The notes beneath the pieces were generated by a model. It was given only the letters and a program-made list of their open reading frames with translations. It was not told the origin of the DNA and ran no database searches. From Hexactinellida sp. DTS-2022 (taxonomy: Eukaryota; Porifera; Hexactinellida): a DNA stretch of 64,000 nt. Position numbers and translations under genes: made by a program. Shown here piece by piece: positions 1 to 64,000 of the stretch (position 1 is its first letter; each line of letters starts with the position of its first letter). Where the stretch lies: assembly GCA_028753945.1 (NCBI GenBank), contig JAPNXP010000018.1, positions 1,954,001-2,018,000 on the forward strand, in the 5' to 3' direction.

Positions 1-310
1 TCATTCTGACATGTTCAAGTTGTGTTGATCAGTTGCTTTAGTGACAGGTCAGCAGGTCGAGTTGATCGCATTATTTGATAAACTTCTTATTCAAGTTTTG
101 TTCAAATTTTCTCTGGTTCTCCCCCTATGCCCTATGGTAGTGACGGATATCCGATATCTATCTGTGAAACCATTGCAATGGGCATACTCAGGATAATTAA
201 GTACCATTTATTGGTAGTTCTGAAGGTTTGGAGTGCTAGGCTTTCCGCGTGTACAGTGTGAAGGAATAATCTGGCAAGGGTGGAGTTTCTGGCATTAGCG
301 GCGGTTAATC
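1..310. other. left flank, no gene seen
   Basis: AT-rich sequence up to the target site of the hAT element. I see no coding region or repeat here. The short open frame that crosses the hAT boundary is chance, because its end lies in the transposon's terminal inverted repeat. Confidence 0.6.
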
Positions 311-459
311 GGTTAACCCAGTGGTTCTCAACAATTTTCAAAATTGCGGACCCCTGGTAGAATTCAAGATACTCAGGCGACCCATTAAAAATATTTACTA
401 ATATAGTATTTAATAATGAAAACTGTTATTAACTCCTGCTAAAGAATCATGTAAAAATG

Positions 460-1229
460 TTAAATAGTAACTGTGAGAGTGAACATAATTGATGTCTTAA
501 TGGCTTTCCTGTCCTTGTGTACCAATAGCAAGGATTCAATATGTGGCTTAATATTGGATATCGCAAGTCTAAGGTCATTATGGATATCCAGTCGGTTTCT
601 AGATTTGTTTTTTATTGTCACAACATCACTGAATGCTCTCTCGGCTAAGTATGTGGTGGCGAAAGGGATGATACATTCTTTCAGAGCAATGGAAGATAAT
701 GTCTTCGCTATGATATTAGTTTCCATCCAGAAACAAACGTACCCTTTGCATCGAATATTTGTTTTGCATGAGTATTTGTTTGTAGTTGTATTAATTCCTC
801 TTTTGCTGCGTTTGATATATATGAAACATCTGCTGGTCTTGCTAGAAAAGGATCAATAACCCATGCTAATGAGCTGGCGTATTTAATCTCATCAAATCGT
901 TGCGAAATTTCAGCTTCCAAATTATGCATATGAGCAAGGATAGTTTTAAGACAATCTGGCAAAAATATCTGCTAGATAAGCAAGATAAATGATAAAATTA
1001 CTATCACCACTTTCAAAATACTGCAAATAATTTTTAGCATCATGGTATTTAAGGAATTCTATCACCGGTTTGTGTAGTTCAAATAATCTCCCTAATAAGC
1101 GACCTCGCGATAGCCAACGTACTTCTGTGTGAAGCAAGAGTGTTTTGTGTTCTTCATCAATACACAATTCGCTAAATAACCTATTATTCAATGGCCTTGA
1201 CTTAATAAAGTTAACGAGTTTTATGCAGA
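460..1229 (-). pseudogene. hAT transposase, C-terminal part (frameshifted)
   Basis: This is the second half of the hAT transposase beyond the MULE. It opens with the conserved segment LLLHTEVRWLSRGRLLGRLF. The insertion domain follows, then the C-terminal dimerisation region (CIIPFATTYLAERAFSDVVT, then NDLRLAISNIKPHIESLL). Three overlapping frames (1191-946, 962-708, 726-460) carry successive parts, so there are at least two more frameshifts. A read-through into the plus-strand frame at 473-859 is only the complement of this gene. No function is retained; the fragment serves as a family marker. Confidence 0.9.
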
Positions 1230-1249
1230 CTGATAGGGGAAACTTGACT

Positions 1250-1690
1250 AAGACCGAATGGAATAAGGCCGAATTGCCTAAGGCCGAAAATTATCCAATA
1301 CTGGAATAAGGCCGAATTGCCTAAGGCCGAAAATTATCCAATACTGGAATAAGGCCGAATTGCCTAAGGTCGAAAATTATCCAATACTGGAATAAGGCCG
1401 AATTGCCTAAGGTCGAAAATTATCCAATACTGGAATAAGGCCGAATTGCCTAAGGTCGAAAATTATCCAATACTGGAATAAGGCCGAATTGCCTAAGCCC
1501 GAAAATTATCCAATACTGGAATAAGGCCGAATTGCCTAAGCCCGAAAATTATCCAATACTGGAATAAGGCCGAATTGCCTAAGCCCGAAAATTATCCAAT
1601 ACTGGAATAAGGCCGAATTGCCTAAGGCCGAAAATTATCCATTACTGGAATAAGGCCGAATTATCCAATACTGGAATAAGGCCAAAAATA
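1250..1690. repeat. 43-bp subterminal tandem array of the MULE, left end
   Basis: About nine to ten head-to-tail copies of a unit of about 43 bp that contains ggaataaggccgaattgcc followed by gaaaattatccaatact. Copies are nearly identical, varying mainly at one to three positions (aaggccg, aaggtcg or aagcccg). The unit itself contains the inverted pair aaggccgaa / ttcggcctt. By analogy with other MULEs with repeat-rich ends, it may hold transposase binding sites. That role is inference. Confidence 0.95.
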
Positions 1691-1857
1691 TTTACCAATG
1701 CCACAAATCGAATTATGTCCAAACAAGAATAAGAAGTTTAATGAATGTTGATTCTAGTAATACACAAAAATTAGTGGAAGAACAAGTATATTAGTAAGAA
1801 AAATATTAAGAGTCTCTAATGGCCCTCTTCCACCTGGAAGACTCGTTGACACTACCG

Positions 1858-2719
1858 TTAGAGAAATATTTGGAGAAAAGTATCTATTGGCCCTCTGCAA
1901 ACTGGACAACTAGTTGACTCTCCTGTAGTAGCGATTATCTCGGTACATTGGTAGCAAGTTTGTAAATGGCGGCATGGCAATATAAGTGTATCAGCTTCCT
2001 GTACTAGACACACTCGACAAGGTCTTACATTGCCTGTATTTTCTGGTATATTTGTGGCTGCAGCTATATCATCAATTTCAGATGTAATATCCACTTCTCC
2101 ATTATTAATAGGTGGGAATGGATCCTCAAGGTCCTTGAATTTTGTTTTATATTGGTAACAAATTGCCTTCAAATAATCCAGGGAATTCATTTCTCCTTGT
2201 GATAACTTTCTTTGAAGCTCTGCAATGACGAGTTCTTTCTGGAGGACTATTAGTCTAGGATTATGACGAATAGCGACATTGTTATCTATCCTCTCCATGT
2301 CTTTGTCGTTTGTTGTAATTATTTTGTTCAAATTTTTAACAAACTCCCAAAAATTTGGATTATGTAACCTGAACCGTTTCTTCAAGGTCGAATGAAAACT
2401 CTCCAAATCGTTATTTGTACGTTTTACATTTTGGTAAACTGATAGTCTCGCTGCTCCAATCTGTTTCAACCAGTATTTCTCGTAATAAAGCAATAGTTTT
2501 TCCAACTTTTCGTTATCTAATTGAGATAAGATTGGCTTCTAGTGTTTAAGGTGGTGATACATATCCACAATTTTATTTGAAGGAAGTAATGGTAAAGACA
2601 ATAATAATTCTGCCCATTTCCTGAATTCTTGATTCGAAGTATACAAATTCGACAAACCATTCTTCAGTATTCCAGTTTTATATACTGCTTGATCATGATG
2701 GAATTTGCAGCCACTACTT
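1858..2719 (-). pseudogene. MULE transposase C-terminal half with RING finger
   Basis: The segment resumes the MULE transposase beyond the Transib insert with SSGCKFHHDQAVYKT, the Cys/His element that follows the second catalytic Asp in MULE transposases. Next comes the region around NDLESFHSTLKKRFRLHNPN, matching the family motif with the third catalytic acid (N-x-x-E-x-x-H). The last 60 residues form a C3HC4 RING finger: CRVC, then CRHLQTCYQC, then CPVC. A RING of this type usually acts as a ubiquitin E3 domain, here fused to a transposase. The frame shifts or stops near 2510-2540. The C-terminal 215 codons (2505-1858) are open. Confidence 0.85.
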
Positions 2720-2724
2720 CTGAC

Positions 2725-2750
2725 CACAGTGGGCAAATCAGCGGTCATAG
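2725..2750. repeat. Transib left terminal inverted repeat (short spacer)
   Basis: The heptamer CACAGTG (2725-2731) is followed by a 6-bp spacer (ggcaaa) and then the 13-bp block tcagcggtcatag (2738-2750). The same 13-bp block occurs at the other end after a 16-bp spacer. The spacer lengths are read directly from the sequence; any role in end pairing is inference. Confidence 0.85.
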
Positions 2751-3369
2751 CTCAAATTTTGTGGTCTGTGTATTTGGTCAATTTCTTAAATATGTGTTGC
2801 TAGGATACTCAAGGACCATAGAAATGTAATTTATTTTATCAAATTCCATCTGCAAGTCAAGATATTTTATTTTGAATAACAATCACTAACTATGGTTTCC
2901 AAGATAAAACTAGAGTTTTCAAATTCCATTAAGTTTCAAAAGCTAAATTTAATACATAAAGAAGCTTTCCAGGGCATTTGAAATTATTCTAGTATCAGTT
3001 TTTCTTCTAGTTTCCAGATATTTGTCTATAATTAGTATATCTCTTATGGTTTCCGAATTCGTATCATTTATTTTATTCAGTTTTTCGATCATAATTTTTC
3101 TATATTTAATGCCCGATCTCATACATACACCTATTCTATCTTAAAACTACAAAAAATTCTCTTTAAGAAATAACCAGTCACTAATTGACATCATTTGACC
3201 CAAAAATGTTTTATACATTATTAAACTGTTCATCGGACAAAAATTTCGGAAAATTACTAAATATTCCAATACTTGTGGTTCAGTATAAAATTTAAATATT
3301 GATAACTAATGTGTTTATTTGTTTAATTAATGCTAATGATGTTAATATATTCAAGTTATCCAGTTAGAA

Positions 3370-5515
3370 ATGAATAATATTGAAGCATTCAATATTCTAG
3401 ATGAGTGTAACAATAATACACGTGAAGCATCCGAACAGATAGCACGTGAATTTCAAATCCCTGAAACAGAATTACCATTCATCCGTTCGAAGTTAATACA
3501 TCTCAAGAACAACAGACGAGATTTCGTGAAGCGTGGTGATTTAACGTAATTAACAACATGGGAAAGAATGCACTTTATTGATAATTCTCACCCTAAGTCC
3601 CTGATCTTGAAAAAACGAAAATCTTCTTCAGATTCTTTGTCTGAATCTATGCACCGAGTTGTTTTCGAAATTGACGAAAATGTTGAAATGCGAACACCAC
3701 TTCTTAAGTTACAGTATAAACAAATCAGACGCCGCCTCGACTCTGTATTGTCACACATTAAGTCGCTAGCTGAGCTTGAGGAAGTTTCACAAAAGGTAAT
3801 TGCATCTTTGTGCCTTCAGTTAATAGCCAACGAAGAAAAAGATTATGCTACCATAAATGTGTGCAAGGAAATTGTCGAGAAGGGGACTTATCTGGAACAT
3901 AATTCCACGTTATGTGAAAGGAACTCCTCATTTCTGTTAGATTTTCTTTGCATCGGGAAAGTAAAGTACAGAGAGTTGAGACGATTTTTAAAAGAAGACA
4001 ACGTTTACATATCGTCGTATAACAAAGTCGCCAAATTTCGCCAGGAATCATGTCTAGTCAATGAAATGCAATATTTCATAGAGACTTCGAAACACCGATT
4101 GGAATCTACATTACTTATCGATTGCTTGTTGCTCAAACCATTCGGCAAATTGTTGAGATTGAAGCAATTGATACGGCCAATTACCCTCTTAAGGCGAAGC
4201 TGGTTGATGGTTTAGATGGATCTGGGTCACACACCATATACAACCAAATGCGAAACCATCCTGATATCACAACAAAAAATTTCCTCTTGTTTGCATTTAA
4301 GATCATTTGGCTCCAAGATTCGTTTGGCAATACGATATGGAGGAATCCATCTCCAAATTCACCTTTCACTATGAGGCCAGTAGCATTATTGGCGCTAGGA
4401 GAGAATCGTGAGAATGTAGAGTATTTGATGGACTCTACTATTAATCCAGAGACCAAATTCTTGCAACTAAATGGAGTCATGTTAGCAGCGGGAAAAGTGA
4501 ATGTTGATATCACGTGTTGTTTGTTCGACACCAAAATGGCAGCTATCCTTGATGGTGCAGGCGGAGCTTCTTGCCTTTTGTGCACGTCAACGAAAGAACA
4601 ACTTACTGACATAGAACTCATTCAACAGGGGTTTCCTATTAACCGTTCAATTGACTCGGCTAATCAAATCTTTGATGAGATAAACGAAGAGGAATTTCTC
4701 TCTCTACCAAGCAAAGAGAGGTTTGGAATAACGCATAAACCATCATCAGATCTAAACATTCTATCAGCTTCTCCTCTTCACGGATATCTGCGGGTATTCG
4801 GGTGGTTTATGCAGCTTTTGTACCATCTACAAGCTGGAGAGAAAAATGGAGACCAACTTCACCAAAGATTCGTCAGTCTATGGAATTTGTACGTAGTTTC
4901 CTATGGGAGAAGCTAAGTATCCATATTGATTGTCCTTCTCCTCAAGGAGGTACGACTTCAACAGGGAATGTAGCTCGTAGCTGTTTTCAACGATTTGATG
5001 ATAGTAAAAGGATTTCTTTTACTGGATTATCACTTTAATCCCCTGTGAATACCACCTACCACTTGGTTTCATATACACAAATTTAGCTGTAATATTGCGA
5101 ATATTCAATTGTGATGAGCTTATCGACAGCGATAAACTATCCACATTGTGTAAAGACACTTATCAGCTAATTGTTGAAACATTTGCTTGGGCGAGTATTA
5201 CTCCTACTTTGCACAAAGTGTTAGCTCATAGTGCCCAACTGATTGAACAGTTCAATGGAGGCAGAGGATTGAAATCCTTTTCTGAAGAAGGCTTGGAGGC
5301 TTGTCACAAATACATTCGACGCTACCGTGAACAATTGGCCAGAAAGATATCTTTCGAAGCAAACCTCAAAGATGTATGTATTCCTCCGTCTCGTTTCCCA
5401 GTCTGATTTCTTCTCATTCTCACAAAGAAGGCTTATTGGTAGCAAAACTGCTAAAAAGAAGTCGAAACAGATTTCTAAAAACGATCAACTATTTGAAAGT
5501 ATTGTTTTGTTGTGA
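3370..5515 (+). pseudogene. RAG1-like (Transib) transposase, broken
   Basis: This was a DDE transposase of about 700 codons, the Transib/RAG1 length. The likely start is ATG 3370. An in-frame TAA at 3547 interrupts the N-terminal part. Frameshifts occur near 4081, 4840 and 5035, and another lies near 5390. Recognisable parts in order are: VDGLDGSGSHTIYNQ (first catalytic Asp, matching RAG1 D600), PNSPFTMRPVALLA, CLFDTKMAAILDG (second Asp, RAG1 D708), CLLC (matching the CTLC zinc ligands), LHKVLAH (matching the RAG1 HKTLAH zinc-binding histidines) and FSEEGLEACHKYIRRYRE (catalytic Glu, RAG1 E962). All key residues survive although the frame is lost, so decay is moderate. The DGS-x-n-Y-x-Q form looks closer to Transib than to vertebrate RAG1. 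Confidence 0.9.
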
Positions 5516-5815
5516 TGATTCAACTGTAGTTTGTTCCATAAAGCATAATATTGCTAAGTTAAAAAGCAGAAAATTTAATGTAACTCGCTTATTTATAATC
5601 TATATATGGACACATGCTACTAGTATAAATAATCCAACTGGATCGCTGATAGTAATTAAAATATTGGCAGATTTTTTAATTTTAATTTTTTGCTAAGTCA
5701 TCATAACTTAAAAAATAGAAGCCATACCAAAAAAAATTGTGCTCATTCAATTTGTTATAGGTGATAACCCATAGGTAAATAATACATTTAGTACCTCTAG
5801 CATGCACCTAAATAC

Positions 5816-5851
5816 CTATGACCGCTGATGTACCTGTTTTTGCCCACTGTG
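5816..5851. repeat. Transib right terminal inverted repeat (long spacer)
   Basis: Reading inward on the minus strand from 5851: CACAGTG, then the 16-bp spacer ggcaaaaacaggtaca, then tcagcggtcatag, the same 13-bp block seen at the left end. The right end therefore holds 10 extra bases between heptamer and block. The spacer contains gcaaaaaca, which loosely resembles the recombination-signal nonamer. It sits next to the heptamer rather than 12 or 23 bp away, so I do not claim it as a nonamer. Confidence 0.85.
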
Positions 5852-5856
5852 CTGAC

Positions 5857-6660
5857 ATTGGGGTAACTCTGTGATAATGAATTAAATAGTGCAGTTTCAT
5901 AATCTGTAATAATACCAGTTGCTGTAAAGGGTAGAATCTCTTTAACCTTCATCATTACTTTATCGTACAATGTTCTGGTCTTCTTGGTCATCAGGATGTG
6001 AATAGCTGGTAATGAATAAGTCTTATATTGGAGGAAAATATTTAGTAACTGGTAAAACTGTCTGGGAACAACGTAAATGTAGCATCTACTTGCACCAATG
6101 ATTCATTTGCATCAGATTGGAAGGTAGTTATCCATCTAGGACCCATGAATCCTATTGCAACCTCACTCAGATCCATACCTTCAATTGAAAATGCATGGTA
6201 TACTTTAAACTCTTCATCGCAAGTTTCTAGTAGGGATATTGCATTTGGGCATTTAAAGGCACCTGTGGTCTATGCAGCTATGCATCCGTCTTCTTTTAAA
6301 CATTGAATTTTATAATCGAGGAAAGCTAATATAGCCACCAACTTCTGATTGATTGACTTCTTCATCAAAGATTTCACGAAGTGTTCCTTGCGAAATTTCA
6401 GATTTACGTTTAATTCTGGATACAACCTTGCTTATTTCAGTTTGATTTTCTGTTGATCCCGGACATAAGTGTTCACCACTTACTGAAAATACATCTGATT
6501 CCAAATCTAATCTAGCACGAGCTGGACATCCATCCCTGTATTTACTACATTTCATATATCTTACACCATTACAATCCTTGTCTTTCCTATAATTGTAAGA
6601 CCCATTGCGATAAACTTTCGAATCCTTCCGATAACCTTCCATAACTTCGTAGCTGGCCAT
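5857..6660 (-). pseudogene. MULE transposase N-terminal half with FLYWCH finger
   Basis: The segment starts near 6660 (MASYEVMEGY). It encodes a FLYWCH-type zinc finger: Y-x-C followed by GCPARARLDLES and then a Cys-free GEHLCP tail. This DNA-binding domain is known to derive from Mutator-like transposons. After a stop near 6310, a second frame encodes the start of the MULE catalytic core, with QVDATFTLFPDSF (first catalytic Asp), MTKKTRTLYDKV and IITDYETALFNSL (second Asp). Internal stops and a frameshift around 6050-6290 show decay. The coding sequence runs straight into the TSD of the Transib insert at 5856 and continues at 2719. Confidence 0.87.
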
Positions 6661-6844
6661 TTTTTGGATAATTCAATAAGTGATTATGTTGCATACGTAG
6701 AAAGTATTTATAGTAGATACATTCTAGAATCCCTATCAAGAAATAACACATTCATTATTAGAATCCCTATCAAGGAATACATCCATTATTAGAATTTAGA
6801 ACCCTATTAAATAATAACAACCAACAATAAAAGACAAACGGTAT

Positions 6845-7195
6845 TAAAACTCGGCCTTATTCCAGTAATGGATAATTTTCGGCCTTAGGCAATTCGGCCT
6901 TATTCCAGTATGGATAATTTTCGGCCTTAGGTAATTCTGCCTTATTCCAGTATTGGATAATTCGGCCTTAGGCAATTCGACCTTAGGCAATTCGGCTTTA
7001 ATCCAGTATTGGATAATTTTCGACCTTAGGCAATTCGGCCTTATTCCAGTATGAATAATTTTCGGCCTTAGGTAATTCTGCCTTATTCCAGTATTGGATA
7101 ATTCGGCCTTAGGCAATTCGACCTTAGGCAATTCGGCCTTAATCCAGTATTGGATAATTTTCGACCTTAGGCAATTCGGCCTTAATCCAGTTTTC
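6845..7195. repeat. subterminal tandem array of the MULE, right end
   Basis: A mirror-image array of the left-end units, with repeated ggcaattcggccttattcca. It is more degraded than the left array: two variant unit types alternate, giving a higher-order period of about 180 bp (compare 6885-7010 with 7035-7170). The 117-codon frame read through it is an artefact of the repetition. Confidence 0.9.
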
Positions 7196-7250
7196 AAAAT
7201 ATGGAAATTTGGCTCGAATTTTCGGCCTTAGTCAGTTAACCCACTGATAG

Positions 7251-8151
7251 CACATCATTTAGGATCGGGGAAAGCTTATTTGCTGCCAGTGCTTGTCGGT
7301 GCAGAAAACAATGTATAAATTTGCAATTTGGGGCAATTGGTCTCATCCTGGCTACAAATCCTTTGTGAACACCCATCATGGAAGGTGCACCATCGGAACA
7401 GCAACCGACGACTTTTTGAAAATCCAATTCATGAAGATTAAAGAAATCCAAAATTTGACTATGGATATCTTCTCCTCGCGTTGTTGTTGATAAATTAACA
7501 GAATGCAATAGATCTGATATTAAACTATTATCATTAGCGTTTAGGTAACGAACAAACACGAGTAGCAAAGCCTCACTTGCAACAGTAGTACTTTCATCCA
7601 GCTGGATAGCAAAATAAGGAGAATTACGGACTTCCTGAATAAGTTGATTCTCGCAGTCCACAGCCATTACATCAATTCTTCTCTTCCTGTATCGTTCGAA
7701 AGAGGAATTGATTTAATCTTTTGTGCAGAGCTTTCACTTAACATTGTTGCAACAATATCAATGCAACATGGCTTTATTAATTCTTCTGCTATAGTATGAG
7801 GTTTCTTGGCCTTCGCAATAGCCAGGCTTACATTGAATGATGCAATAACTGCATTATCCACGTCTCGTGCTTTTTTTGTGAAGAGATTAACTATATTTGA
7901 TGATTGGTTTGAGAGATATAGCTCCTTTTTTCTCAAAAAGAAAGAACGATCGAGATAAATAGTCGCAACATGTTTTGTGTATTGGTGGCGTTTCAGTTTA
8001 GAAGGTTTCATTAACTCGTTACTCAGCATCTCCCGCACAAGAAGCAAATTGGTTTTATTGGAAGAGTTTCGGAAGGAATAAATCCCAACATAAGATAGCT
8101 CTCATTATAAGTTCGCTGCTTTATTTCACCGTTATTAGATCGTTTTGCCAT
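7251..8151 (-). pseudogene. hAT transposase, N-terminal part (frameshifted)
   Basis: This is the first half of a ZBED5/SCAND3-like hAT transposase. The best start is the ATG at 8151-8149, giving a basic start (MAKRSNNGEIKQR). A degenerate BED-type zinc finger follows, with a FLCG cysteine segment and KPSKLKRHQYTKH. The catalytic core begins with PYFAIQLDEST (first Asp) and VVGCCSDGAPSMMG (second Asp), then FIHCFLHRQALA, all typical of the hAT fold. The frame shifts near 8045-8060 and again near 7690. The gene is cut at 7250 by the MULE and resumes at 1229. The coding sense matches on both sides of the insert, so the break is later than hAT insertion. Confidence 0.9.
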
Positions 8152-8758
8152 AGTAAAAATACTTGTTAACAACAGTAATAGTTTGTACTATGATGAAAAT
8201 AATATTATACTTTGGTAAAGAACGTGTATCCTATATATATCGTAAAGATTACCAAATACGATCGTATACGATCAGCTTTATTTATTAATGACACGAAAAT
8301 GCAAACTGATGATAGTTCAGAAATTAATAATTACTTGACGACATTCTTCTAACTGACAATGGCTTTGTATTCTAACTAATTAGCACTTAGAAACAAAGAA
8401 ATATAGCCAGATGAATTAGTTCAACACTTTGGGAAAACATATAATTATCCGAGTGAAATAATCGAGCGTACATATTTGAATAACATAAAGTATAATTCAA
8501 GAAAAAACAATAGATAAAATTGTCAAAGGAAGGAGTAATGTTAGATTCAATTAGAATACTTTTATTAATTTAGATATAAGTTTATGCAATTTAAATAAGT
8601 AGTAGATACATAATCTATGCTAATAAAATACAGATTTTTGGAGACTCACCATGGAGCCCGCGGACTCCCGCGGACCCCCTAATACACAGCGGTCCCTTAA
8701 ATCATTCGCGGACCCCTTTTGGGTCGAGGACCCCAGGTTGAGAACCACTGGGTTAACC

Positions 8759-9815
8759 GAATCCAGCATTATTTCGAGTTACTAAAGAGCAGAATATTAT
8801 CTAATGATGCCATTCTTCCCCCCCCCCCCCCACGCGAAATGGATCACTACATTTGGGGAAGGGTACAGAGTGTGTCCCAAGCAAGGAATTATCCAGGATC
8901 GCGATACGCTCCTTTAGGAGCATGATTTTGGGAAAATTTGAATCTAGGAGCGCGAAAATTTGGAAACTTCTCCTATACCGTAACGTTAATTTGTGATTTA
9001 GGCGTATGAAAATTGGATCAGACCAGGATTAGGAGCGTGTTTACAAATGTATGCAGAACACACTGGTCACAAGTGCACTTCACCTTTACCAATAAGGTGA
9101 ATCCTGACGGCTCGATTATTTTGCTTTATTCATTAAATACTAAAGCTATATTGTACACCAACCGACCAAAATTATTTGAACAACAGGAATTTTATTTGAG
9201 ACACAATATGCTTCTTGCTGCTTATTAACGGCAGTTTAGCCTGCTCTGAAACAATTTAAATTTTGGCAGTTTGGTGTTCTTGATACATACAAGCTGCTCT
9301 TCCCCGCTAGCGCGTTCTTACAACTTGCACTCAGGCCTATGGCACTCACTTGTAATTCAAACAATTGCCTTTTCATATAAAATGCCGGTTGTATTTAATT
9401 ACATACTCCAATAGACGTAATGCGAATTCAGTAATTTTATATGCTTGAGCTCAAAACGAATCTGGGCGCCTATAAAAAAACTTTCGGTTTTGAAACGAAA
9501 TGTAAAAGAATTATATACCCCCTCCCTAAATCACGCTTTTTCCATTTTACAATAAAAAGGACGGCTGTAATACTTACCCCTTGAGCATTATGTAAATTCA
9601 AAGGCCATATACAACAGGTTGATTATATTATGGGGAATCGTATGTATAATATTTAGGTTACCGCTGGTGACCCACAGAACTGTAATGCTATTGTTTCAGA
9701 GTAGGGCTGTGTCCCCTAAGCTGTCTATTATATATTTCGAATGCCTTGGTTGGTGGGTAAACACCGAACGCGGACATAAAACATTCTGACTCATCACCTG
9801 TTATTTATATCTATA
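8759..9815. other. unassigned DNA
   Basis: No gene supported. It contains a C12-type homopolymer at about 8818-8832. A stretch with repeated aggagcgYg motifs (8905-9035) resembles the GGAGCGCGCTCC repeat at 12654-12780. Confidence 0.4.
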
Positions 9816-9819
9816 TTAT

Positions 9820-10470
9820 TAAATCGCGATTGTTGTGTGTGCGTTTTTGTTTGTTTGTCTGGATTGTATTAAAGTGATCGGGAAATAGATTTCGAATTGT
9901 GAATAGAAATAGCATTATATATGAGATATAATATAAGTTCCAAATGTTATAATAAGTAACAAATGTTATAATAGGTAACTAAGATTGCTGATTTCGAATA
10001 TCGCATTTATAAATTTATAGTATGATATTTGATGTTGTTGTTTACACAAAATAGGTAACAAATTAATGAAATTCAAAATCAACCTAGAAGTTTGCTTTCG
10101 AAGGGTATTATGGGTAAACAAGTACGCTGAACACGGATTTCGCATTTAAAAAATTCTATCGTGAAAAACAAGTTTTAACAATCGAAATCTTATAAAGGGA
10201 TGTACATACCGTCCCTTTCTACCATTCGCCATGGCAGAAATGGTGAAGATTAAGGCCCCACAGCGACCGTTTACTTAAAGTACGTTGCACCGATTCGTCG
10301 CTAAGCGAACCGAGACCGACGGACACGTAAAATCAAAACTCGAATATTGTTTGTGTGTGTGTTTGTCTGGTGTTTGTCTTGATTGTATTAAAGTGATCGG
10401 ACACAGCTGGAATTTTAGAATTTTCCATTTCATCATCTCTATAAAGTTAATAGTGATGATGACATAAAAC
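9820..10470. repeat. dispersed non-coding repeat, two partial copies (Helitron-like?)
   Basis: A copy starting at about 9820 (tctatattattaaatcgcg, then a T/G-rich stretch and ttgtattaaagtgatcgg) is followed at about 10330 by a second partial copy with the same T/G-rich stretch and attgtattaaagtgatcgg. Between them, at 10295-10325, is a GC-rich piece (cgtcgctaagcgaaccgagaccg) that matches 12465-12495. The tctatattattaaa start and a short GC hairpin near the other end recall non-autonomous Helitrons, but no CTRR terminus was seen. Helitron identity is tentative. Confidence 0.35.
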
Positions 10471-10795
10471 GAAACTAATATCCCAACTGTGCCGTCAGCA
10501 TATTCTAACGAGGTACTATCAATGCGCCAATTACAAAAAGATAGTGCCTTCAAGGCACATGCTGTCGGCAGACCTGGGTTTTAGAATTTTCCACGTCATC
10601 ATCACTATAAAGTTTATAGTAATGATGACGTTAAAAAATCTAAAATCCCAGCTTGCCGAGAGCAAGTTTTATGGAGGCACAATCACACGCCAATCACCAA
10701 AAGATAGTGACTTCAGGAACATGTTTCGGGCACAGGTGCAATTTTAGATTTTTTCCGCGTCATCATCACTATAAACTTTGTAGTGATGATCATAG
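10471..10795. repeat. two decayed palindromic miniature elements with hairpin linkers
   Basis: Old copies of the palindromic miniature element found intact at 39155 and elsewhere lie at about 10471-10585 and 10637-10755. They keep the cactatca..atagtg pair and an aattttagattttt end. Between and after them is the hairpin gtcatcatcactataaa / tttatagtgatgatgac, which also borders the younger copies. Age is inferred from divergence. Confidence 0.55.
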
Positions 10796-11244
10796 GAGTA
10801 AATTCTTCCACAAATCACTAAAATGTTCCCGGCCAAGATATTAACCCATAGGCGTAGAAGTAGCTCACGCAGCCGGAGATATACAGGATCGAATTATCAA
10901 TTTACTATAATACTATAATTTACCGATGATGCCTTCTCCAAAGACTGGGGGTATTTATTTGTAGTGTTAATTAATTAGCCCCACAAATAGATTACTCCCA
11001 AATTGAATATTTTTTAGCCGACAGGAAATTGTTAGCGATACTTGGCTGTTTTGAGCCATCGTCAATATACCTTTTTGACATTCTCGGAGAACAGGTAGGA
11101 GACTAACACCTGTCAAGGTAAATAGCAACTAAAATATTATAAATTGGATTACGATACTGAATGAGAAATTCAATAAAGTGCACTATATAAGTTTTTGAGA
11201 AGGCATCATCGTAGGAATAATACTATTACAGCAGGGTCTTTTTT

Positions 11245-11425
11245 ACTGTGCCGACTATACTATAGTATAGTGGCCCAGTATTGGAATCACTGCCTTTATT
11301 ATTATTTATATTTTTTCTCCGTATACGGTGCCCTGACCACGCCTTGATACATTGCATTGAGGGCTGAAACTTGGCATGTAGCTTCGGATTGACCGTCTAA
11401 TTTGCACCTGGGGTTAAAAACTCAC
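11245..11425. repeat. fragment of dispersed repeat with the 18-bp palindrome
   Basis: It contains the perfect palindrome ACTATACTATAGTATAGT at 11254-11271, flanked by ctgtgccg and ggcccagta. Then follows a (tta)n stretch and a segment matching the array units near 38450 and 51320 (agggctgaaacttggcatgt, gtctaatttgcacctggggt). This is a separate copy outside the large arrays. Confidence 0.7.
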
Positions 11426-12019
11426 TTTCATTAACAATTTAAATTTGAACTAATAGATCATTATTTTATATTTCCAGTAAAATGTCATATATACTTAGCT
11501 CACACAATCTGAGACGATTTTAATATGAAGATATTCTTAGAGGAGTGACTAGGATCAGTTAATCAGTGTATTATACAGCCATTTGTAAATTAACACAATG
11601 GGCGTGGACTTACTCATTATCGAATCATGACGTAATTATTAAAATCAAATAGTCTAATTTGACTATTCTATGCCTATTTATGCCATATAATTAAGGATAG
11701 CAGTATTAAACAACAAACGAACAGCGAATCGGGTTGTGTGTGATTGTGTTCTGCCTCGAAGCGATTCAGAAGGCAAATTTTGATAGTAATCATTATAATA
11801 ACTTAAATACCAATGTTGTTTATACTATATGATTTATATTTATATCTGCAAATATTTGGTACATACTTGAATCACAACTGAAGGAATTCATGCCACAGAT
11901 GCAATTAAATTATGTCAATTTTGAAAATGTTTTGTCTCTTAGAGTCATATTTTGAATAATTGAATACTTCCATAAAACATGAAGAAATTACCTACATAAA
12001 AGCAATATATTACACGGAA

Positions 12020-12240
12020 AAAGTAACCTGCTATTTTTGAAATTATGATCCCTTGCAAATAACTCTAATGAAATACATCTGTAACCCATGAGACACCTGT
12101 CCTGAAAATTTCAGATCTTAGTTAATAATACTCTTTTCTGTGGAGAGGATACGGAAAATATAACAATAAAAATCTAAATTGCAGCTGTGCCGACGCATTT
12201 ACCTTTGGTGGCACTATTTGTTGGTATTTACTGGTTGAGT
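12020..12240. repeat. relic of the array repeat plus half palindromic element
   Basis: In inverted orientation it resembles 40750-40865 (tctgtggagaggatacgg, ctgtaacccatgagacacct). It then runs into half of the palindromic miniature element (attgcagctgtgccgacgca). No coding content. Confidence 0.55.
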
Positions 12241-12389
12241 AATTGATATATTGGGTAGTCAGTCAAAATTTAGAAACATGTAAGGGTAATAATGAGAACC
12301 TTATCCTCTGATATAATTTAGACTAGAAAATTTCCCCAGAGACTTATAGTTGCTATTTCACTTCGGGAATTGTTTTAAGTATTGTTTTA

Positions 12390-12500
12390 AGTTAATGAAA
12401 ATTCAAAATAAACCTATAGACTAACTTCCAAAATTAGAAAAAAGCGAGAGCGGAGCGCTTGAGTTACCCGTCGCAAAGCGACGGAGACCGAAGGGAACAT
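12390..12500. repeat. GC hairpin repeat, related to 10060-10325
   Basis: A GC-rich island in AT-rich surroundings. It contains gcgagagcggagcgc and the hairpin cgtcgcaaagcgacg, followed by gagaccgaaggga. The sequence before it (aattcaaaataaacctatag) matches 10067-10085, so both belong to one dispersed family. A Helitron-like 3' hairpin is possible. Confidence 0.35.
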
Positions 12501-12653
12501 TTTCTCTTAATTCATTAGATTTACTAAATTGAATAATGAATTACTTTCTGCCTTCTACAGTAATATCCAATCTACTGATATTTCGTTATTACTAGATACC
12601 TTTCATAATATGAGTCACCTATGGAAAATATCATTAAATTTTTCGTAATTCAT

Positions 12654-12780
12654 TAGGAGCGCGCTGCAGTGATCGCTCCTTAGAATTGGATCGCACTCCA
12701 GGTGCCAATCCTCAAATTTAAAAGGAGCGTGCTCCACCTTGCTCTCCTGAAAAATGGAGCGCGCTCCTTAAATGCTCGGA
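12654..12780. repeat. GGAGCGCGCTCC inverted-repeat element
   Basis: Several copies and inverses of aggagcgcgctcc surround a short centre (12656, 12725, 12760). It looks like a small foldback. No TSD recognised. Confidence 0.4.
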
Positions 12781-13191
12781 TTATATCCAAGAAAGCAGAG
12801 TATCTACCTTGCTGATCACTCCATATACTTCTGATTTAACTCAATGTGACTATTCCGAACTAAAGAAAGGTAAGAAAATCTATGCCATTAAAACACAATT
12901 TTTGTTTGGTGTATTAGGACACGTATTCAAATTTCAATTTTTGTTGATTCCAGTTTTAATCATTAATTTATTTTTGTTTGACCTATCAATTTTAAAAATC
13001 GATTTTGGAATGTGTTCAAAGTGCAAAATCCGATTGCTCTTTTTCTGAAACACCAAAGAAACTATGCACAAGTTAAGGACGAGAGCTTCAATATACTGTA
13101 TTTCAAAAATTTGATTTAATATCATTTTATGCAAATAATCACAACTAGCTATGCTTTTATTTTCCCCTAGCCAATGGCCAGCAAGAGGAAA

Positions 13192-13247
13192 GTTTAGAGT
13201 AATTTGAATCTTGTATAATTTTGTACAAGATTCAAATTACTCTAAAC
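13192..13247. repeat. perfect 24-bp hairpin
   Basis: The left arm is 13192-13215 and the right arm is 13224-13247. All 24 bp pair, with the 8-nt loop taattttg. The arm runs gtttagagta to aatcttgta. It could be a foldback miniature element or a structured RNA precursor. Nothing in the flanks decides between them. Confidence 0.85.
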
Positions 13248-13811
13248 AAACTACTACGAAAATAAAGGTTGGAAGAGAAATCTGTATTCTGCTGCCAGAC
13301 TATTTGGTTTATCATAAATATACATTTTAGAAATTCATATATACACCAACATGGTTGAAGGTATTTGTAAACCACAATATCTCTCATATACATAGTACTA
13401 AACTGTATCTTTTAATGAGGGATCATTCGAACTGTAAGAGAAATTGTAAATTTTATTTCAGACTCGTAGTCTCGTATTCTACACATTCTACTTACCAATG
13501 TAGAAGCTTTCAACTCAATTGTTTGTTAACAAGTTTGAAAACTCGCAGCCTGTGCCACTATGTGCCAGTCATTCCCGTGAAATTTAAAGGTAGCTCATTG
13601 TTATAATTGGCACATGGTGTTACAGGTCGTAAATTTTCCAAAATTCTAAACAATCAATTGAGATGGAAACGTCTACAATGAGTAGTTCGAATGCGAAAAA
13701 TACGAATCCGAAATCAAATGACAACATCTCTCACTGTTCTAGTGTAAGTAAGTCATTCTGAATCCAAATCCAAACATCAAGTTTAAAAGATACAATAAGA
13801 ACATAACCTGG

Positions 13812-13933
13812 ATTAAAAGAAAAGCCTTTATCTGAAGCAGGAGAAGAATCTGGATTATATGTATGTGAGAAATCATCTGTAGAACTCATAGAACCAATTT
13901 TGTCGAAGAAATATTGAAACAAAAAGAGCTAAG
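13812..13933 (-). other. possible single host exon (weak)
   Basis: On the minus strand an open frame with balanced composition (SSTDDFSHTYNPDSSPASDK, then GFSFNP) is bordered by a plausible acceptor (ttatcttag at its 5' side) and donor (cag/gttatg at its 3' side). The phase is consistent. It is not like any transposon protein here. I found no partner exons, and the frame is short enough to be chance. Confidence 0.2.
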
Positions 13934-15430
13934 ATAACAAAAGTGAAAAAGGGTAAATATATGACATGTAAATAAATGAATTGTTTATCTCCGGACTTTT
14001 TTGGAAAATATGGACTGCGGAAGGGATATTATTTATATATTCATTATTACACAATAACATTATTCTAGGTAAACATAAAATATTACAATTTGAGTAGCTT
14101 TTTGAGGTATTACAGAGTTGAACCTAGCGACAAGCTCTTTCCGTTTGCTCTGTAATGGCTTACCGGAAATTGTTGTAATAAATGTTGGCAAAAATTATGT
14201 TGATAGTTTTTCGAACTTGTTGTGCATCAAGATGCATGCAAAAGCACAATCTTTGAAACTTCCTGTTATAATGTCAAACCGTGACCTACGTTATAATAAT
14301 AAGGCCTATTCAGTGTTATCAAATTGTGGACTATAGATACATACTGTCGAAGGCCATTGTAAAATAGAGGGTACTTCTTTATCTGAATTATTAGTAATGG
14401 TAGACCTGAATATGTTTTGTAACTATATGGGAACATCCGAATATGATATATAGAACCTTTCAAAATTGAAATATGTCATCATTTGATGACGTAATCGTCA
14501 ATTTTCGTTCGAATTATCATGTTTTTAAGTCCTGTTTTAACACAGTTAAACGCGTTATATCTGTTCAACATTGGTACATGGTGATACCCAGAACTAGTTA
14601 AATAAAATATATCAAAATTATAATAGGAATATTGACACATTCCTCGGTTGTCAGGCAAATGTATATTTCCTAAAATGAGCCATAACACCAAAACTATAAT
14701 TGTTATGTAAACTGGAATACGCCTGATCTATCCGCCATAGGTGACTTCCTATTCATCGATAGTACATTTTCTATGCCTTACTTTGATACCTTTTGAGTTT
14801 ATGAGATAATTAACTCGTATTCCGTATATTGTACTGAGCTCATAAACTCAAAAAGTTTTAAAGCATGTTATTGAAAAATTTTTCATCATATTCTAGATTT
14901 GAAAATAATATGAATGCACCAAGGCCATGTAAATACATTACATGTATATCTTACGGAGTTTTTTAGAAAATACGAACGGGGAAGGAATTTATAATTATTT
15001 TAATTATTAGGCAAATAACAACATTCTAATTCAAACACAAAATATTACTATTAATTAACTTATAAATCATATCGCAATCCTCCAAATATAAAAATAATGC
15101 TTTAAAATACCCCCCATATCAAAATTGATACAATGGGGCTACTTTACACAAGTAGATGTCTAATATTTCTGTACTTATATGTTCATAAATAGTAATAAAT
15201 TAATCAGGACGGACATAAAAATTAGGACTGACGGGATGATAAACAAGGAATTTATTTTATATTGCCTAATATCGAGTTTTTGTTGAAGAAGTGATTGCAT
15301 CTTGATTATAGATTCTGAAATAATTTCTTAACTGAAACTTTCAAGAAAGCTACCTCCACTCATTTGACGATGGGAAAATCTTCTAAGTATTCATTCAGTT
15401 TGCATTCTTCCCGTTAAACCGAATAGTATC
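13934..15430. other. unassigned AT-rich DNA with a diverged repeat pair
   Basis: No gene supported. Two diverged copies of a repeat of about 130 bp can be seen, at 13965-14095 and 14925-15050 (gacatgtaaat.., cggacttttttggaaaata versus cggagttttttagaaaata). A loose inverted pair (ttttgagtttatgaga / ctcataaactcaaaa) spans about 14790-14852. Confidence 0.4.
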
Positions 15431-15436
15431 CTTAAG

Positions 15437-17238
15437 CAGGGACTTCTTTAATATAGGGACTGTAAACTTCGTTTTACGGTATAATTAGCGTAGGCCTAAA
15501 AAGTATTGTTACTTATTGATATCCCGTAATCCGCTAATGCTAGACACTGGAAATGTATTATTGTCGTATAGGAAGTCATATTTTGGGAGTCCAACGGTCA
15601 TATTGGTTACCGAATATATTTGTGGAATGTAAGTTATGCGATTTTCACACCCTTCCATATATGGTAATATTGTTAAAATCTCGAGATTACCTAACTTTAT
15701 ACATATGAAATGTATCATTTTCGTAAAGGGAATCATATTTTGGGAGTCCAACGGTCATATTGGTTTATCGAAAATATTTGTGGAATGTAAGTTATGCGAT
15801 TTTCACACACTTCCATATATGGTAATATTGTTAAAATCTCGAGATTACTTAACTTTATACATATGAAATGTATCATTTTCGTACAGGGAATCATATTTTT
15901 GGGAGTCCAACGGTCATATTGGTTTATCGAAAATATTTGTGGAATCTAAGTTATGCGATTTTCACACCTTTCCATATATGGTAATAAGTATTGTTAAAAT
16001 CTCGAGATTAGTTAACTTTATCCATATGAAATTTATTATTGGCGAATGGGAAATGGGAATTCATATTTAGGGACTCAGTAGATCACATTGATTTACCTAA
16101 GGCATTCCCCTTAGCCTATATTATTATTTTGGCACTCTCCATAGGAGGATTGCCCCGACCCTGTTTTGTAGTTTAGCTAATTCTTACCTATCAGATATCT
16201 GTCATTATGTTGTTTATTAAAAAATCTTGATAAGTTTCTTTCAAATCAATATTTAAATCAATGTTGTCCAATAAAATTTATTAAGTGGTGATGAGAAATG
16301 GATTTAGGACTACATATTCTGATAAAATTAAAAAATTTAATACTTTATACATTAATTTCCCAATAACTCTGCAGTTATTCAACAGACCGGCTAACTGGTT
16401 AATAAAATCTATAACCGTTAACCGATGTCAGCAACGGTTAACCGTTAATAAACAACATAATGACAGATATCTGATAGGTAGGAATTAGCAAAACTACAAA
16501 ACAGGATAGGGGCAACCTCCTGTGGAGAGCGCCAAAATAATAATATTGGCTAAGGGGAACGCCTTAGGTAAATCAATGTGATCTACTGAGTCCCTAAATA
16601 TGAATTCCCATTTCCCATTCGCCAATAATAAATTTCATATGGATAAAGTTAACTAATCACGAGATTTTAACAATATTACCATATATGGAAAGGTGTGAAA
16701 ATCGCATAACTTACATTCCACAAATATTTTCGATAAACCAATATGACCGTTGGACTCCCAAAATATGATTTCCTGAACGAAAATGATACATTTCATATGT
16801 ATAAAATTAAGTAATCTCGAGATTTTAACAATATTACCATATATGGAAGGGTGTAAAATCGCACAACTTACATTCCACAAATATTTTCGATAAACCAATA
16901 TGACCGTTGGACTCCCAAAATATGACTTCCTATACGACAATAATACATTACCTGTGTCCAGTGGCGGTCCCAGGGAGGGGGCATCCGGGGCAAATGCCCC
17001 GGATTAAAATATTTTGCCCCGGATTCCAGCCCAATTGGTAGTATAATTACATGGAGCATGCCCCGGATTTATACTAAAAGCTGATCTTTTGCCCCGGGCT
17101 GGCCAAATCCTGCGACCGCCCCTGCCTGTGTCTAGCATTAGCGGATTACGGGAAATCAATAAGTAAACTATACTGTTTAAGCCGACGCTAATTTACAGTA
17201 AAACGAAGTTTACAGTCCCTATATTAAAGAAGTCCCTG
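15437..17238. mobile_element. large foldback element with tandem repeats in both arms
   Basis: The arms are inverted copies. The left starts cagggacttctttaatatag (15437) and the right ends with its inverse at 17238. Each arm holds tandem units of about 125-170 bp (key segment gggagtccaacggtcatatt): three in the left arm, two in the right. The inner part is also inverted around a centre of about 16200-16470, with cctatcagatatctgtcatt and its inverse. A hAT miniature element has inserted in the right arm. No protein is encoded and no clear TSD was found, so the superfamily is unknown. Confidence 0.8.
16959..17124. mobile_element. hAT miniature element (166 bp)
   Basis: The ends are cagtggcggtc and gaccgcccctg. 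The exact 8-bp TSD cctgtgtc lies at 16951-16958 and 17125-17132. The interior is rich in repeated gccccgga motifs. It interrupts the right arm of the foldback, whose uninterrupted left arm shows the pre-insertion sequence. Confidence 0.93.
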
Positions 17239-17239
17239 T

Positions 17240-18062
17240 AAATATATAGGATGTGAATCCTACAAACCTGAATGATATAGTCCGCTGTGTTTTAAATTTA
17301 ATGAGAACAAAGGTGCAGTGAATGGGTCGAAATGGAAGGATGTAAGAACCAAAAGAATAAGAACGGAGAATATTGGTCAGAAATAAAAGCAGATTAACAC
17401 GGATATTCGGACAAATTAAATGGCAGAAGGCAAACTTGTAATACGATAACGATATGAATTCTACAAACTTATTGAAATAGTCCGCTGTAATTTAAATTTA
17501 CTGAGTAACAAGGTGCAGTAAATGCATGTAAATTGGAGAGTTAACCCGGAAAATACGTATGGTGAAATATCCGTTGGTAATAAAAACAAATCAACACAGA
17601 TATTCGGACAAATTCAATGGCAGATAGCAAACTAGTAATACATCTATAGGATGTGAATCCTACAAACTCAACTGATATAGTTCGCTGTAATGTAAATTTA
17701 ATGAGTATCAAGGTGCACAAATGGATGTGAATTGATGAGTTAACCCGCAGAAGAATGTGTATGGTGAAATATTGCTTGGTATAAAAGCAAATGAACAGGG
17801 ATATTCGAACAAATTCAATGGCAGATGGCAAACTTGTAATACATATCTAGGATATAAATTCTACAAACTGTACAGATATAGTCAGGTTTAATTTCAATTT
17901 AATGAGTATCAAGGTGCAGAGAATGCACGTAATTGAAGAGTTAACCCCCAAAATAGGTATGGTGAAATATTGAATGGTAATAAAAGCAAATTAACACGGA
18001 TATTCGGACAAATTCAATGGCAGATGGCAAACTTGTAATACATATCTAGGATATAAATTCTA
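17240..18062. repeat. 200-bp satellite-like tandem array
   Basis: Four full units and part of a fifth, with a period of about 200 bp. Unit starts (variants of atgtgaatcctacaaac) are at about 17250, 17451, 17649, 17851 and 18049. Each unit contains atttaatgagtatcaaggtgc and aattcaatggcagatggcaa. Divergence between units is moderate. Chance frames across it are not genes. Confidence 0.9.
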
Positions 18063-19252
18063 GAAACTTCACTAAATAAATTCAACTTGTGCATTCTAAT
18101 GACGCCTTTTGTTGCTATTATAGATAAGTTTCAGAACAATAGAAATAATAATTGAGATCGTTATTCAATGACACAGTACATTATTCAACATAGATGTATA
18201 CAGCATTATTGTAGAGAGTTAGTTATTTATTGGAATAGTTCCTTATTTGAAAATTAGCAAATAATGCAGATTTTGTGACTAAGATGCTTATAGAGCATTA
18301 TTCAAAATGTGTTCGGTTTTCAAATCATTAAACGAGAATCTATGCAGAGTAGAGGACAATATAAGTGAATAGCCTAATTGTAATTGAATTCGTTATTCAA
18401 TGTAACAGTATATTATTCAACATATATGTATACATGATTATAGAGAGTTCGTTTTTCATTTTAACAGTTCGTTATTATGTCATATAAAGCAAGTTATATG
18501 GAATTAGGACTATATACAGCATTAATCAAAATGAGTGCGATTTTATACAATAATTGAAAAAATTAGTTATTCAAATGAGGAACTCATTCCGTGTTTATGA
18601 CTAAAATGATTACAATATAATAGCTGTGTTCGTTATTCATTGGAACAGTTCGTTAATTGATTCTAGAAGTTAATAAGAACAAATATATACAAAATCAAGT
18701 CATTTCAATAGTTTTTTTAACTTCTCGAATCAAATAACGAACTCTTTAACAAAAATGATGAAGGAATATATTTCGAATAACGAACTGTTCCAATGAATAA
18801 CGAACTAATTAATGCCCTTCTTGAGTCATTAATGAGATTCAACTTTATGTGAGAATAATATTGACTGTAAAACAACGAACTAAATCAAATCATAAAACCT
18901 GTAGAAAAATCTGAGTGTGAAAGGAACAAATTCAAGCATATAAACATAGATATACCGACTGTAAAGTAATATAAATCATATTGGTATCTGCGCTATATAG
19001 TGATAGAGGAAAGCCTATTACAATAGACCACACAAGTTGATATCATACCATCAAAAAATAATGACCTAATCTAAATGACAGGTAAACAAAGAGATCAGTA
19101 TCGAACAAACAAGAAAAAGTATTAAAAAAATAAGGAAATACTTAACATAGATTGGGGCGACGATATTAATTATTTCACGTTCAATAGAAGTTAGCCCAAT
19201 ATTCTGAAGGCAGAAAAGCGATACCTATCTAATTGAACAATGCGATATTAAA
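18063..19252. other. AT-rich DNA with ttcgttattcattggaacagt motif repeats
   Basis: No gene supported. Variants of ttcgttattcattg-gaacagttcgtta recur at about 18160, 18400, 18450 and 18632, and inverted at 18778-18808. The last two form a foldback, 18632-18808. This may be an old foldback family. Confidence 0.45.
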
Positions 19253-19564
19253 GGGTTGCCGTGGGTATGGGAATTCCCATGGGGATCCCAATACCCATGG
19301 GTATGGTATGGGGATGGGAATCAGATTTTTCCCTGTGGGGATCCCCATATGTGGATTCTCATATGGGGATTCCGATATGGATCCGATATGGATTCCAATA
19401 TGGATCCCTAAATGGATCATATGGAGACTTACAATGAATAGCAGATATTCTAATTCTGGATCCATATATGGAATCAATATGGGGTTTCCCATATAGATCC
19501 CCACAGAAATCCTGTGGGAATGGAATGGGTATGGGAATTGAAATTCCATCCCACGGCAACCCTG
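19253..19564. mobile_element. CAGGGTTGCCGTGGG-type miniature element (312 bp)
   Basis: The ends gggttgccgtggg and cccacggcaaccctg are inverted. The interior is built from ggga/tccc palindromic words (ccatggggatccc and similar), which give long spurious frames on both strands. It belongs to the same family as 30807-31163. No clean TSD is visible here. Confidence 0.75.
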
Positions 19565-19630
19565 TCAGTAACAGATAGTGCAACATTTGTGTACAAGTTA
19601 TATAGCAATTACAATAATAAATATTACTAG

Positions 19631-20195
19631 TACCGTATTTCCTCGAATAGTAGTAGAGGCGAATATTATTTTTTAAAGGCCCCCTCAGGGGGGGGGGCGA
19701 TTATTTATTTTAGCATACTGAGAGGGGAGGGGGAGGGGGGGTTAATTTCAATTATTAATACTTAGCTTTACGATTAATTTGGTATACACTTAGTGGACTT
19801 CGTAGTCAATATTGGGCTGCCGTGCAGATACGTTGATTCTGTATAAATTGTAAGATACCGTATTTCCCCGAATAAGCGCCCCTGCGCTTATTGTTTTTGT
19901 GGGCCAAATTTGTCCTGAAATATTTTTGAAAAATCCAGAAAATAATATTTTAGTGGGTTCTAATAATTATCAACTACAGTATACATACGGTAGTTGCCAA
20001 AATCAATCTAATTTCAGTTCAGTTTGCAACTAATATAAATGTGTATTATTTTTATCATACTAATGCCTATTTTCTTGACCCGGCGCTTATTCGGGGAAAT
20101 ACGGTATATGTCGTATGGCTACCGTATTTCCTTGAAAGGTAGCCGGGGCGATTATGAAATCCTCAGGGGGGACGATTATTCGAGGAAATATGGTA
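19631..20195. mobile_element. TACCGTATTT miniature elements (cluster of three)
   Basis: The clear copy is 19856-20106, with ends taccgtatttccccgaataa and ttattcggggaaatacggta. A short copy at 20120-20195 has taccgtatttcc / ggaaatatggta ends. A third left end is at 19631 (taccgtatttcctcgaatag), followed by G-rich tracts. The superfamily was not determined. Confidence 0.7.
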
Positions 20196-20340
20196 AATAC
20201 TCAATAGAGCAATGTACTATGTGGAGTTGTTAAATGAATCATAGGCGGATCTAAGGTGAGGGGGGCAATGGCGTCCAAAATTGTACATGTATTTTACTTA
20301 ATATATAGCTACTTTATCTAAAAATTCCATATCTTGAGGT

Positions 20341-20611
20341 CATGGTTGTCAACTCCCACGAATCTGACCAACGGTAATTTCTACAATGTGTCAATATCTA
20401 GAACAGTGTATTTTAATCTTGTTTTCCTTACGGCACACTTGAAAACGTAAAGATCTTTCAAGTCACACCAAATACATGATATTTACATTCTATGAGCCGA
20501 TATTTAATTAGGAATACAATGGAAAATGTATGTAAATATCATTGATAAGGTAAACTTAATGCACATCTGAGGCACACTAATGTGCCACCGAACATGGGTT
20601 GACAAACACTG
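20341..20611. mobile_element. possible decayed hAT miniature element
   Basis: The right end reads gggttgacaaacactg, the inverse of a hAT-like start. The left end catggttgtcaactccc is similar but mutated. The expected 8-bp TSD is not convincing. Confidence 0.35.
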
Positions 20612-20756
20612 ATCTAGAATATACATATGTATTTCCAACAAAGCTCACGGTTAAACCTTGTATAAGTTTACAAATATGTTTATTTCATGCGGGATTGAGG
20701 TATTCCTCAACCCCAGGATCTAGGAAGTGTCGTGGATAGCATTATGCACAGTGTGA

Positions 20757-20800
20757 CCAGATGCTCTTTGTAAAATACATTTTACGAAGAGCATCTGGAC
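20757..20800. repeat. 20-bp hairpin
   Basis: ccagatgctctttgtaaaat and its inverse attttacgaagagcatctgg pair with one mismatch and a 4-nt loop. The left arm is preceded by cacagtgtga. This may be a collapsed miniature element. Confidence 0.7.
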
Positions 20801-21156
20801 ATTTTTTAATTGAAAGTGTAGCAGTGAGTCTAAATCTGCATAATTGTTTTAATTCGTAAAGTCCTGATAATCGAGGTCGATTTACACTTAAAAGTATAAA
20901 AATGGGACTAGGGCATTAGTCGATCGTGAAAAAAAGGATCGCGATCTCGATCCCGAATATTGCTGAAATATCATCGGCGATCCCGTCAAGATCTTACTTC
21001 CAGAAAGGATCGCGATTACGATATCGATCATTTTTCAGATCGTTTTATAGGGGAATGTTTTTGAGAAATTAGATGTTTCAATAATAAGACCCAATCAGAG
21101 TCATAAAGAAAATTAAGACCAAAATGAAAAGAATACAATTGACAATATTTAAGTAT

Positions 21157-22003
21157 CAGGGAATGAAAGGTTCACGAACGAACTTATTGAACTTGAACTG
21201 AACGGACAGAACGCAGGACATTTATGGCATTTACGCTGAACGAACTGAACGAACGCCAACGGTTGCCAGAACGAACTGAACGAACGAACGAACTGAATGA
21301 ACGAATGAACTGAACGAACGAACTGAACGAACGAATTGAACGAACGAATTGAACGAACTGAACGAACGAACGAATTGAACGAACTGAACGAACGAACTGA
21401 ACGAACGAACGAACTGAATGAACGAACGAACTGAATGAACGAACGAACTGAACGAACGAATTGAACGAACTGAATGAACGAACGAACTGAACGAACGAAC
21501 TGAACGAACTGAACGAACGAACTGAACGAACGAACTGAACTGAATAATGTTAAATTATAAATATTGAAACATTGATCAATACGTCAACTTTAAATAAATC
21601 ACTACAAAGTTAATAAATATACGTGAATCAATACAAAACTAATATGTAAATAATTAATTAAGAATGTATTATATTCAATTAATGATAAAAATTAGAAATT
21701 AAATTTTTTTTAGAAATAGATTCTTAACCTGAACTTCAATAGCAGTTTGGAACGATTGATCAGTCAATTATAAACGGAATGGATCAACCCACTTTATCTG
21801 AACTGAACGAATTGAAGTTATTGAACGAACTGAACTGAATTGAACGAATTGAACGAACGAACTGAACGAATGCGGGGCAGCCAGTTGAACGAACGCTGGT
21901 GGTGTTGAAGTTAGGAGGTGAACGGGAACGAACTGAACGTGCGTTAATTTGAAATGAACTGAATTGGGTTTATTCAGTCCGTTTGTGAATCTTTCATTCC
22001 CTG
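21157..22003. mobile_element. CAGGGAATGAAAGG hAT-like element with GAAC array (847 bp)
   Basis: The ends cagggaatgaaaggttcacg and, at the right, gaatctttcattccctg are inverted. The flanking 8-bp repeats ttaagtat (21149) and ttgagtat (22004) differ at one base. Most of the interior is a tandem array of gaacgaact / gaacgaacg words, about 21170-21545, with a second short run near the right end. The 51694-52265 copy has the same ends with a perfect TSD. Confidence 0.88.
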
Positions 22004-22357
22004 TTGAGTATAAATATTCGTGGTTGAGTGAGCAAAAAACAATAAAAGCAAAACCTCCAGGTAGAAAAACCCCAGGTTCGACTATACTGCTTGTGTATAA
22101 ATTTGTAAAAAATAAGTTAATAGGAAAAGAATATAAGCTTATTCCGTGTAGCTTCGGTCAAAATGTGTCCCAGCCAAAGAGAATAAAATACACTAGAAAT
22201 ATATAGAAATGGATTAGAAGATCTGGTATGACTACTGTAAACCACGACAGAATAGGTTAAGTGTACGCATAAGAATTTGAATGGATTAGTTAAATTAGGA
22301 ATTATGCAAGAATAAGTAGTCTCAAATATTAAAACTCAAGGATGTTATGCTACATAC

Positions 22358-23148
22358 ACCATGGCCTACTATATAATACGGCTAGACAAGTCAAGTATTT
22401 GCCATTTTATTTCCAGGCCAGTGTTTACTTTCTAATTGCTCGTAATATAAATTACATATTGTCATGGAATAAACTAAACTTAGGTTTTCAAATACGCTGG
22501 AAACATCCAAAATACTTTTGAGAATGATTTCTCATCGGATTTAACCACAATGACGTAATCAAATATACATACCCATATATGATAATTAATACTAATTATG
22601 AAGTAGAGATTTTGTGAACATTAGCTAAATAAGTCACAAGAACGGTCATTAAATTGACTGGGCAACATGTACGTCGTCAAACAGCACTTTTAAGACTTAG
22701 ATTAAAATCTAACTATACATTTCAAAAAAATACAAAACATATGGTTTGCTAACAATAGTATAATTATTTACTTACATTGACGTTGAAAAGAATTTGAGTG
22801 AAAGGAATTACATAATTTGTTAGTGTAGTTAGTATTTAACAAGAAAAATGCATTAGGATAAAAACGGCCAAGTTAGATTCTCAAATTATCTAAAAAATCA
22901 ACATTTATTTAACATCATTGCCATATATGGGTATGTACATTTGATTACGTCATTGTGGTTAAATCCGATGAGAAATCATTCTCAAAGTATTTTAGATGTT
23001 TCCAGCGTATTTGAAAACCTAAGTTCAGTTTATTCCATGACAATAGGTAATTCATTTTACGAGCAATTAGAAAGTAAACACTGGCCTGGAAATAAAATGG
23101 CAAATACTTGACTTGTCTATCCGTATTATATAGTAGGCCATGGCTACA
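22358..23148. mobile_element. foldback element with arms of about 230 bp
   Basis: The left arm (ccatggcctactatataata at 22358) is matched in inverse at the right (ending tatagtaggccatgg, about 23148). The arms include ttatttccaggccagtgttt, ggatttaaccacaatgacgt and their inverses. The centre, about 22600-22900, is AT-rich and non-coding. The TSD is not clear. Confidence 0.8.
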
Positions 23149-23164
23149 CTGAATGTAGAGTTAA

Positions 23165-23580
23165 TGGTACGCCGAATCAGTCAATATTACACTGAACACA
23201 ATAACGGGAAATTTACCGGGTTAATGGTACGCCGAAGAGGTTGATGGTAAGACTAAAAGGGTAAGGCACGCCAAACAGGTTAATGGTACGCCGAAGAGGT
23301 TAATGGTAAGCCTAAAAGGGTAAAGGCACGTAAACTACTTGAGGATATACTGAACAAGTTAATGGAAAATTGTACAGGTTAATGGTACGCCGAAAAGGTT
23401 AATGGTACACCAAACAGGTTAATGGTACGCCGAAGAGGTTAATGGTACGCCAAACAAGTTAATTTTACGCTAAACAGGTTAATGGTACGCCGAAAAAGTT
23501 AATCCGAAGAGGTTAATGGTACACCAAACGGGTTAATGGTACGCCAAACAGGTTAATGGTACGCCGAAGAGGTTAACCTC
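23165..23580. repeat. 20-bp tandem array (ggttaatggtacgccgaaga)
   Basis: About 15-18 copies of ggttaatggtacgccgaaga and variants (..caaaca, ..cctaaaag). Spacing varies because of partial units. The style recalls the repeat-rich ends of the two MULEs in this window, but no inverted partner array or transposase was found nearby. Confidence 0.9.
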
Positions 23581-23741
23581 TTTGTTCTCAAATGTAGCTA
23601 AACCAAATTTATTATTACTTCTATGGACGATGAGCCTACGTGTTCCAGAAGCGCTTCGAATCATGGTATGTGATATATTATATGGTGATACTGTTTCTTT
23701 TAGTATAACTGATGCATTTTATTTATTTGTATACCTTAAAC

Positions 23742-23877
23742 CAGTGGTTCCCAACCTGGGGTCCACGGACGGCTGTAGGGGGTCCACAGGATGTATTACG
23801 GACAATGAGAGGGGGTCCACAGAATGTCAAATATTTACTATAGGGGGTCCACGGTTGAAAAAGGTTGGGAATCGCTG
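23742..23877. mobile_element. hAT miniature element (136 bp)
   Basis: The ends are cagtggttcccaacctgg and ggttgggaatcgctg. The exact 8-bp TSD ccttaaac lies at 23734-23741 and 23878-23885. Three internal gggggtccac motifs are present. The ends resemble those of the autonomous hAT at 319-8750. Confidence 0.93.
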
Positions 23878-24086
23878 CCTTAAACCGACGATTCCTATTG
23901 CTAAATTTACGAATCGTCACATCTCATCAACACTAAGAAGTTTGAGGATTTCTTACTTTTCGAAATATTTACCATACACTCACTATTCACTCCAATTATA
24001 TCCGCAATGATTAAACTTTATCAGTGTGGTTAATTGAAAGGTTCAGCATAAATTGGATAGAATTTCCTCTAAATTTGACGAGGACT

Positions 24087-24928
24087 GTTGCATGAGAAAT
24101 TGACCCCCATGAGAAAATGACCCCCCTATTCATATGAACCATGGATACCGTTTAGGGGGTCATTTTCTCACGGGGGTCATTTCATTATGCAAGCCCCGTG
24201 AGAAAATGACCCCCTCATAAATTTCCGCATTGTCATTTCAATAGTGTAAAGACTACTTGAACAAAACAATGATGCAGTGACAATTATACAAAATGACTAG
24301 ACAACAATGTTAACTTGGTAATCCCATATTGCTACCCAGGTTTTCTACCAAATACTTGGAACTAATATTGAAGCTCTAACTCTTATTTGTCATTAAAATG
24401 ACTAATTTCGAATAAGGCTAAATAAAGTTTACTCAAAAAATACTCTTATTTATCATATCACTAGTATACCAACAAATATAAATACAGTAGAGCCTCTGAA
24501 CAACGGACACCTTGGGACCGGAACCGTTGTCCGTTATTTAGAGGTTGTCCGCTATTTAGAGGTTGCTTTTCTATTAAACATATGCTAAATAAATAAATCC
24601 GTGCCACGAGGGTTGTCCGTTATTTAGAGGTTGTCCGCTATTTGGAGTGTCCGTTATGGGAGGCTCCACTGTAGTACATTGCCAGAAGAAGTATTCAGTT
24701 AATTAACATAGTTGGCAAGTCATTTTGTATAATTGTCACTACATCATTGTTTTGTTCAAGTAGTCTATATATTATTGCAATGACAATGCGGAAATTTATG
24801 GGGGGTCATTTTCTCACGGGGCTTGCATAATGAAATGACCCCCGTGAGAAAATGACCCCCTAAACGGTATCCATGGTTCATATGAATAGGGGGGTCATTT
24901 TCTCATGGGGGTCAATTTCTCATGCAAC
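24087..24928. mobile_element. foldback element with terminal inverted repeats of about 220 bp
   Basis: The arms are about 24087-24318 and 24697-24928 and are almost perfect inverses. They start gttgcatgagaaattgaccc and contain repeated tgagaaaatgaccccc words. A direct repeat aggact (24081-24086 and 24929-24934) may be a 6-bp TSD. The loop holds a pogo-like miniature element. No protein is encoded. Confidence 0.88.
24485..24671. mobile_element. pogo/Tigger-like miniature element (187 bp)
   Basis: The ends cagtagagcctc and gaggctccactg are flanked by TA on both sides, as expected for the Tc1/mariner-pogo group. The interior has repeats of gttgtccgttatttagagg. It sits in the loop of the foldback and is therefore younger than it. 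Confidence 0.85.
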
Positions 24929-24934
24929 AGGACT

Positions 24935-25780
24935 ATGCGATAGTTTTTGAGATAAGCTTCGCTTTCTCACTTCTTAAGATAATTGCATCTCCAATACAAT
25001 TTAAGTCTCTTTTATTATTTTATTCAGTTTGTAAACTAGTGTCTATTCTTTCTAATAGTCCACCAGTGGTTAAATGGCCCAATGTGGACTATTAGAGAAG
25101 TGAACAATTACAGAGAACACACATTAATACATCTCTTTAAATTTTCAAATTGCAAATTTAAAATTTAATCAGGAATTTGATTCACAAGCACCTTATTAGA
25201 AATGTTTCAGATAACTTAAGGGATGTGTATACCACAAACACTACCCAAACTACTCAATCAATTGACTTGAAATTTTCTGTATGTATTTGTACGACAGAGA
25301 TGTTACCAAAACTGCAATAGAGTTTCTTCTAACTTACTTAGTAATTTTGTTTTCAAATTTTCAAGTGAGTTGGCGCTGCATTATTTCTGGATCAAAACTT
25401 GTCATTACGGTGTTTTTAATGTGGAAATGGCTCATTTGTCAGCCAAATGAAAAAGTAATAAAAGCAGAATTTTATATAGGTAAAATACATTACTCAGTTG
25501 TATAAACCTTAGACAGAAAATTGACCTAAATTTGAGATTTACAGATCAATAGTATATAGGTTTTATCTATTAGTGTAAAAACGCCTATTACTTTGTCGTC
25601 CCTATTGAGATCTATCCAAAACCGTTAGTTTTCGAATATCCGACTAGTGAGTGGTTCAGATTATATTTAATGTGGCGAGCAAATTTTGGTTTGGAGATTT
25701 TGAAGGAATTAGGGGCTAAATCTGGGGGGATTTTCCCAAAAAGTCATTATTTGGACTAATGTAGCACATAACGTTATCAC
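24935..25780. other. unassigned DNA with one hairpin
   Basis: No gene supported. At 25051-25096 a hairpin pairs tctaatagtccac with gtggactattaga around a 20-nt loop. The same hairpin occurs in opposite orientation at 60549-60596. Confidence 0.5.
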
Positions 25781-25787
25781 TAAGTAC

Positions 25788-26010
25788 AGTTGAAACCGTG
25801 TTATTCTAACACAGTGGTATTCTAGCTATCGTTTTTTTCTAACGAATTTCTACTGCACTAATTATTTAATTCGTTATTATACTTAATTTCTATCGGTTTT
25901 TTCTAACTCGGGTTATTCTAACTTATCGGTTTATCCTAACTATTTGTAATGTAATAAATTCCAACTTGATTAATATTTTCCATTGATTTATTCTAACTAC
26001 ATTAAATTGG
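25788..26010. repeat. relic of a Tigger-like element
   Basis: It starts cagttgaaaccgtgttattc and holds repeated ttattctaact words. The segment attccaacttgattaatatt also occurs at 62335-62355, within a relic that ends in the inverse motif gtttcgactata. Both may be halves of one old pogo-like family. Confidence 0.4.
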
Positions 26011-26219
26011 AATAACATTGTATGAATTGTTCGAAAATAGCTACTCAATTCGACGATATTCCATTTCTTTAGTGGAACGAAATTTTAACGATAGCAGAGA
26101 CTTTGAATTGCCTGCTTTAATTAAAGATTGCCGAAATATTTCTGAGGTAAAAAATGTTCAGAAAAATGAACAATTTTCTTGCTTATATCGTCGAATTTCG
26201 AATTTTGAAAGGTGATTTA

Positions 26220-29200
26220 CTTGTTGGTTTACAATGTACCATTTCGGCTATTTGCGGTTAACATCGTATTTTTTAAGACATGTTCTGATATTTAAGCTAA
26301 TTTATTTAGGAGCAAGAAAATACACAATTCATTATCTTATTTGCTTGCTCACTTTATTGGCTTAGTGAGCAGTTGTTTTGGTATAAGTATCGTCTTTCCA
26401 TTAATATTATTTTCTCAAAATTTAGTAAAATTTAATGATACTCATACCACCTTGATCATGCTCCCAACGTCTTACCAGCTCTACCCCGAGTTAATATTTT
26501 GACTTTATTATTTATGAATAGCATTACTACACGACCTTGTGATCAATTCTCGTTTTTTTTTATGCTAATGATAGTGTTGGTTTGACCGTTTTACAGTTTA
26601 TATCTTTGTTATCATTTATACCGATAGTATTCTGTATACTTATATCATTATTTATATAATTTAGAAAAGACAAGTGTTTCACTTAAAATGAATATTGGAA
26701 ACTAAGCTTTATCTTTAGCCTTCTCTACACATTTATCGCTATATATTTATTAGTCCATACTTTTGATTTACGTTCTCTCTCTGTACATCATGATGTCTCT
26801 CTCTGTATATTATTTTTGTATTTATCTATTAGATTCTTTACCTGTCAGTTCTTCTCCCTCTTCTATCCCTGGTCCACCTAACAGTTCGTTTATATTTTCT
26901 AATGTATTTATATTCATTTGTATGCTATTGTTATTCAATTATTTCCATCCTATTGTTTCCAATATAATTTGACTGTACGGAATAAAATTGTCAAATTGTC
27001 CACGATTTTGTAAATTCGCGATATGAAACTTTTTTTCCAAATTCCTTTCAATAGAGCCCAGATATGCCTCCTTGGAAACAAAAAATACCATTTACTGTGA
27101 TGGACCAAATATTGTGTTCATACGGTTCATATTACAATCCTCCATAATTTGTTTTATTGGGAGCATGCAGCTTGTTCATAATAATAACCTTCATAATAAG
27201 CAAACTAAATTTGGTTGAACAATACTGTACTAAGCAGGTACGCTTTACCCTGAAGTTTTTTTATACAATTTCTTCAAAAGGAAATTTATTTTGGCAAAAT
27301 CTATGTATGTCATTGCCCAATGTACGTGATAACCGGGTCGATGCTAACCTGGTTGAATTCTATTCAAAATATATAATGAAGTGGATACCGGTTGAAAGAA
27401 TACCTGTTATAAGAAGTAAGAACATCTCGAATATAATAACGATCTTCTGGAAACGTTTTTCTTATCTACTGTATTATTTATACCGGTTATAAGAATCTTC
27501 AATTTGTCTTGATAATGTAATTTACATATATTATTTACACTCAATTGTGTTTGTTTGTCCGGTTTGTAGTATTATAATACCTTAGTAGTAGTATAGTAGT
27601 AATGCGAAATAGATAAACACTATTCACGATTTCGGGAATATCCAGCCTTCTATAGATAAATACACAACTACCCTCGGATATTCGAGTATGCTGAGTCCGA
27701 AATGAAAATGTCAACAACATGTGATGAATATTTGTTGTTATTTATTTGTCTAAATTAAACAAATTTAGAAATTTTCCATAGAAATATGGTTTCAATGGTT
27801 ACATTGGGGTAATCGTAGATGCCAATTCCGAATATGATATTGTCCACAACATGATGTTTATTAATGTATGAAGGATGAAAATACTCAAATCGAATAGTCT
27901 CGGTATAATTTCTCCCACTAGAGGGATGCAGACTACATATTCAAGTGCGAACAACTTGGATGGCGAGAGCCAGTGGTGCAATTTAATAAAGTAAATATAG
28001 TGCCATATCAACAATCAATTAACAGTCAATCTACATTAGGTACAGGCTCGGCAGAAGGAAATTTTTATAGATCAGGCCAATCCTGGTGAAGTGGGATGGA
28101 AGGGGGATTTGAGAAGTTTCTTGAACCAAAGAGGCTCAAACACGATTTCAGCAGTTCTTGCTGCCTTTTAAGCAACGAAATTTCTCAAATTTTATAATTT
28201 TGTTTAGGATGGTTGTAACTAGTTTTTGAAATGTTTGGTGGTATTGGCGTGGAAGCTGCATAAAGGTTGGACGGACATGCGAGCCAAGCGAGCGGAAACA
28301 AACCTGGAGATGGTCACGCTAGCCGTGCGAGCGAAAATTGTATTCTAATAATGTTTTAGTTCCCTCAAGGGCCCTAGGGCCTAGGCCACACTAGTCCGCC
28401 CCTGGCTACGCCACTCTAGATGTATGAGCTTATATCACAGAAAATGTAAAATGTACTTATGCTTGGACCGTGATTTCCATCGATTGCTAATTTACCACGG
28501 GTATTGAATTGAAGAGAAGTTATTCATACTCGAGGAATGTAGCGCTTATTGTATAATTCCTCATAATCTGGTCATTGGAAAGTTCAACTGGAAAGTTCAA
28601 AGTTCAATAATTGGTAGAAATCTGATTATGGATCATTAGAAGCTCATTTGTTCGTAGAGAAACATATCCAAATCCGCTAAAATCCGTTTAGAGATTTTTT
28701 AAAGCGGATTAGATTTCGGCAATTTTAGTGAGCCGCCGACAATCTCTTTGCTGGTATCTATCTCAAATCCACTCTAGTTGACTTTTTATCGTCATATTCG
28801 AATTTATCGATTAATTTCCAGTAATTTGATGTGTTACCTGACCATATTTTCCATATTAACTCAAGAATATCTCAGGAATGTGAAACATTCCATTCTTAAT
28901 CTTGTCTTAACTCTATCGAGCGACCTTTTCTCCGACTCCGCTAGCTAGTTGTGTCCAGCTATATGGGTATTTAACCATTTAAATTGGCTATCACAATTTT
29001 CCAGGACCGGGCTCAGCCCCCAATTTTTTAACTATTTCTTTGCTTATTTTTTGTAGATACATAGAGTTATCGTCGATTCATTTGAAAATAATATAAATCT
29101 TTTGCTTTGACATATCATACAATGTAGTTACTGTTTTTTGCTGAGTTGTTGAGGAAAATTATTATTTCGCACAGTCCATTATCTACACCTTGTGATTAAC

Positions 29201-30795
29201 CACAGAAAGTTAGTTCGTTTGGATGGAAATATGCGATTTTCTATTAACTGTGAACCTATGTAATCAGTTTGGATTGTGTCAAAGTTATACAGTGGCTTAG
29301 CACCAGGAAATAGCAGAATATTTCATGGGAATAAGTATACTTCTAACTCCTTTTAGATCAAAGCTAGAAAATATTTTAACTTTCATTCAAAATTGCAATT
29401 CTATCGAACCCATCCTAGCTCTATTAAGTTATCATCAATTATATACTTTATAGTTCCATTTGCTGTTTTGAGAAATCTAAATTCTGACATATTTCACTCC
29501 CTGCTTTTACAGTGTATACGCTGTCTGTGTTTATTCTAACTTGTACATTATGAGTATGCTTATTATTTATTTTGGTTCAGATTCAAAGCTACTCTTCTAG
29601 ATTTTAATTTAAAAGGTGGATGTAAAATCATTGTCATAAATAGTGTAAAATTACCAAAATGGAAATTTCAAGTTAAGGGGAAAAAAATACACAAAAGTTC
29701 GCTTAGAAAATTGTATACATCGTTGTTCAGCATTGTTAAAATTAATTATGAAAATCTTAGCTTCCGAAACAGACCGCAACTTTAAATACTTAGTGGATTC
29801 CATTGTCACTTTGTGTTGCTATGAAAATGCAAAAGCTAATTATTCGTTACTATTCAGTAGTATACCTAGTGATTACGCCAATTTATAGCAGATATTGTAT
29901 AATAAGAACAACTGAGCACTAAAAGATAATTTCATCTATCACAATACCGAACTATGAACTCATCTTGGTTTTGTACAATTCGGAGACAATTTAGTTTGAT
30001 GTACAAGAAACAGCTATGCTAGAAAATGCGATCTGAGTTTTCTATGAGTTCTAATACACATGATAATTACATTTAATAATCATCTACCCCTTTACATGAA
30101 TGTATTCTATGATCAGTGGCGTTTCTAGTGGGGGGGGGGGGGGGGCAATCGTACCCTTGTTTTAGCTTCCCCCCCCCCACTTTTTAGGATATATACTTAA
30201 CTAACTAAATCAATCATCCAACACAATGCGAGTCATGCGACACATTTGTGTCTCTAAATCCCAACTTTTACTCTCTGCAACAATTTAGCCCCAATGATCC
30301 GATACTTGCCAATCTATTTAAGTCATCTTCCTATACGGGGCACAAAGGGGAGACACGGACGTTTATGATTCTGGATAAAAAAATATAATTTTTTATTTTT
30401 TTGTATTTATTTTTTTATATTACGAGTGAGCATTAAAAAAAAAATTTTAACTTCAATTTTTTCGAAATTAAATTTAAAACTTTTGATACATGTTTGTGAC
30501 TATTGGGACGTTTCTTATGCCAAAATATTTCAAAAAAATATCAACATTCCTATGAGATATAGCTTGGCAAAGTTGAAGATGTGTTTACTTCAGATTATAT
30601 ATTTGTAATAAAATCGAGTGAACAAGCATAAGTGTGCTACTGTCCTATATTCATCTATTTGGTGATAATTGGATAATGGTTTATTATAAGTTTGCCTTCC
30701 CGATTTGTCTTCACCATTATCATTTATATACAGGCTAGTTTTAATATATGCAAAACTCTAAATTTTTATTTACTGCTATTTCAACAAAGACAACT
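26220..30795. other. unassigned AT-rich DNA
   Basis: No supported gene or complete element in 4.5 kb. Fragments seen are a hAT-like end at about 28380-28430 (gcccctggctacgccactct) preceded by a GC-rich stretch with gcgagccaagcgagcgg, and a solo CAGTGGCGT end with G and C homopolymers at 30117-30180. The open frames here lack codon bias or recognisable motifs. Confidence 0.4.
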
Positions 30796-30806
30796 GATGT
30801 TTTAAT

Positions 30807-31163
30807 CAGGGTTGCCGTGGGTATGGCAATTCCCATGGGGATCCCCATACCCATGGGAATGGGATGGGAATCAGATTTTCCCCTGTGGGGATCCCCATAG
30901 GAATGCTGTGGGAATCCCCATGGGATATTCGAATAAGGTTTCATTAGGTCATCCTTAATTAATATAGGCTTTACTATTGATACAAATCTGCTTTAGTAAT
31001 TAAATTGGTTTTTATGTATACGTATGTATATTATACTACCTTATGGGATTCCCATGGGAATTCCCACAGGATTCCTATTGGGATTCCCATGGGGATTCCC
31101 ACAGGATTCCTATGGGAATGGGATGGGAATGGGAACGGAAATTCCATTCCCACGGCAACCCTG
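30807..31163. mobile_element. hAT miniature element, CAGGGTTGCCGTGGG family (357 bp)
   Basis: The ends are cagggttgccgtggg and cccacggcaaccctg. The exact 8-bp TSD gttttaat lies at 30799-30806 and 31164-31171, which assigns the family to hAT. The interior is made of gggaatcccatgg words, as in 19253-19564. Confidence 0.93.
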
Positions 31164-31334
31164 GTTTTAATACACAATACCTCACAGATAATATCTATTA
31201 CAGAATAAACATATAATATTAACTTTGGTATGTAAAATAAGTGTATTTGATGACAGAAGTGGAGAGAGACAGAGAGAGAGAGTTTATGATTCTCTTGTTT
31301 GAAGATGTATATCGCGAATTTGGTTGCCGTAGAT

Positions 31335-31705
31335 TAGACCTCTACGCGGGGCGGGTTAATAAATGTGGGTTGCGGAACCGGCAACCCGCGGGTTCTTGCT
31401 GGTCAAAGGATCTGATTATTTGCGGGACTGACGGGTTCGGGTCACGGATTTTTTTGCGGGTTGGTGTGGGTTGGTTGCAAGAGAATTACTTTGGAGAGGA
31501 ATTTGGAGTCACTGAATCAAGTATATTGCTATTTTAATTGAGCACCATCTAGGTTTCGAATTACTATAATACTCAACGTAATATCTGCGAATATTATGTT
31601 GACCGCGGGTTGCGGGTTGGTTATTGTGGGTTAGATGCGGTTTGCTTGGGTTATAACACTGTGTTTTTCGGGGCGGGACCCGCATACGACCCGCGAAGAG
31701 GTCTA
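31335..31705. mobile_element. GC-rich miniature element, TAGACCTCT ends (371 bp)
   Basis: The ends tagacctctacgcgggg and ccgcgaagaggtcta are inverted. The flanks ccgtagat and gtgtagat match at six of eight bases, suggesting a mutated 8-bp TSD (hAT-like). The interior repeats gcgggttg / cgggtt words. Confidence 0.65.
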
Positions 31706-31968
31706 GTGTAGATTTGAGGGTCTAGTATCTTGTTTGGAGGAAAATTTATCAATCTATACCAAGTCTCATTGTTTTAGTAGATAATCATAGGTTGGCTATC
31801 TTTAATGCTGTCTATAGATGATAATGATAATGCGTGGGTGTGTGTTGTTTCCAAAATATTCCAATCTGAAGATTAACGATTTTAAGGTGGTGCATTATTC
31901 AATATTATTAATGCAATTAGTTATAAAGATATCTTTTTGCGTTTGAAGCTTTACTGGTACGTATTAAC

Positions 31969-32315
31969 ATAAAGAGAACTATTCTTGTATATTCAGGATT
32001 GAGAAAGATTGGTGATTGATGGAAAGGGTTTTTGATGAGATGAATAGTTTGAAGAATAATCCATCTTTTTGTAATAGATGAACTACAACCTGTGCAGGTG
32101 TTTAACAGAAAGAGAACTATTATATTACGGATTGAGGAGAATTGTTGATTGATGGAATAGTTTTGCATGAGGTGAACAGTTTGAAGAAAATCAATGTTGT
32201 TTATAGTAAATGAACTACAAGCTGTGCATGTGCTTAACAGAAAGAGAACTATTATATTAAGGATTGAGGAGAATTGTTGATTGATGAAAAGGGTTTTTGA
32301 TAAGATGGAGGCCGG
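31969..32315. repeat. 134-bp tandem repeat, three units
   Basis: Units start at about 31969, 32104 and 32238 (aacagaaagagaactatt) and contain gaggagaattgttgattgat. The third unit is cut by the Transib-type element at 32321. Confidence 0.8.
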
Positions 32316-32320
32316 CTGAA

Positions 32321-33439
32321 CACAGTGGGCATTTTCAGGGGTGTAAAGGGAAATAGGAAAACTATGCTAGATAGACTCTAATGAAGTATTATTGACATAT
32401 AGGTTATCGGTAGCTGCAAACCGAATGGCAATATCAAAAACGATATATGTAGTCTCCTAACAGTAGTTTTGGACGATCAATGATAAATTCATGCTTTATT
32501 ATATTTTTGGTTTTGTAACAATCATATATTAATCACCCATGATTATTGATAATACATCTTAAACTTGGGTAAAAATAATTGGAATGTTAGTCTTATCCCA
32601 GGTATTCTATATCGCATTGAATTTATAGAAGGGTAGATGGATGCTGAGTGTAACTATCGCAGGTGCAATTACTCTTAGGAAACCCTAGATAGTTTTAGAT
32701 AGCATAGTTGTATAATATGGAACATTGCTAGCGCCTAAATTTCTTCCGGATCTCATAAAATTATCTTACTGAAATTCAAAAGCATGGATGAATTCCTAAT
32801 TTGGTTGCTGATTGAGAGATTTGACTTTAAAAATTCATAAACTGCTTTGTTATTTGAATAAATAGTGGATAAATTAAATATATATTATAGGAATTTTCAG
32901 AGGGGACAATGGTAAATTCAAAAAATATGTAGAGGGGGGGGCTTGGGGGGGTCTAATATTTAGGATATATCAAGTCAATAAGTATTTAGACTAATTAGAA
33001 TCAATGAAATAACTGACCATTATGGACCACCCAAAGTTTTTGAACTGAATGTGAAAATTATTTAGTGTCCGATCTTATGAAAATCTTTCTTGATAATCTG
33101 GCAACTTCAGACTCAAAACTCGTTTCAAATTTATCTTAACTGATATCATATTGACTAGAAACACTAGTAAGATAAACTGCTATTGCGCATCAGATTAGCA
33201 TACACTAGAGTATAGTTATGGTGAATTCAATTTCAATGTTTTCCTAACCACAACATTCTGTTTTGAAAATGAGTATTACGCTACTCATTCCTTTTCACAG
33301 TAGTCATTGTCATTGCATTGTTAAACTTTAAAAATTGAGTTTTAGAGGTTTTAGGTTATGCTGAATCCAAAAAAAAGTATAAGTAATAGATTTGACAATG
33401 TTATAAAGTTACACTATTTCCCCTGTTTTGCCCACTGTG
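32321..33439. mobile_element. non-autonomous Transib-type element (1,119 bp)
   Basis: The ends are CACAGTGGGCATTTTCAGGG (32321) and, at 33439, the inverse of CACAGTGGGCAAAACAGGGG. The exact 5-bp TSD ctgaa lies at 32316-32320 and 33440-33444. The terminal heptamer and first ten bases equal those of the RAG1-like element at 2725-5851. No transposase frame is present, so it would need help in trans. A block gggaaatag lies 10 bp further from the heptamer at the left end than at the right. Confidence 0.92.
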
Positions 33440-33748
33440 CTGAAATCCTTCAGGTAGCATTAGATCAGTATTACATTCCAATTAAATAAACTTCCTTAAC
33501 TTTAATACTGAGAGAGAATAGTTGATTTGAATTACCTAATTTAATTGATGCCTATCTAACGTCATGCCAAAAATCAGTGCCTTTGTATAGAGTATATTAG
33601 TGCATAAATTACGTAAATAACAAATATAATAAATATCATGTCTAATAGATAAAACTTAAATATATTTTTTTTAATTTTTTCTCTTATGTACTTTTTATAG
33701 ATACATTTCTATTTTTTTAATTTTTTGTGTATTTTTATTTTTATACTA

Positions 33749-35677
33749 TTAACTTGATAAATTATCAGATGTAATATGATGATATAATTCCAATATCGGT
33801 TCGTAATGGTCCCCGGTATGCTTAATATAGCACGATCCTGCTTCATTAGCTGGAGGGGTACTCATTATATCACTCAAATTAGCACCCTGACCCGAATAAA
33901 CCATCCACTTATTTCCCATTTCTGTAGAATTCACCCTAATATCTGTTTTTAATAATAAAGCTATTGAAAATAATTCAATTTCCCCACCCCATGTTCTGTC
34001 TAAATGCATTTTCGATTTAGTTATATAATATTTTGCGCTGCGAAATGTAAGTGGGAATTTATTTTGAATGAACTTCAAACATATTTGGCTCAACTCTCCT
34101 ATAATATAATTTATAATAATAATACGTATTTTGTGATTATAGGCTATGCTACCAGTAGTTAAATATGAAAGAGTTGAAAATAAACATTTTCCATCACCGG
34201 GAATTTTGAATGTTACTGAGGGAAGTAGTTTATTTAAGTTTATGTCCTTCGAACTATTGTTATCACACTTTATTTGACAACATACTACATTTACTAAAGG
34301 TAAGCCTAAATTTGGTTTTTCTGATTTGGTTATTGAGGAACATTTAAGAGTTGGATTTTTTGGGATAGTGACATTAATTGAGGTTTTGGAATTTTGAAAA
34401 TTAGATCTCTTTAATTTCGAAAAAACCCTATCTATTTGACTTGTGTTTGGATTAATGTAGCTATTTTTATTTTTTTTCCTTCTTACCCATATTTCTTTAC
34501 AATTTTGCTCGAAACTAGCCTCCTGAGTTCTTTTTTACCTTTAATTACTCTCTGACCCAATGGTTGAAATGCGAATTTAAAAGAAGCCAATCTATCTTCA
34601 ATATTTGCAAAAATGTGACGTACAAAATCACCGACTCTGATATTAATTTGTGATTTAAATATGGAGTATATTTGACTATTTTAAACCAATTTTCGACTTC
34701 TGCATTACTATCAGTTGAAATTCCGTTTACTTTTACTCTACTTAGAATGATTCCACTCCATAGAGGAAGCAATGGAAAATAATAAGTTAGCAGATATTCC
34801 AGAATTTTGGGGTAATAACATAATTTTTATTATTGGCCAATAGTTTTGTGTTGAAATTTTAGTAGTGGTCTTATGGTACAATTCTTCAAAGTATCTTCCA
34901 AAAGGAGACATTTTTCTATAGGTATCACTTTCAATATTTTCGGGGTAACCATCTAGAAAATAACTTTGGGGACTATTCATTTCGACTTCTCCCTTAACTA
35001 ATCTTTCTAAATCTGTTAAACTCTTAGTAACTTGAGGTGACATTAATTCAGTAGTGAGCAAAGTACACAAAGATTCAAAAACGAGAATTATTTCTTCAAT
35101 ATTGCTACTTTTACCATAGTACCGAATGCATGCAGTACTAAGCGTTTTACCTTTTTGTCTATTTTATAATTATTATCTAATTTATAGCTAATTCGATGCA
35201 TAATATGTGCCGAACAGAGATGTAAAACAGGTGTTATAGTTGACTTAGTACTAGTTTTATTGTTTATAATTTCCCGACATTAAGTTAAATATAAAGCTAT
35301 ACTCAGTTTATTAAATGCTAAACATGTGCTATGCATTATGGCCCAACTATAGTCCATTTCAATTTGGTCAATGCGCAAATCCTTATGTAGAACTACCTTA
35401 CAAGTTAATACCCACTTATTCAAAAAATGGGTGATCTCGGCAGTTCCATGATCACTACTGATCATTTCTGCAACAGGCACAGGGCTAGTACAGTATACAG
35501 GGTGTTGCAATGTAAGAACATAATAATAAATAGGTTTCCTACACGTTGGTGGTCTTTTGATAAGGGAACCAGTTGCATCTATATTAAGAACGATGTTGTC
35601 ATGTTTGAATAATTTGAATACTTCAATATGTCTTTTTGCATATAAATGGATTATAATGGCTCTTTTACGATATATTG
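33749..35677 (-). pseudogene. old OTU-transposase gene, C-terminal part
   Basis: This is the third piece of a decayed minus-strand gene homologous to 45776-48964. It begins at the MULE TSD (35677) with HLYAKRHIEVFKLFKHD. It keeps NIDATGSLIKR (first catalytic Asp region), VPVAEMISSDHGTAEITHFL, QIEMDYSWAIMHS (second Asp region), LPLWSGIILSRV and NAEVENWFKIVK (Glu region). It ends with the OTU C-terminal motif GDHYEPIL. Stops and frameshifts split it into at least four frames (35720-35280, 35070-34738, 34772-34545, 34093-33749). The OTU Cys motif region, about 34150-34250, retains coding resemblance but is out of frame. Identity to the younger copy looks like roughly half the residues, so it is another subfamily. 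Confidence 0.88.
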
Positions 35678-35683
35678 GGGATA

Positions 35684-35902
35684 CGGACAGTTCGCTACAC
35701 GGACAGTTTGCTACGGACACTTCGCTACAGGACAGTTCGCTACATGGACAGTTCGCTACACGGACACTTCGCTACACGGACAGTTGGCTACAGGACACTT
35801 CGCTACAGGACAGTTCGCTACACGGACAGTTCGCTACATGGACACTTCGCTACAGGACACTTCGCTAAAGGGACAGTTCGCTACACGGACAGTTCCGTTC
35901 GC
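35684..35902. repeat. 16-bp subterminal array, left end of large MULE
   Basis: About 13 units of ggacagttcgctacac, with shortened 14-bp variants (ggacacttcgctaca). The array is cut by a miniature element at 35903 and resumes for two units at 36317-36345. Spurious open frames arise because three 16-bp units make 48 bp, a multiple of three. Confidence 0.92.
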
Positions 35903-36316
35903 ATATCTGCCAACCGATTTGAATAATATCCCTGTACAGGGCTCCAATTTTCCCCTGTACATTGGCCAAAATCCCTCAGTACACCTCCCAAATTTTTCTC
36001 GCTCGCTCGTCCAGGGATTTACTATAGACACATATCAAAATTAACACTTTGGAAAGGAGAAAGCATTGAATTATATACTGTACAGTGAATCCCTGTACTC
36101 TTGAATAAATATATAAACCAGTTATGCCTTATGTGGTCAATGCAGAATATACTATCATCACTGTAGACATTTTTAGGCATTATTTTACTCATAATTAGTA
36201 TATTAAAAATTCCCTGTATAAATGGAATAAATCCCTGTACGCCTGTACAGAACAGCCAAAATGGTTAAAATACCTGTACGTACTGTACAGGGAATTCCTG
36301 TACGGTTGGCAGGTAT
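35903..36316. mobile_element. hAT-like miniature element in the MULE end array (414 bp)
   Basis: The ends atatctgccaacc and ggttggcaggtat are inverted. The flanking octamers ccgttcgc and gagttcgc match at six of eight positions. The interior repeats ccctgtaca / tgtacaggg. A related end fragment (aacagccaaaatg, tggttggcatgt) is at 59107-59163. Confidence 0.65.
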
Positions 36317-36410
36317 GAGTTCGCTACACAGACAGTTCGCTAAATCGTTGCATAAAATCTATTATTACAAACAGTAATTACTTGTAGCTAAATACGTTAC
36401 ATTTGCTAGT

Positions 36411-37850
36411 CTAATTAATGCTAAATCTGTAAGCAACTCCTTTCAGGAATTCGAGCGGCGGTCTATTTAGATACCCCTGTACTAAATTTGTTAGTGCGTC
36501 TTCATTGGCTCTATTCTTCAATCGCTTAACGGGTTTTTCTCCACCAATATACTTAGCCTGTTTAGCTTCTACTAAACCTTGCTCACGTTTCAGCGCACTA
36601 ATGAATCTCCATATACTCGGATGGTGGCAGCCAATTGTTGCATTATAAGAGCGATGCCAGGCTTCGATTGCGTTAGTTGTACTCGGGATTCCAATTGGAG
36701 CTTCATGATGGTGATTCCACATCTCAATCGGAAAGAGTGGGGTTATTGTCCTCCCCCAGGCAATGTGCGGCCCACATACGTTTTCTCAAAATATAGAGCA
36801 AGCTCGGTAGCCTCAGGGATATTAAGCTGCTCAATAACCTGTGGGAATAGCTCAGGAACATCAAATGGCGATGCAAACGCTAATGCTGGCAGCATGCGAA
36901 GGCGAAGAGCAAGGTCTTCATCTTGCATATAATCAGCCTGTAGACCAACCTCTTGGATCTTGCGCCATATGTTTTGAGTTAGGTGAAAGAAACATCCTTT
37001 GACATTCGTAAGAGGCCACTCCAACTCAAAACTATTAATTGCTGCCAATTCAAAGTCCATGATCATATGTGTTGGCTGAGCTGTTGGACAAAGAAGGTGG
37101 ATCTGTTCCCACATCCTGGTATAAGTTGCTTCTGTCTTGTTAGGCAGAAGAACAAAGAGGCTCGGTAGAAGGTGTCCGTCTTGAAGAGGATTAGGACCAC
37201 CACGAAGTCCATGTATAGTGTAGACTTGGGAAAAAGCGAGGGAGCGGTTTTGAATGTTCCATCTGCCAACCATATATGAGAGGCATTCAGCATCTCGACA
37301 TTTCGCTGAGTCCCGAAAATGATTATACGCTGAGTATTAGGTCCAGAATCATAGAGCAGGAAGTTCTCTCCCTTTGCCGTCATCTGATATACTGGTGGAA
37401 CGACTAATTCATCAAGGCTCTCAGGTTGGACTGGTGCTGCATCTATAGTCTGTCTCTCGCGTCTGATAGTGCGTTTTAAACTATCAAGCTTTGTAGCTTT
37501 ATGACAGTTGATTCCGTTGCTGTATCTAAGCTATCCCCAATAATGTGGTGAGTGGTATCATTTGTGTCTCGAGCTTTTCTCTTCACTCCCGCCTTCAGTA
37601 CAATACACTCAATTTGCTGCTCGTCCGGTTCATGCAGATGTTCACCTGTTCGTTTGACAATTGCCATACCATTGGTGTGAACTCTGGCCTTACATAATCC
37701 TCTCCTCTCACACTGCCAGTGAGTTGTGTCTCCTATGATTCTCTGTCTGTCATAAACAAAGCCACCTTCTATCAACTTGTACCTTTCTTTATTACTCTTG
37801 CTTGACCTGATCAGCCGAAATTGTTGTGGTAATGGGTCAGCCATGAACAA
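36411..37850 (-). pseudogene. FLYWCH-MULE transposase of the large element, broken
   Basis: It starts at 37850 (MFMADPLPQQF) with a FLYWCH-type finger (YDRQRIIGDTTHWQC, then GLCKARVHTNGMAIV and GEHLHEP). The MULE core follows: WLADGTFKTAPSLF (first Asp), LLPNKTEATYTRMWEQIH, MIMDFELAAINSF (second Asp), CFFHLTQNIWRKIQ and TTNAIEAWHRSYNA (catalytic Glu with the N-x-x-E-x-W-H motif). Frameshifts near 37490, 37220 and 36745 break it into four frames. Otherwise all motifs remain, so the copy died fairly recently. Stop near 36411. No RING or OTU domain is attached, unlike the other two transposase families in the window. Confidence 0.9.
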
Positions 37851-37859
37851 TTAATAGAT

Positions 37860-38230
37860 TTATTGGAAAGTTATTTCCCTTGCTTTTATAACCTAAAACT
37901 TCTTGTTATTGTCAACACAATTGATACTAGAAGTCATGCTCTCGTAAATTCAAAGGCTTTAAAAATTAATTTCTCACACATCAAGTCAGCTGTTTTAAAG
38001 TTCTGAAGATTCAAGATAGAACTAGTTGTTTGATCTTAATTAATCAATAATATAATTTCTCTTTATATCTCAATTTTTATAGAAACGAGCCTTCTGTCTT
38101 TTCTGTCTTGGTAGCTTTGTGACGGATTACTCATCCCGTCATCCGCTTACGTATAAATATAAACTATATAAACTATGTAAGCTTACATAGTTTATATTTG
38201 AAGATAACAACATAAAAATTTCGTAATCAA
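37860..38230. other. MULE 5' noncoding, nothing recognised
   Basis: AT-rich DNA upstream of the transposase start, with an inverted pair aactatgtaagctt / aagcttacatagtt at about 38170-38193. No other feature. Confidence 0.4.
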
Positions 38231-41200
38231 CTTTTTACTGTGCCGACTATACTATAGTATAGTGGCCCAGTATTAGAATCACTGCCTTTATTATTATTAT
38301 TTTTACTGTGCCGACTATACTATAGTATAGTGGCCCAGTATTAGAATCACTGCCTTTATTATTACTGTGCCGACTATACTATAGTATAGTGGCCCAGTAT
38401 TAGAATCACTGCCTTTATTATTATTTTTATTATTATTATTATTTCTCCGTAGCAGGTGCCCTGGCCACACCTGTATACATAGAGGGCTGAAACTTGGCAT
38501 GTAGATTCGGAGTCGACGTCTAATTTGCACCTGGGGTTACGATTTTGTATTAACAAATTCTTTACACATCTTTAACACCTTTCAAAATTTGTCTGGTCCA
38601 TAACTCAAAAAATGTTTTACTAAACCCCAAAATTTTATTTCACATTTGGATTCGCCATAAAATTCTGCGTCTGATGGGAGAAGAAATTTTTCAATAAAGG
38701 GGTCAATTTCTGCCATAAATGGGGGTTGAAATTTCTTTGTTTACTGACACTTCAATTTCAGTAAAGTGTTAAATCTAATTCTATTGTTTCAACTTGTAAT
38801 AATTATATTGATTTAACTTGTTAAATCCTACTCTAGTGATTCAACTTGCGATAATTATATTGATTTAACTTATAAATTCCAGCTGGCTTCTATTTAATTT
38901 TAGTATTACTATACAATTGATTAAATTAAATAATATAATATAAGGAATTTGTTGACTCAACTCAACCAACCATGGATAACATTGCTAAAATAAATAACTA
39001 ATAATATAATTTATTATCAATACATAATGAATGAATGGCATTAAACTCAAGATGGTTTATGATAGAAACAAACTTCAAATTTATCTCCCGTCCTTGTGGC
39101 TCGGATCAATTAACAAATGGATCATGACACCTTGAGGCGTTGATGACTTGGCGAAAAAAAATCCAAAATTGCAGATGTGCTGACAGCATGTTCTTTTGGA
39201 GGCACTATCAATAACCCACCAACAAAATATAGTGCCACCAAAGGAACATGCGTCGGCACAGCTGCAATTTTGGATTTTATTATTTACTGTGCCGACACAG
39301 TATCTAATCTTACTGCCTTTATTATTATGTCCCCGTAGACGGTGCCCTGGCCACACCTGTATACATTGAGGGCTGAAACTTGGCATGTAGGTTCGGAATG
39401 ACCGTCTAATTTGCACCTGGGGTTACGATTTTTGAACAAATAATTTTAACACCTATTTAAACTAATTATGGTTATTACATGAAATCATACCTTGTGAATT
39501 TGATAAAATTTTCATATTGGATAGCTAATTTAATTCTACACCTTTTGGAAAATAAAAAATGCTCAAATTACGTTAATTTTTGCCACAAATTGGGGTTTAA
39601 ATTTCTTTGTTTACTCACATTTCAGTTTCAGTAAAACTGTTAAATCTAATTCCATTGTTTCTACTTGTAATCAATATATTGATTAAACTTGTTAAATCTT
39701 ACACTATTGTTTAAACTTGCGACAATCATATTGATTCCACTTGTGAGATCGAGTAGGCTTCTATTTTCCAATTGAAAACTAAGATTCTGCATTCCATAAC
39801 AACGACAGATTATGTGATTATATTTATTTCTGCTTGGAATATTCTTGCACAATGGATACATGACATATTTAATTCTAATATATTCGCTCTGTGTTTAACT
39901 TATAGAGACGGTTCGAATTAGATTATTGGGGTTTTCGAGTGCGCTGAATTCAAATATTATAGTGAAATTGAATTTAAATTAATAATTATTGCAAAAAATT
40001 GAACTTCATTTATTTTGCTTTACATAATAATGGTGTTAAATTATTAATAAATTAATAATTATTTATACTGATTTGATAAATAGCATTAATCTCAGAGATT
40101 ATATAAGATAGAAACAATCTTCCAAATTATCAATTGATCATTATGCCATCTTGCACCTCTACAAATGTGTCTTGACACCTTGAGGTGTTGATGACATGGT
40201 AAAAAAATGTGTTTCACAATTTTGTGAATTATATACTTCAAATGGGTTGGTTGGAGTTGGGTGATCACCCAACACGCACATAAATAATGCTGAGTCTTCA
40301 GATATTATATTCTACTCAAACTTGAATATCTCTAAAATGAAGTGAGCTAAATGGAGACTTCCAACTTACTAAGGGTCACTGCCTTTTGAAACACCTTTCT
40401 GAAATAATTTAACACATCATAGTGATGATGACATGGTTAAAAAAATCCAAAATTGCAGCCTGCGCCGACAGCATGTTCCTTTAGAGGCACTATCAATACA
40501 CCACCAACAAAATATAGTGCCACCAAAGGAACATGCGTCGGCACAGGCTGCAATTTTGGATTTTTTTTACTGTGCCGACTATACTATAGTATAGTGGCCC
40601 AGTATTGGAATCACTGCCTTTATTATTACTGTGCCGACTATACTATAGTATAGTGGCCCAGTTCTAATCTTACTGCCTTGGTTAGTTATTATTATTATTA
40701 TTACTGTGCCGACTATACTATAGTATAGTGGCCCAGTATTGGTCTCAGTGCTTTGGTATATTATCCTTCCGTATCCTCTCCACAAAACAGAGTTTAATTA
40801 ACTAAGAGCCCAAATTTTCAGGATATGTGTCTCATGGGTTACAGATGTGTACCTGGGGTCACGATTTTTTATTACATTTCTTTGGACACATTTTTGCTCC
40901 TGTTTAATATTGAAACAGGAACAATAAATAGTACCCGAAAATTAAATTTATATGCATTCGATAGAGAATTAAATTCTACACCTTTTCACAGTGCACGAAT
41001 TTTCAAATTGTACTTAGTTTGTGCCACAATTGAGTTGCAAGTTTCCTTTGTTTACTAACACTTCAGTACAATTGCAATTGAAAGTGTTAAATCTAATTCT
41101 ATTGTTTCAACTCGTTATTATTATATTGATTCAACTTGTGAGATCGAGTAGGCTTCTATTTTCCAATTGAAAACTAAGATTCTACATTCCATAACAACGA

Positions 41201-42675
41201 CAGATTATGTGATTATATTTCCTTCTGCAAGAATACTCTTACACTGTTAATATACTGACGTAATTAATAATAATTAATTAAGTCAGTATATGACTTATAT
41301 AGATGCTCCCAATTTGTTTATTAGGGGTTATCGAGTGTGCGGAATTGAAATTTGATAGCCAAATTAATTAATTAATTATTTATGACAAAATAATTAAACT
41401 TAATAAATATAAGTTGACATTGAAATTGGTGTTATATTATAAATATTATTAATAATTATTTATACTAATTAATTAAATATCATAAATCTCAGAGATCATA
41501 GAAGATAGAATCAAACTTTCAATTTATCAATTGGTCCTCATGGCACGTGCCACCTATACAAGTGGGTCTTGACACCTTGAGGTGATGATGACATCGTTAA
41601 AAAAATGTGTTTTTACAATTTTGCTAATTCGATATTCAAAATAGGTTAGTTGATGTTGGGTGCTGACCCAACACTCACATAAAAAATGCTGAGTCATTAG
41701 CTATTATATTCCACTCAAACTTGAATATCTCTAAAATTAAGTGAACTAAATGGAAACTTCCACCACTCTAAGGGTCGTAGCATTCTGAAACACCTTTCTG
41801 AAATAATTTAACACCTTTATAGTGATGATGAATTGGCGAAAAAAAATCCAAAATTGCAGCTGTGCCGACAGCATGTTTCTTTGGAGGCACTATCAATATA
41901 CTACCAACAAAATATAGTGCCACCAAAGGAGCATGCGTCGGCACAGGCTGCAATTTTGGATTTTTATTATTCTTCCGTAGCCACTCCACAGAACAGAGTT
42001 TTATCAACTAAGAGCTCAAATTTTTTTGATGGGTGTCTCATGGATTACAGATGTGCACCTGGGATTACGATTTTTTATTAACAAATTTCGGACTTTTTTT
42101 GACACCTTTCAAATTTTGTCTGGTCCATAACTCAAAAATTGTTTTACTAAACCCCCAAATTTTATTTCACATTTGGATTCGCCATAAAATTTTGCGTCTG
42201 ATGGGAGAAGAAGTTTTTCAATAAAGGGGTCAATTTCTGCCATAAATGGGGGTTGAAATTTCTTTGTTTACTCACACTTCAATTTCATTAAAGTGTTAAA
42301 TCTAATTCTATTGTTTCAACTTGTAATAATTATATTGATTTAACTTGTTAAATCCTACTCTAGTGATTCAACTTGCGATAATTATATTGATTTAACTTAT
42401 AAATTCCAGCTGGCTTCTATTTAATTATAGTATTACTATACAATTGATTAAATTAAATAATATAATGTAAGGAATTTGTTGACTCAACTCAACCAACCAT
42501 GGATAACATTGCTAAAATAAATAACTAATAATATAACTTATTATCAATACATAATGAATGAATGGCATTAAACTAAAGATGGTTTATGATAGAACCGTTA
42601 AGATTTTACATTCCACAACAACGACAGATTAAGTGATTATATTTATTTCGGCGAGAATATTCTTGCACAATTAAT

Positions 42676-43418
42676 CAGGCTTGGGGTCAAATACATTCAA
42701 ATGTATTTAAATACAATACAAATACTTTTCAAAATGTATTTAAATACAATACAATTACTTTGGAAATAATTACAAAAGTATTTAAATACTTACAAATACT
42801 TTCCGAAAGTATTTAAATACTTTACAAATACTACTACAAACAATCAAGTTCTAAATGCAGTAAAAAATTAAATAAGGATAGCTATATGTAGTTTACCTAC
42901 ACCAGGCGTGCCCAAATCGATTTTAATTTCGGGACACATTGGTTTCCTTAAATATTTAGGTGGTCCAAAAAGGCCAATTGCTAAATTTCAGATATATTTA
43001 GGGAGAGATAGGTTGGGGTATCCAAAACGAAAATGGAACAGAAATGGTTAAGAAACACATCTAAAATCATGACAGACTACATAAAATGATCAAAATATTA
43101 ACCGGATTAAATTTTACGCGGGCAGTATGTTGGGCACCCCTGACCTACACGGTAGAATAGATGGAAGTGAATATACACTACTAGTAACTAATACAAGTTC
43201 AATATTATTTCCTAATACTATGCCGACTGCCTAGTGTTGTTGAAAATAAAGTATTTGAATGTATTTGAACAAAATACAAATACATTTCAAAAGTATTTAA
43301 TTACAATACAAATACTTTCACAAGAATATAAAAAGTATTTAAATACATCTCAAATACATGGGAAATGTATTTAAAATACATCAAATACAAAATACATTTG
43401 TATTTGACCCCAACCCTG
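42676..43418. mobile_element. hAT miniature element rich in aaatac repeats (743 bp)
   Basis: The ends caggcttggggtcaaatac and gtatttgaccccaaccctg are inverted. The exact 8-bp TSD caattaat lies at 42668-42675 and 43419-43426. The arms are filled with aaatacaatacaaatac words. It contains a second hAT element. Confidence 0.92.
42903..43142. mobile_element. hAT miniature element nested in 42676-43418 (240 bp)
   Basis: The ends caggcgtgcccaaat and ttgggcacccctg carry the exact 8-bp TSD acctacac (42895-42902 and 43143-43150). It is younger than its host element. Confidence 0.92.
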
Positions 43419-44325
43419 CAATTAATGTACTGACTTAATTAATTATAATTAATTCATTTTGTATTTAACTTATAGACGGTTCCAAATAGATTATTGGGGT
43501 TATCGAGTGCGTGGAATTCAAATATTATAGTGAAATTCAATTTAAATTAATAATAATTGCAAATAATTGAACTTAATTTATTTTGCTGTATATAATAATG
43601 GTGTTAAATAATAAATAAATAAATTAAATATTTATACTAATAAGCTAAATTTCATTAATCTCAGAGATGATACAAGATAGAAACAAACTTTCAATTTATC
43701 AATTGGTCCTTATGCCAGGTACCACCTATACAAGTGGGTCTTGACACCTTGAGGTGATTATGACATCGTCAAAAAAATGTATTTTTACAATTTTGTTAAT
43801 TCGATATTTAAAATGGGTTAGTTGATGTTGGGTGATGACCCAACACTCACATAAAAAATGCTGAGTCATCAGCTATTATATTCTACTCAAACTTGAATAT
43901 CTCTAAAATTATATGAACTAAATGGAAACTTCCACCACTCTAAGGGTCGATGCCTTCTGTAACACCTTTTTGAAATAATTTAACACCTTCATAGTGATGA
44001 TGACATGGCGAAAAAAAATCCAAAATTGCAGCCTGCGCCGACAGCATGTTCTTTTGGAGGCACTATCAATAAACAACCAACAAAATATAGTGCCACCAAA
44101 GGAACATGCGTCGGCACAGGCTGCAATTTTGGATTTTTTTATTATTATTTTTATTATTTCTCCGTAGACGGTACCCTGCCCTCACCTTTATACATTAAGG
44201 GCTAAAACTTGACATGTAGGTGCGGAGTGACCGTCTAATTTGCACCTGGTGTTACGATTTCCGTTCAAAATTTCTTAACACCTATTTAATCTAATTAAAC
44301 CTCATAACATTAAATAATAAATAGT

Positions 44326-45053
44326 ACGAGTGTTATCTTAGCGGCGGATTCATCGGCGGATTCGCAGACCTCACGTTTATGCTAATAACTCAAAAAGTTT
44401 ACCCTGTACGTGAATTTTTTTTACATCAGCGGAAAGATGAAAGTTGTGACAACCCATATATAATCCCAAAATGTCAAAATTCCTTAAGATGACTCAGCAA
44501 TTTTCGCTCAAATTTAGACCTCGGTTTTTCCATAATAACTCAAAAATTATGCATCAAATCAAATTTTCCTATTAATCACATGTCTATCTCACCTATGACT
44601 ACCTGTCATGCAAATTTCAAAAGAAAATATTCATTTTCGAAAAAATATTATTAACACAAATTTCACTAAAATAAATTTTACGATCTTATCGGCGGATTCG
44701 CAGACCTCACGTTTATGCTAATAACTCAAAAAGTTTACCCTGTACGTGAATTTTTTTTACATCAGCGGAAAGATGAAAGTTGTGACAACCCATATATAAT
44801 CCCAAAATGTCAAAATTCCTTAAGATGACTCAGCAATTTTCGCTCAAATTTAGACCTCGGTTTTTCCATAATAACTCAAAAATTATGCATCAAATCAAAT
44901 TTTCCTTATAATCACATGTCTATCTCACCTCTGACTACCTGTCATGCATATTTCAAAACAAAATATTCATTTTCGAAAAAAATATTATGAACATAAATTT
45001 CACTAAAATCGGCTTACAATGATGATTTCCAATATCCATAATGTTGGATATGT
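44326..45053. repeat. left terminal inverted repeat of OTU element, duplicated
   Basis: A segment of about 336 bp starting tcggcggattcgcagacctc occurs twice in tandem, at 44353 and at 44689. Only one copy exists at the right end (50240-50651, inverted). The two left copies are almost identical, so the duplication is recent or maintained by conversion. Confidence 0.92.
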
Positions 45054-45775
45054 TGTCATCTAATAATACTATTGATAAGAATGTATTTGATTTGCGTCAC
45101 AGTGTTCACAGGAATTAAAGTTTTTGGTACCTCTGAAGAATAATTAATGACTGCATTCCTAATTATATCAGGATTAGTGATTACTTTCTGTAAACAACCT
45201 TACATATTACAAACAACTTCATATACAAATATATTTTGGAATGCAATATCATTTTAAGAGAATAGAATCAGACATATAAACAATATTATGGTTAATACAA
45301 CAATGTTAGGTATTTTAAGCATCTCCAGTTTTTCCATTTCCATAATCTGCGTAACTTCTATCTGAATGATCTTACTTGTGGCCATGTTCCTTCTCTCCAA
45401 ATATACGTATTTGCCTTTAAAAAGAGGGTGAATCTCATATAAATGTAAAGCAACATATTATCTCAGAATATGGCTTACCAACGAGTGCATGTTATTAAAA
45501 TGGTGACAAATATTAGTAATGCTTTATATAGAAAGATCGAGATAACCAAAGTTATTCTAAAAAAGTAAGAGAACTACTTAGTAGAACATGGAAATATAGA
45601 GAGAACTAGTTTATTGGTTTAGGATTTAACACATTAATGATAATATGCATGAATTCCTTTCACTGATACGATATTAAAAGGGCGCCATTAAATATAACAG
45701 GATAGTACATCTACAAATTGTGGTAAAACTATTGCAACTCTTCTAAAACTCTGCCTTGTTCAATTTAAAAAATAA

Positions 45776-48700
45776 TTAACTATTATTTTCGAATTTAACA
45801 GAAATAATAGGTTCATAATGATTCCCAATATTTCGTATATATATTCCATTTGGGGTTGGCGCCTTCATTAACTCTTCAAAAGTTGATCCATTCCCTGAAA
45901 ATCCAATCCAACGTGTTCCCAACGGACCCAAGAATACCCAGATATCTATATTAAATAACAAAGCAGTTGCAAAGAGTTCAAGATCAGTAGCCCATTTCCC
46001 ACTCTTCCTCATTCCTGTTTTGTTGACCCAGTCTTGTACATTTCGATAATTACCCTGCGTATAAACATATTTTGTGCGTAAATATTTATTGCAACTCATA
46101 CTTAGGTCACCTAGCATATTATCAATTATTAGCTCCCTAAACTCTGCATGGAAATCTTGACTACCAGTGATGAGATAAGAAATTGTCGAGAAATAGCAAT
46201 TTCCATCGCCAATTATATATTGAGTCAAGTTTGGCGAATAAGTAAATAAACTTTCTTCATTATCTACAATATCATTATAGGAGTACGGTAACTCCTCGCG
46301 AAAGTGAAACTTCCACTTTTTACATGTAGAAATCTGCCAGTCTGTATGTGGCGGACTAAAGCTTGGTAGTACATATCGTATTAGCCCCGTCTCAACTATT
46401 TCCTCATCTGTAATTATAGAGGCCACTCGCATTACCTTTGATGCAGTTTGCGTACGTAAACTAGATAACTTTTCGCATTTTCGTGGGACAAATTTACGCT
46501 TAATTTTACATACTTTATTTTTCTTCTCAACTTTTTTCTTCTTAAATGTTTGAAATTCATATGATTTAGGTTGTAAATAACCGCAATACACTTTCTTTTT
46601 TCGTGACCATTCTTCAACACTTTCCTCTTCCAAACTATTTCTTACTCTTTTATGACCTTTAAATACCTTATTCGCTCGCGGGTGAAAGGCAAATTGAAAC
46701 GCTGATAACCTACTTACTATACCAGGATATAACAATTGTATCAAATCTCCAGGCCTCAAATTAGTTTTGGATTCCAAAATATTTAACTTAACAATACGCA
46801 TCCAATTCTCCACAATAGCGTTGCTAAAGATGCTAGTCTTGTTCTTATCCTCTACACTAATAGGTCCTAAGATTATTCCACTCCACAAAGGTAATATAGG
46901 TAGGTAGAATGTTAACAAGTATTCTATAAGCTCAGGATTATAACAAGGATTTGGATCTGCATTTTTTCCTGGATTATTGTTGATCCAAGATTTGCAATTT
47001 TTTGCAATATTTACAAAATGTTTGCCGAAAGGGGATTTTTCTCTGTATGTTTTACTATCCTTGTTATCACTAGCAATATTATTATCGTCCATATGTTCTT
47101 CCACCAAAGATTCATTAGTCTCTGAGGAGTTTACGGAATCATTAGTAATGAATGTTTCTAGCAAATGAGTATGTGTCTTTACTATTGCACTTAAAGAACT
47201 ACTCATAAATACAATGCATAAAGATTGGAATAAATTACTGATACTTGTCATTTCAACAGCGCGTACAATAAATCCGATACAATGTAAAAACAGTTTTCTC
47301 ACTTCTTTTTGTAGTTTAAATTTTTTATTTATATGAAATCCTATGCTGTGCATTAAATGAGCCGAACATAAGTGAAGAATTACTTTAAAGTCCGTCTCAT
47401 TAACTGCAGAATTTACATCTATCATATTCCAACACTTATGGAGATAAGTATCTATATCACACTTGAGAAAAATACTACAAGAACTGTGAATCAAAACCCA
47501 GCTGAAATCTATTTCAACTTGTGAAATGTTTAGATCGCCCAGTATTTTCTTTGCATCAAGGGACCATTTGTGCAAAAAATAACTTATTTCAGCACTGGTG
47601 TGTCCTGAACTAATCATTTCTGCTAGTGGAATTGGACTAGTGGAGTAAGTAGGATGTTTTACAGTAAGAGCGTAATAGAATACTTTCTTTAGTGAGTGTT
47701 CTATTTTCCTAACAATTGATCCTGTGGCATCCAAGTGAAGAACAATTCTTGTATCTTTAAACAATTTCAATATTTTGATTTGATCTTCAGTGTACATATG
47801 TACAATAAAAGGATTATGACTTAGTGACTGTATGTAACCTCTAACATGAAGACCAATAACACTATTTCTATAATACTGTTGTAAGCTAATTAACTCAGTC
47901 CAGTTATCATTAGAATACCTCTGTAAACTAGACAAATCAAATTTAGCTTTTCGCAGGACTGCAGAACTTCTAACCTTATTTAGGTTACCATAATTAAGTG
48001 CTAAGTTTGTGTTCTCTACAGAATCAAATTGATCATAGAAATAAGCATTTACAGATGTATCTGCTACCCCTCTGGCTACTTCTAACCTATGCGAATGTGA
48101 TAAATTTCGTGAGTGCACAGTTGTATTATCGAAATGCTGTTCAGATAAAGTTCCATAAGTTACATACTCCACAATAATATTATCACCAATTTTACACTCC
48201 AACGGCTCTTTCTTTATTACAAATGTAAATTCAAAACAATCTTTAAACTTACACGCTGCTTTAGCTCTAAAAAAACAGCTATTTTGTTTTCTACTACTAA
48301 GTTTATTAACCTTTTTGTATAGAAAAGAAAGAACACATACAAAATTTCCCTCCATTTTTGAACTAAATAAATTGGTCCAATCTTTAGAAAATACTACAGA
48401 GTCTCCATGAATTAGTGTAATACTTTTCCATTCCATTCCACTTAGCAAAAATTCACCACAGATTTCCTCACTAAACATGGATTGTTCAACTATGACTTCA
48501 TTACCCAGAGTACTGTCATCTACTGATGGCACTAGCAATTTGGACTCAGGGATATTAGAGGTAATAACAATTTCAGGTTGCGGGTCATCGGTAGATGACA
48601 ATATCGGGACTTGTTGATTTGAAGAAGAAGAAGAGGTATGATGCAATTTTAGACAGAGAGATTCATGAAATGAGCTTAAAGTATCTGAACTTTCTCGACA

Positions 48701-48964
48701 GGCTAGAATAAAGCTAGTGAATAAATCTAGTTGTTGGACTGTGATAGCTATATATGATTTCCCAAATAGGTCTAATATCCTACAACTAATGTTTTCAACT
48801 AAAATCCATGCTTCCACTAAGTTACAATTTCGCCTGATTAGTCGAATCCATTGCATTGACTCCATTAGACAGCAACTAAAGTTTTTCGACTGGTCGTGGA
48901 GTTTGTCATCCACTAGCATGAACTCACCACTAACAAGCGGACACTCTAAGCTGAAAAATTTCAT
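45776..48964 (-). CDS. DDE-type transposase with C-terminal OTU cysteine protease (ORF2, 1,062 aa)
   Basis: An uninterrupted frame of 1,062 codons and the main gene of the element. The catalytic core is suggested by IVLHLDATGSIVRK (D412), SQVEIDFSWVLIHS (D486), HLCSAHLM (C533, H536) and SNAIVENWMRIVK (E719). This order matches the Asp, Asp, Cys/His, Glu layout of MULE-type transposases. Residues about 785-835 form a Lys/Arg-rich linker, probably a nuclear signal. Residues about 915-1055 form an OTU domain: GDGNCYF (catalytic C923), WATDLELFATALLFN, and GNHYEPII (catalytic H1049). OTU domains are deubiquitinating or related cysteine proteases; its role in transposition is unknown. Coding sense extends upstream of the first ATG (frame begins with FVNCNNSLWLDA), so ORF1 and ORF2 were probably one protein. 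A homologous decayed gene surrounds the host MULE. Confidence 0.85.
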   Translation of the reverse strand: MKFFSLECPLVSGEFMLVDDKLHDQSKNFSCCLMESMQWIRLIRRNCNLVEAWILVENISCRILDLFGKSYIAITVQQLDLFTSFILACRESSDTLSSFHESLCLKLHHTSSSSSNQQVPILSSTDDPQPEIVITSNIPESKLLVPSVDDSTLGNEVIVEQSMFSEEICGEFLLSGMEWKSITLIHGDSVVFSKDWTNLFSSKMEGNFVCVLSFLYKKVNKLSSRKQNSCFFRAKAACKFKDCFEFTFVIKKEPLECKIGDNIIVEYVTYGTLSEQHFDNTTVHSRNLSHSHRLEVARGVADTSVNAYFYDQFDSVENTNLALNYGNLNKVRSSAVLRKAKFDLSSLQRYSNDNWTELISLQQYYRNSVIGLHVRGYIQSLSHNPFIVHMYTEDQIKILKLFKDTRIVLHLDATGSIVRKIEHSLKKVFYYALTVKHPTYSTSPIPLAEMISSGHTSAEISYFLHKWSLDAKKILGDLNISQVEIDFSWVLIHSSCSIFLKCDIDTYLHKCWNMIDVNSAVNETDFKVILHLCSAHLMHSIGFHINKKFKLQKEVRKLFLHCIGFIVRAVEMTSISNLFQSLCIVFMSSSLSAIVKTHTHLLETFITNDSVNSSETNESLVEEHMDDNNIASDNKDSKTYREKSPFGKHFVNIAKNCKSWINNNPGKNADPNPCYNPELIEYLLTFYLPILPLWSGIILGPISVEDKNKTSIFSNAIVENWMRIVKLNILESKTNLRPGDLIQLLYPGIVSRLSAFQFAFHPRANKVFKGHKRVRNSLEEESVEEWSRKKKVYCGYLQPKSYEFQTFKKKKVEKKNKVCKIKRKFVPRKCEKLSSLRTQTASKVMRVASIITDEEIVETGLIRYVLPSFSPPHTDWQISTCKKWKFHFREELPYSYNDIVDNEESLFTYSPNLTQYIIGDGNCYFSTISYLITGSQDFHAEFRELIIDNMLGDLSMSCNKYLRTKYVYTQGNYRNVQDWVNKTGMRKSGKWATDLELFATALLFNIDIWVFLGPLGTRWIGFSGNGSTFEELMKAPTPNGIYIRNIGNHYEPIISVKFENNS

Positions 48965-48993
48965 TGCATCTAACCATAGACTATTATTACAGT

Positions 48994-49509
48994 TTACGAA
49001 TGACCAAAATGGCTATCAGTCCTCCCTGTTTGGGGAGGAGAAGAAGCTATCTTAGACATTAGACCGTAAAGTTGGCAGTCATCGCAACCAGATGCCAATA
49101 AACCTAACAAACTGTTATTCGTTACGTCTCGCTGTAAACTAGGAAAACTGAAATCGATTTCATCCAAACTCCTCTTATTGAGTTCTACAGTGTCAGGATA
49201 TGAGCTAGCAGATACTAACTGAGTACTGATATGCTCTACCAATTGGGATACATCATTGGTAATGATAGACTTACGCGAACTGATCATTTGCTTAACGAGA
49301 TGCTGAAAGTTTCCTCTATTCAATCTCCATTTGGAGCTGAGAGAATCGCGCTTAGTAGCCTTGTTTTTTCCAAAAAGAATAATTGATAATTTTCCCCAGA
49401 CAGATTTTGGCTTATGTTTGTCCCCTTTGTTCAAAGCATCTCTTATGTTATCGAAGCTTTCATAGCCGAGTTTCTGGAGAGCTTCGACGAATTGCTCTAT
49501 TGAAGTCAT
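48994..49509 (-). CDS. N-terminal part of the OTU transposase (ORF1, 171 aa)
   Basis: It starts at ATG 49509 (MTSIEQFVEALQKLG) and ends at a stop just before ORF2, in the +1-relative frame. A Trp-rich segment (SVWGKLSIILFGKN) and SSKWRLNRGNFQHLV suggest a folded, perhaps DNA-binding domain that I do not recognise. ORF2 coding sense begins about 10 codons upstream of its own first Met and overlaps the ORF1 end by about 25 nt. A single-base indel near 49010 most simply explains the split; no canonical slippery heptamer is visible in the overlap. The decayed homologue at 58335-57674 covers the same junction as continuous homology. Confidence 0.6.
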   Translation of the reverse strand: MTSIEQFVEALQKLGYESFDNIRDALNKGDKHKPKSVWGKLSIILFGKNKATKRDSLSSKWRLNRGNFQHLVKQMISSRKSIITNDVSQLVEHISTQLVSASSYPDTVELNKRSLDEIDFSFPSLQRDVTNNSLLGLLASGCDDCQLYGLMSKIASSPPQTGRTDSHFGHS

Positions 49510-49614
49510 TACTAGATGAAATAATAATAATTATTTTAATTTCTCTATTGAAGTAATTACTAGATGAAATAATTATTATTATTTTAATTAATCAATACAT
49601 ACATATATACTACT

Positions 49615-49838
49615 ACAGTAGAACCTCGTTAGTTTACGAACACGGTTAATTAATACGAATTTCCGGATAAGAAGAACAGTTCCACAAAATCAGGTCCCAA
49701 CAATGGCGATTGAATGGGTATTACTCCGGTTAATACGAACTTCGGGTAAAGCGAACAAATTTTTATCGTCCGTTGGTATCGACTGCATATAGTAATTATA
49801 TTAGTATTCGAGGCCGGCGGTATTTCCTTCCGCCGGCC
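49615..49838. repeat. fragment of a pogo/Tigger-like element and GC hairpin
   Basis: It starts cagtagaacctcgttagtt after TA (49613-49614), the typical pogo-like terminal sequence, and continues with ggttaattaatacgaa words. No matching right end was found. At 49812-49838 the perfect hairpin ggccggcgg / ccgccggcc stands out by GC content. Both lie in the 5' noncoding part of the OTU element. Confidence 0.55.
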
Positions 49839-50239
49839 TTGGGCATCCAAACCTTGAAGGCCACGTTATTGTAAATTAAATTTAGATCTGATCATTCAAA
49901 ATGTAGTGGTAAAAATATCGGTCCGGCCATGGCCTGCCCTGGTATTATTAAAATAAAAAAATAAAAAAGTAGCTAAAAGGCAAATAAATAAATAAAACTC
50001 ACTTGAATTGGAAGAATCGACTTGGAGGAATAAAGAAGAGAGCAGAAAATGAAATGAGAAGAAAATGGAGATGAGAAATATGTTGTAAAGTCAAAAAGAT
50101 CTTTGAAAAAAAGTGAAAAGTGTGTTGAAAAAAATGAAAAAAATTCGAAGAAAATCAAGTAGAAGAAAGGCAGTGTACAATTTATAGTGAGAAATATCAT
50201 TGAATTATAAACAAAGGATATAATAAATTCTGATCAATA

Positions 50240-50651
50240 GTTATTAGACAACATATTCTACATTGTGGATATTGGATAGGTATGCAAATCATCATTGTAA
50301 GCCGATTTTAGTGAAATTTATGTTCATAATATTTTTTCAAAAATGGATATTTTGTTTTGAAATTTTCATGACAGGTTGTGATAGGTGAGATAGACATGTG
50401 ATTATAAGGAAAATTTGATTTGATGCATAATTTTTGAGTTATTATGGAAAAACCGAGGTCTAAATTTGAGCGAAAATTGCTGAGTCATCTTAAGGAATTT
50501 TGACATTTTGGGATTATATATGGGTTGTCACAACTTTCATCTTTCCGCTGATGTAAAAAAAATTCACGTACAGCGTAAACTTTTTGAGTTATTAGCATAA
50601 ACGTGAGGTCTGCGAATCCGCCGATGAATCCGCCGCTAAGATAACACTCGT
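50240..50651. repeat. right terminal inverted repeat of OTU element
   Basis: About 410 bp, inverted relative to the left end and in a single copy. The inner limit near gatattggataggtatgcaa carries a small insertion compared with the left (gatattggaaatcatc). The interval 49840-50240 between it and the gene is AT-rich (runs of gaaaaaaatgaaaa) with no gene. Confidence 0.9.
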
Positions 50652-50660
50652 ATAAATAGT

Positions 50661-52770
50661 GAGCTTGATAAAATCTGCATATTTGGATAGAGAATTAAAT
50701 TCTACACCTTTTCACAGTTCACGAATTTTCAAATTGGGCTTAGTTTGTGCCACAATTGAGTTGAAAACTTCTTTTGTTTACTCACACTTCAATTTCAGAA
50801 AACTGTTAAATCTAATTCTATTGTTTCAACTTGTAGCAATTATATTGATTTCACTTGTTAAATCTTAACTCTATTGTTTAACTTGCGATAATTAAATTGA
50901 TTCAACTTATAATTTCCAGCTGGCTTCTATTTAATTGTAGTATTAATATACAATGGATTAAATAAAATATAATAATATAAGGAATTTGTTGACTAAACTC
51001 AAATCACCGTGGATAACATTGCTAAAATAACTAACTAATAATATAATTTATTATAAATACAAAATGAATGAATGACATTAAACTCAAGATGGTTTGTGAT
51101 AGAAACAAACTTCAAATTTATCAACCGTTCCTTGTGGCTCGGATCAATTAACACATGGATCATGACACCTTGAGGCGTTGATGACATGGCGAAAAAAATC
51201 CAAAATTGCAGATGTGCTGACAGCATGTTCCTTTGGAGGCACTATCAATAAACCACCAACAAGATATAGTGCCACCAAAGGAACATGCGTCGGCACAGCT
51301 GCAATTTTGGATTTTTTTCTCCGTAGCAGGTGCCCTGGCCACACCTTTGTACATTGAGGGCTGAAACTTGGCATGTAGATGCGGAGTGACCGTCTAATTT
51401 GCACCTGGGGTTACGAATTTTGATCAAAATATTTTAACACCTATTTAAACTAATTATGGCTCATAACATTAAAAAAATAATATTGAGCTTGATACATTTT
51501 ACATGTACGGATAGAGAATTAAATTCTACACCTTTTGGCAAATCACAAATATTCAATTTAGCCTAGGTTTGTGCCTTAATTGGGGTACCAATCTCCTGTG
51601 TTTCCTCACACTTCAGATTCAGTAAACTGTTAAATATAATTCTATTGTTTCAACTTGTAATAATTATATTGAATCTAATTCTATTGTTTCAACCAGGGAA
51701 TGAAAGGTTCACGAACGAACTTATTGAACTTTAACTGAACGAACTGAACGCAGGGCTTTTAAGGAATTCACGGTGAACGAACTGAACGAACGCCAACGGT
51801 TTCCGAACGGCAATTGAACGAACTGAACGAACTAAATTGAACGGATTGAACGAACTGAACTGAACGAACTAAACTGAATATAGATAAATTATAAATATTG
51901 ATCCATTAAATATAATAGATGAATGCAAAAGTGCTAATTCCGGACATCCCTAGTGGACTCATGTCTCTTAGTTTAGATTCTAGCTTCTTAACCTAAACTT
52001 CAATAACAGCTTGGGGCATAGATCAGTCTATCATAAACGGAATAGTTCGACCCACTCACTGTACACTGAACGAACTAAACGGATTGAACGAACTGAACGA
52101 ACTTAATTGAACGGATTGAACGAACGCGGGTTAGCCCGTGAACGAACTGATCGAACGCTGGTGGAGCTGAAGTTAGGAGATGAACTTGAACGAACTGAAC
52201 GTACGTTAATTTAAGATGAACTGAATAGCGTCAATTCAGTCCGTTCGTGAACCTTTCATTCCCTGGTTTCAACTTGTAATAATAATATTGATTTAACTTG
52301 TTAAATCCTACTCTATTGATTCAACTTGAGATAATTATATTGATTTAACTTATAAATTCCAGCTGGCTTCTATATACTTGTAGTATTACTATACAATGGA
52401 TAAATAAAATAATATAATATAAGGAATTTGTTGACTAAACTCAACTCACCGTGGATAACATTGCTAAAATAAATAACTAATAATATAATTTATTATCAAT
52501 ACATAATGAATGAATGGCATTAAACTAAAGATGGTTTATGATAGAAACAAACTTCCCATTTATCTACCGTTCCTTGTGACTCGGACCGATTAACAAATGG
52601 TTCTAGACACCTTGAGGCGTTGATGACTGGGCAAAAAAAATCCAAAATTACAGCCTGTGGTGACAGCATGTTCCTTTGGAGGCACTATCAATAAACAACC
52701 AACAAAATATAGTGCCACCAAAGGAAGATGCGTCGGCACAGGCTGCAATTTTGGATTTTTTGATTATCTA
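50661..52770 (+). repeat. dispersed-repeat array (right block of MULE interior)
   Basis: Continues the array of 38236-44316 on the other side of the OTU element, in the same orientation. Palindromic miniature elements are at 51192-51318 and 52633-52761. A hAT-like element (51694-52265) interrupts one unit. The break at the OTU element falls inside a unit, confirming that the array is older. Confidence 0.85.
51694..52265. mobile_element. CAGGGAATGAAAGG hAT-like element (572 bp)
   Basis: The ends cagggaatgaaaggttcacg and cgtgaacctttcattccctg are inverted. The exact 8-bp TSD gtttcaac lies at 51686-51693 and 52266-52273. Same family as 21157-22003, but with few tandem gaacgaact words, so array length varies between copies. 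Confidence 0.95.
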
Positions 52771-52811
52771 TTATAACTGGGGTGTTGGAATTGGATTTTG
52801 AATATTACAAT

Positions 52812-53175
52812 CAGGGGCGGCACTAGCGCGCCACCACTGAAGGGGATAAAACGGGCTGAGTATTTCTTTATGGGGCTGACACAGAATGCTGTTCCTTTGA
52901 GCAAATAACCATTTGTACTTAATTTTTTTAATAATCATTAAATCAGGGTTTTTTTTAAGGCCGATCTTGGTGTAAAATTTGCACCAAGATTTTTTGGAGT
53001 TACACCACGATTCGGGTCGGCAGCGGCTGCTGCAGTGTTGAGCTGAGTTGCACCAAGGTCTCAACCTTAAAAAACCCTGCTTTAAATAATCATCACACCC
53101 ACTGTGGACTGATGGGGCTGACAAAATTTAGATAGGGCGCTAGCCCCATCTATTCTCATGCTAGCACCGCCACTG
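52812..53175. mobile_element. hAT miniature element (364 bp)
   Basis: The ends caggggcggcactagcg and tgctagcaccgccactg are inverted. The flanks attacaat and atttcaat match at seven of eight positions. A second miniature element lies inside it. Confidence 0.85.
52944..53079. mobile_element. hAT-like miniature element nested in 52812-53175 (136 bp)
   Basis: The ends cagggttttttttaagg and ccttaaaaaaccctg. The flanks cattaaat and ctttaaat match at seven of eight bases. The interior repeats ttgcaccaag / cttggtg. Confidence 0.83.
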
Positions 53176-53204
53176 ATTTCAATAGGCCCATGTTCGCAGC
53201 AGGG

Positions 53205-53610
53205 TTATATCCATGTAGCGAACTGTCCACGTAGCGAACTGGCCATGTAGCGAACTGTCCATGTAGCGAACTGTCCGTGTAGCGAACTGTCCACGTAGCG
53301 AACTGGCCATGTAGCGAACTGTCCATGTAGCGAACTGTCCGTGTAGCGAACTGTCCACGTAGCGAACTGGCCATGTAGCGAACTGTCCATGTAGCGAACT
53401 GTCCGTGTAGCGAACTGTCCACGTAGCGAACTGGCCATGTAGCGAACTGTCCATGTAGCGAACTGTCCGTGTAGCGAACTGTCCGTGTAGCGAACTGTCC
53501 GTGTAGCGAAGTGTCCGTGTAGCGAACTGTCCATGTAGCTAACTGTCCTGTAGCGAAGTGTCCGTAGCGAACTGTCCGTAACGAACTGTCCGTGTAGCGA
53601 ACTGCCCGTA
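53205..53610. repeat. 16-bp array with 64-bp higher order, right end of large MULE
   Basis: About 25 units of gtgtagcgaactgtcc. Between about 53228 and 53480 four slightly different units (cgtagcgaactggcc, atgtagcgaactgtcc and others) repeat as a 64-bp block four times. Several long frames (FATWTVRYMDSSLHGQ repeats) are artefacts of the repetition. Orientation is mirror to 35684-35902. Confidence 0.93.
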
Positions 53611-53615
53611 TCCCA

Positions 53616-54046
53616 TATATTGAACATAACCAGGTATTGGATCATCTGGTAGAACAGAGCGGAAATGCCTTTGAATTTCAAAAATATCTACTAAATCATA
53701 ATTTGAAAATCTTTCTATAGATTTAGCGTCTGATTTAATTCGTCTTAAAGTTTGTTGCGAGATTAGATTAGTGAAATTCCCTCTCTTGAATGCCTCTACA
53801 TTGTTATCATTTCTAAATTGCTGATGAAATATATTACCCACTGAGCTTAGCATCAAATTTGCACCCATTTTTTCTCTTCGTCCAGAAGTAATGTGGCGCG
53901 CATGAATAGTTTTGTCATCTTTGTGTTCTAATGAAAGTTGACCGTCGGATTTAAACTGCACGGTTATTATATCTCCACCAAATGAGACAAAATCATTTTC
54001 AATTGAAAAGGTAACTGAAATGTAGTTAGAAAATTTACACACAGCC
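53616..54046 (-). pseudogene. old OTU-transposase gene, middle part
   Basis: The second piece of the old gene lies between two insertions. It encodes CKFSNYISVTFSIENDF, then SFGGDIITVQF, KTIHARHITSGRREK and QTLRRIKSDAKSIERFSN. These match the younger protein at about residues 238-380 in the same order (CKFKDCFEF, TTVHSRNLSHSHRLE). The frame is open from 54042 to the MULE junction. At 54046 it meets the end of the Transib-type element, beyond which coding continues at 57674. Confidence 0.85.
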
Positions 54047-57000
54047 CACAGTGGTCCAGAATGGCGATTATCTTCGAATAGGCATTTTTACACAACCTAG
54101 GTACATAGAATGTATTATTTGGGTATGGGTTATCGACCCTAAGAAAGCGATTGGTGTAATCAGAATTCTTGTATGGCTTCAATATCTGTAATTATGACGT
54201 CATCAAATTTGAAAAATTGTCTTTCATATCTAAAATGTTATTTATCTTGATAATAGAGTACCGAAATATATTAATTAGGCATATGATGACATTCCTAGGA
54301 TATCGATTGGGATTATTTATTATTTTAAAATATTTATAAGTTATTCAATTATCCAATAACAAGACATTATTATCTTTCTGAGCTTCAACAGTTCACATAA
54401 ATTTCCTAGATTTTAGGACTTTCTCTTCAATAAAGATTTTTTGTCAGTATCTATTGATTTACCGGAGATAATTGAACATTTATTTCGCTTTGGGATTGAA
54501 AGGGAGTATCATTCCAGCTGTCCAATTTACCATTTTAAAGCATTTTTAGAAATCGCACTAGCTCTGAAATTAAGTCCCTAAAACGGTAGCGAAAATGTTC
54601 ATTCTCTGTTTCAGGTAGCTGGAATATCTCCAAAAATTCATTCGTTACTATAATGCGTGTTATTGTGCGAGTATTTTACACTTTCCATTTAACCATAATG
54701 AAAAAATATTTTAGAAACATTTTCTTTTCTTAAAATTATGTGTACCGCACTCCCTTCCAGCTGCTAAACGACCATCCGCGCGCCTCCGCGCTACCCTGAA
54801 CCCTATATGATATATTTTCAGAATATAATGATATTTCAAATGAAATTAATTTCATCTAACGCTTTGAAATGCGTCAAAAGTTATGACACAATAAACTTCT
54901 ATCGATAAACTTAAAATATTTTTAGGTCTTCATGTACTAATATCTACTTACACTCATCCTTTAGAGCTCTGATGTTGTGTTTATCTTAAAGTACACTTAA
55001 AACTGATTTAGAAACATTTCTTCCAAATTTAAAATCCTCCAAATACGAAAAGACACAAAAAAATCCAAAATTGCACCCTGTGCCGACGCATGTTCCTTTG
55101 GTGGCACTATATTTTGTTGGTTGTTTATTGATAGTGCCTCCAAAGGAACACGCTGTCGGCGCAGGCTGCAATTTTGGATTTTTTTTAGCCAAGTCATCAA
55201 CGCCCAAGGTGTGAAGAAGCATTTGTTAATTGGTCCGAGTCACAAGGAACGGTAGATAAATTTGAAGTTTGTTTCTATCTTAAACCATCTTGAGTTTAAT
55301 GCCATTCATTCATTATGTATTGATAATAAATTATATTATTAGTTATTTATATTAGCATTGTTATCCACGGTTGAGTTGAATTAAGTCAACAAATTGCTTA
55401 TATTATATTATTTTATTTAATCCATTGTATGGTAAATTAAATAGAAGCCAGCTGCAATTTATAAGTTAAATCAATTTAATTATCGCAAGTTGAATCAATA
55501 GAGTAAGTTTTAACAAGTTAAATCAATATAATTATTACAAGTTGAAACAATGGAATTAGATTTAACAGTTATACTGAAACTGAAGTGTGAGTAAACGAAG
55601 AAATTTCAACCCCAATTTATGGCAGAAATAAAACTCTTTATTGAAAGTTTTCTTCTCCCATCAGACGCAGAATTTTATGGTGAATCCAAATGTGAAATAA
55701 AATTTGGGGGTTTAGTAAAAGATATTTTGAGTTATGGACCAGACAAATTTTGAAAGGTGTTAAAGATGTGTCAAAAATTTGTTAATCAAAAATCGTAACC
55801 CCAGGTGCAAATTAGAAGTCGACTCCGAACCTACATGCCAAGTTTCAGCCCTCTATGTAAATAGGTGTGGCCAGGGCACCGTCTACGGAGAAAAAAAAAA
55901 TCCAAAATTGCAGCCTGTGCCGACGCATGTTCCTTTGGTGGCACTATATTTTGATTGTGGTTTATTGATAGTGCCTCCAAAGGAACATGCTGTCGGCACA
56001 GTCTGCAATTTTGGATTTTTTTTCGCCATGTCATCATCACTATGAAGGTGTTAAATTATTTCAAAAAGGTGTTTCAGAAGGCATCGACCCTTAAAGTGTT
56101 GGAAGTTTCCATTTAGCTCACTTAATTTTAGAGATATTCAAGTTTGAGTAGAATATAATAGCTGATGACTCAGCATTTTTAAAGTGCGTGTTGGGTATTC
56201 ACCCAACTCCAACCAACCCATGCGAATTATTTAATTCACAAAATTGTAAAAATACATTTTTTTGACGATGTCATCATCACCTCAAGGTGTCAAGACCCAC
56301 TTGTATAGGTGGTACGTGGCATAAGGACCAATTGATAAATTGAAAGTTTGTTTCTATCTTGTATCATCTCTGAGATTAATGAAATTTAGCTAATTAGTAT
56401 AAATAATTAATTAATAAATTAATAATTTAACACCATTATTATGTACAGCAAAATAAATTAAGTTCAATTATTTGCAATTATTATTAATTTAAATTGAATT
56501 TCACTATAATATTTGAATTCCACGTACTCGATAACCCCAATAATCCAATTGGAACCGTCTATAAGTTAAATACAAAAGGAATTAATTATAATTATTTACG
56601 TCAGTACATTAATTGTGAAAGAATATTCTCGCCGAAATAAATATAATCACTTAATCTGTCGTTGTTGTGGAATGTAAAATCTTAACGGTTCTATCATAAA
56701 CCATCTTTAGTTTAATGCCATTCATTCATTACTTATTAATAATAAATTAAATTATTATTTATTTATTTTAGCAATGTTATCCACGGTGAGTTGAGTAAAG
56801 TAAACAAATTCCTTATATAAATTAATATAATTTAATCCATTGTATAGTAATACTATAATTAAATAGAAGCCAGCTGTAATTTGTAAGTTAAATCAATATA
56901 ATTATCGCAAGTTGAATCACTAGAGTAGGATTTAACAAGTTAAATCAATATAATTATTACAAGTTGAAACAATAGAATTAGATTTAACACTTTACTGAAA

Positions 57001-57667
57001 TTGAAGTGTGAGTAAACAAGTAAATTTCAACCCCCATTTATGGCAAAAATTAAACCCATTTTAAAAAGATTTCTTCTCCTAACAGACGCAGAATTTTAAG
57101 ATGAATCCAAATATGAAATAAAATTTGGGGGTTTAGTAAAACATATTTTGAGTTATGGACCAGACAAATTTTGAAAGGTGTTAAAGATGTGTCAAAAATT
57201 CGTTAATCAAAAATCGTAACCCCAGGTGCAAATTAGACGGTCCATACGCACCTACATGCCAAGTTTCAGCCCATCAACTATAAAGCTCTGGCCAGGGCAC
57301 CGTCTACGGAGAAAAAAAAAATAATAATAAAAATAATAAAGGCAGTGATTCTAATACTGGGCCACTATACTATAGTATAGTCGGCACAGTAAAAATAATA
57401 AAAATAAAGGCAGTGATTCTAATCCTGGGCCACTATACTATAGTATAGTCGGCACAGTAATAAGATAGAAAAATTACAAAAAATACTGTTATTAAATTCT
57501 CTTTGCAAGTCAAGGTTTACCAGAGCATAGTCCAAATATATTTACGTTTGATCATCAAAAAATTACGGATTCTAGGGTTTTCGACTCCGCTGAAATCGAT
57601 TATAATAGTTTCGAAACGATTTGACGTGGTCAATTTTTTGCCTATTCAAAGATGCTGGACCACTGTG
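54047..57667. mobile_element. non-autonomous Transib-type element, with repeat array inserted
   Basis: The ends are CACAGTGGTCCAG at 54047 and, inverted, at 57667. CAGCC follows at 57669-57673 and precedes at 54042-54046, a GC-rich 5-bp TSD with one extra G at the right junction. Coding of the old OTU gene resumes on both sides. After the heptamer, the block ctt(c/t)gaataggca lies 18 bp away at the left end (54072-54084) and 9 bp away at the right end. Its own sequence is about 54047-55050 and 57470-57667. No transposase frame seen. The interval 54085-55050 is AT-rich and non-coding. Confidence 0.8.
55057..57460 (-). repeat. dispersed-repeat array, inverted orientation
   Basis: The same units as 38236-44316, reading on the minus strand. 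Palindromic miniature elements are at 55057-55188 and 55891-56022. The 18-bp palindrome is at 57364-57381 and 57432-57449. It lies inside the Transib-type element, outside the large MULE, so the array family spreads independently of that MULE. Confidence 0.85.
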
Positions 57668-57673
57668 GCAGCC

Positions 57674-58335
57674 CAAGCATGAAAAAAAGGAGATTTCAAT
57701 TTCCTACTATCAGTTTTTTTAAACCAAAAATGTTTGAACTTGAGTACACATATCGAATTGATTTCAGAAAATTTTTCAGCTATTAAATAACTTATAGCAT
57801 TCTAAATAACTTATAGCATTCCAATCTTCCTTATCTAGGTAAAACTCGCCAAATGTTTGAAGACTAATCGCCTCATAAGTGCTGTTTTCGTTTCCTTTAG
57901 ATATTGGAAATTCCATATGACCATTATCAATATTTTCATTTTCACCTGCTTTATCTATATTCTCTAAAGGCAAAATTTGCGTCTTTTTTTTCTAGTCCAC
58001 TATTACCATATGAGTAAATAAATTCCAAAACCTCCATACCATTTTCTTCAAAATCAGTTTTTAACTTCTCTACCCAATGAACAAAATTTGTTAGCATTTC
58101 ACAACTTAATAGTATATAATTTCTATTGAATAAGTTACTTACTAACCTATAATTCAGGCCATTAAATACCTCTGTTGTGGATGCTAACCATAGGATTATT
58201 AACGTACATTGCATTGTTCAATGAGATTATCAGTAAACTTATTTATCAACGAATCTTCAAATCCTTTGCATGCATTAAATTGAATAAGTTCAGAAAATTG
58301 TATAAACCCATGAATTATTTTCGGACCTTTATAGT
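57674..58335 (-). pseudogene. old OTU-transposase gene, N-terminal part
   Basis: The first piece of the old gene. FNGLNYRLVSNLFNRNYI aligns with the start of ORF2 of the younger copy, and FGEFYLDKEDWNAISYL with its CGEFLLSGMEWKSITLI (residues about 169-185). A later out-of-frame stretch near 57680-57720 still encodes SRKLKSPFFHAWA, matching SRKQNSCFFRAKA just before the middle piece. Stops at about 57776 and a frameshift near 57960 show decay. A pogo-like miniature element at 58340 cuts the upstream side; I could not find the gene start beyond it. Confidence 0.75.
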
Positions 58336-58339
58336 CGTA

Positions 58340-58774
58340 CAGTACATAATAGATATAGTGATCATGGATATAGTGATATATTGGATATAGTGATAATTTT
58401 GTAGCTTTAGGTGCGTCCCCGAGCAAATCCCATAGAAAATTTATTGGTTATAGTGATATCATTATTGGATATAGTGATAATTTGTGTACAGATTATACAA
58501 GAATATTGAATTTTTGACCTTCCTTGGACCCCATAATTTCATATTTTACAGTATAAATATCGTTACCACTTGAATTTGATAAGGAATTTGATTATTCTTT
58601 TCAGAATATAAGTATTGACAATGTATACAGACATATATTAGATGCGGTGATACAGTGGATGTAGTGATATAATGGGTATAGTGATATATTGGATATAGTG
58701 ATATATTGGATATAGTGATAATTTGGCCACAAATCAGATGTCCCCACCATTATCACTATATCCAATATGTACTG
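58340..58774. mobile_element. pogo-like miniature element with gatatagtgat repeats (435 bp)
   Basis: The ends cagtacataatagatatag and, inverted, ctatatccaatatgtactg are flanked by TA on each side. Both arms carry tandem words of the type ggatatagtgatatatt. Confidence 0.8.
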
Positions 58775-58776
58775 TA

Positions 58777-59440
58777 ATAGTTATAGGCGTCTAGCCATAA
58801 TATCGATTCATAAATTTTTGACACAAGAAACGTCTAATAGTCAGGAACATGTAAAATAATTTTGTAATCAACATTTTGAAAAAAGTTATAATTTTTTTGT
58901 AAAGATGCTCAGTCGGAATGAAAAAAAAAATGATATTTATAGATATCTCAACAGGAATATAAACGTCCATGTCTCCTCTATTGAATGACACCATTTTTGT
59001 CCAGATCCAACTATGGGAAGTGTCTAAAATTATAACTTGAATTATGCTCAGTTGAATACTGCGCCAACTTCACACTCGTTGTGCAAATGTAATAAATCTC
59101 TTTATAGAACAGCCAAAATGTTTAAAATCCCTGTTTGTACTGGGAATCCCTCTATGGTTGGCATGTAATCCATCAAAAAAACTCTACATTCATACAAGTA
59201 ATTCCAGATTATTGCTTTTCAAGAATATTTCTATCACATTTCCCTTTTTCACAAACGAGCCAAAATACCTGCTATTATCCACTCATTATATAGTTTTCCA
59301 TAAAAATTATTCATCTATTTGCCTAACCTTTTCAAAAATATTCCTAATTTTGAAATTGTTCGTAGATGAATTTGACGAGCATCACGATAATAATCTCCAT
59401 TAATTTATCATTTTGGTAATTCACAACACACATCAGTTTA
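58777..59440. other. unassigned DNA
   Basis: No gene supported. At 59105-59165 is a fragment resembling the right end of the miniature element at 35903-36316 (aacagccaaaatg, ggttggcatgt). Confidence 0.4.
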
Positions 59441-59443
59441 TTT

Positions 59444-59594
59444 CAGAGGCGGCGCGAGGGTGGGGCCAGGTGGGGCCTGTGCCCCACCTGAATTACAGTG
59501 TGCCCACCTCATTAACATTCCCAGTTTAATAGCCTGTGCCCCACCTGTGACGTGTTTGTGCCCCACCAGTGGCGGCTGGCTAGCGCCGCCACTG
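59444..59594. mobile_element. hAT miniature element (151 bp)
   Basis: The ends cagaggcggcgcgag and ctagcgccgccactg are inverted. The exact 8-bp TSD gtttattt lies at 59436-59443 and 59595-59602. The interior repeats gtgccccacctg. Confidence 0.93.
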
Positions 59595-59602
59595 GTTTAT
59601 TT

Positions 59603-61920
59603 CATTGTAATAATCATTTGAGTAGATTTATTCGTATTTTAATGTTTGTTAGAATAATTAAGCTTATACGATCTCTTCTCAAACATAGCTAGTTCCAAGT
59701 GGATAAAATTATTCAGAAACCAAATTCAAATGATCGCATATGTTAGCTAAGCATTTTGAAACAAATTTTCAGCCCTCCTCCCAGGATTTTGTCTTGCCCT
59801 CCCCCCCTTTGCTGCCCAAGTTAAAAAATCCTAGATACGCCACTGTCTATAATATCCCTTGGGAACTGGGATTTTAAGAATTTTTCCCCTTTTCAAGATA
59901 TTTGAACAATTAGCATGAGTGAAAACAAAATTTGTTATCAACCAGAACCAAACTTAAGAGACTGCATGCATCATTTTTGACGTTGCCATTCAATTCCCTG
60001 CTACCAATAATCTATTTGTCAATAATACTTTACTTTTGAGTATCTGCAACCAAAATGCCTATTTCCTATAAACTACCGTGTTATACAAGGTTTGATCCTG
60101 GCGTATTCGACCCGCAACCAGCAGCGTAATTTAAATACAAATCGAGTCTTTTAGCCAAATTGAGTATTTTTACAAATTGAGTATTTTAGCGTAACTCAAA
60201 TACAAATTGAGTATTTTAGCCGCTAATCGATTATTCCAACTAAACGATTTAACTTTTTGTCACTAAGGTAACCACAAGGTGTAAATACTAGACTGTTCTA
60301 ATTAATAATTTAATATCCGTCTAGCTTGACTCAACTAGCTGAGCAGAGTCAAACAAGGGGTCGCTCTCTAGGGTTAGGAGAAATTTGTGGTTGTGACATT
60401 CTTGCGTTGCTATGGAAAAAATCATCCCAAATATGGTTATAAATTGCTGGAAATTGAACGTTGAATTCGAATATGGCGATAAAAAGTTAATTAGGTTGGA
60501 TTTGAAAAGTTTAGTAGCAAGGGGATTGTCGGCGGTTCAGTCCATATTCTCTAATAGTCCACTTTGGGCCAATTACCCACTGGTGGACTATTAGAGAGAA
60601 CAGTGTGTACATCAAATTATTATCCTGATGCAAGTTCTTTTCCCCTGTGTTTCACATTCAAACTCAACGGTAGCGGATGTATCTTCTCCGTGAATTTTGT
60701 CCTTAGGAAATTAACTCTGAAAGAGCTCTTGAAATCTTTAAGGTTTTTGGATTTCAAGTCAAATTGGTTCAATGGGGATTAGGGAATTTGGGAAAAATGG
60801 ACAAGTGTCTTTTTGGATTCAAGAAGATTGGAATCAACTGGAGTGAATTAGGGAATAAATCACTAAAGAAGTTGAAGTCTATGTCAGGATTTTGTTGGAT
60901 TTACTTTTAAATTTGATAATTGAGGATTAGGTACTATTTTGGACCATGAATAATTTACTTTATTGGAATTGTAGAAGATTGGGGTATAATTCAGGCGGCA
61001 GAGCTGACATCCCGGGGATGCATAATCTCTTGGACGAAATTTCCAGGATTCAAACTTAACTTATTCTGTTGCATTATTTCTATGGTACATATTAACCCTA
61101 TAGGTCGCCACATCCTTGGTCAGTTCCATGTAATTGTTCTAAGATGATTTTGATTGGTTTGTGTTGGGTTGAAAATCTCAGTCCTAATTTCAACTTGGGT
61201 TTAGCAACTACCGTTGTAATATTCCAGTATTTTTGGTTGATTTCTTATCTGTTTGTTAAAGGTAATTCTTTTGGATATACCTTATTCTATTTCGATTACA
61301 ATGGTTTTCCTGTAAAATAAATTAAACTATGCTGAATTTAAAGTATATACATCAAATTCAGAATTCTCCCCTGCTCGGATAATATTTCCGATTCGTCTTT
61401 GTTTTGCGTTTTTTTGGTGGGTTCCGTGTGTCAATTCACTTTCTCCACTATAAAAACGATTTTCTCAACGAAGTTTGACTTTATTCAATATCAAACAAAG
61501 AAACAGATAGCCACCAAATGTACTACTATCAATTTCATCTTAATAGCAATAGTTAATTTTGGTTTATTGTTCAAATTTCAACAAAGTTTTCTAAGCAAGT
61601 TTCTTTAGCTCATTTCTTGACTCTAAAACTATCTAGATAAGATTACAAGACTTTGAACGCTATCTATCTTCTGAAACACTTGATTAGTGTGTAGTGAATT
61701 TATTTTACACTATACATTTCAATTGACGACTAAAATGAAGAGATGTTATTTAGTTACATGGCCTGTTTACAATCTCTATGAAACACTGTATTAAAATAAC
61801 TCTTTTATCATATGACTAAATGTTCTCGTGCAGTGCCATTTTTATCTGACCAGATCAAACATAATTAGAGTAAACATCTGTGCTCCCCATGAGTTATGAC
61901 TAGGATATTTTGAGTAAACT
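59603..61920. other. unassigned DNA with one hairpin
   Basis: No gene supported. A solo hAT-like right end (gatacgccactg) is near 59832-59844. At 60549-60596 ctctaatagtccac pairs with gtggactattagag around a 20-nt loop; its mate is at 25051-25096. Confidence 0.45.
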
Positions 61921-61925
61921 TCAGT

Positions 61926-62050
61926 CAAAAATCTAAAATTACAGCTCTGCCGACTGCTTTTTCATTTGGAGGCACTATATTTGGTGGTTCAATGACTAAT
62001 AGTGCCTCCAGAAGATAATTGTGTCTGCATAGCTATAATTTTAGATTTTT
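61926..62050. repeat. decayed palindromic miniature element
   Basis: A diverged copy of the array palindrome: aaaaatctaaaattacagct to agctataattttagattttt, with the core ggaggcactata..atagtgcctcc kept. Confidence 0.75.
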
Positions 62051-62159
62051 AGCCCCTTTTCGGAATTTGTTAATCAAGCCTAATAAATTGTGTGGGGTAT
62101 GATATATTACAAGACATTCGGTCTCGGTCGGTTGCTTCACTCAGGACCACTTTACCTCC

Positions 62160-62790
62160 ACGCGGTCTTCATAACCAGGTTCTGACCTGGTTAACCTGGT
62201 TAAATGACCAGGTTCTGACCTTTTTAACCTGGTCAGAACCTGGTTTTGAAAAAATCTGCCCAGGTTTGAACTGGTCAGTTTGTATTACTGGCACGGTCCT
62301 GTTGTGTTATTCTAACTATTTATGGCATAAGAAATTCCAACTTGACTAATATTTTACATGGGATTATTCTATCGAATTATATCCTCGTTATTCTCAACAG
62401 TAGATCCAAGAATATTTGGATTTAAATTTGCACAAAAAGGTCAGTACAACTTGAGAAATAATTAATTAATGTTGAGCTTAACTACTCGTACATCATGAAA
62501 CTTTTTGAGTGCGAAATTGGTTTAATTTCGCGTTCAAAATGGTAATTTACTTGTTTGCTACAGTATCCCAAATCAGCCGTTATGGTTAACGAATTGAGAA
62601 TTGTTCATATAGAATTTGTGTTATTTAACTAATTCGGGCAGTTTATATTTTTTGGCAGAAGACTTCGGATTAGCGAGGGGTACTTTATCGCATTATTATA
62701 ACTCAGTTATTTCAACAATCGGTTATTCTAACTATTTTTATCCTGCAATAAAATAGTCAGAAATACCCGGTTTCGACTATACTCTGAATT
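62160..62790. repeat. ACCAGGTT repeats and Tigger-like relic
   Basis: At 62168-62260 the words aaccaggttctgacc and ttaacctggt recur in both orientations and can fold. From about 62290 to 62790 the DNA resembles 25788-26010 (ttattctaact words) and ends with ccggtttcgactatactct, a pogo-like terminal motif in inverse orientation. No gene. Confidence 0.45.
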
Positions 62791-63096
62791 ACAGAACGTC
62801 GATTTGGGCAGACTTGTCCAAGTTCTCTTTTTTGTGTGCTTCAGTGCCCACAACAGTTTGCATATTTACAGGGCATGAAAATCAATTTAGTTTCTCATGC
62901 CATTAAACAAACTACACACAAATGTGCATTTGAATTTTCTATGGTAGGAGCATCACTAACATCAGCTCAAGTTAAATCATCTTATTCGTCTGACTTATCT
63001 CCGTTTCAGAACCCACCGTACTACTGATGCACCTAAGATATTCTAGCGTTGTAAAAACACCTTCGATAAATTTCTTTACATTTAAGACGATGCTCA

Positions 63097-63373
63097 TCAT
63101 TTAGTAAACTTTTTTCTTCTTTGGTCTTGCGATTGGTGTCCGTTTTTCATTCTTGATAGTTCGTTGTCCGTACCTAGTATATTTTCGTTAAGTGAGTCTA
63201 AAAAGTTGCTTATTCTTGGCCGCTTGCATTTAATTATAGATTTCAATTTGCCATAGTAGTTCTCTGCCCAATTATTTGTAGAAACACCGTTATTTCAGAT
63301 AGAAAATACTATATATAATGTCCTTTAAGAGACATTTTATGAAATTTCTGCCAGAAAACTACAATTTCATCAG
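63097..63373 (-). pseudogene. fragment of a MULE transposase, C-terminal
   Basis: The minus strand from 63291 to the stop at 63097 encodes 64 codons. They include NGVSTNNWAENYYGKLKS, the N-N-x-x-E motif with the catalytic Glu of MULE-type transposases, then KRPRISNFLDSLNENI. Upstream, in a shifted frame (about 63373-63305), VVFWQKFHKMSLKGHYI continues it. A palindromic miniature element at 63374 cuts off the rest. The frame has no Met, so it is easily missed. It differs clearly from the other MULE genes in the window. Confidence 0.6.
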
Positions 63374-63502
63374 AAAAAAAAAAATCAAAAATTGCAGCTG
63401 TGCCGACGCATGTTCCTTTGGAGGCACTATATCTTGGAAGCTGGTTAATTGATAGTGCTTCCATAGAAAGTGCTGTCATGCAGCTACAATTTTGGATTTT
63501 TT
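63374..63502. mobile_element. palindromic miniature element
   Basis: aaaatcaaaaattgcagctg to agctacaattttggatttttt, with core ggaggcactata..atagtgcttcc. Another copy of the array palindrome, inserted in or beside a MULE gene fragment. The TSD cannot be defined because the ends are A/T runs. Confidence 0.75.
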
Positions 63503-64000
63503 CATCATGTCATCAACCCCAAAGTGGTTGAGACCCATTTGTCAAGTGGTCACGAGCCACAAGGAACGATTGATAAATTGGAAGCTTGTTTCTATCTTAA
63601 ACCATCATTGTAATTAATAACATTCATTAACCGTACACTGCCCAGATTCTCAAAACGTGACATTTGGAAAAGTGGTCGATAAAATCATTCAAATTTCGTG
63701 TAAATAAGGATGTAGGGATTATTTTGTATACTCTATCGATTTCAATCAAAAAAAAGAAAATTTCAAAAATTTGCGATGATTACGTAGCAGAAAAGTGAAA
63801 TGCTCCACTTGCATGCCACTAGCTTTTGTACATAGGATTAATTAAAATTTCACTGTGGAAATAGCCGTAAGAAGATATTATACTAATAATAACTTTTTAG
63901 GATATTTTGTTAGTCTATTATAGAGTTGTGAAAGATATTACTCAAATAAATTCAATTTCTGGTAATCCATGGTTCATCTAAGACAGATTTGTCGATTTTT
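63503..64000. other. right flank, partial array unit then unassigned DNA
   Basis: 63503-63630 resembles the array segment with catcaacccc.. and cgagccacaaggaacg in inverted orientation. The rest is AT-rich with no gene seen. Confidence 0.45.

What the first reader, a model, noticed from the sequence alone, without database searches (positions are those of the whole stretch)
2725..57667. Three CACAGTG-ended elements each show a 9-10 bp spacing asymmetry between their two ends
In element 2725-5851 the block tcagcggtcatag lies 6 bp from the left heptamer and 16 bp from the right. In 32321-33439 the block gggaaatag lies 10 bp further at the left (about 20 versus 10). In 54047-57667 the block ctt(c/t)gaataggca lies 18 bp (left) and 9 bp (right) away. 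One short and one long spacer, differing by about one helical turn, resembles the 12/23 rule. If general, it would suggest that paired-end asymmetry predates RAG recombination signals or arose in parallel. The spacings are read from the sequence; the link to function is inference from three copies.
Basis: partly seen in the sequence, partly recalled or inferred. Interest (0 to 1): 0.85.

Follow-up and report, generated by a model that had tools for sequence, protein, structure and literature searches.

The report
Transib transposons with lopsided ends
A large group of jumping genes related to the vertebrate antibody-gene recombinase has one short and one long end, differing by about one turn of the DNA helix in nearly every copy checked, which resembles the short/long pairing rule of antibody-gene assembly.

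Summary
They are Transib transposons. Element 1 carries a broken transposase; the genome gives 140 related matches. A 712-aa copy matches HzTransib at 2.8e-25.

The asymmetry is general. Of 54 transposase copies examined, 33 gave both ends; a family-specific block sits 9-10 bp deeper at the 3' end in 30, ties in one, is shifted by a private deletion in one, and is not found in one. In those 30 the short end is always 5' of the transposase. Among 21 elements with exact 5-bp duplications in the loci scanned, none had two alike ends. Re-pairing ends between families weakens the match (0 of 5000 reach it).

The ends differ beyond the spacer: each has its own inner conserved module. The transposase N-terminus weakly resembles the RAG1 nonamer-binding domain.

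Asymmetric Transib/RAGL ends are already in print (PMC9435367, PMC8355894). Added here: scale, a near-constant step of about one turn, fixed polarity, family-specific blocks, inner modules. A pairing rule is inferred, not shown.

The parts
2720..2724 (.). E1 left target duplication CTGAC
2725..5851 (+). E1: Transib element with broken transposase; 5' (short) end left, 3' (long) end right
2725..2731 (+). E1 5' heptamer CACAGTG
2738..2750 (+). E1 block TCAGCGGTCATAG at the short end (6 bp after the heptamer)
3346..4215 (+). E1 transposase N-terminal part, frame broken by TAA at 3547-3549; contains the region that resembles the RAG1 nonamer-binding domain
4065..4916 (+). E1 transposase part with the first two catalytic aspartates (DGLDG, FDTKM), in another frame
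5008..5406 (+). E1 transposase C-terminal part (SEEGLEA motif; RAG1 Pfam match below its cut-off)
5762..5790 (-). E1 inner conserved module of the 3' end (about nt 62-90 from the 3' heptamer)
5816..5828 (-). E1 block at the long end (16 bp after the heptamer)
5845..5851 (-). E1 3' heptamer
5852..5856 (.). E1 right target duplication CTGAC
32316..32320 (.). E2 left target duplication CTGAA
32321..33439 (.). E2: non-autonomous Transib-derived element; left end is the long (3'-type) end, like the 3' end of transposase copy L020
32348..32356 (+). E2 block GGGAAATAG at the long end (20 bp after the heptamer)
32382..32408 (+). E2 inner conserved module of the 3'-type end
33414..33422 (-). E2 block at the short end (10 bp after the heptamer)
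33440..33444 (.). E2 right target duplication CTGAA
54042..54046 (.). E3 left target duplication CAGCC
54047..57667 (.). E3: non-autonomous Transib-derived element; left end is the long (3'-type) end by homology to the transposase copy at C1:15929076
54072..54084 (+). E3 block CTTCGAATAGGCA at the long end (18 bp after the heptamer)
54108..54134 (+). E3 inner conserved module of the 3'-type end
57639..57651 (-). E3 block CTTTGAATAGGCA at the short end (9 bp after the heptamer)
57669..57673 (.). E3 right target duplication CAGCC, after one extra G at 57668

Best explanation
The elements are Transib cut-and-paste transposons. Shown from sequence: the copies read have the heptamer CACAGTG (or one mismatch to it) at both ends, mostly with 5-bp target duplications, and a family-specific block whose TAG core, where present, lies at nt 23-24 in the 5' end and nt 33-34 in the 3' end. 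Inferred: the heptamer is the cleavage site held by the catalytic core, and the block is the second, specificity-giving site, held by the N-terminal region that resembles the RAG1 nonamer-binding domain. The two subunits of a transposase dimer then have to reach one short and one long end, which favours pairing of the 5' end with the 3' end of one element and disfavours two like ends; the roughly one-turn step keeps the block on nearly the same face of the helix. The inner modules (5': AAACCTAG ending at about nt 95; 3': TATTATTNNCNTATRGGTTATC ending at about nt 88) probably add further contacts or host-factor sites.
For: Transib identity. Step of +9/+10 sole best in 30 of 33 transposase copies with both ends, one tie, never -9/-10 (54 copies examined, 21 dropped because one or both ends were not found). 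By family, sole best in 23 of 25, one tie, one not. score nt 14-30 of the short end, a window chosen, and one search replaces L023 by its undeleted sibling; without these choices the figure is 19 of 24 sole best. Ends go together: own pairs score 9.8 against 5.5 (sd 0.4) for permuted pairs, 0 of 5000 reach it. Transposase pieces of 23 families are 44-84% identical, median 52%. Polarity: ends were entered by their side of the transposase, not by length. Of 30 fetched E2 loci, 17 had both ends recognised and all are long/short; of 10 fetched E3-family copies, 9 had both ends readable and all show the short and the long form. Geometry genome-wide: 270 matches of heptamer plus 3' module, 0 for the reversed-pattern control; 72 of the 100 listed have the identical 88-bp span (many of these are E2-family copies, so not independent). 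N-terminal region: the 13 profile hits below E 0.19 are all RAG1 chains (best 0.015), including the isolated nonamer-binding domain 3gna at 0.09; profile-profile score 28.3 against at most 10.0 in 200 column shuffles.
Against: No functional data. One family (C5_3980) shows no shared block, L005 only a tie, and 7 of 33 copies lack an exact 5-bp duplication, L005 among them, so its two ends may not belong together. The families share one genome and an ancestor, and some are close (four at 71-84%), so the spacing is not 24 independent events. Across pairs of families, similarity of short blocks and of long blocks correlates only weakly (rho 0.19). The domain match to RAG1 is weak (E 0.015-0.14 for closely similar RAG1 chains, so in effect one hit; 3gna only 1.7 with the whole-protein profile; hhalign probability 51%), and the shuffle control used the stretch already picked, so it does not correct for that choice. 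The ends differ in more than spacing, so the asymmetry may serve regulation rather than pairing. The block is not nonamer-like; the short ends separately carry an A-rich stretch at about nt 29-36 that could equally be the domain's site.
Confidence: 0.55

Rival explanations
1. Inheritance without a pairing rule: an ancestral element gained about 10 bp in one end and all families inherited it; the transposase binds both ends but does not care about the spacing.
For: All families lie in one genome and one superfamily; the step is 9 in some families and 10 in others, so exact length is not absolute; a motif common to many families carries part of the signal (264 of 552 cross-family pairs still have +9/+10 among the best).
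Against: Block sequence differs from family to family yet agrees between the two ends of one family while spacing held. Some parts of the ends have drifted nearly to background in 11 distant families (mean ungapped identity 0.31-0.36 at nt 41-60), although nt 11-20 of the 3' end have not (0.52). Among 33 copies no other clear step was found apart from one private deletion and one family without a match.
Confidence: 0.22
2. The two ends differ because of transcription: the 5' end is the promoter and the 3' end the terminator or a host-factor site (as YY1 in ProtoRAG), and the spacing is a by-product.
For: Each end has its own inner module; ProtoRAG ends bind the host factor YY1 and drive transcription (PMC7481187, passages); 6 of 25 families show ATGGC, a YY1-like core, in the extra stretch of the long end (read by eye).
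Against: Non-autonomous E2 and E3 keep both end types, though recent descent could also explain that; the 3' module lies at a nearly constant distance from the transposon tip (72 of 100 listed identical), which a transcription signal does not need; the block itself is common to both ends.
Confidence: 0.18
3. Chance or alignment choice from three copies.
Confidence: 0.01

Closest known systems
Transib transposons with asymmetric ends (Subgroup I, and part of Subgroup II, of PMC9435367; Transib5 of fruit fly and Transib2/N1/N2/N3 of Anopheles as cited in PMC8355894)
   Same: RAG1-type DDE transposase, CAC-starting heptamer, 5-bp target duplications, bipartite ends with one short and one long spacer; a nonamer-binding-like domain is reported for both subgroups (PMC9435367).
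   Different: Here some 25 families of one genome share a 9-10 bp step and, where transposase copies show it, the same polarity; the second element is a family-specific block rather than the nonamer-like motif described in PMC8355894; inner modules at about nt 62-100. The figures and alignments of those papers are not held, so no base-by-base comparison was made and some of these differences may vanish.
HzTransib
   Same: Best solved-structure match to the transposase; D126, D225 and E436 (numbers from a passage of PMC6941560) fall on conserved residues of these proteins, reading the alignment with an offset of 17 that I inferred.
   Different: The aligned part of HzTransib starts at about residue 170 of the L030 protein, so the NBD-like region has no counterpart in that alignment.
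RAG1/RAG2 and the 12/23 recombination signals
   Same: CACAGTG heptamer identical to the consensus; short/long geometry; related catalytic core and a weakly similar N-terminal domain.
   Different: Step 9-10 rather than 11 bp; no A-rich nonamer in register; mobile elements; RAG2 not found, but that search was uninformative because its controls found nothing either.
RAGL transposons ProtoRAG (27/31 bp) and AanRAGL (4/13 bp)
   Same: Asymmetric bipartite ends; the AanRAGL spacers differ by 9 bp (PMC9435367); ProtoRAG works best with a 5'/3' pair (PMC8289069, passages).
   Different: Those carry RAG1L and RAG2L genes; in these elements I saw one transposase frame and, apart from the uninformative, did not look for a second gene.
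Drosophila P element (recalled, from no call)
   Same: Transposase sites at unequal distances from the two ends.
   Different: Unrelated transposase, 8-bp duplications.

Membership tests
Transib superfamily | Transib/RAG1-type transposase | tested here: met
   L030 ORF to HzTransib 2.8e-25; A1 profile 5.6e-40; window piece 5.8e-4
Transib superfamily | DDE catalytic residues | tested here: met
   Both aspartates invariant in 8 of 8 aligned proteins; the glutamate of SEE(G/A)xE in all 5 that reach it, placed by the HzTransib alignment. E1 in the window keeps all three motifs but in broken frames
Transib superfamily | CAC-starting heptamer at both ends | tested here: met
   ends were found by this heptamer (at most one mismatch), so other heptamers would be missed
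Transib superfamily | 5-bp target duplications | tested here: met
   Exact in 26 of 33 transposase copies with both ends; E1 and E2 exact, E3 with one extra base
RAGL (RAG1L plus RAG2L) transposon | RAG2-like gene beside the transposase | tested here: inconclusive
   PF03089 found nothing in the genome, but also nothing in the 14 controls
RAGL / Transib Subgroup I | C-terminal Cx2Cx3GHx4C motif (CTT1) | tested here: not met
   Of 5 aligned proteins that reach the C-terminus only L030 has something close, Cx2Cx3GHx5C; the tail of L010 is supplied by an insert, so 4 are informative
[quoted passage not shown]
   The sequences of PMC9435367 are not held
12/23-type pairing system | one short and one long spacer differing by about one helical turn | tested here: met
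   9-10 bp sole best in 30 of 33 copies
12/23-type pairing system | second element bound by a nonamer-binding domain | tested here: inconclusive
   NBD-like region, weak match; binding to the block not shown
12/23-type pairing system | like-with-like pairs cleaved poorly | not testable with these tools
   needs a biochemical assay; indirect: none of 21 elements with exact duplications in the loci scanned had alike ends

The most novel reading that the evidence does not exclude
Transib transposons of this animal obey a true short/long pairing rule, executed by an N-terminal domain homologous to the RAG1 nonamer-binding domain reading a family-specific block about one helical turn apart at the two ends. 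The mechanics of the 12/23 rule would then exist in a transposon with a single transposase, with polarity fixed relative to the transposase gene and family specificity written in the block.
Probability: 0.33. Interest if true: 0.85.

Novelty: new variant of a known kind. Interest (0 to 1): 0.57.

Why it matters
The origin of the 12/23 rule is debated: one paper proposes that invertebrate RAGL complexes are relatively insensitive to end asymmetry (PMC7204232, passages), another that asymmetric ends are ancestral (PMC9435367, whole text). Some 25 families in one genome, with natural variation in the block, a near-constant step and several transposase frames over 700 aa, make a ready test set for whether a transposon relative of RAG enforces short/long pairing and which domain reads the second site.

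Tried and rejected
Chance: rejected by shuffles and re-pairing. Symmetric copies: looked for in the window and in every fetched locus over 800 bases. 23 rows passed (exact duplication, first 12 bases of the ends within 3 mismatches), which are 21 distinct elements; none had alike ends, 17-28 of the first 40 bases agreeing. That scan needs heptamers within one mismatch of CACAGTG, so Transibs with other tips would be missed.

Copies dropped: of 54 transposase copies examined (30 loci, 20, 4 more), 21 lacked a recognisable end on one or both sides. Second attempts further out (read) found no credible end in L103-L107, L109, L111, L112 and L114; among the new stretches of that call, L116, L117, L121 and L122 gave none either. 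L023 with a step of 14: its sibling L021 has 10, so a private deletion. A pair of short ends at C1:6027513/6031158 shares no duplication and appears to belong to two elements. L137/L138: the long end has lost its block; left out of the counts. E3 copy L153/L154: right end not recognised. Of 30 E2 loci, 13 were not classed by the script; two of these (L041, L056) appear in its second scan as short/long.

Origin of the long end by a 10-bp tandem duplication: self-match by lag peaks weakly at 10 in long ends (0.354) and at 9 in short ends (0.333); not convincing. RAG2 search: uninformative. Structure prediction was not used, since the tool admits only window proteins and loci of other search tools. 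The organism is not identified; 18 contigs and 112 Mb recall Xenoturbella bocki (from memory, not tested); the held library has no paper with both Transib and Xenoturbella. L010's open frame ends in a foldback repeat also seen in E3, so it is not a clean full copy; it was nevertheless a row of alignments A1 and A2.
Full report
WHAT WAS CLAIMED. Three CACAGTG-ended elements show the same internal block at two different distances from their two ends, 9-10 bp apart. All coordinates and spacings are correct: 6/16 bp in E1, 20/10 in E2, 18/9 in E3. E1 and E2 have exact 5-bp duplications (CTGAC, CTGAA); E3 has CAGCC with one extra G on the right.

WHAT THEY ARE. E1 contains a broken transposase in several frames. 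Its 283-aa piece finds HzTransib as best solved structure (5.8e-4) and 140 matches in the 112-Mb genome, some of them pieces of one copy, several in open frames of 700-757 aa. A 712-aa frame (L030) matches HzTransib at 2.8e-25, amphioxus RAG1L at 1.3e-7 and RAG1 at 3e-6. Pfam RAG1 is met above its cut-off for L030 and L028 and just missed by L010. Both catalytic aspartates are invariant in 8 of 8 aligned proteins, the glutamate of SEE(G/A)xE in the 5 that reach it. For E3 the list of frames shows no transposase; for E2, 1.1 kb long, I made no such list. E3's ends match those of a transposase copy at C1:15929076, and E2's long end matches the 3' end of L020.

IS THE ASYMMETRY GENERAL? I examined 54 transposase copies (30, 20, 4 more); 33 gave both ends and 21 were dropped. 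Ends were entered by their side of the transposase. Ungapped matches between the two ends were scored at every shift from -12 to +20, over nt 14-30 of the 5' end, a window chosen after seeing the first table. The shift +9 or +10 is the sole best in 30 of 33, tied in 1 (L005), not best in 2; -9 or -10 is never best; 26 of 33 have an exact 5-bp duplication. One of the two failures (L023, +14) is a deletion in that copy: its sibling L021 has +10. The other (C5_3980) shows no shared block. By family, +9/+10 is sole best in 23 of 25, one tie, one not (with L021 in place of L023); with wider windows and L023 kept it is 19 of 24, and among the best in 21. The TAG of the block, where present, lies at nt 24 (23 in two families) in 5' ends and nt 33 or 34 in 3' ends. 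Of 30 fetched E2 loci, 17 had both ends recognised, all long/short, 8 of them with exact duplications. Of 10 fetched E3-family copies, 9 had both ends readable and all were short/long. Of 21 distinct elements with exact duplications found in the window and in loci over 800 bases, none had alike ends. Single copies vary: L041 and L042 lack one and two bases in the long end.

IS IT MORE THAN COMMON COMPOSITION? Mean match at +9/+10 is 9.8 for own pairs and 5.5 (sd 0.4) for permuted pairs; none of 5000 permutations reaches it. So the block agrees better between the two ends of one family than between families. Part of it is common: of 552 cross-family pairs, 264 still have +9/+10 among the best. 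Across pairs of families, similarity of short blocks and of long blocks correlates only weakly (rho 0.19), and each weakly with transposase identity (rho 0.31 and 0.23). The transposase pieces of the 23 families compared are 44-84% identical, median 52%. Families of one genome are related, so these are not independent origins; what is shown is that the offset held while the sequence changed.

THE ENDS DIFFER IN MORE THAN SPACING. Most 3' ends share an inner module, near AAATGTATTATTTNCCTATRGGTTATC, ending at about nt 88; L009, L012 and L020 depart from it. The pattern heptamer + 62-78 bases + TATRGGTTATC occurs 270 times in the genome and 0 times for the reversed control; of the 100 listed, 72 have the identical span of 88 bp and 95 lie in 87-89; many of the listed are E2-family copies. 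Many 5' ends share another module with AAACCTAG: 117 matches against 3 for the control; 85 of 100 listed have spans of 94-97 bp. TAGG/CCTA words are enriched in both ends of 22 families: 35 against 14 expected in 5' ends, 59 against 22 in 3' ends, the block's own TAGG included. The 5' ends also have an A-rich stretch at nt 29-36.

WHO MIGHT READ THE SECOND SITE? A profile of ten N-terminal regions (A2, one from the window) has 13 hits below E 0.19, all RAG1 chains of closely similar sequence (best 0.015), including the isolated nonamer-binding domain 3gna (0.09); the next, PINK1, is at 0.19. With the whole-protein profile 3gna is at 1.7. Profile-profile comparison with the matched stretch aligns 50 of 50 columns without a gap, score 28.3, probability 51%, against at most 10.0 in 200 column shuffles and 1.7 for the reversed sequence; the stretch had been picked, so the shuffles overstate the significance. 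PMC9435367 (whole text) reports such a domain in other Transibs, which makes the match more credible. By the definition of the signals (arithmetic), the nonamer occupies nt 20-28 of a 12-signal and 31-39 of a 23-signal; here the block occupies about nt 15-27 and 24-36: close but not identical.

MECHANISM. Shown: anatomy, polarity, near-constancy, agreement of the two ends within families. Suggested: the domain resemblance. Inferred: a transposase dimer cuts at the heptamers while its N-terminal domains hold the blocks; one short and one long spacer favour pairing the two proper ends of one element. The block would give family specificity in a genome with many families that share one heptamer. 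The inner modules may add transposase or host-factor contacts; ProtoRAG's ends bind YY1 (PMC7481187, passages).

WHAT IS KNOWN. Asymmetric ends in Transib and RAGL are in print: 12/23-like spacers in a few Transibs (PMC8355894, passages and one section), 27/31 in ProtoRAG with preference for the mixed pair (PMC8289069, passages), 4/13 in AanRAGL and asymmetry in all Subgroup I Transibs (PMC9435367, text without figures and supplements). The held library has no paper with both Transib and Xenoturbella. In the listings (5 of 5 papers; 7 of 7; 15 of 36; 12 of 13) I saw no title or abstract start that describes fixed polarity or a constant one-turn step across many families; I read only parts of a few of them, and most subscription papers are not held, so this is no proof of novelty.

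VERDICT. New variant of a known kind.

Noticed in passing
window 5762-5790, 32382-32408, 54108-54134; genome-wide: Inner 3' module AAATGTATTATTTNCCTATRGGTTATC at a nearly constant distance from the 3' heptamer (270 matches, control 0); some copies hold the palindrome ACCTATAGGT. Function unknown; perhaps a dimer site.
   Followed up: partly
window about 55040-55190 and 55890-56040; C-terminal part of the L010 ORF: A foldback repeat inside E3; a related sequence supplies the last part of the 751-aa frame of L010.
   Followed up: no
window 57320-57460: Two near-tandem copies of a stretch with GGGCCACTATACTATAGTATAGTCGGCACAGTA inside E3 near its right end.
   Followed up: no
window 57668; L063/L064: One extra G between the heptamer and the 5-bp duplication at one end, as if one end had been cut or joined one base off.
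   Followed up: partly
L030 ORF C-terminus: Zinc knuckle CKHCGEIGHIRSEKC (Pfam match below cut-off), close to but not the CTT1 motif of RAG1L; not seen in the four other aligned proteins that reach the C-terminus.
   Followed up: partly
3' ends of L009, L012, L014, L028, C1_15929/E3, C5_2425: ATGGC in the extra stretch of the long end, a YY1-like core as in ProtoRAG TR5 (by eye; PMC7481187 passages).
   Followed up: no
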